Positions 1 through 30,575 of a stretch of DNA of 30,575 nucleotides are shown here, one piece after another. The notes under the pieces were generated by a model that worked only from the letters and a program-made list of their open reading frames with translations, did not search any database and was not told the origin of the DNA. The DNA comes from a virus, in the IMG/VR virus record IMGVR_UViG_3300007734_000560, positions 1-30,575 of that record; one strand, 5' to 3'. Made by a program: the position numbers and the translations under genes. The first letter of the stretch is position 1. The number at the start of each line of letters is the position of its first letter.

Positions 1-322
1 AAAAATTATTTGTAACGCTTGGCGAAATGCGACGCAACCATGAACGCGGTGCGATATACACTTTTTCCATTTCATTGCCATTCCACATTTCGTTATACAT
101 ACGCAACTGCATACAGCCAATGACCGATGCCATGAGATCGCGCGCTCGACTAACGGTCGGCACACTGATCGCATTGTTGCGCGACTGACCCTCAAAATAT
201 TGGTAATACTTGCCAACAGAATTAGCGCCACCATAACTACCAGCCGCAGCCGCTTTAGTCACTGGCTCACTATCGGCCTTTAATGGTTTGCCTGCAATAA
301 ATTCTATGAGTGTTCTAGGCAT
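1..322 (-). CDS. Portal protein, N-terminal part (unit A'), cut by window start
   Basis: The reading frame opens with ATG at 322 and runs off the window after 107 codons. It matches the N-terminal part of the complete portal at 13311-14402. Shared landmarks include SVPT(V/I)SRARDL, a following ASVIGC segment, and APRSWLRRI. Portals of the HK97 type form the dodecameric ring at the capsid vertex through which TerL pumps DNA. The gene follows the HNH-TerL gene with a gap of about 100 nt that holds a strong inverted repeat. No clear Shine-Dalgarno sequence precedes the ATG, and an in-frame TTG lies six bases upstream. The divergence from the unit A portal shows this is a different genome, not a repeat of the same one. 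Confidence 0.88.
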   Translation of the reverse strand, partial: MPRTLIEFIAGKPLKADSEPVTKAAAAGSYGGANSVGKYYQYFEGQSRNNAISVPTVSRARDLMASVIGCMQLRMYNEMWNGNEMEKVYIAPRSWLRRISPSVTNNF

Positions 323-363
323 AATCAAAGTATGCCACGCATTAGCGCGTCAATGTTGTATTA

Positions 364-411
364 GGTGCGCGCCGTAAAACAACCGAGAAAGCAGAAAGAC
401 GGCGCGCCACC
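364..411 (-). other. Inverted repeat (12-bp stem) in the terL-portal gap, unit A'
   Basis: The left arm 364-375 (GGTGCGCGCCGT) pairs with the right arm 399-411 (ACGGCGCGCCACC), giving 12 pairs with one bulged base at 408 and a 23-nt loop. It begins about 11 nt after the terL stop. No T-tract follows on the minus strand, so it does not look like an intrinsic terminator. Equivalent inverted repeats of different sequence sit in the same gap in the other two units. Confidence 0.8.
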
Positions 412-421
412 CGTCAACACA

Positions 422-2176
422 TTAGCCGTTAGCAACCACAATCATTGGCTTGCCCGAGCTGGTTGGTCGTGACGCAAGCGCTGCCGCCCAGACCATGCAT
501 CGTGCCAACTCGATAGGGCCAGGTGATCGTTGGCTGGATAACGCAATGCTGTTTTGTGATCTGACCGCCACGGCGCGTTGCACATGTTCGGCCAACATTT
601 CTTCGCCAGTGTGCACAATAAGTTTTTCGCCAATCATGGCTTTGATGCGTGGCGTGAATTTAAGTATTTCGCCGTAGCCGACCACAATGCGTTTGCGTTC
701 TAATGCGACAGGCCAATGCAGGTCAATCGTAGGTGTAATGGCAAACCGTACATTGCCGGTGTTGCACAGTCGGTCTACTTCGGCCATGACTTGATCAAAT
801 GTGTCCACAACAAATTCAACTGTGACTGCGGTGCGATGATCAGGTAGGACTACGCATCTGACACCAAAATATCTTGAGTCGTCTAGCGCGCATTCAATGG
901 CGACCGTGCCGCCGTCTGGTATCGGGTCGGTGTAATGCAACGCTGGCCAAATGCCCGGCTGTATCCATGCTTTGTCACTAGCAACCCATAGGTTGCAACT
1001 GGCGCGCAAGAATGACGCTCGATCAGGGTTTTCGGACTCGGCTTCAATAGTTTTCATTGTCAATGTCGTGCCCAGCGCAGGGTTTGCCCATGCCCACGAT
1101 GCCGGGTCAAGCGGTGACATGTCTGGTGGTGGCGACCATTCGGCAAAATAGAAACTACTTGTGTGCCCTGTGTCGATAGCGCGCAAACCTTGCTCACGCC
1201 ATTTAAGCATTGCGGTGCTGGCCTCAGTGCCAGCGGTAGACCAGAGCGATAACAGCGGTGATCGTTTGGCGCGTTGCGCTGGCAACAAACCGCCATCAAC
1301 AACTTCGCGCCCAATGTCCCACATTTCGTCAGCCACAATCAGATCGCATGACATACCGTGACCGACAGAATTATTGGCTGCGCGCACAAACCATTTGCTA
1401 CCGTCTGGCATTGTCACCGAATTACGACCGTAAGATTTCATTAAATATGCGTTAAAATATTTGTTTAAGATTGGTGCAAGATTGTCAAACAACATGACCG
1501 CCAAGTCAAGACGGTGCGCCACCGTCAACACAGTTTGCTTAGCGCCACGCACTTTAGGCATCTCAGTAAGCCACCAGCCGACCAGCGCCATGAGCGCAAC
1601 GGTTTTGCCGTTTTGTCGAGCCGTAGAAACAAGAGATACACGGTTAACTAAATCCTGATCATCGTCAAACAGCAGTTGACCCTGCAGCGCGCGTATCTGC
1701 CAATCCATTAACTCAACCTGCAAGTACTGCCTAGCAAATTCCCTAACATCGTCAATGAATGAACCGGCATGATCTGGCCACGCAGTCTCAAGCCTTGGTT
1801 GCTTTTGACCAGTTACCGCCAGTTCTGGCTGGTTAGGGCCATTTGGGATAATCCTGACTTGGGTCGGGGTGATGTTTTGTTTTCCATAAAAAAACTCTTT
1901 TGATTTTGGGATTTCTATTGCGTTGTTTCGCATGGCTTCGGCTCGTGCGTGTGATGTTGTTGCGTTGCGTTGGGCTACTTCTTTGTGGCCTTTTCTGTTG
2001 TTGCATTTGGCGCAACAGGGTTGCAAATTGTCGAGGTCGTGGCCGCCGCCGTTCATTATGGCAACGATGTGGTCTACGGTGTCGGCTGGTTTGCCACAGT
2101 AGGCGCATTCGGGTTTGTGTTGCAGGATGATTGCCCGGTTGCGTTTGTATTCGGGGTTGCTGTGTTCTTTACTCAT
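422..2176 (-). CDS. HNH endonuclease-terminase large subunit fusion (unit A')
   Basis: One frame encodes an HNH nuclease followed by a complete TerL. Numbering from ATG 2176 (584 aa), the HNH part has zinc cysteines C24, C27, C55, C58, the catalytic pair D35-H36, and N50 and N59. TerL follows from about residue 115, with the ATPase Walker A-like loop STARQNGKT, the Walker B segment LIVADEMWD and a C-terminal RNase H-like nuclease domain. HNH proteins encoded next to terL are known partners in cos cleavage in HK97-like phages; here both are a single chain. A longer TTG start at 2242 (606 aa) is possible; neither start has a good ribosome-binding site. The unit A counterpart is split into two frames. 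Confidence 0.92.
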   Translation of the reverse strand: MSKEHSNPEYKRNRAIILQHKPECAYCGKPADTVDHIVAIMNGGGHDLDNLQPCCAKCNNRKGHKEVAQRNATTSHARAEAMRNNAIEIPKSKEFFYGKQNITPTQVRIIPNGPNQPELAVTGQKQPRLETAWPDHAGSFIDDVREFARQYLQVELMDWQIRALQGQLLFDDDQDLVNRVSLVSTARQNGKTVALMALVGWWLTEMPKVRGAKQTVLTVAHRLDLAVMLFDNLAPILNKYFNAYLMKSYGRNSVTMPDGSKWFVRAANNSVGHGMSCDLIVADEMWDIGREVVDGGLLPAQRAKRSPLLSLWSTAGTEASTAMLKWREQGLRAIDTGHTSSFYFAEWSPPPDMSPLDPASWAWANPALGTTLTMKTIEAESENPDRASFLRASCNLWVASDKAWIQPGIWPALHYTDPIPDGGTVAIECALDDSRYFGVRCVVLPDHRTAVTVEFVVDTFDQVMAEVDRLCNTGNVRFAITPTIDLHWPVALERKRIVVGYGEILKFTPRIKAMIGEKLIVHTGEEMLAEHVQRAVAVRSQNSIALSSQRSPGPIELARCMVWAAALASRPTSSGKPMIVVANG

Positions 2177-2519
2177 GCTCACGCGCTTCGCTTGTGCTAA
2201 CGCGGCGCTGGCGCGCCTTGTTCTCGGTTTGTATGTGTGCAAGTTGCATGACGGGCTTGGGCTTTCTGTGTCGGTTTGTTAAGTGTATGTTATGTCAAGT
2301 TGTAATGCGAGACAGTGTGATGATGCTCACCCATCGGGCTGCCTCAATCCGATTACCTTGCATCATCTAGTCGATTATGTTTACGACTCGCTCCAACGCT
2401 TTGCCCGTCACCTTTCGTGTTGCAAGTTTCGGGGCGCGCTGGTCAAACGTTGTTCCCAACGATTAGCCCCGTCACCTGCGACAGTGATACAGCCGTGCTA
2501 CTAGCCGATTGTGAGTGTT
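2177..2519. other. Non-coding gap upstream of HNH-terL with nested repeats
   Basis: About 340 bases hold no convincing gene, only a 23-codon ATG frame without support. Two pairs of repeats are nested: a 13-bp near-identical pair (2364-2376 and 2498-2510) flanks an exact 10-bp pair CCCGTCACCT (2404-2413 and 2468-2477). A TTGACA hexamer occurs near 2290 on the minus strand but lacks a -10 partner. Position just upstream of the HNH-terminase gene is where cos or pac sites usually lie, so this is a candidate packaging or regulatory region; that is inference. Confidence 0.5.
2404..2477. repeat. Direct repeat CCCGTCACCT, two copies 64 nt apart
   Basis: Exact 10-bp copies lie at 2404-2413 and 2468-2477 inside the gap before HNH-terL. 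They are enclosed by the near-identical pair CATCTAGTCGATT (2364-2376) and CTACTAGCCGATT (2498-2510). The symmetric nesting suggests protein-binding sites, perhaps for terminase or an initiator, but chance cannot be excluded for repeats this short. Confidence 0.45.
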
Positions 2520-2597
2520 CTATTTTCTATCAGACCATGCCATTAAAACGGTGCATAACGCTGTCATCGCCAACGCAAGCCAAACCAGCCGGCTCAT
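2520..2597 (-). CDS. Tiny predicted membrane protein, 25 aa
   Basis: ATG at 2597 overlaps the preceding stop codon as ATGA, the same coupling used by most gene pairs in this window. The product is almost entirely hydrophobic (segment LVWLALAMTALCTVLMAW) with a charged SDRK tail, so it would form a single transmembrane helix with a short C-terminal tail. It resembles nothing I can name. It is the last gene of unit A before the non-coding gap. Its size makes chance a real alternative, but translational coupling plus a clean helix favour a real gene. A minor holin, antiholin or other membrane role would be a guess. Confidence 0.5.
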   Translation of the reverse strand: MSRLVWLALAMTALCTVLMAWSDRK

Positions 2598-2770
2598 TGT
2601 GTTATTGCTTTCATAATGCCTTTATCCACAAACTCGCGTTTTAACGCTTCATGTGCCAAGTGCAATTCATCGGTCAAACGCTCCACTTCTTTTTGTAGCC
2701 AGTCACGCTCACGCGCAATAGCCATCATGTGGTCATGTAAACGGTCGTAATGTTCGTTTGGATTGCTCAT
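2594..2770 (-). CDS. Small coiled-coil protein, 58 aa, unknown function
   Basis: ATG at 2770 overlaps the stop of the ERF-like gene as ATGA, so this start is preferred over an in-frame upstream ATG at 2800. The protein is highly charged and helical, with a heptad-like stretch (RDWLQKEVERLTDELHLAHE) that predicts a coiled coil. There are no cysteines or catalytic motifs. Its place directly after an annealing protein suggests an accessory DNA role or a structural dimer, but no family is recognised. Confidence 0.75.
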   Translation of the reverse strand: MSNPNEHYDRLHDHMMAIARERDWLQKEVERLTDELHLAHEALKREFVDKGIMKAITQ

Positions 2771-3294
2771 TTCTTTAACCCGTCTATCACGGCCGAACAC
2801 TGGCCAGCGGTCAATGTCTCAACCACAACGTCATCTACTTGTAACAAACGGTGGATGTATTCGAGCAACTGCACATCATCCCATCCCTTACCGCGCGCCA
2901 AGCTCTTCAGAAAACCAATTTGTTTTGGTGTAGCGCTGCCATGACTATCTGGTCGAAGCGTGCTGTTCACACGGTTTACCTTTTCCATTTCGCTGACCGA
3001 TGCACGTTCGCCAGTGTGCCCGATGTTGCTGTTGCTGATTGCACGCCCAATGGCGCTGGTCTCACAGTTTTCTAAAAACGATGTTTTATTGACCGGGCTA
3101 TTGCCAAACACTTCCTCTGCGTAACCCGTGCTAATAAGTCGGTCATCGTTGTTGTAGCACTCGGCGCGCATAATGATTGTTGAACCGTCGTAATGATGTA
3201 TTGACGTGATAATGCGGCCGTTTGGATACTGTTCCCACCAGCGCACCAAACGTTGGGCAACTGTCTCGTACAACGATAAATCAAAATGCGCCAT
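2767..3294 (-). CDS. ERF-like single-strand annealing protein (unit A)
   Basis: The N-terminal domain carries the signature of phage ERF/Rad52-like annealing proteins: a TGYAEE motif followed by NKTSFLENCETSAIGRA, with the CETSAIGRA core at about residues 81-89. A linker leads to a C-terminal helical domain (from about residue 122) opening with SATPKQIGFLKSLA, typical of actinophage ERF homologues. Such proteins bind and anneal single-stranded DNA during recombination-dependent replication and genome concatemer or circle formation. ATG at 3294 shares one base with the preceding stop (TAATG), so it is preferred over an ATG 15 bases upstream. Unit B has a different annealing protein in the corresponding place. 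Confidence 0.85.
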   Translation of the reverse strand: MAHFDLSLYETVAQRLVRWWEQYPNGRIITSIHHYDGSTIIMRAECYNNDDRLISTGYAEEVFGNSPVNKTSFLENCETSAIGRAISNSNIGHTGERASVSEMEKVNRVNSTLRPDSHGSATPKQIGFLKSLARGKGWDDVQLLEYIHRLLQVDDVVVETLTAGQCSAVIDGLKK

Positions 3295-3659
3295 TAGCAG
3301 GCCACCCAAACTATGGCTTTGCGCCCGTAACGTGTGTTGCGTCGTTTGCCACTGTCAATAATGTGTTTGTCTCGATGCAAACCGTTAATGCGTGCTGATA
3401 CTGATTGCGCTGGCAAATCGGTTAGCACACTTATTTCGTCTGCGGTCATACCTTTAGACTCTGTGCCGCCTGCCCATTTAATCCAAAAATGCACAAGCTC
3501 ACGCTGACGGCCTGAATGCGGTTTGGCTTTTTCGCCTGCTTCGCGCGACGTATCCGGTGCGTTATGTGCGATTGCCACTTTGAGGTGATTTATTGCTGGC
3601 TGTGTTTTTTGGCCAGCCAATCCCAATGTTGTTGTAAACATTTCTAATTGGTTATTCAT
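3294..3659 (-). CDS. Helix-turn-helix (winged-helix) DNA-binding protein, 121 aa
   Basis: The C-terminal half reads as a winged helix: an ADEISVLTDLPAQSVSARI helix-turn-helix segment followed by NGLHRDKHIIDSG and basic residues RRNTRYGRKA that form the wing. A linker segment PDTSREAGEKAKPHSGRQ precedes it. Proteins of this shape in phages bind origins or operators. Being next to the annealing gene, with no polymerase or helicase nearby, it is a candidate initiator or early regulator; this is inference. It overlaps the zinc-ribbon ORF upstream by eight bases and is coupled to the ERF-like gene downstream. Confidence 0.72.
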   Translation of the reverse strand: MNNQLEMFTTTLGLAGQKTQPAINHLKVAIAHNAPDTSREAGEKAKPHSGRQRELVHFWIKWAGGTESKGMTADEISVLTDLPAQSVSARINGLHRDKHIIDSGKRRNTRYGRKAIVWVAC

Positions 3660-3807
3660 GTCGGGTTCTTTCTGTAGTCGGGTTTATTGGCTTTACTTTA
3701 GCACACGCTTTTAAGTTGGGATGTAACCACATTACTTTTTCGGGATTGTGCCGATACCTTGTGCCGTGCATGGTTAAACCGCACAATTTACAAGGCGCGT
3801 ATAACAT
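3652..3807 (-). CDS. Small zinc-ribbon-like protein, 51 aa
   Basis: An open frame from ATG 3807 to 3652 fills what otherwise looks like a 128-nt gap. The peptide has CKLCGL near residue 6, then HGTRYRH, then WLHP and a final Cys in KACAKV, a spacing that resembles the CxxC...H...WxH...C small zinc ribbons common in actinobacterial phages. It overlaps the end of the upstream gene by 20 bases and the start of the helix-turn-helix gene by eight. An internal ATG at 3771 would drop the first cysteine pair, so the upstream start is preferred. No strong ribosome-binding site is visible. Confidence 0.6.
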   Translation of the reverse strand: MLYAPCKLCGLTMHGTRYRHNPEKVMWLHPNLKACAKVKPINPTTERTRHE

Positions 3808-4063
3808 TGATTGCAGCTCTAATCACTGATGCGTTAAAACGGTTTTGCTCTCCGCCAATGGTCATGTGTGCGTCATACATCATTGTTAATTCGTCAAGCA
3901 AATTGCTGTGGTCTGGTGGCTCTGGTCGAGCAACATGGTTTGGTCGTACAATGTCGTCAATCATTTCGCCAAACACTTTGCCAAGTTTGTCGCTGTAGTT
4001 ATCGGGATACATTCGTCGGGTCTCCTCTGTAATGCCCGTTTCGGGATACTGTGCGTCAGTCAT
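3788..4063 (-). CDS. Hypothetical protein, 91 aa
   Basis: ATG at 4063 overlaps the stop of the SLT lysin gene (ATGA). The protein is acidic and soluble, beginning MTDAQYPETG and containing the segment RPNHVARPEPPDHSNLLDEL followed by two probable helices ending VIRAAINVIRAL. I recognise no family. It lies between the lysis cassette and the DNA-binding genes. Its regular coding pattern and coupling support it being real. Confidence 0.65.
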   Translation of the reverse strand: MTDAQYPETGITEETRRMYPDNYSDKLGKVFGEMIDDIVRPNHVARPEPPDHSNLLDELTMMYDAHMTIGGEQNRFNASVIRAAINVIRAL

Positions 4064-4545
4064 GAGCCGGGCACAGCCCATGCTGACCAGCCAACTTTAT
4101 ACCAGAGGTGTAACGCGGCACGGATATTTACATCTGGATAAAACAAGTCGTCAAGTTTAGTTATGTAACCCTCACTAATAAGCCATGACTTGTGCGTGCC
4201 GTTGACTTGTAGTAATCCTCGACTGCCGCCGTTGCTGTCTCGACTGTTAAACGCCAACGGGTTACACCGTGACTCTCTAAACATGACGCGCGCCAACATT
4301 GGTGCTTCGCTTGCAGGCCAGCCAGCGGTAATGGCATCAGCAACGTACTGCGCGCATCCTTTAGGCACGGCCGTAGTCGTGGTTGTCGTGGTTGGCAATG
4401 TGGGCACAATGCTCACAAGGGTTGTGGTGCGTTGGCCTACTAGCGCTGGTTGGCTGTCAGACGGCTTACTAGCCCCATAGAGCAACGTAAATGCCGCTAA
4501 GCCAGTAACCAGCCATGCACTTATTTTGATAGCGAAATATGTCAT
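4060..4545 (-). CDS. Membrane-anchored or secreted SLT-type lysozyme-like lysin
   Basis: ATG at 4545 is preceded by GGAG seven bases away and overlaps the previous stop (ATGA). Residues 5-24 form a hydrophobic signal or anchor (AWLVTGLAAFTLLYG). A Thr/Pro linker of the TTTTTTTAVP type follows. The C-terminal domain carries the transglycosylase pattern: catalytic Glu in FRESRCNP, then SRGLLQVN, and the terminal helix with ALHLWYKVGWSAW. It would cleave the glycan strand of peptidoglycan outside the membrane, complementing the M15 peptidase encoded just upstream. It could act in lysis or in local wall opening. Unit B has a comparable exported enzyme. Confidence 0.85.
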   Translation of the reverse strand: MTYFAIKISAWLVTGLAAFTLLYGASKPSDSQPALVGQRTTTLVSIVPTLPTTTTTTTAVPKGCAQYVADAITAGWPASEAPMLARVMFRESRCNPLAFNSRDSNGGSRGLLQVNGTHKSWLISEGYITKLDDLFYPDVNIRAALHLWYKVGWSAWAVPGS

Positions 4546-4721
4546 TTTTTCTCCAGTTGGTAAGGCGTTTGCCATGAGTCGCCGATTGCATCCTTAAACG
4601 CAATTTGTGCGTGTAGCACTTCGTCGGTCTCTGGGTCACGGAATATCTGCACCAAAACCATTTGCTGGCTGTCAAGGTGCGTGGTGTAAACCTCGTAAAT
4701 GTATGTTTTTGCGTCTGCCAT
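4542..4721 (-). CDS. Hypothetical protein, 59 aa
   Basis: ATG at 4721 has a strong ribosome-binding site (GGGAG, six bases away), so it is chosen over an upstream in-frame ATG at 4763. The product begins MADAKTYIYEVYTTH and is predicted to be a small beta-rich soluble protein with the segment VLVQIFRDPETDEVL. No family is recognised. It sits between the two lysin genes and is coupled to the second. Confidence 0.7.
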   Translation of the reverse strand: MADAKTYIYEVYTTHLDSQQMVLVQIFRDPETDEVLHAQIAFKDAIGDSWQTPYQLEKK

Positions 4722-4759
4722 TGCATCTCCCTTATCGCCGGTGTTTCCACCATAGGGCA

Positions 4760-5286
4760 TCACTGTGGCAATTCGGTGAATACTCTTTTAAACGCTTGCT
4801 GTATAAGGGTTACAGGTTGATTGACGAACGCTGGTGATACTTCCACGTGCAACCAATCGCCACCCGGCGCACCGTGTATTTCGGGTTTGCTGTACGACTT
4901 CCAAGCTTGACGGTCACAACGCCAGCCGCGCCCAAATGCTTTAGGAAAATAATCAAGCACGCACTCCACACCTAATTCGTTGGCATTAGCAAGCACAATG
5001 TTAATAAACGCAATAGTGCCTTTACGATTAGCGGTGGCGTGTTGCTCTGACGGCCTGTACGACAAGTCAACCGCTCGACCAGTGGCATGAACGCTCAACG
5101 ATGTTTCGCTGCCGCGCATGTTGCGTACGCCCCACGAGCCGTTATTCCAAAACGCGCCTGCACCGTATTTGATTGCATGCCGTATCCATTCATCCATGCC
5201 GGCAGTGGGCCTGCAGATGCACCGTCACTGTTGCCTGTGTACGGCTTAGACCCGATAACTTTAGGGTTGGCTGGTAGTACGGCCAT
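4760..5286 (-). CDS. M15-type peptidase endolysin, interrupted by a one-base frame break
   Basis: Two frames together make one lysin. The first (ATG 5286) reads SKPYTGNSDG...GPLP. The second continues as MDEWIRHAI...WNNGSWGVRNMRG, then the zinc-binding motifs SVHATGRAVD and GDWLHVEV. This is the layout of actinophage M15 (D-Ala-D-Ala or L-Ala-D-Glu) peptidases. The frames join if one G is restored at 5199-5200, giving LPGMDEW and 175 aa. Alternatively the 145-aa frame from ATG 5197 could be translated alone and retains all zinc ligands. The enzyme would cut peptide cross-links in the host wall. It follows the holin by nine bases. Confidence 0.85.
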
Positions 5287-5295
5287 TGGTTGGAT

Positions 5296-5544
5296 CTATG
5301 GTTTTCGTTTAAGGCCGTTGGCGGCAACTAGGCCAGACAGTGTGCCGGTCATAAAAATGCTAAGGGTTTTAAGTAAGTCAATAAATGCTGCATCGTTTGG
5401 TGCTTGCTCGACTGGTTGGCTTACGAATAGTAAACCCCACACAAACCCAATGACAGTTACTGCAAACGTGACTGCAATAGTGCAACCAACAAACACAATC
5501 ATTCGAGCGTGTAGTAATTCTATTTCTGCTCTTTGCCTAACCAT
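5296..5544 (-). CDS. Holin-like protein with two TM segments, 82 aa
   Basis: Residues about 15-41 form a long hydrophobic helix (MIVFVGCTIAVTFAVTVIGF) and residues about 55-77 a second (LLKTLSIFMTGTLSGLVAA), separated by a short polar loop with PNDAAF. The C-terminus is basic (KRKP). Size, topology and place immediately before the endolysin fit a holin that permeabilises the cytoplasmic membrane. AAGG lies about eleven bases before the ATG, which overlaps the lipoprotein gene by eight bases. Confidence 0.78.
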   Translation of the reverse strand: MVRQRAEIELLHARMIVFVGCTIAVTFAVTVIGFVWGLLFVSQPVEQAPNDAAFIDLLKTLSIFMTGTLSGLVAANGLKRKP

Positions 5545-5686
5545 TGTCGCATTGCCTTAATGTGACGCAATGGCTAGGTAGTGCACTGTTGCGCACGGTT
5601 TTTTTGCCTGCGTTATCGCGTGTTGTTTCGCAAGCGGTCAGGACAAGTGCAAACACAAAACTAGCCAAGTAATAGCGCGGCTTCAT
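5537..5686 (-). CDS. Small predicted lipoprotein, 49 aa
   Basis: ATG at 5686 opens MKPRYYLASFVFALVLTAC, a textbook type II signal peptide with basic n-region, hydrophobic core and an LTAC lipobox (cysteine 19). The mature part would be only about 30 residues and has two more cysteines. It lies between the fibre-associated ORF and the holin and overlaps the latter. Phage lipoproteins of this size are known as Rz1 spanin subunits or as superinfection-exclusion factors. It lacks the proline richness of Rz1 and no inner partner is evident. I did not find a counterpart in unit B. Confidence 0.66.
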   Translation of the reverse strand: MKPRYYLASFVFALVLTACETTRDNAGKKTVRNSALPSHCVTLRQCDNG

Positions 5687-5692
5687 GACGCA

Positions 5693-5830
5693 TCATGGGA
5701 ACGGTACATAATCAACTTGGCGTTGGATAAATGCTTCGTATTCGGCTGGTGTCATTGGGCGTATTACGCCGTCAATTTGGATATAAACCTCGTCATGTGG
5801 ATACATTTCTACGGCTTCTGCGTATGTCAT
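5693..5830 (-). CDS. Small protein after fibre gene, 45 aa
   Basis: ATG at 5830 lies three bases after the stop of the fibre-like gene. The sequence has VYIQIDGVIRPMTPAEYEAF followed by QRQVDYVPFP. It is short, acidic and without membrane segments. The pattern of an (I)DG.(I)R.MTPAE core resembles small proteins found downstream of tail fibre genes in many phages, where some assist fibre assembly, but I cannot assign a family. The coding frame accounts for nearly all the space between fibre and lipoprotein genes. Confidence 0.62.
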   Translation of the reverse strand: MTYAEAVEMYPHDEVYIQIDGVIRPMTPAEYEAFIQRQVDYVPFP

Positions 5831-5833
5831 AAG

Positions 5834-6559
5834 TTATGCCTTTGCGTATCCATACACATAAATTGTGCCGCCAGTAAATGTTCCAGTATCTGGCAAAATT
5901 GTAAAATCGGTATATTGCGTTGTGTTATTTAGAAAAGCATTAACAGCCCCAGCAAGACCAGTAGTACTCGGTCTAACAAATTGGGCATGTAATATAGTTT
6001 TTTTAGCCAAATTGGGCGCGAGTACATCATAATCTGCGTTCATGCTTGCAGCGTCACCACTGCCTACATATTGAAAATTTGCCCCGTTTGCAAAAGCGGC
6101 ATTTGTAGGTGACCCTGCTGCATAACTTCCATACATTAAAGAACCATAATAACCCGTAGTTGTTGAACCTAATTTCATACTCAAATCTTGATTAGTTGAA
6201 CCTACGCCGCCGTTAATAATAATTTTATAATTATCATAGGTGCTAGAAAACGCGCCAGTAACTGTGACGCTTGCAACTGTCGTGCCAATAGTTGTCGCAC
6301 TAATAAGTGTCAATGCACTAGCAGTTGCAGGCCCGACAGTAGCCCACGCCGCGCCATCGTAATACTGCACAATGTTGCTGGCTTCGATATAACACAACTG
6401 GCCCTCTGCCAACGCTTTGTTGCTGCCACCAAACGCCGCATCACGAGTAACGGTGGTAGCAAATACTGGTACGCCAGTGCCAGCACTTGTGTTTTGTTGC
6501 GCGGCAGTCAAAACCTGACCGCTAGTAAACAACGGAACGGTGGTCTGTGTATTGGCCAT
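5834..6559 (-). CDS. Tail fibre / receptor-binding-like protein (unit A), 241 aa
   Basis: The N-terminus has FTSGQVLTAAQQNT, the tail-attachment motif also seen in the unit B protein at 20180-20812 (AGAILTAAQLNT). After a segment with RDAAFGG...EGQLCYIEAS and YYDGAAW, both proteins switch to Ser/Thr/Gly-rich beta repeats that do not align well. This conserved head and variable tip is expected for a host-recognition protein at the tail end. It follows the minor tail protein gene by nine bases. Confidence 0.75.
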   Translation of the reverse strand: MANTQTTVPLFTSGQVLTAAQQNTSAGTGVPVFATTVTRDAAFGGSNKALAEGQLCYIEASNIVQYYDGAAWATVGPATASALTLISATTIGTTVASVTVTGAFSSTYDNYKIIINGGVGSTNQDLSMKLGSTTTGYYGSLMYGSYAAGSPTNAAFANGANFQYVGSGDAASMNADYDVLAPNLAKKTILHAQFVRPSTTGLAGAVNAFLNNTTQYTDFTILPDTGTFTGGTIYVYGYAKA

Positions 6560-6568
6560 AGTCGTACT

Positions 6569-7819
6569 TTATCCTAACGCATTAGTTGAGTTGATGATGC
6601 CATAAGTAATGTCATCAAGTATTAAGTCCGACAGAATAACCGTTGGCGATGTCCACAAGCTCATGCGATGACCGGTATTCATGTCAATAACGTGGTCTAT
6701 GCCTTCGACCGTTAAATCTTGTGTAACGGCCGTAGGTGTACCAGACGCAAACGATTTTGTGACCGTGACTACTTGCCCAATTTCTATAGGGGCAAGCGTG
6801 TTTTTTTGAGCATCGGTCAAACTGGCAAACGTGGTTGACACGTTAGTGAAACGGGGTTTTGGTATTGGATACAGCAGGTAACTGGCAAGCGTGGCGGCCT
6901 GTGCGTCGCTTGATAGCAGGCTGTCGGTGATTGCTTCGGTTTGCTTAAAGTATTGGCTAATTGAGTCGGTGTCGCTGGCGTTTTGTAACGTGCCGCCTTC
7001 GATTGTGATGTTGCTGTTGTTAATAACCGATTGCTGGTCAAATTCCACCACAATGTTGTCGTAAGGCGTAGCGGTATTGGTGTCGTTAAAAATGACGGTA
7101 GGCGCGTCAAGGGTTGTGCCAATGCGCGGTTGGGCGGTTAGGACATTGGTGCGGCTGCAAAAAATACGGCCCTGTTCGGCTTGCTGGATGCGGTTTAGGT
7201 AGGCGTTGACGTTTGTGCCGCTAGGGATGCTATAAGCGCCTAGCGTGGCTATAGGGCTGGCTGTAAGAGATTTAGTGCCTGTGTACGCTGCAGCCGTTAA
7301 AACGCTTGTAATGCGCGCTGATGAGGTTTCTACGCTGGTAGCAGTAGCAGGCAAAAACCCTTGTGACAGCACATAAATGTCATCGGCAGCATGTATCTGG
7401 TAACTGGTCAAACCAGCCATTGTGTATTGCTGGTTATATGTCGTGACTCGACCAGTAAACAAATATTCACCGTTACGACTCAACCGTATTTGACGCAACG
7501 GGGCTAAACCCGGTTGCTCTGTCAACTGGTTGTAATACGCGCTAGAAGTATTCAACGGGTCATAGGCGCGGTTTGTGTTTGGCACACTGATACTGACTGA
7601 CATTGTGCCCGGCCCAAACACGTCTAACGGTTTGTGTCTGCCTCGACTAATACCAATGTTTTGCACGACGGGCGTAATGTCCACATAATCTGTGCCGTCG
7701 CCGTCTAACACTGCCGTGCCGTCAAGCGTTGAGTCGTCAAGGTAAAACGCTGACGAGTCGTAACCCGTTGACAGCTCTAGCAGATACGTGCCGCCAGTAA
7801 TGACGGTTGAGCCAGCCAT
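6569..7819 (-). CDS. Minor tail protein (baseplate/Dit-Tal-like), unit A, 416 aa
   Basis: ATG at 7819 shares a base with the tape measure stop (TAATG). The first part (to about residue 125) has DITPVVQNIGISRGRHKPLD and the pattern SVPNTNRAYDPLN, typical of siphovirus distal tail proteins, with GRVTTYNQQY following. The rest is beta-rich and resembles tail-tip hub proteins. Short LDD-containing motifs occur at both ends (FYLDDSTLDG and LILDDITYGI). The unit B homologue has the same layout. It would cap the tail tube and connect to the fibre. Confidence 0.82.
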   Translation of the reverse strand: MAGSTVITGGTYLLELSTGYDSSAFYLDDSTLDGTAVLDGDGTDYVDITPVVQNIGISRGRHKPLDVFGPGTMSVSISVPNTNRAYDPLNTSSAYYNQLTEQPGLAPLRQIRLSRNGEYLFTGRVTTYNQQYTMAGLTSYQIHAADDIYVLSQGFLPATATSVETSSARITSVLTAAAYTGTKSLTASPIATLGAYSIPSGTNVNAYLNRIQQAEQGRIFCSRTNVLTAQPRIGTTLDAPTVIFNDTNTATPYDNIVVEFDQQSVINNSNITIEGGTLQNASDTDSISQYFKQTEAITDSLLSSDAQAATLASYLLYPIPKPRFTNVSTTFASLTDAQKNTLAPIEIGQVVTVTKSFASGTPTAVTQDLTVEGIDHVIDMNTGHRMSLWTSPTVILSDLILDDITYGIINSTNALG

Positions 7820-9207
7820 TACCTAATCGCCAGATTGAGTGGCCCGTAAACTTGTGTGTATTGCGTTAGCGCGTCAACAACACTGCGGCCAATGTCGGCT
7901 GCCGATGAAATACCGCCAGTTATGTTTATTGTTACACCGCCGCCCATGCCAGCGTTATTGCCGTTTAATGGGATAACTGCCTCTGGGCCGTTTTCGCCAA
8001 TCATTGCCAATGTCGGCCCTGTAACGATGCCGCCTTCCGCCAAGTACGGAATGTTTGGCACGCTAAACCCTCGACCGCCTAAGCCCGGCACCCAACTTGG
8101 AAATTGAAACGACAGCTTGCCAATGGTGTTATTCCACAATGACGCAATTCCGTTAAAAATGCCTTTGTAAATACCTAGCACGGCGGTGAAATAGTTTTTT
8201 AATACGTCAAACGCAAATTTTGTGCCAGTCACAATGCCGTCAATTACTGTGTCAACAACTTTACGCACAATGTCAAACTTAAAATACAACGCCACAAGCG
8301 CCGCAATAACTAAACCAATGCCTAATGTGGCAAACCCAACCATTGCTAATTGCGCGGCTGTAAGGCTTAACGCAAACACGGTGTTTACCAATGTGGCAAT
8401 ACCTACGGCCGTGTTAAACAATAGAATTGCTGCAGACACACCGCCAATGACACCAATAATAATCATGAGCGTTTTAGTGTTTTCTTGTGCCCAACTACCA
8501 AACTTAATAAGCACTGGTATTGCGGCTTCGACTATTGGGATAAGTGCCGCACCAATGCTTTCTTTAGTTTCGGAAATTGCAACACCTAAACGTTTCATGC
8601 CGCCTTCGGCTGTGTTGGCGGCTGCGTCTGACGCGCCGCCAAACGACCCGCCCAATACGTTCATTACGTCATCAAGTGACGCGCCGTCTTTAATCATGGC
8701 TTTAATCTCTGGTGACAACGCTTGTAAGCCTTTCATGTTGCCGCCATACGCTTTAGCAAGCGCGTCGCTGACTTCGGCTAATGATTTGCCTGAACCAGTT
8801 GCTACGTCTTGCGCCAGCGTTAACGCGCTTTGAGCAGTTTCAACATCTTTTGTACCGCGCACAAGGCTTGCCAATGCCGGGCGCAACTCATCGTCTGCCA
8901 CACCGCTCGCTAATGACATTTGGCTAATAAACTTTTCGGCAGATTTAACTTGTGCGTCACTAGCGCCAGTTACGTTTTCTAACGCCAAACCTAATTGCAC
9001 TTGCGCGGCTTCATCTTCCATAGCGGCCTTAGTTGCGCCAAACAACGCAACACCGATACCGCCAAGCGCGGCCGCCGCTGGCAATGCTGCTTTTTTAAGT
9101 GCAAACGCGGTTTTAGCGCCAGCACCCTCTAATTGCTGAAATTGTTTAATTGCTTTGTCAACGGCTTTGCCGTCGTACTCTGCAACAATAGGTATTGACA
9201 GACCCAT
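7819..9207 (-). CDS. Tape measure protein (unit A), 462 aa
   Basis: The N-terminal half is helical and alanine-rich (KKAALPAAAALGGIGVALFG). A central pair of hydrophobic segments lies near residues 245-310 (MIIIGVIGGVSAAILLF; VGFATLGIGLVIAALVALYF). The C-terminus has the common GGIVTGPTLAMIGENGPEAV motif found in actinophage tape measures. It sets tail length and is ejected with DNA. At the usual ~0.15 nm per residue it predicts a tail near 70 nm, shorter than for unit B (658 aa). It is coupled by TAATG to the gp10-like gene upstream. Confidence 0.92.
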   Translation of the reverse strand: MGLSIPIVAEYDGKAVDKAIKQFQQLEGAGAKTAFALKKAALPAAAALGGIGVALFGATKAAMEDEAAQVQLGLALENVTGASDAQVKSAEKFISQMSLASGVADDELRPALASLVRGTKDVETAQSALTLAQDVATGSGKSLAEVSDALAKAYGGNMKGLQALSPEIKAMIKDGASLDDVMNVLGGSFGGASDAAANTAEGGMKRLGVAISETKESIGAALIPIVEAAIPVLIKFGSWAQENTKTLMIIIGVIGGVSAAILLFNTAVGIATLVNTVFALSLTAAQLAMVGFATLGIGLVIAALVALYFKFDIVRKVVDTVIDGIVTGTKFAFDVLKNYFTAVLGIYKGIFNGIASLWNNTIGKLSFQFPSWVPGLGGRGFSVPNIPYLAEGGIVTGPTLAMIGENGPEAVIPLNGNNAGMGGGVTINITGGISSAADIGRSVVDALTQYTQVYGPLNLAIR

Positions 9208-9698
9208 TAGCGCAAACCGCCTTGTATCTCTGTTTGAGTTTTTTCAATCATAGACACCATTGCTTGTTCAATTCCGCGCCTTGCTTTATAGACGGCAGGC
9301 CCAATAAGTCGAGTGCGGCCAGCGCCCACAAAACCTAGCGAGTCGCCAAGTTTATTTGCGTTAGCTCTGCCAGCGGTCTCAAAAATTGCTGCGGCCGGGT
9401 CTTTTTGCTCAATCAAAATTACGCCTACGGCATTGCGTCGGCTGTCAAACTTTACGCGCACCCCTTTTGTTGCATTGTCAACGGTAAACGGAAATAATTG
9501 ACGGCCTCGACTAGACCATTTGTATTGCATACCTGACAACGGCACGCTTGTATAAACCGCTTTTGCTGCGGTAACGGCTGGTTCGGCAATAGCAATAGCG
9601 TCGGACTTAAAATCTTTTTGCAGTTGTGGGTCAATTTGGCGCAATGCGTTAATAGTCTCTTTGACCCCTGCCACTTCAATAGTTGCTGATGCCGACAT
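9207..9698 (-). CDS. HK97 gp10-like protein (unit A), 163 aa
   Basis: The protein begins MSASATIEVAGVKETINAL and has LSGMQYKWSSRG, then a segment AAAIFETAGRANANKLG and a C-terminal helix. This order is the HK97_gp10 (neck/tail-completion) family pattern. The unit B homologue shares LSGMARQWSGK and AGAIFEVAGTRN. In most siphoviruses this gene precedes the major tail protein. Here it lies between the chaperones and the tape measure in both complete units. A role as a tail-completion or tape-measure-associated factor is plausible. Confidence 0.75.
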   Translation of the reverse strand: MSASATIEVAGVKETINALRQIDPQLQKDFKSDAIAIAEPAVTAAKAVYTSVPLSGMQYKWSSRGRQLFPFTVDNATKGVRVKFDSRRNAVGVILIEQKDPAAAIFETAGRANANKLGDSLGFVGAGRTRLIGPAVYKARRGIEQAMVSMIEKTQTEIQGGLR

Positions 9699-9700
9699 AT

Positions 9701-10101
9701 TTACCGCTTTCGTTGCTCGTTAATTACTGTAATCGTTGTAAGCAAGTCGCGTGCGCCAAACGTTATATCGGCAGGCCAAAAACCTGTAGCGGCACAAACT
9801 TCGGCTAATTGCCGTCTGTAAGTGCCGCGTCCGTAGGGTTTGGATTAGTTAAATCCGCCTCTGGTAAAACCGTCATGTTTGGGTTTTCTTTTAGCCATTC
9901 CATAAAGTCATCGGGCAACTTTTCGCCTTTAACTTTTAGAATTGTATATGCCCAAAACGACCAATCGCGCCAACCTGACTGCTCGGCATCTAACGGTTTT
10001 TTGTTAAATTTTTCTTCCCACAATGCGGTACTAAATAACGTGGTATATAAATACTCTGGCTCACTGCCCACGTCACGCACTAATTTAAGTTTGATACGCA
10101 T
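9701..10101 (-). CDS. Tail assembly chaperone, -1 frameshift product (G-T type), unit A
   Basis: This is the long product made when ribosomes slip -1 at A AAC CCT (9841 to 9835). It has 133 aa: the first 88 codons of the short chaperone, then a -1 frame extension beginning PYGRG and containing ATGFWPADITFGARDLLT. The extension matches the unit B extension in the pattern G-(F/Y)-W-P-x4-F-x2-R-D-L-x-T. In lambda and most siphoviruses the minor frameshifted form links tape measure to tube subunits. The next gene starts two bases beyond its stop. Confidence 0.85.
9805..10101 (-). CDS. Tail assembly chaperone, short form (G type), unit A, 98 aa
   Basis: The frame from ATG 10101 ends at 9805. It begins MRIKLKLVRDVGSEPEYLY and contains DWSFWAYTILKVKGEKLPDD. 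Sequence is poorly conserved, as usual for this class. The call rests on place between major tail protein and tape measure and on the slippery heptamer near its end. It is the abundant chaperone form. Confidence 0.8.
   Translation of the reverse strand: MRIKLKLVRDVGSEPEYLYTTLFSTALWEEKFNKKPLDAEQSGWRDWSFWAYTILKVKGEKLPDDFMEWLKENPNMTVLPEADLTNPNPTDAALTDGN
9835..9841 (-). promoter_or_regulatory. Slippery heptamer A AAC CCT for -1 frameshift, unit A
   Basis: On the minus strand the bases read AAACCCT, in phase as A AAC CCT, a canonical X XXY YYZ site. The -1 frame is closed by a TAA just upstream (minus-strand codon before TCC), so slippage must happen here or later. The same 11-mer CCAAACCCTAC occurs at the same place in unit B. 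Confidence 0.88.
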
Positions 10102-10138
10102 ATTGCCTGCTTTCGTGTCGGGCCGTTGCCGGCTCTAA

Positions 10139-10549
10139 TTATGCTGTTGCTACGCTGTAAACCCCACCAGTAAACGTAATGTCAATGGTGTCGAGTGCGC
10201 CTAATGCGGCGTTGACGATTGGCAATGTCTCTAAATAGCAGCCTGTCAGTGTTGAAATTGGATTTGTAACGCTGGTCGCTGAACTCGTTGGCTTAATGGT
10301 GATGTTGGTACTTGTGCCAACAAGTGCGGCCAATGTTGCGTAAGTCTCTGATGCCGCGAACGAGTTATACATTGTGAGTGTCAACGTGCTGTTTTCTAAG
10401 CCGCCAACATAAACGCGTGCTGTTTTGCCAAACGATGTGCTTTCAAGCGCCTCGATGACGCGTGTCAAATTGGCTGCACTGCACTGGTCGGTAACGTCAA
10501 CGCTGTTAACTGTCACGGTGGGGTTTGATAGGTAGGTGCTGGTTGCCAT
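10139..10549 (-). CDS. Major tail protein (unit A), 136 aa
   Basis: The sequence MATSTYLSNPTVTVNSVDVT, then DQCSAANLTRVIEALESTSF, and the ending DTIDITFTGGVYS align with the unit B protein (DQCSAISF; VFEISFTGGTW). It is a beta-rich, Thr/Ser-rich single-domain tube subunit, near the lower size limit for the family. AAAGGA precedes the ATG by about ten bases. It lies directly before the chaperone genes, as in nearly all siphoviruses. It polymerises to form the tail tube. Confidence 0.85.
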   Translation of the reverse strand: MATSTYLSNPTVTVNSVDVTDQCSAANLTRVIEALESTSFGKTARVYVGGLENSTLTLTMYNSFAASETYATLAALVGTSTNITIKPTSSATSVTNPISTLTGCYLETLPIVNAALGALDTIDITFTGGVYSVATA

Positions 10550-10554
10550 GTGGG

Positions 10555-10725
10555 TTAATCCTTTTGGTCTGTGTCTGTATTAGTTTTAGCAGGTTTTTTG
10601 GCTTTAGGTGTGGATTGCTCAACGATGAAACCACCGTCTAGCAGAGCTTGTACGTTTATGCCATCTGTTGGCACATAGGTTTTGCCAATAATGCCTACTT
10701 TGGTAGATGCGACTAAATATGTCAT
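10555..10725 (-). CDS. Small tail-region protein, 56 aa, unknown function
   Basis: ATG at 10725 overlaps the preceding stop (ATGA), preferred to an upstream in-frame start at 10764. The product begins MTYLVASTKVGIIGKTYVPT, has a LLDGGFIVEQ segment, and ends in a Lys/Thr/Asp-rich tail (KKPAKTNTDTDQKD). Similar short basic-acidic tailed proteins occur between neck and tube genes in some phages. No counterpart is present in unit B, where the tube gene follows the terminator directly. Confidence 0.65.
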   Translation of the reverse strand: MTYLVASTKVGIIGKTYVPTDGINVQALLDGGFIVEQSTPKAKKPAKTNTDTDQKD

Positions 10726-11084
10726 GCGGTTTGTGCCTGCACTTTTACTGTTAAGTCGTAACACGGAAACGATGCGCCACCAATGTCAATGGAGCCGGGC
10801 TGACCAGACAGCACAATAATTTGGGATGCAAGCACTAATGCCACAATGCTTAAAATGTCGCGCAACACGGGCAACCCTGCAGGGCCAGAGCCAATAACTT
10901 TAAGAGGGAAATCCATAGTGACAATGTTGCCGTTACCGCCATATGTCGTAAAACTTGGCGCAAGCAAAAACACGCAATTAGGCACAAGTTTCGTGGGGTC
11001 AGTTACCACACGCAAACCGCTAACGGCGGTAAGCGTTGCCGCTACATCGTCTATGGCCTCGTTTAGTAAATCGGTGTAAGCCAT
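10722..11084 (-). CDS. Tail terminator-like / neck protein (unit A), 120 aa
   Basis: The protein opens MAYTDLLNEAIDDVAATLTA, has VVTDPTKLVPNCVFLLAPSF, and ends CYDLTVKVQAQTA. The unit B homologue has VVTDPRNARPMSVLVDPP and YDLTVRVSTQ. Size, fold pattern (helix then beta sheet) and place between adaptor and major tail protein fit a tail terminator or tail-completion protein joining tube to connector. The family is assigned by context rather than a distinctive motif. Its start shares one base with the adaptor stop. Confidence 0.68.
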   Translation of the reverse strand: MAYTDLLNEAIDDVAATLTAVSGLRVVTDPTKLVPNCVFLLAPSFTTYGGNGNIVTMDFPLKVIGSGPAGLPVLRDILSIVALVLASQIIVLSGQPGSIDIGGASFPCYDLTVKVQAQTA

Positions 11085-11722
11085 TAAGCAACCGCTGGTC
11101 GAGGGATGCCCAACAATTGCTTAACTATCGGTGTCAACGACTGCTGCGTGGGCGTGCCCATAGTGTCAAACGCTGCGTAAGCCGTTTCTATTGACCCTCG
11201 ACTACGCCAGAGAGCTGCACCGTACATGAGTGTTCCTAGCGTGGCATCTGTGCCGGGCGATGTGGTTAGCGCGTCGTGATAGCCAGACTCTTGACGGCGA
11301 CGGTAACAAAATACGTTTGCTGCGTTTGTGGCTTGTGTTGCCAGCGTGTAGTCGTCTGATGGGTTGCTGATAGTTACGCCTAGATATGTCACTAAGTCGG
11401 CGACAGTAATCCACGTGCATAATTGCGTGTAAGTGACCGTGCCAGCATAAGTAACTACATACTCGACGTTGCTACCAGTTGCCGCATAAATTATTTGATT
11501 AGCGCGCGGCACGTTTACATCAAATTGAAATTCGCCTGTTGTTGAGTCAACACTCGTAAATTCGTATTGAGGTAAATCCAACACTTTAAATGTGCCGTTA
11601 AACGGTGATGCTAAACCAGCAACCGTAATGTTTTCACCCAACGCAATATCGGTTGGTTCTAACGTGCTGATGCACGCGTAGTTAGAAATCAGTTGTTTAC
11701 TGGCCGTTGTGTAAGTTGACAT
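11084..11722 (-). CDS. Head-tail adaptor with extra N-terminal beta domain (unit A), 212 aa
   Basis: Residues about 105-212 resemble HK97 gp6-type adaptors: VADLVTYLGVTISNPSDD, then ANVFCYRRRQESGYHD and a run ending QLLGIPRPAVA. Residues 1-100 form an additional beta-rich domain with ENITVAGLASPFNGTFKV and EYVVTYAGTVTY. The unit B protein has the same two-part design. The adaptor ring sits under the portal and joins it to the tail. A 5-bp inverted repeat (11723-11737) lies immediately before its ATG. Confidence 0.78.
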   Translation of the reverse strand: MSTYTTASKQLISNYACISTLEPTDIALGENITVAGLASPFNGTFKVLDLPQYEFTSVDSTTGEFQFDVNVPRANQIIYAATGSNVEYVVTYAGTVTYTQLCTWITVADLVTYLGVTISNPSDDYTLATQATNAANVFCYRRRQESGYHDALTTSPGTDATLGTLMYGAALWRSRGSIETAYAAFDTMGTPTQQSLTPIVKQLLGIPRPAVA

Positions 11723-11737
11723 GGCGGTTAAGCCGCC
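11723..11737 (-). other. Short hairpin between capsid and adaptor genes, unit A
   Basis: On the minus strand GGCGG-CTTAA-CCGCC forms a perfect 5-bp stem with a 5-nt loop, ending one base before the adaptor ATG. It could hold the initiation region in structure or mark mRNA processing after the highly expressed capsid gene. No T-tract follows. Confidence 0.5.
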
Positions 11738-11743
11738 TCTCGA

Positions 11744-13314
11744 CTAGGCCTGTGTGATTTTTTGAATCATGTTGGCATTTGCCTTGAATGTGCAGAAGTA
11801 GCCGTGTGTGCTAATTCCACGTGTCAAGGTGCTTGGATTGTCAACCGACAAAATGCCTTTTTGTTCCTCGTAAATCTCGAAACCGATGTCTTTCATGATG
11901 ACCATTGTCTTGGCAGCAAAATTGTTGTCAACAACCATTTGCAAACCAAGTGGGCCAGTGTTAGTCCAGTCGGTCACCGATGCTTGACCAAGTGTGTTTT
12001 GCCAGCAAGGCCCGGACCATTGACGTAACCAAAAATTGGTCGGCCTGCGGTGTCGACAAGCTGTTGAATTGACGCCCATGTGTCTGGGCTAACAAACATG
12101 TGCGTTGGCAAATAGTTTGTTGCGTTCAGTGTTACAACTGCTGCGTCGTAGATTGACTTCAACAAGTCGGCAACTGACAAATCCCACACGCCTGCCGATG
12201 TTGCAGCGGTCAACAAGTTGTCTGCTGCTTCGTTGTCGGTGGCAATCATGTATTCGCCGAGCATGTCGTTGATAACAATTTGCAGTGCGGCTGGGTCTGT
12301 GAAGTCGATTGTCTGGTAACTGATGTTTTGGTATGCAGCAAACGTCTTTTTTGTGACCGTGTTGTTTGCAACAACCATTGTGGTTGCTGATGCTGCCGAG
12401 CCTTCAGTTTGTGCCGCTGCACTTGTGTGCGTTGTGATTGTTGGGCGGTTGAACGTTGCTGATGGTGTTGATGGCATAGCGCGTGCGCCCAATGCGTTTA
12501 CAACTGGTCGCATAAAATTCAGGTCTTGAAAAACTGGCCCGAGTTCAACTTGGGTCAAGAGGCCCGGCACGCTGGTTAGAAATTCGTCGCCAGCTGCGGC
12601 TTTAACTGTTGGCACTTTGTGGTAGTCGTTGTAATCCTTGAAATTTTGTTGTGCTTTCACCCATGCGTCGCCGCCCTGATGAAATGATGCGATGTAATCC
12701 CAACGTGACATCAAACGTGGTTCACGCTTCACCGATGCGGTGATTGGTTCTGTTGGAATGATTACTTCTGGTGCTGCTACTTCGCTCATGGTGTCCTGCT
12801 CCTGTGTAGGTTCTGTTTCTATAATACTTATTTCTTGCTCGTCTTGGTGGATACTCGCCGCCACTTGTGTGATGACGCTGCCCTCAAATGCTGGTTGGCT
12901 GACCAGCGACAATTCTTGCCATTTTGCTGACTCGATGACCATTACGCCGTTGTCGTCGTGCCATTTAACTGGCTGTACGCCAACGCTCACCGCGTCAATC
13001 GTGCCGTCGCTAGCCAAAATCATGGCTTCATCGCCCAAACGGGTTGCCGACACTTTGGCCACAAATAGCATTGCGTCTGGCGTATCAAGGCGTTCGGTGA
13101 CTTGGCCAATGATTTGGGTTGAGTCGTGCTGCATGTAGAGCTTCGGGTTTTTGCCTTCGGCCGACAATGAGCCGGCCATAAATCGCACTTGTGTGCCGTC
13201 GGAAACTGTGGCGGTTTTGCCGTACTCGACTGCTACGCCAGAGATTTGGCGGCGCGGTGCGTCGCCTGCGGCTGCGTCAACGGTAAAGGTGGTTTCTGGT
13301 ATAAGTCTAATCAT
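11744..13314 (-). CDS. Prohead protease-major capsid fusion with a frame break (unit A)
   Basis: The first frame (13314-11974) holds an S78/U35-like prohead protease domain with likely catalytic His in YMQHDSTQIIG and Ser in ELSLVSQPAF, a linker, and most of an HK97-fold capsid protein (EFLTSVPGLLTQVELGP; DNEAADNLLTAAT; LPTHMFVSPDTW). The capsid C-terminus (NTGPLGLQMVVDNNF; GFEIYEEQKGILSVDNP) is in the -1 frame (11744-12079). One extra A at 11997-12000 joins them into 523 aa, against 515 aa in unit B. The start overlaps the portal stop (ATGA). The protease would process the assembling shell and the capsid part would form it. Confidence 0.88.
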
Positions 13315-14402
13315 GACGGTGATGTTACTCCCATTGGGCTAGTTACTTCTGGCATTTGTGTTTGGTTGTATTCGGTGGAAAGGTAATCCTCGTAATCGAA
13401 TTCAACGTATGTGCCGTTAGGTAGCACGTTGTTCATGCTCAATGTTGAGGTAATGCATTCGGCGTACGCTTTTGCGCCAAATGTCCACAAGTCGGCGCGC
13501 GCACCGTCGTTTGACACATAACTGTAACTTCCAACGTCACAGCCAACAAGGTAAAACGGTACGTTACAAATTCGTGCCATTTCTTTGGCTTGAAATTCGG
13601 CAGAGTCAATTAACAACATTTTGTCTGGGCTGGTTGCTGTTTCGGTGTATGTCAAATATTCGTTAAGTGCGGCGGTCTGATTGGTGGCGCGTGCAGCGTT
13701 AAACGCTGACGCTAAATCGGCTAATTCTTGACCCGATAGTGGCTCGCCACCTGTCTGTTTTAGTACGCCGGCTGGAATGCTTGACGCGCTGTTGCGGTAG
13801 CGTGCCGCTTCAAGTTTGAGAGCTGTGCCAACTGATTGCGTTGACATTGACGTGATGCCTTGTATTGGCGACAAAAATTGCACAACATTATTTGGGTCTA
13901 ACTGGTTGCCATTAAAATAGATTTCTTTTGACGGCGCAAACCACACCGGGCCAACCATGTCGGTTGTTGAAATTGACCCCATTGGCAAACGCTGAAATGA
14001 TGCCGGATAACCGTCGGTTTCGCTGCGTGACGTGATGTACCACATTGCTCGACCGTAAAAAAACAAATCGTCAAATGTCCACGACAAAATAAAGTTGTTT
14101 GGCACGGCTGGGTCAATGCGACGCAACCAACTGCGTGGCGCAATATGTATTTGCATCATTTCTTCGTCTAATTCGTTCCAAACTTCGTTATACATTTGCA
14201 AACTTAAACAGCCGATAACTGATGCAATTAAGTCGCGCGCACGGCTAATTGTTGGCACGCTCATACAACGATTGCGTGCTTCGCCTTCCGTAAAATTGTA
14301 ATACGACGCTAACGCTTGGCTTACAGCGCCGCCAGACGCGGCCGCTTTTGCTGGCGGTGGTGATACTGCCGCTTTGGTAATTACACGATTAAAAATGGCC
14401 AT
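13311..14402 (-). CDS. Portal protein (unit A), 363 aa
   Basis: It matches the HK97-type portal family: CMSVPTISRARDLIASVIGC near the N-terminus, then APRSWLRRIDPAVPNNF, FYGRAMWYITSR, the central LKQTGGEPLSGQELADLASA and a C-terminal crown region ending near SPMGVTSPS. It is short for the family, as expected of a mini phage. Twelve copies form the DNA channel. It is followed by the protease-capsid gene with a 4-base overlap and preceded by a 111-nt gap containing an inverted repeat. Confidence 0.92.
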   Translation of the reverse strand: MAIFNRVITKAAVSPPPAKAAASGGAVSQALASYYNFTEGEARNRCMSVPTISRARDLIASVIGCLSLQMYNEVWNELDEEMMQIHIAPRSWLRRIDPAVPNNFILSWTFDDLFFYGRAMWYITSRSETDGYPASFQRLPMGSISTTDMVGPVWFAPSKEIYFNGNQLDPNNVVQFLSPIQGITSMSTQSVGTALKLEAARYRNSASSIPAGVLKQTGGEPLSGQELADLASAFNAARATNQTAALNEYLTYTETATSPDKMLLIDSAEFQAKEMARICNVPFYLVGCDVGSYSYVSNDGARADLWTFGAKAYAECITSTLSMNNVLPNGTYVEFDYEDYLSTEYNQTQMPEVTSPMGVTSPS

Positions 14403-14436
14403 GTTTCTAGTGTGTCACAATCTGCGCGGTTTGTGG

Positions 14437-14498
14437 TGGCATCGAGGCGGTTTGCAGTGCGGTATCCCGACGATAGGCAGGCCAACGCCCCGATGCCA
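14437..14498 (-). other. Inverted repeat in the terL-portal gap, unit A
   Basis: TGGCATCG (14437-14444) pairs with CGATGCCA (14491-14498). After one A-C mismatch, GGCG (14446-14449) pairs with CGCC (14486-14489). The loop is about 36 nt and contains a smaller TATC/GATA pairing. Sequence differs from the hairpins in the equivalent gaps of units A' and B, but place and long-loop form are the same. Confidence 0.68.
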
Positions 14499-14513
14499 AC
14501 ATAAGCGTAGTGC

Positions 14514-15962
14514 CTATACGACTACGAGCATTGGTTTGCCAGATGATGTTGGGCGACTCGTTAACGCTGCTGCCCACACCATGCATCGTGCCAGCTCGAT
14601 AGGTCCGGGCGACCGTTGGCTTGATAGTGCAATGCTGTTTTGTGAGCGAACAGCAACCGCACGGCTGACGTGTTCGGCTAGTTGTGTTGAGCCGTCGTGC
14701 CACAACAGTTTTTCGTTAATCATGTTTTTGACTGACGGCGTAAATTTAAGTATTTCGCCGTAGCCAACGATGATGCGTCGGCGTTCTAGGGATAGCGGCC
14801 AGTGGTTATCTACCGTTGGCGTGATAGCGAATTTGATTGTGGGGTTGGCGCATAGGCGCTCGACGTGGCTTAACATTTCGCTAAATGTGTCTGCCACAAA
14901 CTCAACGGTGGCTACGGTGCGTCGGTCTGGTAGCGCCACGCAACGTACAGCAAAATAGCGTGTGTCATCCAAACTGGTTTCTATGGCTACCGTTCCGCCG
15001 TCTGGCATTTCTCCGTCGTATTCGAGCGCTGGCCATTGACCCGGCTGTATCCATGACTTATCTGACGCAACCCACAAGTTACAACTAGCCCGTAAAAACG
15101 ATGCGCGGTCAGGGTTTTCCGACTCGGCTTGTAACGTGGCGGCCGTCAATGTGATGCCCAATGCAGGGTTGCCATACGCCCACGCCTCTGGGGTCATCGG
15201 GTTTATGTCTGGTGGCGGCGACCATTCGGCAAAATAAAACGCTGCGTTTTTACCTGTGTCAATGGCACGCAAACCCTGTTCACGCCAACGCAACATAGCG
15301 GTGCTGGCCTCTGTACCAGCGGTTGACCACATGCTTAACAACGGTGACACTTGGGCACGTTGAGCCGGCAACAAACCGCCGTCAATCACTTCGCGCGTAA
15401 TATCCCACATCTCATCGGCAACCACCAAACTTGGGCTAGTACCGTGACCCACAGAATTATTGGCGGCACGCACAAGCCAAGTAGAGCCGTCTGGCATTGT
15501 CACTCGATTACGCCCATACGACTTCATCAGTGTTGCGCCAAACCGCTTTTCCAACACTGGCGACAACTCATCAAACAACATCACCGCCAAATCCAAGCGG
15601 TGAGCGGTAGATAACACAGTCTGTTTCTTGCCACGTATCTTTGGCATCTCTGTAAGCCACCAACCAACCAATGCCATAAGAGCTGTTGTCTTACCGCACT
15701 GCCGCGCCGTAGAAACAAGACTGACCCGGTTAACTAACTCAAAATTTGCGTCATAAAGTAACTGACCGTCAAGCGCGGTGTACTGCCAATCCATTAACTC
15801 CACGCCCATGTACTCCCTGCACCATTCCCTAACATTTGGCGCGAATGAACCCACGTGGTCTGGCCTCGAAGTTTCCAATCTTGGCTGTGCGTGGCCAGTT
15901 ACCGCCAGTTGTGGCTGGTTAGGGCTGGTTGGGATAGACAAGACAGGGGTCGGGGGCAACAT
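14514..15962 (-). CDS. Terminase large subunit (unit A), 482 aa
   Basis: The ATPase domain has the Walker A-like STARQCGKT (a Cys replaces the usual Asn), the Walker B segment LVVADEMWD and the coupling motif SMWSTAGTE. The C-terminal nuclease domain contains AIETSLDDTRYF and AITPTVDNHW. It is closely similar to the TerL part of the unit A' fusion (for example KFTP, SSQRSPGPIELARCMVW). An ATG at 15962 exists, but alignment to unit A' shows conserved residues continuing upstream in the HNH frame. The two frames differ by one base within a run of seven A. TerL packages DNA through the portal and cuts the concatemer. Confidence 0.93.
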   Translation of the reverse strand: MLPPTPVLSIPTSPNQPQLAVTGHAQPRLETSRPDHVGSFAPNVREWCREYMGVELMDWQYTALDGQLLYDANFELVNRVSLVSTARQCGKTTALMALVGWWLTEMPKIRGKKQTVLSTAHRLDLAVMLFDELSPVLEKRFGATLMKSYGRNRVTMPDGSTWLVRAANNSVGHGTSPSLVVADEMWDITREVIDGGLLPAQRAQVSPLLSMWSTAGTEASTAMLRWREQGLRAIDTGKNAAFYFAEWSPPPDINPMTPEAWAYGNPALGITLTAATLQAESENPDRASFLRASCNLWVASDKSWIQPGQWPALEYDGEMPDGGTVAIETSLDDTRYFAVRCVALPDRRTVATVEFVADTFSEMLSHVERLCANPTIKFAITPTVDNHWPLSLERRRIIVGYGEILKFTPSVKNMINEKLLWHDGSTQLAEHVSRAVAVRSQNSIALSSQRSPGPIELARCMVWAAALTSRPTSSGKPMLVVV

Positions 15963-16260
15963 TTTTTTCTGTATAAAAAAAATCTGCAGAAGTTTCTTTG
16001 ATCCCTGCTCTTTTGACGTTCATGCCGTCACGCTTCGCCGCTAAGTAGTTGGCACCGCGTTGGGCATTGCACTTCGCGCATGAGCCAACCCAGTTGCTTT
16101 CATCTGCAGGATCAGCACCACGGTCAACCTCAATGACGTGATCCACCTGCGTTGCCTTGCGCCTCTTGCACCACGCGCATGGTCCGTTCCAGTCTGCGAG
16201 GAATGCAGCGCGTCGTGCGCGGTACGTCCGATCTGCTGTGTCCTTACGCTTGTTGCCCAT
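15919..16260 (-). CDS. HNH endonuclease before terL (split from TerL by one base)
   Basis: ATG 16260 encodes MGNKRKDTADRTYR, then the zinc/HNH core: CAWC, QVDHVIEV, ESNWVG, CAKCNAQRG. The tail ADFFYTEKN aligns with EFFYGKQN of the unit A' fusion. The frame ends 43 bases inside terL. Deleting one base of the A7 run near 15962 would join it to TerL at 581 aa, close to the 584 aa of unit A'. It overlaps the end of the 132-aa gene by 17 bases. Its GC is nearer unit B, so the genome junction may lie at its end. It likely aids TerL in site-specific cleavage. Confidence 0.86.
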   Translation of the reverse strand: MGNKRKDTADRTYRARRAAFLADWNGPCAWCKRRKATQVDHVIEVDRGADPADESNWVGSCAKCNAQRGANYLAAKRDGMNVKRAGIKETSADFFYTEKNVAPDPCLVYPNQP

Positions 16261-16642
16261 TGCCCATGATCCTTGCGAGTGCCAGATGCTTCGGCTGTTC
16301 CTCAGCTGGCAGTGACTCATACCACTCCCTGAATGTCATGCCACCCCAGTCCTTGCGTCGTGGTCGTGCAGCTCTCAGGCGTTCACGCTTGGCAGTGAGT
16401 ATGCACCCCACTACTTCATGCACACCGGGGGGTGCAGTAATCCAACCGCTTGCCGTGACTGTCGGGCTCTGCTCAATCAGTGTGGTTATGCCGGCGTCTA
16501 GGTCTCGTGGTTGTAGGTCCAGCGCGTGTCGCATGATGGACTCGCCCATTTCATTTCTTAGAGCATCCCTCTTTGCAAGCGCAGGCCAGACGTCTGTCAG
16601 CCTTCCGAGTGCAAGCCGTACATCAGCACGGATCAACGGCAT
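16244..16642 (-). CDS. Conserved-looking phage protein, 132 aa; loader- or TerS-like by context
   Basis: ATG at 16642 is preceded by AAAGGGG. The protein has a helical N-terminus, a segment LDLQPRDLDAGITTLIEQSP, the stretch APPGVHEVVGCILTAKRERL, and a basic RPRRKDWGG before a final helical part. The order 'amphipathic helices, Pro-Pro-G, helix' loosely recalls phage helicase-loader proteins. Its place before the HNH-terL pair would also suit a small terminase. Neither is proven by a clear motif. No homologue is seen in unit A. Confidence 0.6.
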   Translation of the reverse strand: MPLIRADVRLALGRLTDVWPALAKRDALRNEMGESIMRHALDLQPRDLDAGITTLIEQSPTVTASGWITAPPGVHEVVGCILTAKRERLRAARPRRKDWGGMTFREWYESLPAEEQPKHLALARIMGNGQQA

Positions 16643-16787
16643 TGTTCAAACCCCTTTCCATTGACCCCCCTACCCCCCACGATTGACGCGCCAAATACTC
16701 GAAGGCGCGCCGACTCCAACGCCTCTAACGCGGGATGGCCGGGGATTAGCCGGAATCGTTCTCGTTCGCTATTCAGTTGGCCCTGCA
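16643..16787. other. Non-coding gap with G-rich tract on minus strand
   Basis: This 145-nt gap lies between the VRR-NUC gene and the 132-aa gene. The minus strand carries GGGGGGTAGGGGGG (16665-16678), followed by a further G4 run that serves as the ribosome-binding site of the next gene. A palindromic GGCGCGCC is also present. No promoter consensus is convincing. Confidence 0.45.
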
Positions 16788-17102
16788 TCACTTCACGTTG
16801 CTGAGCCGCTTCATCACCTGCATCAGGTCATCAGGTCGCCATAGGTACCACTCAGCGCCGGCGGCTACCAGCGTGTCACGCCACTTCACCTGCTCTTTGC
16901 GCAAACTTCCCTTCTCTGCCTTCAGCTCGACGAACACCACGCCCTTCGTACGGTGGGCGAGTACTAGGTCGGGGAAGCCGACGTGACCAGTGATGGCGGT
17001 CATGTGACGATCCCCGACCTTTGATACCCGTGAGTGCTGCACCATCCATCCGAAGGTCATGGCCAGCTGAACAACTTGGCGTTGCCAGTCCGCTTCCTTC
17101 AC
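16788..17102 (-). CDS. VRR-NUC domain nuclease (PD-(D/E)XK), 104 aa
   Basis: GTG at 17102 overlaps the preceding stop (GTGA). The compact domain shows the family core: an N-terminal helix with EADWQRQVVQLAMTFGW, the catalytic strand GFPDLVLAHR (Asp), VFVELKAEKG (Glu and Lys), then KEQVKWRDTLVAAGAEWYLW and a final RPDD motif. Stand-alone VRR-NUC proteins in phages are nucleases acting on branched DNA such as Holliday junctions. With the upstream annealing protein it makes a recombination pair. Unit A shows no equivalent. Confidence 0.88.
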   Translation of the reverse strand: MKEADWQRQVVQLAMTFGWMVQHSRVSKVGDRHMTAITGHVGFPDLVLAHRTKGVVFVELKAEKGSLRKEQVKWRDTLVAAGAEWYLWRPDDLMQVMKRLSNVK

Positions 17103-17743
17103 TCGGGCTTCGCGCCCATATCGTCGGCCAGCAGTTTGCGGGCGTGAAGGTGGTCATCGACCTTATCCACGGTGTCACCTACCAGCTCGTCCCACCGCTT
17201 GATGCTGTACGCGGCTAGCGCCTCCTTCACCTGCGCTTCCCCGTACATCTTGACCAGACCCTCGTAGTTGGCCTTGCCTACCTCATTGGTGTCATTACCC
17301 TCATGCTTCTTGCGAGGGGCCTTGGACCGCTTCTCATGGCTTCCTGCGCTATCTGCTTTCGACCACAAAGCACCGGCCACGCCGAAACGCATGGCACCGT
17401 TGCGGATTGCGTCTCCGATCAACTCCTTTACGGCGTCGCCCTTGCCCGGCATGACGCTGCCGTAGCAGGGACGGCGGCATCCGCAGACAGTGAGCCACGC
17501 CCACAGGCCGACGGGCTGGCCCTGCTCATTGAGCGTCAGGAACGGTTGCCCATCATCCGTGTAGCCCATCGGCTCCCACGTCCAGAACGGGTCGCACTCA
17601 GTCAGCGCCCTCGACGTGTCCGAATGGCCTAGGTACTTCAGGCTGATGCCGCCCTTCGGCAGCGTGGCGATCAGCTCGTCCGGCGGGTTCCACCATTCCT
17701 TCAGCAGCTCGATCAGGGCGTCGGCGCGTTCCGCGTCAGTCAT
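17099..17743 (-). CDS. Rad52/ERF-like single-strand annealing protein (unit B), 214 aa
   Basis: ATG at 17743 overlaps the stop of the previous gene (ATGA). The N-terminal half has LKYLGHSDTSRALTECDPFW, then LWAWLTVCG and GDAVKELIGDAIRNGAMRFG. The last motif is the hallmark of a family of actinophage annealing proteins related to Rad52/ERF. A basic linker (KRSKAPRKKHEG) leads to a C-terminal helical domain. It likely anneals single-stranded DNA during replication and circularisation. It differs in sequence and domain pattern from the unit A protein in the same role. Confidence 0.78.
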   Translation of the reverse strand: MTDAERADALIELLKEWWNPPDELIATLPKGGISLKYLGHSDTSRALTECDPFWTWEPMGYTDDGQPFLTLNEQGQPVGLWAWLTVCGCRRPCYGSVMPGKGDAVKELIGDAIRNGAMRFGVAGALWSKADSAGSHEKRSKAPRKKHEGNDTNEVGKANYEGLVKMYGEAQVKEALAAYSIKRWDELVGDTVDKVDDHLHARKLLADDMGAKPE

Positions 17744-18051
17744 CGGGCGGCCCTCCACACTCGCACCATGCGGCGGTGGGCCTTGCGCCTGCACGACGGC
17801 CGGTACATCCCATCGCTGGTGATGATGCCGTCACGGGCGGCGGCGTTGAACACTGCGCCCATTGCGTTTGGCTCGTGAGTGCGAACACCCAACGGCTCAA
17901 TCATGGCCCATACGTCATCGGCCGTGAACGGGTCGCCCATCGCCACCAGTTGCCGGATCGCTTCGCCGGCGGCAAGTTTCCATGCGCGGTCTGCCTTCTC
18001 ACGCACGTCATCGAGCAGGTCGTCCAGCTCGTCAATCGTCATGGCGTCCAT
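17740..18051 (-). CDS. Small helical DNA-binding-like protein, 103 aa
   Basis: ATG 18051 lies a few bases after AGGGGG; an internal ATG at 18042 is possible. The protein has an acidic helix (DELDDLLDDVREKADRAW), then PFTADDVWAMIEPLGVRTHE, AMGAVFNAAARDGIITSDG and a basic tail RKAHRRMVRVWRAAR. The PFTADDVW...GAVFNAAARDGI pattern is common in actinophage proteins next to replication genes and reads as a winged-helix fold. It may be the functional counterpart of the unit A helix-turn-helix protein. Confidence 0.7.
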   Translation of the reverse strand: MDAMTIDELDDLLDDVREKADRAWKLAAGEAIRQLVAMGDPFTADDVWAMIEPLGVRTHEPNAMGAVFNAAARDGIITSDGMYRPSCRRKAHRRMVRVWRAAR

Positions 18052-18059
18052 CTGGCCCC

Positions 18060-18167
18060 CTAAGCAATTCCGCCGGCGAGCCATGCGCTCAGCCAGCTGG
18101 TGACGGTGTAAGTAATCGCGGCAGTGATGATGACTACCGAAATCTCGAAGGCAAGGCGCTGAATCAT
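18060..18167 (-). CDS. Small single-pass membrane protein, 35 aa
   Basis: ATG at 18167 overlaps the preceding stop as ATGA. The product, MIQRLAFEISVVIITAAITY followed by TVTSWLSAWLAGGIA, is one long hydrophobic helix with a positive start. Its role is unknown; a lysis accessory is possible. A longer frame reaches further upstream but overlaps the zinc-protein gene completely, so that part is not supported. Confidence 0.6.
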   Translation of the reverse strand: MIQRLAFEISVVIITAAITYTVTSWLSAWLAGGIA

Positions 18168-18439
18168 GCGGCGTCCTCCGGCCATTCGACTTCCCCTGCT
18201 GATACGAACGCGGTCCCTCGTGATGGCGTCGTCCCCTTCGGTCGGGGTCGCGCAATGCGGCCCGGCTTGATGGGGACAACCTCGCCCGTTTGCCCGCGCT
18301 TGGGAAGCCACCCGGGGCAGGAACAGGGAGAATCCGGCGGATCGTGGTGACACGTCCCCGGTTCCGAAAGTGCTGCGCCCTCGCGTGAGTGGAGGTTCGC
18401 GTGATGCCCGCAGTGGGGGCACTTGTTGACGTTGGTCAT
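18164..18439 (-). CDS. Cys/His-rich zinc-binding protein, 91 aa
   Basis: ATG 18439 follows AAAGGGA. The N-terminus has CPHCGHHANLH, then CHHDPPDSPCSCPGW, providing at least two clusters of potential zinc ligands. The rest is basic and probably disordered (KPGRIARPRPKGTTPSRG), with an acidic end. This recalls small zinc-ribbon proteins that actinophages often carry; function unknown. The unit A zinc-ribbon ORF (3652-3807) sits in a similar part of the genome but is not clearly homologous. Confidence 0.7.
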   Translation of the reverse strand: MTNVNKCPHCGHHANLHSREGAALSEPGTCHHDPPDSPCSCPGWLPKRGQTGEVVPIKPGRIARPRPKGTTPSRGTAFVSAGEVEWPEDAA

Positions 18440-18472
18440 GGTTCCCTTTCTGACCGTTGTTTTTTCAGGCTA

Positions 18473-18895
18473 CTAGAAACAGCCCCAGCCGGACCAACCG
18501 AATAGGTGCGCGCCCTTCACTGCCACCAGCAGCTGCATCGCGGGCGTGGCCGCCGGCGGCCGCGGGTAGCCCGTTCCCTGCGCGGCCCAATCCCATGTGC
18601 GGTGGTACATGCCGAAGGCCCCGACGTAGCGGGGGCCGTTCGACCAGTTACGCGCCCAAGGCGACTTCCCTCGACCGGTGCCGTGCTCTGCGCCCGGTGA
18701 CTCGCACCCGCTGACACGCTCTGCGGTGGCAAGGTCATAGGCTGACACCCGGGCCACGGCCTGCTGCCACGTGGGGTTCTTCGGGTACTTCGGTGCTGCG
18801 ACTGCGGTACTGCCTGCCATTGCGGCGAGGGCTACTGCGACTGCGATGCGTCCTCTGATGTGTCCGTTCCTTTGTCCGCTGACACTGACTGCCAC
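18473..18895 (-). CDS. Exported lysozyme/transglycosylase-like lysin (unit B)
   Basis: The coding frame continues upstream of any ATG. GTG 18895 is the best start because it adds a signal peptide: basic NGHIRGR, hydrophobic IAVAVALAAMAG, and a likely cleavage site near AVAA. The mature domain has catalytic-Glu motif VSGCESPGAE, then YVGAFGMYHRTWDW and AMQLLVAVKGAHLFGW, the pattern of RPF/transglycosylase-like lysozyme folds. An ATG start at 18820 would remove most of the signal. The upstream start overlaps the holin gene by 64 bases. It would cleave glycan strands outside the membrane. Confidence 0.75.
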   Translation of the reverse strand: MAVSVSGQRNGHIRGRIAVAVALAAMAGSTAVAAPKYPKNPTWQQAVARVSAYDLATAERVSGCESPGAEHGTGRGKSPWARNWSNGPRYVGAFGMYHRTWDWAAQGTGYPRPPAATPAMQLLVAVKGAHLFGWSGWGCF

Positions 18896-19050
18896 GAACG
18901 CAGGACGCCCAATGCTGCCGTGAGGGCGGCTGCGACGGCGGCAAGTGCGGTTGATGGGTTCCCTTCCACCCAAGTACTGACAAACGCTGAAAGCACCGTA
19001 GCGATTCCGATCAGGGCCGCGACCGTGCTTGGTCCTACTTTCGGGTTCAT
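18832..19050 (-). CDS. Holin, two TM segments, 72 aa (unit B)
   Basis: ATG 19050 overlaps the stop of a 30-residue ORF (ATGA). The sequence has VAALIGIATVLSAFVSTWV, then a short turn EGNPST, and ALAAVAAALTAALGVLRSW, ending in a polar tail. This two-helix form with a charged C-terminus is the standard actinophage holin. It follows the CHAP endolysin and precedes the exported lysin. Confidence 0.85.
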   Translation of the reverse strand: MNPKVGPSTVAALIGIATVLSAFVSTWVEGNPSTALAAVAAALTAALGVLRSWQSVSADKGTDTSEDASQSQ

Positions 19051-19139
19051 TCCTTCGATTCCTTCTCCGGCACGTAATCGGTCGGCTCTGCCGGCGGCGG
19101 CTCAATCACCGTGGTCGAGGGCGGCACAATGTCGGGCAC
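19047..19139 (-). CDS. Proline/acidic-rich tiny protein, 30 aa
   Basis: GTG 19139 has the strong ribosome-binding site AAGGAGG six bases upstream, the best in the window. The product begins VPDIVPPSTTVIEPPPAEPT and ends in acidic-basic PEKESKE. It lies between the endolysin stop and the holin start and is coupled to the holin by ATGA. It may be a real lysis-accessory peptide, or a leader that only times holin translation. Confidence 0.6.
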   Translation of the reverse strand: MPDIVPPSTTVIEPPPAEPTDYVPEKESKE

Positions 19140-19140
19140 G

Positions 19141-19929
19141 TCAGGCCTCCTTGTAGGTCTTTTTCCACGGGCGAGCGGTCGCGCCCTTGTGCTTGTCCTG
19201 CCACTGCTGCATTTCCTTGTCGCGGATTTCCTTGCCCGTCTTGTGAAGCCACGGGCCGAAGGTGTAGTGGCCGTACGTGCCCTTAGGGCCGGCGCGGAAT
19301 GCGAATGGGCTGTTTGCCTGAACCCGAAGGGCCTGCGTCCAGTAGTCCGGGTTTGCCTTTGCAAACTTGTTCATCTGACCATTGCGAGCCTCGGGCGTGG
19401 GCCAACCGCCGTAGACCTTGACGCGGGTGTCGTCGAACCCATAGCCGTCAACCACGGCCTGCGGGCCCGGCGCACCGACGCCCGGGATGCTGATTACCTG
19501 CCAACCATCTGACCATGACCGGGTGAGGCTCCGGACGCCATTGCTCGCGTTGCCTTCGACCGTCTGAAAGGTGCCGTCTTTGTTGAGGGCGTTAATGAAG
19601 CCGACGTGCAAGCCGTCAATGATGAACCAGTCACCCGGGGCGGTGTACTTGCCGTGCGCTTTGTACCAGCCCTTGCGCTTGGCCCTTGCCACCATCTCCG
19701 CAGTCGACGGGTTCACGACGCTTGCCGCGTCCTTCTTGTACTGAGCCGAGGCCTCTGAATTGGCAACGCAGTAGCCCACAAAGCATGCACACCACGGCAC
19801 ACCGTTCAAGCCGTACATCTCTTGACACTCGGACACGATCGGGCTGCCGGACTTGTTGGGCGGGCCCTCCATGCTTCCAAGGTACGAAAGCGCTTTCCTG
19901 AGCGTGTACTGGCCGTTACTGATGCTCAC
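19141..19929 (-). CDS. CHAP-domain endolysin (unit B), 262 aa
   Basis: GTG 19929 (after AGGGGA) is preferred because the frame upstream overlaps the membrane-protein gene. The N-terminal CHAP domain has VPWCACFVGYCV (catalytic Cys about residue 48), APGDWFIIDGLHVGFI (His) and VEGNAS. CHAP enzymes cut peptide bonds in the wall. The C-terminal part after about residue 155, with DDTRVKVYGGWPTPEAR and ALRVQANSPFAFRAG, is likely a wall-binding or linker domain of unknown family. It lies between the XhlA-like protein and the holin. Confidence 0.88.
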   Translation of the reverse strand: MSISNGQYTLRKALSYLGSMEGPPNKSGSPIVSECQEMYGLNGVPWCACFVGYCVANSEASAQYKKDAASVVNPSTAEMVARAKRKGWYKAHGKYTAPGDWFIIDGLHVGFINALNKDGTFQTVEGNASNGVRSLTRSWSDGWQVISIPGVGAPGPQAVVDGYGFDDTRVKVYGGWPTPEARNGQMNKFAKANPDYWTQALRVQANSPFAFRAGPKGTYGHYTFGPWLHKTGKEIRDKEMQQWQDKHKGATARPWKKTYKEA

Positions 19930-19937
19930 CGTATCCC

Positions 19938-20180
19938 CTAAGTGTTCTTGACGATTTCCAGAATGATGCCAGTAAGGGCACCACCTGCGAGAAGCCAGAC
20001 AATCCGGCTCGTTGCCGCTGCGCCCTGCAAACGGGCCCGCCACAGCTCAACCTCAAACATCCGGCCTTCGAGTGTGCCCACGCGGCCATTGGCCTCACGC
20101 TGCAATGACTCGACGACGCTCACAGCCTCACGCAGCTGCACCATCTCGCGCTTCAGCTCTGCCACGTCGTCGGGGCTCAT
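19938..20180 (-). CDS. XhlA-like protein: coiled coil plus C-terminal TM helix, 80 aa
   Basis: ATG 20180 shares a base with the preceding stop (TAATG). A charged coiled-coil region (DDVAELKREMVQLREAV; LQREANGRVGTLEGRM) is followed by a single helix IVWLLAGGALTGIILEIV near the C-terminus. Haemolysin XhlA-type proteins with this build accompany holins and endolysins in many Gram-positive phages. It probably assists membrane permeabilisation. Confidence 0.78.
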   Translation of the reverse strand: MSPDDVAELKREMVQLREAVSVVESLQREANGRVGTLEGRMFEVELWRARLQGAAATSRIVWLLAGGALTGIILEIVKNT

Positions 20181-20812
20181 TACGCAATGCCCTTGACAAC
20201 CAACGTGTGCTGGTCGAACGAACCACCCGCAACATTTGCCAATCCAATCAGCGTAAATGTATTGGTGCCAGCGGTCAGACCTGTCATGACAAACGTGCGA
20301 GACGCGATTGCGTATCCGCCGCCATTAAGCTGTGGAGTCGTCACGCCGGTCACCGATGCGCTGACGGTTCCGGTCTTGACATTGAGCGTTCCAAAGTTTG
20401 TTGTTCCGCCAAGTCGCGCCCCGATACTGACAAGGGCAGTTGTGCCAGTCGAAAGTGTGACGCTTGTTGCAGTTGATGAAACCAAAAGGTCTGCATAGCT
20501 TGTCGTCAGCGACTGCGACGGTGAGACGGCTCCGGCTCCGACTTCGGTGACACATACCCAGTTTGAGCCGTTGTAAATCGTCTGAATACCAGTTGGCACT
20601 GACGTACTTGTTGCACCGGTAGCGGCGGCCACGGTCGAACCTGTGATGTACGCCCGCTGACCCTCAAATGGCGACGTGATCGCGGCGTCCCTCGCTGCCT
20701 CTGTGGCGTAAATCGGACCGCCGGCCAAAAGGTTGTCGCGAAGCTGCGTATTGAGCTGGGCGGCCGTGAGGATTGCCCCGGCTACCCACGTTGATGGTGC
20801 TGTCCATGCCAT
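20180..20812 (-). CDS. Tail fibre / receptor-binding-like protein (unit B), 210 aa
   Basis: It starts MAWTAPSTWVAGAILTAAQL, matching the unit A protein in the LTAAQ segment and in the RDAA...FEGQRAYI part. The rest is Ser/Thr/Gly-rich and beta-like, ending near FDQHTLVVKGIA, and does not align well to the unit A tip. The conserved base and divergent tip fit a receptor-binding protein. It follows the minor tail gene by 12 bases. Confidence 0.75.
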   Translation of the reverse strand: MAWTAPSTWVAGAILTAAQLNTQLRDNLLAGGPIYATEAARDAAITSPFEGQRAYITGSTVAAATGATSTSVPTGIQTIYNGSNWVCVTEVGAGAVSPSQSLTTSYADLLVSSTATSVTLSTGTTALVSIGARLGGTTNFGTLNVKTGTVSASVTGVTTPQLNGGGYAIASRTFVMTGLTAGTNTFTLIGLANVAGGSFDQHTLVVKGIA

Positions 20813-20824
20813 TGGGGTTCCTCC

Positions 20825-22051
20825 TTAGAACGCCAGCAGGTTTTGATCGAGTACGCCAAATAGCGTGTCGTCGAGCGTGAAGTAACCGTTGTTGTCCACG
20901 CTCTCGAAGGTGAATCCTACGGTGTGACTACCCGGCGTGATGTTATGGCGAATGCCCGACACAAACACCTTCTGGGTGACGGTTGCCGGGGTGCCAACGC
21001 TGAACGTTTTGAGAACGCTTGTTATCTCGGTGATTTCAGCAGCGAGGACCGTGTACTGGTCGTCGTAGTCAAGGGCTGCCAGCTGCACTTCGAGGCCGGT
21101 GAAACGCAGCACGGGGTCTTTGTAACGGCCAAGCAGATAGTTGCCTAGGGCTGCCACTTCCGCGGTGGTGCTGTTCAGCAGGTCGAGCTTTGTGTATTGC
21201 TGCGCTTGGTAGAGCGCGATGCTGGTGGCGTCTGAGGTGGTTTCAGGTGAAGCGCCGGCGGGGGATTGCGTCTGGATGTAGTTGTAAAGCAGCTCGTCGC
21301 CGAAAGCGTTTGTCAGTTTGGAGTACGGAAGGCCGGTGCCGTCATCGGCAAATGTGAGTTCGGAAACCACTGGGTTGTAGGCGCGGCCAGTGAAGGTGAG
21401 CGTTCCATCGGATGCGATGAACAGGTTGCCTTGCTCGGATGCGCTCACCAGTTGCAGATAGTTCAAGACGTTCGTGCCGGCGGACACAAGAAACGCACCG
21501 AGGGTGCTTGAACCCGTCTTGATGACGTAGGGCCCCTGATACGTGACCTCGGGGCGGTTCAGCACGGCCTCGACGCGGGCACCCGTGAGCTGCGCCGTCG
21601 GAGTCCACTCATTCATGTTCTGATTGGCGAGAACCGTGAAAGCGTCCGAACACGAAGCCGTGTTCACGTCACCTGCAACCACAAAGTCATAATCCAGTTC
21701 CCAGTCGGTGACAAACCCGGTGTAAATGGCAATGCCGTTGGCGTAAATCTGGATCGGCTGACGCGGGCCTACGTATGGGTAATACGGGCTTGATGCGTTG
21801 AGCGGGTCGAGGATGCGCTGCGGGTCTTTGAAGCGCACCGACGCTGTGCCCGCGTTGTACTGCTCCAATTCGCGGTTGCGGCCCCTAGTGATGCTGATCG
21901 ACAGCACTTGGTCAGTCAGGTCGACCAGCTGGTATCCGCCGAGCGTGCCGGTGCCCAGCAGGCCGTACACCGCGTCGTCAAGCTGGAAAGGCTGCCCGAA
22001 GTTGGCCGTGGTTTGGAAACCGACCAGTACCTGAATGGTTGGGGCACTCAT
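20825..22051 (-). CDS. Minor tail protein (baseplate/Dit-Tal-like), unit B, 408 aa
   Basis: The first third has LTDQVLSISITRGRNRELEQ and ASVRFKDPQRILDPLNASSP, matching the unit A homologue. The middle carries GNLFIASDGTLTF and a long beta-rich part. Motifs FQLDDAVYGLLG near the start and FTLDDTLFGVLD near the end repeat an LDD(x)2(Y/F)G(V/L)L pattern. It probably forms the tail tip hub. ATG overlaps the tape measure stop (ATGA). Confidence 0.82.
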   Translation of the reverse strand: MSAPTIQVLVGFQTTANFGQPFQLDDAVYGLLGTGTLGGYQLVDLTDQVLSISITRGRNRELEQYNAGTASVRFKDPQRILDPLNASSPYYPYVGPRQPIQIYANGIAIYTGFVTDWELDYDFVVAGDVNTASCSDAFTVLANQNMNEWTPTAQLTGARVEAVLNRPEVTYQGPYVIKTGSSTLGAFLVSAGTNVLNYLQLVSASEQGNLFIASDGTLTFTGRAYNPVVSELTFADDGTGLPYSKLTNAFGDELLYNYIQTQSPAGASPETTSDATSIALYQAQQYTKLDLLNSTTAEVAALGNYLLGRYKDPVLRFTGLEVQLAALDYDDQYTVLAAEITEITSVLKTFSVGTPATVTQKVFVSGIRHNITPGSHTVGFTFESVDNNGYFTLDDTLFGVLDQNLLAF

Positions 22052-24024
22052 GCCGCCGCGAACACCGGGCCGCTGCGGCGCTGGGCCGACTGGATTGCTT
22101 CAATGATCTGCTGCCCGATCTGGTCAGGCGACGACACCAGACCGGCCTGCACGTTGATGGTGATGCCCATGCCCATTCCGCCGGAGCGGTTGAGCGGGAT
22201 AACAGCTTCTGGGCCTGCCTCGCCAATAAGGGCAAAGGTCGGTTGCGTCACGATTCCGCCGGAGGCCATTTTCTTGGCCTTTTTCTTTTTCTTGGGCTTT
22301 GCGGCGTTGATGTTGCCCAACTTGGGTGCGTTGCTCAGAAGTCCCTGCCCGGCGCGTCCTGTCAGTTCTGCAATCTGCGCCACCACGTCGGCAAGCGCTG
22401 AACTAAACGCTGATGCGAAACCTGCGCCCATTTCCTCGCCGGCCGAAGCGCCGATCAACCCATCCAGTTCAATCCGAAACTGTTCGGCGCTGAGAGTTCC
22501 CGCGTTAAATGCGGCCGTCAGGCTGGCGACTCGATCACTGGCCGCAGTCGACTCCGCTTCTGCCTGCTCCCTGAGGTTCTTGATCTGCTGCTGCGTATTA
22601 AAATCGTTGAGAGCAGTTACTGCTTTTACGCGTTCTTCCTCTGTGTCAGCAGAGTTGACGGCGGCTTCGAGGTCTGCCTTTTGCCGAGCTGCAACCTGAG
22701 CATCCAAATCCTTCTGCAGCTGGTCGGCTTGCTTGCTTGATGCTGCCCCGGCGCGCTGACCAAGCAGCGTTCCAAATGAACCGGTGAGCCCCACAAGATT
22801 CTGTCGGGCGCCTCTGACTGCGATCTGGACCGCATTGCTTATGAGCTTTACGCGCCCAATAAACTTCAGCAGAGCATTATCTGCTTTGCCAGTGTCGTCG
22901 GCAAACTTGGCCATTGGATTCGGAGTATCGGCGGACTTCTGCCATGACTTAAACAAGCTGATGGCTTTTTCAAGCAGGCGGATACCGACGACAAGCGGAG
23001 CAAAAGCAGCCGTAAAAGCAACTTTGAGTGCCTCTAGGATCGCGCCAGAGTGTTCATTAATCCAGCTGAATACGGCCCTAATCACGGAACCGAGCTTGTC
23101 CATGATGTTTCGAAAAGTTTCTGACTTCTGATACGCAGTCACTAGGGCGATGGACAAGGCCGCTATTCCGGCGACGATGGCGAGGATTGCCAACCCTGCA
23201 GGCGAAAGCGCCATGATGTTGAGCGCCACATTCAGTGCGCCAATGGCAACTGCGACTCCCACCACCGCGCCGGCGAGAGCAAGAAACACCTGTGGGTTTT
23301 CTTGCGCCCATTTACCAAAACGCTGCAAGACGGGAAGGATGGCCTCGACGACCGGCAAGAGCGCGGCCCCAACGCTCTCCTTCGTTTCATCCAAAGCGAT
23401 TGAGAGTCCACGGAACCGGCCTTCAGCCGTGCTTGCCGCGTCAGCTGCTGCGCCGCCAAATCGGTCGGTCAACTTGGCAAATATTTCCTCGGTGCTAGCC
23501 CCGTTTTTGACCATTGCTTTCATGGTCGGATCGAGCTTCGCCAATGCGCTTTCCTGCCCGGCATATGCTTTCGCCAACGCAACGGAAACCGCCTCGACGG
23601 GCTTTCCCGTGCTTGCGGCGATATCAAGGGCAAGACCTAGCCCCTTCTGCGCTTGCGCCAAATCGCCCGTTCCCCTCGCAAGAGTCGCAAGAGCCGGACG
23701 CAGCTCGTCATCCGAAACGGCGGCCGCCATGCTGGTCTTGGTAATAAAGTCCTCAGTAGCGGCGATTGCCGATGCGGAAGCGCCAGTGGTTCGCTGCAGG
23801 GCGCCAGCCAGCTTGACCTGAGCAGCCTCGTCCTCCATTGCGCCCTTCACCGCGTCAATGGCGGCAACGCCGACTGCTGCAACTGCCGCTGCGGCTGGCA
23901 GGGCGGCTTTGCGGATGGCGTGGTGGGCTTTGGCGCCAAAGCCTTCCAGTTCCCTGAACTTGCGGGTTGCCTTGCTGATCCCCGAACCGTCAAAATCGGT
24001 AAGGATCGGAATCGTGATTGCCAT
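22048..24024 (-). CDS. Tape measure protein (unit B), 658 aa
   Basis: Architecture equals the unit A tape measure: alanine-rich start (KKAALPAAAA-like), helices, hydrophobic core near residues 243-295 (VFLALAGAVVGVAVAIGALN; ILAIVAGIAALSIALVTAY), and the C-terminal GGIVTQPTFALIGEAGPEAV motif. A charged, helical insertion between residues about 420 and 520 accounts for most of the extra 196 residues. The predicted tail is about 99 nm at 0.15 nm per residue. A Lys-rich stretch (PKKKKKAKK) precedes the C-terminal motif. It is coupled to the gp10-like gene by TAATG. Confidence 0.92.
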   Translation of the reverse strand: MAITIPILTDFDGSGISKATRKFRELEGFGAKAHHAIRKAALPAAAAVAAVGVAAIDAVKGAMEDEAAQVKLAGALQRTTGASASAIAATEDFITKTSMAAAVSDDELRPALATLARGTGDLAQAQKGLGLALDIAASTGKPVEAVSVALAKAYAGQESALAKLDPTMKAMVKNGASTEEIFAKLTDRFGGAAADAASTAEGRFRGLSIALDETKESVGAALLPVVEAILPVLQRFGKWAQENPQVFLALAGAVVGVAVAIGALNVALNIMALSPAGLAILAIVAGIAALSIALVTAYQKSETFRNIMDKLGSVIRAVFSWINEHSGAILEALKVAFTAAFAPLVVGIRLLEKAISLFKSWQKSADTPNPMAKFADDTGKADNALLKFIGRVKLISNAVQIAVRGARQNLVGLTGSFGTLLGQRAGAASSKQADQLQKDLDAQVAARQKADLEAAVNSADTEEERVKAVTALNDFNTQQQIKNLREQAEAESTAASDRVASLTAAFNAGTLSAEQFRIELDGLIGASAGEEMGAGFASAFSSALADVVAQIAELTGRAGQGLLSNAPKLGNINAAKPKKKKKAKKMASGGIVTQPTFALIGEAGPEAVIPLNRSGGMGMGITINVQAGLVSSPDQIGQQIIEAIQSAQRRSGPVFAAA

Positions 24025-24494
24025 TAACGCACCAGCCCTTGCACGGTCTTTTCGGCATTCTTAATCAAGTCGAGAATGTCAGCCTGAATCTGGCCAGCAT
24101 GGCGGTCATACGTCGGCCAAAGGACGCGAGGATTACGGCCACGGAGATTGCGGGCAAATGATCCTCCGGAATTTCTGGTGCCTGCCACCTCAAAGATTGC
24201 GCCGGCCGGTGAGGCTTGCGTGATGTAAATCACGCTTGCCTTGTTCTTGCGCGTTGTCGTCTTGACCTTCACGCCACGACGGACTGCCGATGATACCCAT
24301 GGGAACTTTCCGGACCACTGCCGAGCCATTCCAGAAAGAGGCATATTTGGATAACCAGATTTGGCGTCCGATACCATTGGCGCAACAGCACCCTTCGCGC
24401 CGCGCATGAACTCTTTGGCGGCTTCCGAATCAAGACGACGCAGCGCCCGAATGGTGTCCTTCACATCCACTCGGGTTGTCGTCTCAACTGGCAT
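24024..24494 (-). CDS. HK97 gp10-like protein (unit B), 156 aa
   Basis: It has VDVKDTIRALRRLDSEAAKE, PLSGMARQWSGKFPW, then SPAGAIFEVAGTRNSGG and a C-terminal helix. It aligns with the unit A protein in the same odd position between chaperones and tape measure. ATG 24494 falls 11 bases inside the end of the frameshifted chaperone. Likely a neck or tail-completion factor. Confidence 0.76.
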   Translation of the reverse strand: MPVETTTRVDVKDTIRALRRLDSEAAKEFMRGAKGAVAPMVSDAKSGYPNMPLSGMARQWSGKFPWVSSAVRRGVKVKTTTRKNKASVIYITQASPAGAIFEVAGTRNSGGSFARNLRGRNPRVLWPTYDRHAGQIQADILDLIKNAEKTVQGLVR

Positions 24495-24902
24495 TGTTTG
24501 CCTCTTTGATTAGCTCCAAGACCGTGTTCAAGTCTCGCATGGTGAACGGCACCTCAGGGGGCCAGTAGCCGGTATGCACCAAGACGGTGCAGAGCGCCCG
24601 GCTTACTGATCCCCATTGGTAGGGTTTGGACCCTCATTCGTTTCGGTTTCGACTGACTCGATGCTAACAAGCGAATCCACGAAGGCGTCAAAGTCATCAC
24701 CGACAGGCAGACCCTTATCGCGGCCTGCCTGCCATGCCATGAACGCCAGCCATTCGAGACGGGGCTGAATCGCCAGCACAGTGGCCGACACGTTAAACCG
24801 TCGCTCAAAGGCAATGGCGTTCTTAATGGTGTCAATCGCAACCGTGAACTCGCCCTTACTGGTCGTGAACCGGATGTTTCCCTCTACTGCTTCAGCTGGC
24901 AT
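24484..24902 (-). CDS. Tail assembly chaperone, -1 frameshift product (G-T type), unit B
   Basis: Slippage at A AAC CCT (24627 to 24621) gives 139 aa. The -1 extension reads PYQWGSVSRALCTVLVHTGY, then WPPEVPFTMRDLNTVLEL and ends EANNAS. It shares with unit A the pattern G-(F/Y)-W-P-x4-F-x2-R-D-L-x-T, so the -1 frame is conserved as protein. It overlaps the start of the gp10-like gene. Confidence 0.86.
24603..24902 (-). CDS. Tail assembly chaperone, short form (G type), unit B, 99 aa
   Basis: The frame from ATG 24902 starts MPAEAVEGNIRFTTSKGEFT, has a segment WLAFMAWQAGRDKGLPVGDD and ends in acidic NEGPNPTNGDQ. The family call comes from place, length and the slippery site just before its end. 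Actinophage chaperones commonly show FAWLAW-type motifs like the one here. Confidence 0.82.
   Translation of the reverse strand: MPAEAVEGNIRFTTSKGEFTVAIDTIKNAIAFERRFNVSATVLAIQPRLEWLAFMAWQAGRDKGLPVGDDFDAFVDSLVSIESVETETNEGPNPTNGDQ
24621..24627 (-). promoter_or_regulatory. Slippery heptamer A AAC CCT for -1 frameshift, unit B
   Basis: The minus strand reads AAACCCT in phase as A AAC CCT, a canonical -1 slip site. It lies inside the 11-mer CCAAACCCTAC that is identical in unit A. The -1 frame is closed by TGA a few codons upstream, so slippage must occur in this short window. Confidence 0.9.
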
Positions 24903-24929
24903 CTGTTCCCTTTCGATTGCCTTTGTGGG

Positions 24930-25346
24930 TTACGGAGTGACGTCCCGAACCCACGTCCCGCCGGTGAATGAGATTTCGAACACCTGAAGTTCGCCCACGG
25001 TGTAGCTGACAGGGTAGTCGGCGATCATGGTGTCGCTGATTGTCCACTCAGGGTTGTTCGCTGCAACCGCGCCGGCGTCCTTGCGAACCACAATTGCGGT
25101 GTCGCCCTGACCGATTTCAGCGGCGAGGGTGGCCTCAACCGACCCCGCGCCGTACTCGGCGTAAAGGGTGATGGTGCCGTCCACGGTCTGAAGGCCGCCG
25201 ACCATGCGCTCGCCACCATCGCCAAACGCGGTCGAGGTAAGCGGGTTCTGACCGAGAGTGAAAGAGATTGCCGAACACTGGTCGCTCAGCTGGACCCCGC
25301 CGATAGTGATCGACGCGGGCTGTGAAAGATAAGTCGTTGCCGCCAT
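24930..25346 (-). CDS. Major tail protein (unit B), 138 aa
   Basis: The protein begins MAATTYLSQPASITIGGVQL, has DQCSAISFTLGQNPLTSTAF and ends FEISFTGGTWVRDVTP, aligning end to end with the unit A tube protein. AAAGGAG lies nine bases before the ATG, a strong site as expected for an abundant structural protein. It forms the tail tube. The tail chaperone genes follow. Confidence 0.88.
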   Translation of the reverse strand: MAATTYLSQPASITIGGVQLSDQCSAISFTLGQNPLTSTAFGDGGERMVGGLQTVDGTITLYAEYGAGSVEATLAAEIGQGDTAIVVRKDAGAVAANNPEWTISDTMIADYPVSYTVGELQVFEISFTGGTWVRDVTP

Positions 25347-25351
25347 TTCGG

Positions 25352-25705
25352 CTAGCTCCTTTGGGTTGAAACTCGTACGGTGAGGTCATAGGTCGGCACT
25401 TCTTGCCCACCGATCTGCATAACCCCGGGAATGCCACGGATCAGAGAAATATCTGAATCCATGATGGTATCGGCCGCGCTTATGAGGTAATCCACTGCAT
25501 CTTGATTACCCGGCGGGGCCGCCAGCACCTGAACGCCAATCTCGATTTCTGCAATGTTGGAGTTAAAACAGGTGAAGGTTGGAGGATCGACTAGGACTGA
25601 CATAGGTCGAGCGTTACGCGGGTCAGTCACTACGGCAAGGCCAAGGCCCTGCAATGACGCCACGAGCGTTGCCTGAGCCGCCGCAAAGATTCCGGTGGCG
25701 CTCAT
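25352..25705 (-). CDS. Tail terminator-like / neck protein (unit B), 117 aa
   Basis: It starts MSATGIFAAAQATLVASLQG, has LAVVTDPRNARPMSVLVDPP and ends YDLTVRVSTQRS, matching the unit A homologue in length and pattern. Its position between adaptor and major tail protein suggests tail terminator or completion function. ATG overlaps the adaptor stop (ATGA). Confidence 0.7.
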   Translation of the reverse strand: MSATGIFAAAQATLVASLQGLGLAVVTDPRNARPMSVLVDPPTFTCFNSNIAEIEIGVQVLAAPPGNQDAVDYLISAADTIMDSDISLIRGIPGVMQIGGQEVPTYDLTVRVSTQRS

Positions 25706-26328
25706 GCCACTTGCGACCTATTGACGCCCAGCAGTCGGTTGATCTGGCCGTTGGAGCCGAACGGGACCGGACTGCCCATCGCCTCAAACGATGCAAACGA
25801 ATCGACCGAACCACGATCCCGGTACAAGCTCCCGGCAAACATGACCGTGCCAAGCTTGACGTCACCACCGGGCACCGTGGTCAGGCTGTCGAAATACCCT
25901 GCCTCACGCCGCCGGCGGTATGCGTACTGATTGGCCGCCGAAACGCAGCTGGTGATGAAGGCCGTGTCGTTTGCGGTTGCAGCTGCGATGCCAAGCCATT
26001 CCACAACGTCCGCGTTGGCGATCCAAGTGCAGGTTGCCGTAAACGTGAGAACGCCTTGGACTGCACTCCGAGCAATGTCGGCGTGAGTCTTTTGCACCAG
26101 CAGCTGATTGACAATAATGACTTCGTAGTCGTAGAGGTGGTTGCCCTCCTCGTCGACTCCGAGGAACAGGTACGTCGGCACCGAGTAGACGGTGTACGTG
26201 CCGTTCAGGGTCGCCCCAAGCCCAGTGAGCGTGATCGACTGCCCTACGCCAATGTCCGTGCTTTCAAGCGTCTCGACGACCATATGGTTATCGGTGACTT
26301 GACGGTATGCAACGGTGTAAGTGGCCAT
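25702..26328 (-). CDS. Head-tail adaptor with extra N-terminal beta domain (unit B), 208 aa
   Basis: The C-terminal half has ADVVEWLGIAAATANDTAF, NQYAYRRRREAGYFD, and an end INRLLGVNRSQVA, the HK97 gp6-like adaptor pattern. The N-terminal 90 residues (SITLTGLGATLNGTYTVYSV) form an additional beta domain, as in unit A. The adaptor ring links portal to tail. It sits 26 bases after the capsid gene. Confidence 0.8.
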   Translation of the reverse strand: MATYTVAYRQVTDNHMVVETLESTDIGVGQSITLTGLGATLNGTYTVYSVPTYLFLGVDEEGNHLYDYEVIIVNQLLVQKTHADIARSAVQGVLTFTATCTWIANADVVEWLGIAAATANDTAFITSCVSAANQYAYRRRREAGYFDSLTTVPGGDVKLGTVMFAGSLYRDRGSVDSFASFEAMGSPVPFGSNGQINRLLGVNRSQVA

Positions 26329-26354
26329 GGGCAGTCGATCAGCTCAGAAAGCGT

Positions 26355-27902
26355 CTAGAAGGTCGCCTTCACGAACTTCTGGGGGTCGATCATCAGCGTT
26401 GCGAGGTACCCACGGAACGCGATGGTACGGCTCAGGGTGCTGGGAACGTCAACCGCAATGGCACCCTTCTGCTGCTCGTAAATCTCGAACCCGCTGGGGT
26501 CTCCGACAATCACCGTGTCGGTGGCGAAGTTGCGGTCGACCACGACGCGAAGGCCGAAGGCCATGCCCGCTGCCTCGTTGACCTGAAGGTCGCCGTAGGC
26601 GTTCATGGGGCCAAGCGACGGGAACAGCGGACGCCCTGAGGTGTCCACCAGACCGATGAGGTAGCCCCACATGTTTGGCGACACAAACAGGTGCGTCGGC
26701 AGGTTGCCATTGCTGTTGCTGAGGATGGCCTGAGCAGCGGTGCTGACAAACGCGGCCCAGTCGGCCGGGTCGGTGGCGTCGTTACCAAAGGCGGCCGTGA
26801 CGCTGGCACCAGTCTTGAGGTTGTCCGCTGCGTAGTTGTCGGTCTGGTTCGCGTAAATGCGAGCCATGTCGTCAAGCAGCAGGCCGATGACCTCAGGCGT
26901 CGACCAGTCAATCGACTGCTCCGACAGCGTGACGTAGCCGCCCCAAGTGGTCTTGGTGACCTGATTGTCGGTGATGACAAAGGTGCCGTCGTCGAGAGCG
27001 GTGTTCTGCGTGGCCTGCTCACTGATGCTGGTGTGAGTCGTGACCTCGGGACGAATGAACACCTTGCCGCCGGCGGGAAGTGCGCGAGCGCCGATGGCGT
27101 CGATCACGGGACGGATGCCGCGGAAGTTGTTGTAGACCGGCTGAACAATCGGAATCGGCAGGATGCCGGGCACGTCGTCGGTGATGACGTTGGGAGCTGC
27201 GGCCTGAATGCCCTCGCGCATGGCCTGAAACTTGTCGCCACCCATGAGGAACGCGCTGATGTACTCAGCCGGGGTCGGCATCACGAAATGCGCACGGGCC
27301 TCTGCGTAAACAATCGGGTTGGTCGGGATGGTGGCCGCTGCCTCAACGGGCGTGGCCTCTGAAGCGTCGGACACTTCCGGTTCTCCTTCATCGTTGATTT
27401 CCGGCTCGGACTCATCCGGCTCGGGGTCTGCGGCAGTTGCCGCGACTTCGGTGATTACTGCGCCGGCGAACGCCGGGACCGCCACCAGTGACAGCTCGAT
27501 GAGAGCCGCTTCGGTGACTTTCATAACCCCCTCGGGGGAGGTCGTGAACTTGATGGGCCGTGCGCCAACGCTCACGGAGTCGTAGGCACCGGCCTTCAGC
27601 AGGGCCACGGCGTCACGCGAAGCGCGGGTATCCGCCAGAGTGGCCTCAAACTCTAAGCCGTCGGGAGTGTCGGAGAGGGCAGTTACCACGCCACGCAGCT
27701 GCGTCATATCGTGGTTCTCGATCAGCTTTGCCCGCTTCACGGGGGCGGTGTCAAATGCGCCACGGGAGAATTCGACCTGCGTACCGTCAGAAACGGTCGC
27801 CACGGTGTCCCATGGCACGGCGATACCGGCGATGCGCGGCGGGCTTTTCTCGTCCCCGGCCTCGGCCGTGATGAGGTCTGCATCGGCCTCAAACCTAATC
27901 AT
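26355..27902 (-). CDS. Prohead protease-major capsid fusion (unit B), 515 aa
   Basis: Residues 1 to about 150 form the prohead protease: IAGIAVPWDTVATVSDG, likely catalytic His in ENHDMTQLRG and Ser in ELSLVAVPAF. An acidic linker (EPDESEPEINDEGEPEVSD) follows. The rest is the HK97-fold capsid subunit with VPGILPIPIVQPVYNNF, DNYAADNLKTGAS, LPTHLFVSPNMW and FEIYEQQKGAIAVDVP. The joined form places scaffold/protease and shell in one polypeptide, which must be cut at or near the linker. ATG overlaps the portal stop by eight bases. Confidence 0.92.
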   Translation of the reverse strand: MIRFEADADLITAEAGDEKSPPRIAGIAVPWDTVATVSDGTQVEFSRGAFDTAPVKRAKLIENHDMTQLRGVVTALSDTPDGLEFEATLADTRASRDAVALLKAGAYDSVSVGARPIKFTTSPEGVMKVTEAALIELSLVAVPAFAGAVITEVAATAADPEPDESEPEINDEGEPEVSDASEATPVEAAATIPTNPIVYAEARAHFVMPTPAEYISAFLMGGDKFQAMREGIQAAAPNVITDDVPGILPIPIVQPVYNNFRGIRPVIDAIGARALPAGGKVFIRPEVTTHTSISEQATQNTALDDGTFVITDNQVTKTTWGGYVTLSEQSIDWSTPEVIGLLLDDMARIYANQTDNYAADNLKTGASVTAAFGNDATDPADWAAFVSTAAQAILSNSNGNLPTHLFVSPNMWGYLIGLVDTSGRPLFPSLGPMNAYGDLQVNEAAGMAFGLRVVVDRNFATDTVIVGDPSGFEIYEQQKGAIAVDVPSTLSRTIAFRGYLATLMIDPQKFVKATF

Positions 27903-28992
27903 TGTTCGGAACCTCCATCATCGATGAATCCTCGGCCGGCGAAACATCCTCCGGGGACTGGGTTTCGTTGTGGACCATTTCGCCGATGTACGCGTCGGTG
28001 TCGAACTCGACGTGGCGTCCCCGGGGCAGAACGTCGTCCATGCTTAGACGCTCGGCAATAGCGTGAAGCAGCGGACGGGCCCCGAATTCGATGAGGTCGC
28101 GCCGTGCTTCCTGCGCGTTTGAGTAGGTCATCGACCCCGCTTGGTCAACGGCAAGAAGGTAGGCGGGAATATCCATAAGGCGGCTGAGGTCCTTAGCGGA
28201 ATATTCCCGCCCTTCCACCAGCTGCAATTTGGACGGGTCAGAGCTGAATTCCTTGAAATCCACCATATCGTTGAGTGCCCCGATGGCGTTCTCACGGCGA
28301 TTCGATGCCCAAGCGCTTGCCATCTCGGCAAGCTCGTCCCCGCTCATCGGCTCCCCGCCCGTCTGCTGAAGGTAGCCGGCGGCAATTTCGTTACTTGCAA
28401 AGCGGGCGGCGGCTTCGTCCAAACGGATTGCACACTGAATTGCACGGTTGCCCGTGTAAACGATTCCCTGCGAACCGCTGAGAAACGTCACGACGTCCTT
28501 CACGTCGAGCTGCACACCGTTGAACATCACGACTTCCGGAGAGCCGAACCACTGGGGCCCGACATTGTTCGGGGTTTCGATGTTCGCAGCGGGGAGCCAC
28601 TGAAAGGTTGCCGGGAAGCCGTTAGCGTACCTGCTGGTGATAACCCAGAACGCCCGCCCCTGCATGATGAGGTCGCGGACGGTAACTGACAGCGTGAAGT
28701 TGCGGGTTTCAGTCGGGTTCGGGCGCGTCATCCACGATTCGCCCTCGACGTACAGCTTCTCGTAACGCTGCCCAGTCCACTGAAGCGTGTAACTACGCAG
28801 GTCGAGCGTACTTACAACCGTGGAGAGCAGGCTGATGGCGCGAGTAACAGACGGAACAGACATTGCCGCCTGCTCGGCCATACCAATCTGAAAGCCGAGA
28901 AAGTTGTTCGCCCGCTGAGGCGCGCCGGCAGCTGCGGCAAGGGGTACCGAAGCTGCGGCGGGTACGGCTTTCACCTTCTGAAAGAGAGGCAT
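27895..28992 (-). CDS. Portal protein (unit B), 365 aa
   Basis: It follows the HK97 portal pattern: MSVPSVTRAISLLSTVVSTL, then FWVITSRYANGFPATFQWLP, LQQTGGEPMSGDELAEMASA, LMDIPAYLLAVDQAG and an acidic C-terminus. It matches the unit A portal over most of its length. No strong ribosome-binding site is seen; a small hairpin (about 29014-29034) lies upstream. Twelve subunits form the channel for DNA. Confidence 0.92.
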   Translation of the reverse strand: MPLFQKVKAVPAAASVPLAAAAGAPQRANNFLGFQIGMAEQAAMSVPSVTRAISLLSTVVSTLDLRSYTLQWTGQRYEKLYVEGESWMTRPNPTETRNFTLSVTVRDLIMQGRAFWVITSRYANGFPATFQWLPAANIETPNNVGPQWFGSPEVVMFNGVQLDVKDVVTFLSGSQGIVYTGNRAIQCAIRLDEAAARFASNEIAAGYLQQTGGEPMSGDELAEMASAWASNRRENAIGALNDMVDFKEFSSDPSKLQLVEGREYSAKDLSRLMDIPAYLLAVDQAGSMTYSNAQEARRDLIEFGARPLLHAIAERLSMDDVLPRGRHVEFDTDAYIGEMVHNETQSPEDVSPAEDSSMMEVPNND

Positions 28993-29057
28993 ACCGGAAT
29001 CATCTATAGACCTTTGTCAAATTACAAGGGCCATGACATAGAGACACGATTTCAATA

Positions 29058-29114
29058 CGCGTGGGGGCCTCAGGGAACCGGCCCACCACAAGCGGACCGA
29101 GAAACCCCCACGCG
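29058..29114 (-). other. Perfect 10-bp inverted repeat in the terL-portal gap, unit B
   Basis: CGCGTGGGGG (29058-29067) pairs perfectly with CCCCCACGCG (29105-29114) around a 37-nt loop. It starts 11 nt after the terL stop. The loop contains TTTCTCGGT on the minus strand, also present in the unit A' loop. There is no T-tract after it, so it is not a standard terminator. Confidence 0.85.
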
Positions 29115-29124
29115 CAGCTACATA

Positions 29125-30575
29125 CTACCGGCTGTATGCAATTGCTGGGCGCTGTGATGTACGGGGCTTTGCGACCAAGGCAGTAGCGAACACCATGCAA
29201 CGTGCAAGCGTGATGGGCCCGTTGGATCGTTGCGACGAAAGCGCATAGCCGCGTTGCGTTGATACGCCCACGGCCCGGTCGACGTGTTCGCGCAGCATTT
29301 CCTCACCGGTATGCACAATTCGTTCCTCAAGGATCAGCTGGCGAATGGTGCCGGTATGCGTCGACAATTCTGAGTACCCCACCTGCACCTTCCGCCTGTG
29401 CAAGTTGTCGGGGGCCAGCTCAAACAGTGATGGCGTGAGTGCGATTCCGGTGCAGCTCTTGGCCCGTTCGTTGATTTCCGCCCAACACTTCGCAAGCGAG
29501 TCGACCACGAAGTCAACGGTTACGCCGATCATTCCGTCCTCCATTGGAACGGCACGGACCCCGCAATACATCGATTCGTCCGGCGATGAGTCCACGGCTA
29601 GCACTCCTCCGGCGGGGACACTTTCGACCTGAAGGGCATCAAATGTGCCGGGCGGAAGCCATGAGGTGGTTGCCGTAATCCAGACGTTGAGACTGGCGCG
29701 CATAAACGCGGCCTTGTCCACCTGATTCACTTCGTCGTCAAGCACTTCGCGTTCAAGCGTGTAGCCCAAGGCGGGATTGGCAAGGTGCCAAAGGTCCGGC
29801 CGGTTCACTGCGTCGACCCCGGGCGGTACGGACCATTCCGCGAAATACAGGTTTGTTTGCCGGTCCTCGTCGATCGCCCGTAGCCCTTCCTCCCGCATCT
29901 GAATCATGGCCCTCGATGACTCCGTGCCGGCGGTCGACCAACATGAGAGCATCGGCGACTTCATCACGCGCTGGGAAGGCAATGCGCCGTTCAGCAGCAC
30001 GTCAGGGCTAATGCCCCAAACCTCGTCGGCGATGATGAAGTGCGGCGAATAGCCGTGGAACCTTGAAGGCGTGGCGGCCTGAATCATCCAGCGCGACCCG
30101 TCAGGCATCACGGCTTCCTGCCTGCCGTAACTCCACCTGCACTTCGCCCCGTGCTTCTTTTCTAGCAGCGGACCTAGCGCCTCAAAGATTTCAGCCGCGA
30201 GGTTCAGCTGGTGCGCGGTGCTGATGATGAGGATTGGTTCCCCGCGGCGCTTCGGCTCATCGAGCAGCGCCCACAAGATCAGGGACTTGATGGCAAGGGT
30301 CTTGCCGTTCTGTCGTGCAACCGATACCAGTGAACGACGCCGGCGGAACTTGCCATCGTCATCAACTTCCAGCTGCCCGCTGAGTGCGCGGACTTGCCAT
30401 GGCATCAGTGTCATGCCCAGCTCGCGCAGCGCGACGGCGGCCACGTCGGGCCCGAAACTCAATCCCCCATATGTGGGCGTTTCCAGTCTCGGTGCAATCT
30501 CATGTGATCCGCCGGCATCTGGTGAGTCCGTTCCGTTTTCGTCTTGTTCAGGTTCGTTCGGGACATACGGAAAGA
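29125..30575 (-). CDS. Terminase large subunit (unit B), 5' end beyond window
   Basis: The frame stays open to the window edge, so the true start is outside; a TTG at 30462 would give 445 aa but cuts off the conserved APRLET segment. The ATPase domain shows SVARQNGKT (Walker A), FIIADEVWG (Walker B) and CWSTAGTESS (coupling). The nuclease domain has AVDSSPDESMYCG. The end, SSQRSNGPITLARCMVF, matches the other two TerLs. It packages and cuts phage DNA. Divergence is much greater from units A and A' than between those two. Confidence 0.92.
   Translation of the reverse strand, partial: FPYVPNEPEQDENGTDSPDAGGSHEIAPRLETPTYGGLSFGPDVAAVALRELGMTLMPWQVRALSGQLEVDDDGKFRRRRSLVSVARQNGKTLAIKSLILWALLDEPKRRGEPILIISTAHQLNLAAEIFEALGPLLEKKHGAKCRWSYGRQEAVMPDGSRWMIQAATPSRFHGYSPHFIIADEVWGISPDVLLNGALPSQRVMKSPMLSCWSTAGTESSRAMIQMREEGLRAIDEDRQTNLYFAEWSVPPGVDAVNRPDLWHLANPALGYTLEREVLDDEVNQVDKAAFMRASLNVWITATTSWLPPGTFDALQVESVPAGGVLAVDSSPDESMYCGVRAVPMEDGMIGVTVDFVVDSLAKCWAEINERAKSCTGIALTPSLFELAPDNLHRRKVQVGYSELSTHTGTIRQLILEERIVHTGEEMLREHVDRAVGVSTQRGYALSSQRSNGPITLARCMVFATALVAKPRTSQRPAIAYSR

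Follow-up and report, generated by a model that had tools for sequence, protein, structure and literature searches.

Why does a single viral record hold several miniature phage genomes in a row? The window analysed here, which is an entire IMG/VR record of 30,575 bases, contains two complete units and the start of a third, arranged head to tail and all on the minus strand. At a probability of roughly three in four, we regard it as three different miniature cos phages of one family, the right end of one linked to the left end of the next, and not as an array maintained by a phage or a cell. The joining most likely occurred after the DNA had left the virus particles.

Layout of the window and gene content of the units

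The window carries three minus-strand genes for the large terminase (TerL), at 30573-29125 in unit B (open at the window end), 15962-14514 in unit A (with an ORF start inside the junction) and 1858-422 in unit C. A tblastn search with the first TerL against its own record gave three matches, which were 100, 47 (unit C) and 45% (unit A) identical. Thus, the copies are diverged, as the first-pass annotation had claimed, and a single genome read twice is ruled out. The TerL spacings of about 14.6 and 14.09 kb given there could also be reproduced, since the B and A matches start 14,614 bases apart in the tblastn search and a repeat search placed A and C 14,086 bases apart. The description as three head-to-tail genomes holds for the two complete units on one strand; the third is only a stub of 1,858 bases (1..1858) with TerL and the start of the portal gene. 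Moreover, the junctions are located at 15,945-15,954 and 1,859-1,868, and the second of the intervals proposed earlier (2.1-2.7 kb) misses its junction.

Unit B (15955..30575) is one complete linear phage genome with a duplex of 14,621 bp and a GC content of 0.599, extending from just after one cos to just before the next. The contig L144 (IMG/VR 3300007734_000844, 14,278 bp) aligns to unit B in four blocks from base 1 to base 14,621, the latter being the last base of L144 itself. Unit A (1869..15944) is likewise a complete linear genome with a duplex of 14,076 bp and, as anticipated, a different GC content of 0.491. It aligns end to end, in blocks, with the segment of L162 between two cos sites, and most of the linear contig L164 aligns with it in blocks. 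The unit C stub matches stretches of two contigs from Lake Soyang data sets, L148 and L150, at 92-95% identity.

All genes described here are on the minus strand. The portal proteins are encoded at 13311..14402 in unit A (PF04860, 1.3e-19; phrog_12, 1.6e-21) and at 27895..28992 in unit B (PF04860, 1.8e-25; phrog_12, 6.6e-29). A prohead protease-major capsid fusion is encoded at 26355..27902 in unit B (PF04586 and PF25209; phrog_2263, 4.9e-79) and at 11744..13314 in unit A, where PF04586 scored above its cut-off and PF05065 slightly under. A frameshift near 11,980, absent from the relatives compared, divides the unit A copy; in the 12 relatives listed the fusion is in one frame. Unit A also encodes a major tail protein (10139..10549; phrog_4574, 7.5e-22) and a tape measure protein of 462 aa (7819..9207; phrog_991, 5.4e-17). 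The accessory genes differ, in agreement with the first-pass annotation: unit A has a transglycosylase SLT domain protein (4060..4575; PF01464, 3.2e-06), and unit B a CHAP-domain endolysin (19141..20043; PF05257, 2.7e-07; phrog_21825, 1.7e-10), a single-strand annealing protein (17099..17794; phrog_3290, 1.5e-38) and an endonuclease resembling Holliday junction resolvases (16788..17102; phrog_93, 1.4e-12; phrog_5702, 5.8e-07). The family is well represented in public data, many of its members coming from lakes; among viral contigs, 387 stretches matched the TerL patterns of unit A and 384 were confirmed as relatives.

A cos site at both junctions

Both junctions sit on a phage cos, for which a 3' overhang of ten nucleotides, CCCGACCCNN, is predicted. 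The overhang is CCCGACCCCT at B|A (15945..15954) and CCCGACCCAA at A|C (1859..1868), where the tail of A meets the head of C. Its core is CCCGACCC, and eight of the ten bases are common to the family members seen, almost throughout; since the search patterns for junctions contained a run of T and either CCCGACC or CCCGTCC as core, the share of this core is biased upward. Relatives of the units exist as separate contigs of 14.0-15.4 kb with cos ends, which is the outcome that the first-pass annotation had set against its tandem arrangement. Among the 25 contigs listed (21 after the linear contigs L148, L250, L175 and L184 were dropped), 12 begin directly past the overhang and finish directly ahead of it, the pattern that removal of a 3' overhang by end repair would leave. 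L147 and L157, which belong to these 12, are Soyang TruSeq contigs. In L158, L244, L266 and L368 (3300046000 series) and in L353 short purine-rich tails precede an overhang that is kept at the start, and the end of L158 reads CCCGACCCTT followed by further letters, which we take to be an Illumina adapter. L146, L148, L164 and L284 retain the overhang at one end; library types are known for Soyang alone. The loss or retention of the ten bases at contig ends, together with the adapter junction, leads us to infer a cos phage with a 3' overhang.

Several observations support that the joins in the window link different phages at cos. The B|A junction carries the overhang of B, which is also that of L144, in front of the start of A. 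In the listed non-redundant junctions of relatives with the start GTCTTG, CCCGACCCAA precedes it in 23 of 23 cases and CCCGACCCCT in none. Moreover, an HNH endonuclease at the right end and the large terminase at the left end form one reading frame in relatives, with cos inside. The B|A junction breaks this frame, because the HNH end of unit B (15919..16320) enters unit A in another frame and stops at 15919. The TerL following this junction is 45% identical in protein to that of unit B. By contrast, 131 of the 132 scored junctions among those listed keep the frame, the exception L210 not being a cos. Units B and A would each stay open if closed on themselves (203 of 203 codons for B).

At A|C, a chimeric ORF of 606 codons (422..2242) leads in frame from the HNH part of unit A before cos into the TerL of unit C after cos. 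The TerL following this junction is 71% identical in DNA to that of unit A. Because the heads of A and C are alike (0.73 in protein), 7 of 15 threshold settings classify A|C as concordant, and in those its heterology rests on the comparison within the window. Reciprocal swaps occur elsewhere: L402 combines a tail of the A' type (588 of 600 nt as in L162) with a head like that of L417 (550 of 600 nt), and L162 combines an L417-like tail (43 of 45 nt) with an A' head. The reading of the first-pass annotation is partly supported, in that the evidence favours a mixed join of separate genomes, located at cos; annealing at the library stage is the favoured joining step.

Probable origin of the joins

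Mixed joins are unevenly distributed among data sets. The Korean virus-particle sets have seven discordant junctions and one concordant junction, the other sets 4 and 128, and 12 were unclassified (p 1.4e-8); without data set 3300011335, p ranges from 1.9e-4 to 1.3e-7 across 15 threshold settings. The Korean label was assigned by hand from data set numbers, and one of the junctions counted as Korean comes from a set not confirmed as such; 3300011335 (the source of L162) is absent from the Soyang table. The tail/head test took 152 of at least 159 non-redundant junctions, the seven others having tails below 13 aa or heads below 120 aa, and the Korean records L148, L150 and L307 are outside the eight scored. 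The Lake Soyang viromes were made from CsCl-purified, DNase-treated virions with unamplified TruSeq libraries and assembled by SPAdes with k 27-127 (PMC7553992). Only the 92-95% matches of units A and C to contigs of Soyang or 3300011335 suggest that the window comes from such a data set.

The concentration of genus-level mixed joins in the Korean virus-particle libraries makes it more probable that virion DNA annealed in the tube than that an array formed in the cell. Each genome has predicted fixed ends at cos with a nearly common overhang, and the DNA of many phages would be released in one tube, where ends of different phages could anneal. Annealed nicks are ligated during library making; the nicks between different phages would be sealed at this step, and chimeric molecules would then be sequenced and assembled. 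The order B-A-C was not noticed elsewhere among the records inspected, which do contain other mixed pairs.

Alternatively, co-infecting phages may have been linked at their common cos inside the cell by end joining or recombination, the contig being a sample of replicating DNA. We consider this unlikely. It would agree with the overhang core common to the family members found, with the single-strand annealing protein of unit B and with the end overlaps of contigs. The latter comprise 30 rows, 14 near-identical, 15 divergent (71-96%) and one duplicate of L165; the divergent ones include L402, L403 and L347, with short or weak matches only. In L148 and L150, divergent end overlaps of 87.8 and 90.9% were seen. 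As 12 of the 15 divergent overlaps come from outside the Korean sets, joins between close relatives also occur outside viromes and could arise by co-infection or by strain switching in assembly. However, the mixed joins at genus level are concentrated in data sets from purified virions, the HNH-TerL frame is destroyed at B|A, and virion DNA should be of unit length in a capsid for about 15 kb. Still less probable is that an assembler crossed between phages through the conserved cos region in the absence of a chimeric molecule. This region is indeed strongly conserved among close relatives; for instance, many junctions contain CCCGACCCAAGTCTTGTCTATCCCAAC, which is as long as the smallest k used for Soyang, 27. 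At B|A, however, the longest exact stretch shared by native A and B around cos is 9 nt and, as stated above, the overhang of B precedes GTCTTG in none of the 23 listed junctions of relatives. A shared k-mer is thus unlikely to explain B|A and was ruled out as its sole cause, which makes the assembly chimera suggested by the first-pass annotation an improbable origin of this join.

The head-to-tail order on one strand would also suit prophages, or what is left of them, lying in tandem on a bacterial chromosome, but this is by far the least probable origin. The junctions fall exactly on virion ends. No integrase was found among the PHROG families matched by 29 distinct window proteins, a set that leaves aside the unit B tail genes at 20.2-26.3 kb, and ARAGORN found no tRNA in the window; to this extent the absence of an integrase claimed earlier was confirmed. 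In genome contigs, a single TerL query confirmed no relatives and a 40-row profile two, both on small stand-alone contigs of 13,829 and 8,612 bp. No relative was found there inside a longer bacterial contig. On these results for integrase, tRNA and genome contigs, the tandem-prophage option was rejected. The case of this window indicates that, among small cos phages, some of the long contigs in viromes combine different viruses. In databases, such records make genomes look larger than they are and confuse lineages; the tail/head and reading-frame test at cos detects them.

A reading frame through cos and comparison with known phages

The HNH-terminase frame, a by-product of this analysis, matters more than the join of the window itself. 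When any frame was allowed, frame 1 was the one used by 181 of the 184 listed loci, a total that counts duplicates and the window; two of the 181, L210 and B|A of the window, are interrupted upstream. The scored junctions had been preselected for an open frame 1 downstream of cos, so that only the upstream openness is independent evidence. There are 103 fused HNH-TerL ORFs, some of them in-frame mixed joins such as L292 and L299. These frames suggest that the sticky-end cut in this phage family lies inside the gene of the packaging enzyme; virions would then carry the gene in two pieces, which form a whole only once the ends are joined. Joining of the ends after infection would restore the gene, and the fused protein would package DNA and then recut cos within its own gene. 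Tentatively, we propose that HNH and TerL form one protein with cos in the linker, that the gene is halved in each packaged genome and that the whole enzyme is made after end joining. If so, packaging is tied to completed end joining and every cut destroys the gene copy spanning cos. Given the nearly identical overhang across the family, different phages could also join their ends in co-infected cells and swap whole arms.

TerL may instead have an independent start after cos. In 129 concordant junctions, the first ATG, GTG or TTG after cos lies at a median of codon 5, with quartiles of 1 and 24 and a maximum of 64; for ATG by itself, the median is codon 49. The linker holding cos has very low AlphaFold2 confidence. 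Differences at codon positions 1/2/3 are 0.227/0.171/0.217 upstream and 0.148/0.160/0.168 downstream of cos, a weak bias that lends no support to a protein-level constraint in the linker. Phrase searches of the literature returned nothing on a gene spanning cos or on an HNH-terminase fusion. The testable question is whether a phage terminase gene is split by the terminase's own cut.

The fixed ends and the lengths between cos sites, 14,621 and 14,076 bp, fit miniature siphoviruses (~14-17.5 kb), and TerL, portal and protease-capsid fusion follow in the order of Decurrovirus and Orlajensenviridae. The major tail and tape measure genes of unit A would suit a siphovirus particle. Integration genes or host flanks of a natural array or polylysogen were not found among the 29 proteins, by ARAGORN or in genome contigs. 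Arthrobacter phage Decurro (15,524 bp) has a similarly small genome with the order terminase, portal, protease-capsid fusion, head-to-tail adaptor, major tail, tape measure and lysis, and it, too, has an HNH endonuclease gene as the final one on the right. However, three small genes precede its terminase, its HNH gene ends in a stop codon of its own 27 bp short of the record end, and its TerL shows only about 25% similarity to that of unit B. Microbacterium phage BonaeVitae (17,451 bp; Orlajensenviridae) also has the same order with HNH as last gene, and its deposited ends, ...CACCCCGCCCCA and GTCTTC..., are much like CACCCCGACCCAA|GTCTTG of the window phages. It differs by two genes ahead of the terminase and an HNH stop 67 bp before the end, and its TerL is about 25% identical to that of unit A. 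In the phages studied here, HNH does not end at the right end as a gene by itself; its frame continues across cos into TerL. Lambda-type phages can form mixed dimers in vitro between different phages with common cohesive ends, but their overhang is of another type and their cos lies between genes and not inside one. In HK97-type phages, an HNH protein encoded beside cos works with the terminase; there, HNH and terminase are separate proteins, whereas the window family has one frame with cos inside.

Units of the array and their ends

The window, 30,575 bases long, is one complete IMG/VR record. It carries three TerL genes, all on the minus strand, and the TerL proteins of units C (1..1858) and A (1869..15944) are 47% and 45% identical to that of unit B (15955..30575). 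The copies are spaced by 14,614 bases from B to A and by 14,086 bases from A to C. The A and C genes are closer to each other (DNA blocks of 72-78%; 71% across a 1,465-base match), and in units A and B TerL is followed by the portal and then the protease-capsid gene. The first-pass annotation had proposed three genomes head to tail; the three diverged TerL genes on one strand bear this out, although of the third unit just a stub is present. The capsid frame of unit A is broken near 11,980 (11744-12079 and 11974-13314). Since the frame is whole in the 12 relatives printed for comparison, the break probably reflects an erroneous base or a copy that is defective.

Relatives were collected from viral contigs (61 loci via the B TerL; via the A TerL, 80 kept of 384 confirmed), and whole sequences were taken for 44 long ones. 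Twelve of the 25 contigs listed, among them the Soyang TruSeq contigs L147 and L157, start right after the ten bases CCCGACCCNN and stop right before the same ten, for example from GTCTTG to ATCAC, and contigs that read through carry the ten bases between end and start. The ten bases are retained at the starts of L158, L244, L266, L368 (3300046000 series) and L353, behind short purine-rich tails, and at one end in L146, L148, L164 and L284. At the right end of L158 (IMG/VR 3300046003_001523; last ~19 bases), what look like Illumina adapter letters follow directly on the cos overhang. Since the ten bases are lost in 12 linear contigs and kept behind added tails in others, the contig ends fit a 10-nt 3' overhang, with the library type established for the Soyang contigs only. 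The window has these ten bases at 15,945-15,954 (junction B|A) and at 1,859-1,868 (A|C). On the right the window ends with the first base of B after B's overhang, and the alignment of the relative L144 to unit B, in four blocks, starts at unit B base 1 and stops at base 14,621, which is also where L144 ends. The listed cos junctions have a stretch of at least six T some 20 nt ahead of the overhang, a feature that the junction-finding pattern required; it codes for FF or F in the linker and may belong to the site that the terminase recognises.

Joins between different phages at cos

The TerL at each unit's start differs from the TerL after the next cos, and thus the joins link different phages. 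The last HNH residues before cos (tail) and the first TerL residues after it (head) were compared for 175 items, comprising 152 relatives' junctions, the two window junctions and 21 linear contigs. Tail and head generally agree, the median head identity being 0.97 for pairs with a tail identity of at least 0.95 (first run, 169 items). Both window junctions are discordant at the main thresholds. The B|A tail matches that of L144 at 0.93, but the heads of these two are only 0.40 alike; the B|A head matches that of the relative L162 at 0.99, but their tails are 0.35 alike. B|A is discordant at all four threshold settings printed. A|C scores as concordant in 7 of 15 settings because of the likeness, 0.73, between the heads of A and C. 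HNH and TerL share a single frame in 131 of the 132 junctions that have 300 nt or more of upstream sequence, the exception, L210, not being a cos; at B|A this frame is broken. Closing each genome on itself leaves frame 0 open in unit B and L144 and frame 1 open in unit A, so the B lineage is phase-shifted on both sides of cos together, a sequence pattern that supports selection for the HNH-TerL frame.

Further Korean virome records resemble genus-level joins formed at cos and are candidates for splitting: L162 (3300011335, origin unverified), L402, L403, L329, L343, L347 and L200. L162 and L402 are reciprocal swaps relative to L417. Repeated ends differing by 8-18% occur in over-length records of other data sets (L165, L404, L406, L407, L409, L321), explained either by the joining of close relatives or by strain switching.

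Origin of the joins

Near cos, no stretch longer than 9 bases is identical between native A and native B, and the overhang CCCGACCCCT precedes GTCTTG in none of the 23 relatives' junctions with a GTCTTG head; B|A therefore needs a chimeric molecule. Discordant joins make up 7 of 8 classified junctions in the Korean set and 4 of 132 in the other data sets, where another 12 were left unclassified (p 1.4e-8). Leaving out data set 3300011335 changes the counts to 4-6 of 7 in the Korean set and 4 of 120-137 in the others (p 1.9e-4 to 1.3e-7 over 15 settings). Seven of the eight Korean-set junctions come from four of six Lake Soyang viromes; the eighth, L162, is from 3300011335, outside the Soyang table. 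The Lake Soyang particles were purified by filtration, DNase and CsCl, and the libraries were made by TruSeq without amplification and assembled by SPAdes with k from 27 (PMC7553992). A 30-kb molecule would not be expected in particles of ~15 kb phages. Because of this and the concentration of discordant joins in purified-particle viromes, we favour the view that mixed virion DNA annealed in the tube and was then sealed during library making, the data-set contrast coming from relatives' records and not from the window's own. Against this view, 12 of the 15 records with divergent end overlaps lie outside the Korean sets, so co-infection is a possible alternative source of the joins. The array is a join of separate genomes, ordinary once recognised; the part worth following is the cos inside the HNH-terminase gene.

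A cos inside the HNH-terminase gene

There are 103 distinct complete ORFs of at least 540 aa that run from HNH through cos into TerL, including some in-frame mixed joins. An alignment of 40 of them shows conserved HNH residues and conserved TerL motifs, joined by a linker of variable length; of the cos-coded residues, Pro104 never varies and Thr105 hardly ever does. In an AlphaFold2 model of the L081 relative's protein (584 aa; mean pLDDT 85.6), the HNH part (1-87) and the terminase part (124-571) are predicted with confidence, and pLDDT drops below 50 over residues 88-123, where the cos-coded PTQ lies. Among the 1,258 phage records that matched the 606-residue window ORF by tblastn, not one covered 80% or more of it, although a gene of this kind would be cut in two in a linear record. 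The bias in codon position close to cos is weak, and TerL may also have a start of its own after cos.

Among the known miniature phages, Decurro has three genes ahead of the terminase and BonaeVitae two. Their HNH genes stop 27 bp (Decurro) and 67 bp (BonaeVitae) short of the right end, whereas here the HNH frame runs through cos. The deposited ends of BonaeVitae, CACCCCGCCCCA and GTCTTC, resemble the cos of the window phages, a likeness hinting that the two may share an origin.

Follow-up and report, generated by a model that had tools for sequence, protein, structure and literature searches.

Between the terL and portal genes of a large group of very small freshwater phages lies a stem-loop that is a real, conserved RNA structure, and the loop shows complementarity to ribosome-binding sites that the phage has at other genes. 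Loop and sites have changed together across many genomes, so that their pairing, read from sequence comparison, is well supported. We consider it probable that the hairpin is a phage antisense RNA that would control the phage's own tail and second-operon genes through their ribosome-binding sites.

The window analysed, the whole 30575-nt stretch of an IMG/VR virus record, holds parts of three related phage genomes in tandem (units A, B and C; Table 1). All major genes of all three units are on the - strand, and the TerL proteins of the other phages in the window are 43-46% identical to that of unit B. A tRNA and tmRNA search of the sequence returned none, and no relatives of the unit C TerL were found among the host genome contigs searched. 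The three different phages are joined head to tail at the HNH/TerL junction, once near 15960, where the GC content also steps, and once at about 1870; this arrangement probably reflects chimeric assembly at a conserved end, though a genuine mixed concatemer is possible. Many independent contigs of 13.5-15 kb share one end point between HNH and TerL (L273, L276, L290, L294, L297 and L310, with window equivalents at about 15960 and about 1870), and at this shared end the HNH frame is open at the right end and the TerL frame at the left end. A cohesive end seems to be placed inside a joined HNH-terL reading frame, in which case terL would become whole only after end joining. A similar case was noted in the Emperor record.

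In unit B the first-pass annotation had reported ten perfect pairs shortly after terL, and the inverted-repeat search reproduced them exactly: two arms of 10 nt (29058-29067 and 29105-29114), 100% complementary and 37 nt apart, the nearer one beginning about 11 nt past the terL stop at 29125. The long 37-nt loop described there stands as a spacing of the arms and falls as an unpaired region, as most of it is paired when the sense (-) strand is folded. From 29116 to 29056 this strand pairs almost without interruption into a hairpin of 26 pairs, with a bulge of 6 unpaired nt, UUCCCU. The sense fold of the gap reaches -60.4 kcal/mol (z -5.1, with 0/200 dinucleotide shuffles as good) vs z -3.3 for the antisense fold. 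The same gap of units A and C carries hairpins that differ in sequence from that of unit B and from each other, as had been claimed, with arms of 19 nt at 84% in unit A (14431-14449/14486-14504) and of 9 nt in unit C (367-375/399-407), found by inverted-repeat search, and with sense-fold z values of -2.4 and -3.5, respectively, against dinucleotide shuffles. Reading of the gap sequences agreed with the earlier statement that a terminator T-tract is lacking: none follows the hairpins of A, B or C.

Table 1. Units, hairpins and loop-complementary sites in the window, and the corresponding T1 and T2 sites of related phages.
Feature	Position	Strand	Sequence	Remarks
Unit B	30575 to about 15960			GC near 0.59
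Unit A	about 15960 to 1870			GC near 0.49
Unit C	remainder of window			
Unit B RNA hairpin	29056..29116	-		26 pairs, contains the reported arms; fold and inverted-repeat search
Unit B pairing segment	29072..29079	-	GGUUCCCU	overlaps unpaired bulge; complementary to unit B T2 and T1
Unit B T1	24905..24911	-	AGGGAAC	in ribosome-binding site of tail assembly chaperone gene, ATG 24902
Unit B T2	18440..18447	-	AGGGAACC	directly 5' of ATG 18439, first gene of second operon
Candidate -10	18467..18472	-	TAGCCT	upstream of unit B T2; putative, read from sequence
Unit A hairpin	14431..14504	-		same gap as that of unit B; inverted-repeat search and fold
Unit A pairing segment	14467..14477	-	CCUAUCGUCGG	
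Unit A T2	4733..4741	-	CCGGCGATA	leader of 59-aa gene, start codon 4721
Unit C hairpin	364..412	-	CUUUCUCGG (loop)	T1 and T2 fall outside window
T2 site, C types			CCGAGAAAG	
T2 site, variant L301			CCGGGAAAG	
T2 site, D types			CCGACGAAAGG(CA)	
T2 site, L306			CCGACAGA	
T2 site, L299			CCGACGAG	
T2 site, L296			CCGGCAG	short match
T2 site, A types			CCGACGATA or CCGGCGATAAG	
T2 site, B-type L291			GGGGGAACCGA	
T1 site, L284			ACCGAGAAAG	
T1 site, L301 and L328			CCGGAAAGG	
T1 site, L312			AGGGGACAC	
T1 site, L316			GGGGAGACAC	

TerL searches together with seven cultured records yielded 264 loci, among which 173 terL-portal gaps were distinct. In 158 of 166 distinct gaps a strong hairpin began no more than 25 nt from the terL stop, and perfect arms of at least 8 bp occurred in 53% of these 166 vs 4% of dinucleotide shuffles. 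For 146 of the 158 hairpins the sense strand was more stable than its complement. Within a family of 21 sequences 5 stem pairs have changed on both sides, several stem G-U pairs are invariant, and 99.4% of cells are paired vs 22-53% in slid controls; a second family (11 distinct sequences) has 9 pairs with compensatory change. Compensatory stem changes, invariant G-U pairs and the higher stability of the sense strand indicate that the selected object is the coding-strand RNA. The structured RNA and the compensatory change of its arms that had been suggested from the window are thereby borne out, and covariation and a stem in relatives, whose absence had been named beforehand as the refutation, are both present. 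While the arms vary freely, the loops keep motifs (CUUUCUCGG, CUUAUCGUCGGG, CCUUUCGUCGGG, GGUUCCCCC). None of the Rfam families gave a convincing match at gathering or permissive thresholds and E-values. A stop-codon readthrough element was considered and rejected since the offset of the hairpin from the stop, and hence the frame through it, differs among families. The cultured Arthrobacter phages Atraxa and MooKitty and phage Hadban have no hairpin, their terL-portal spacing being only about 11-12 nt. In the cultured Rhodococcus phage RRH1 (L261) two hairpins, at 2334-2373 and 7575-7614, are exact 40-nt reverse complements of one another, one standing before portal and the other just after the tail gene Orf10, which may be a related arrangement in a culturable phage.

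Each of the 14 C-type contigs tested contains CTTTCTCGG once in the hairpin and once or twice as reverse complement, with one complement always at the same place about 10 kb downstream. Reading of 60 complete or long contigs showed this place, T2, to be the leader sequence ahead of the second operon's first gene, about 9.5-10.5 kb downstream of the hairpin. The gene that follows T2 in C types encodes an SLT transglycosylase-domain protein; A and most D types have a 59-aa gene first and such a protein after it, and the SLT domain was found in the window at 4060-4545. In B types the product of the gene is a small CxxC protein. In each family the T2 leader is complementary to that family's own loop. 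An exact-word prediction, CCGGAAAAG for the CUUUUCCGG loop, failed; the actual T2 site of this loop is CCGGGAAAG, paired through one G-U, and its T1 is CCGGAAAGG. The T2 site of C types, of L295 and of others is itself the loop of a small hairpin, with arms that differ (CCUA/UAGG, CUCGA/UCGAG, GUCAC/GUGAC). A further complement in C types, ATGACCGAGAA, spans the start codon of a gene farther along the second operon, at about +10.9 to +11.2 kb; it was seen in L273, L274, L276, L277, L282 and L283.

Energy scans of duplexes formed by the whole loop gave no information, being dominated by stem bases, and contiguous-run scoring of loop and site was used in their place. Matched loop-leader pairs scored 26.3 at T2 vs 18.0 for mismatched pairs (0/20,000 permutations); such permutation tests, here and at T1, are not fully independent as the families are related, and representatives were used. 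The shuffle p was below 0.05 in 40 of 50 distinct loop-leader pairs, the other 10 being hairpinless genomes, B-type genomes or the short L296 match. Genomes fetched later agree at T2, with 14 contiguous pairs in L381 and 12 in L382. The hairpinless L293, L311 and L367 had no significant complement at T2. Among cultured relatives, PoRanda and KylieMac gave no convincing complement.

A further site, T1, recurs across types about 4.1-4.7 kb downstream of the hairpin, before the tail assembly chaperone gene, so named from its order and size by comparison with annotated relatives. Matched pairs again beat mismatched ones (1/20,000 permutations), and no T1 complement was found in nine hairpinless genomes (Mann-Whitney 3e-5). 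T1 is weak in A-type genomes, and some B-type genomes (L290, L340, L350, L344) have weak sites or sites displaced to a different gene. In B-type genomes the loop complement precedes several genes: in L312 the loop GUGUCCCCU is matched by AGGGGACAC at two places and by GGGGGACAC at one, and in L340 the loop GUUCCCCCU is matched by AGGGGGAAC at two.

Scores of at least 22 were reached in 53% of tests in complement orientation vs 0% in identity orientation. Across the whole set of genomes, loop-complementary 8-mers show a 14.7-fold enrichment within the 20 nt that precede start codons (p 4e-34), with 49 in 31.8 kb of pre-start sequence vs 72 in 688 kb for the rest of the sense strand, where some true sites are counted as elsewhere since the gene calls were simple; the antisense strand has 32 in 720 kb. 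Loop and site have changed together in L301, L299, L306, L298, L312 and L316. Each site is partly Shine-Dalgarno-like, and the parts that covary are CCGAG, CCGAC, AAC, ACAC and GACAC. As regards membership among base-pairing regulatory RNAs, both complementarity to ribosome-binding sites beyond chance and compensatory change of RNA and target were found.

Within the window itself the matches are short. The unit B duplexes are of 8 bp at T2 (shuffle p 0.06 taken alone) and 7 bp at T1 (p 0.15 taken alone), and the unit A T2 duplex is of 9 bp including one G-U (p 0.03). Unit B on its own would not prove the antisense case, which rests on the family evidence. L300, a 97% relative of unit B, carries AGGGAACC and GGGGAACC, and L282, a near relative of unit C, has both T1 and T2 complements. 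Motifs of the form TANGGT/TAGGCT, like the unit B candidate -10, precede T2 in relatives. Partners belong to one 14-kb unit and not to neighbouring units of the record, since the unit A site scores 23 with the unit A loop vs 13 with a C-type loop (cross-comparison with L286 as representative).

Taken together these results suggest how the element may work, most simply as a hairpin loop whose antisense pairing blocks ribosome-binding sites. The hairpin RNA at the 3' end of terL would expose an antisense loop, or the bulge in unit B, able to base-pair at the ribosome-binding sites of two or more further genes of its own phage, T1 within the late operon and T2 at the predicted 5' end of the second-operon mRNA. 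Such pairing would cover the Shine-Dalgarno region and would block ribosome binding; repression as the sign of the effect, its timing, transcription of the hairpin and its release as a small RNA are presumed. No conserved promoter (-10) for a separate small RNA was seen in the terL tail. Once the genome ends are joined, the second operon would read through HNH and terL into the hairpin, so that the RNA could feed back on its own operon and may be the 3' end of a transcript whose 5' end it pairs with. Gene order and the open frames that run off contig ends fit such a T2-HNH-terL-hairpin operon. T1, in the late operon, would require action in trans. One may go further and propose, tentatively, that the 14-kb phage lineage runs a post-transcriptional switch on one trans-acting antisense hairpin holding down tail assembly and second-operon genes, with terL read to its end and joined genome ends needed, and with the loop and the set of ribosome-binding sites re-coded together many times. 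The RNA of the switch would need joined ends because the packaged ends seem to cut the HNH-terL frame.

The portal gene seems, from the gap sequences, to have its own promoter between the hairpin and its start codon (e.g. TGGCATACTTAGCGCATG), and its mRNA would then be leaderless and outside control by the hairpin. In nearly all loci, for example L284 and L340, a conserved -10-like element stops six bases short of the portal start codon. The control of portal synthesis proposed in the first-pass annotation is not supported, given a putative promoter downstream of the hairpin and a loop that complements the ribosome-binding sites of the chaperone and second-operon genes. About 22 nt before the likely portal -35 a motif, TCKTATCTTTA / TCTCTATCTC, occurs with or without a hairpin, in the gaps of B-type and hairpinless loci (e.g. 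L188, L200, L204 and unit B 29040-29052), and is perhaps an activator site. In PoRanda (L267) an inverted repeat containing GACATGTCC lies near gene boundaries at 1098, 2570, 6170, 13351 and 15581 and is perhaps a repressor site.

The same data could be explained by an intramolecular 5'-3' contact only, in which the 3' hairpin pairs with the leader of its own mRNA and controls translation or stability, as in icaR (PMC3868564), the late-operon matches being secondary. T2 and the hairpin would indeed mark the predicted 5' and 3' ends of one operon once the ends are joined, and most C and D types have a longer match at T2 than at T1; T1 and other sites of the late operon, an operon that starts downstream of the hairpin, also covary with the loop, and we regard this explanation as unlikely. 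The hairpin might instead act as an unusual terminator or as a stabiliser of the mRNA 3' end, insulating the terL transcript against the portal promoter, with incidental complementarity; this would suit a strong stem everywhere and its location between the terL stop and the putative portal promoter. It is unlikely as the whole explanation given the lack of a T-tract, the conserved loop motifs and the loop-site covariation, which a terminator leaves unexplained, though such a function could be an additional role of the hairpin. Loop and sites might instead be DNA operators of one regulator in opposite orientation whose specificity has drifted, in line with the closeness of T2 to a predicted promoter and with a portal promoter predicted downstream of the hairpin. 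We rejected this reading as very improbable on account of orientation, every site being in complement and none in identity orientation, and of the mid-operon position of T1; moreover the stem shows RNA-type compensation, and mismatches counted within pairing runs are G-U, which follows from the way the score is built. A packaging RNA acting with terminase and portal, like phi29 pRNA, would suit the location between the two genes; it can practically be dismissed, as the loop is complementary to mRNA ribosome-binding sites, hairpinless relatives have homologous TerL and portal, and no Rfam family matches. The packaging signal suggested in the first-pass annotation finds no support, given the same complementarity to chaperone and second-operon ribosome-binding sites, and its guess of a small RNA working with the motor came close as to the small RNA, with a probable antisense role in place of the motor one.

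Phage antisense RNAs are known one by one. In IS10 the loop of RNA-OUT, a stable hairpin, pairs at the ribosome-binding site in the 5' end of its target mRNA (RNA-IN); RNA-OUT is encoded opposite its target, whereas the RNA and sites described here are kilobases apart on the same strand. The P4 CI RNA is similar in principle to the c4 antisense RNA of phages P1 and P7 (RF01695), which like our hairpin is a structured phage RNA with loops that pair with ribosome-binding-site or leader sites of the same phage. The c4 RNA serves an immunity system, in contrast to the lytic-looking 14-kb freshwater phages studied here, in which a single hairpin after terL, with no Rfam match, has the tail chaperone and second-operon genes as predicted targets; the c4 covariance model gave no match at gathering or permissive thresholds. 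The c4 antisense RNA is listed among known phage RNAs (PMC2864571). OppZ and CarZ are 3'-end operon RNAs that pair with their own transcript to inhibit translation (PMC7398697), but they are bacterial and processed by RNase E, while the present hairpin is phage-borne and has an extra covarying target in another operon. In icaR the Shine-Dalgarno region is paired with a motif from the 3' UTR of that same mRNA, UCCCCUG (PMC3868564); that case is a single bacterial mRNA, and in these phages the motif is displayed on a stable stem and loop and site have changed as pairs on many occasions. The cabRNA of staphylococcal phages, a structured RNA from inside terS/terL that activates a bacterial cyclase (PMC10686824), shares with the hairpin an origin in the terminase gene region, and no cyclase role is suggested here. 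No report of a terL-portal hairpin element was found in the literature searched. The hairpin would work like phage antisense and 3'UTR-derived autoregulatory RNAs but fits no family model.

Our findings suggest that the loops of intergenic phage hairpins be compared with the ribosome-binding sites of the phage that encodes them. In the present case a single RNA-target code is legible in many tens of phage genomes, in which paired changes have occurred repeatedly at positions separated by kilobases. For the smallest tailed phages this makes RNA-based gene timing directly testable and provides many natural compensatory mutants.
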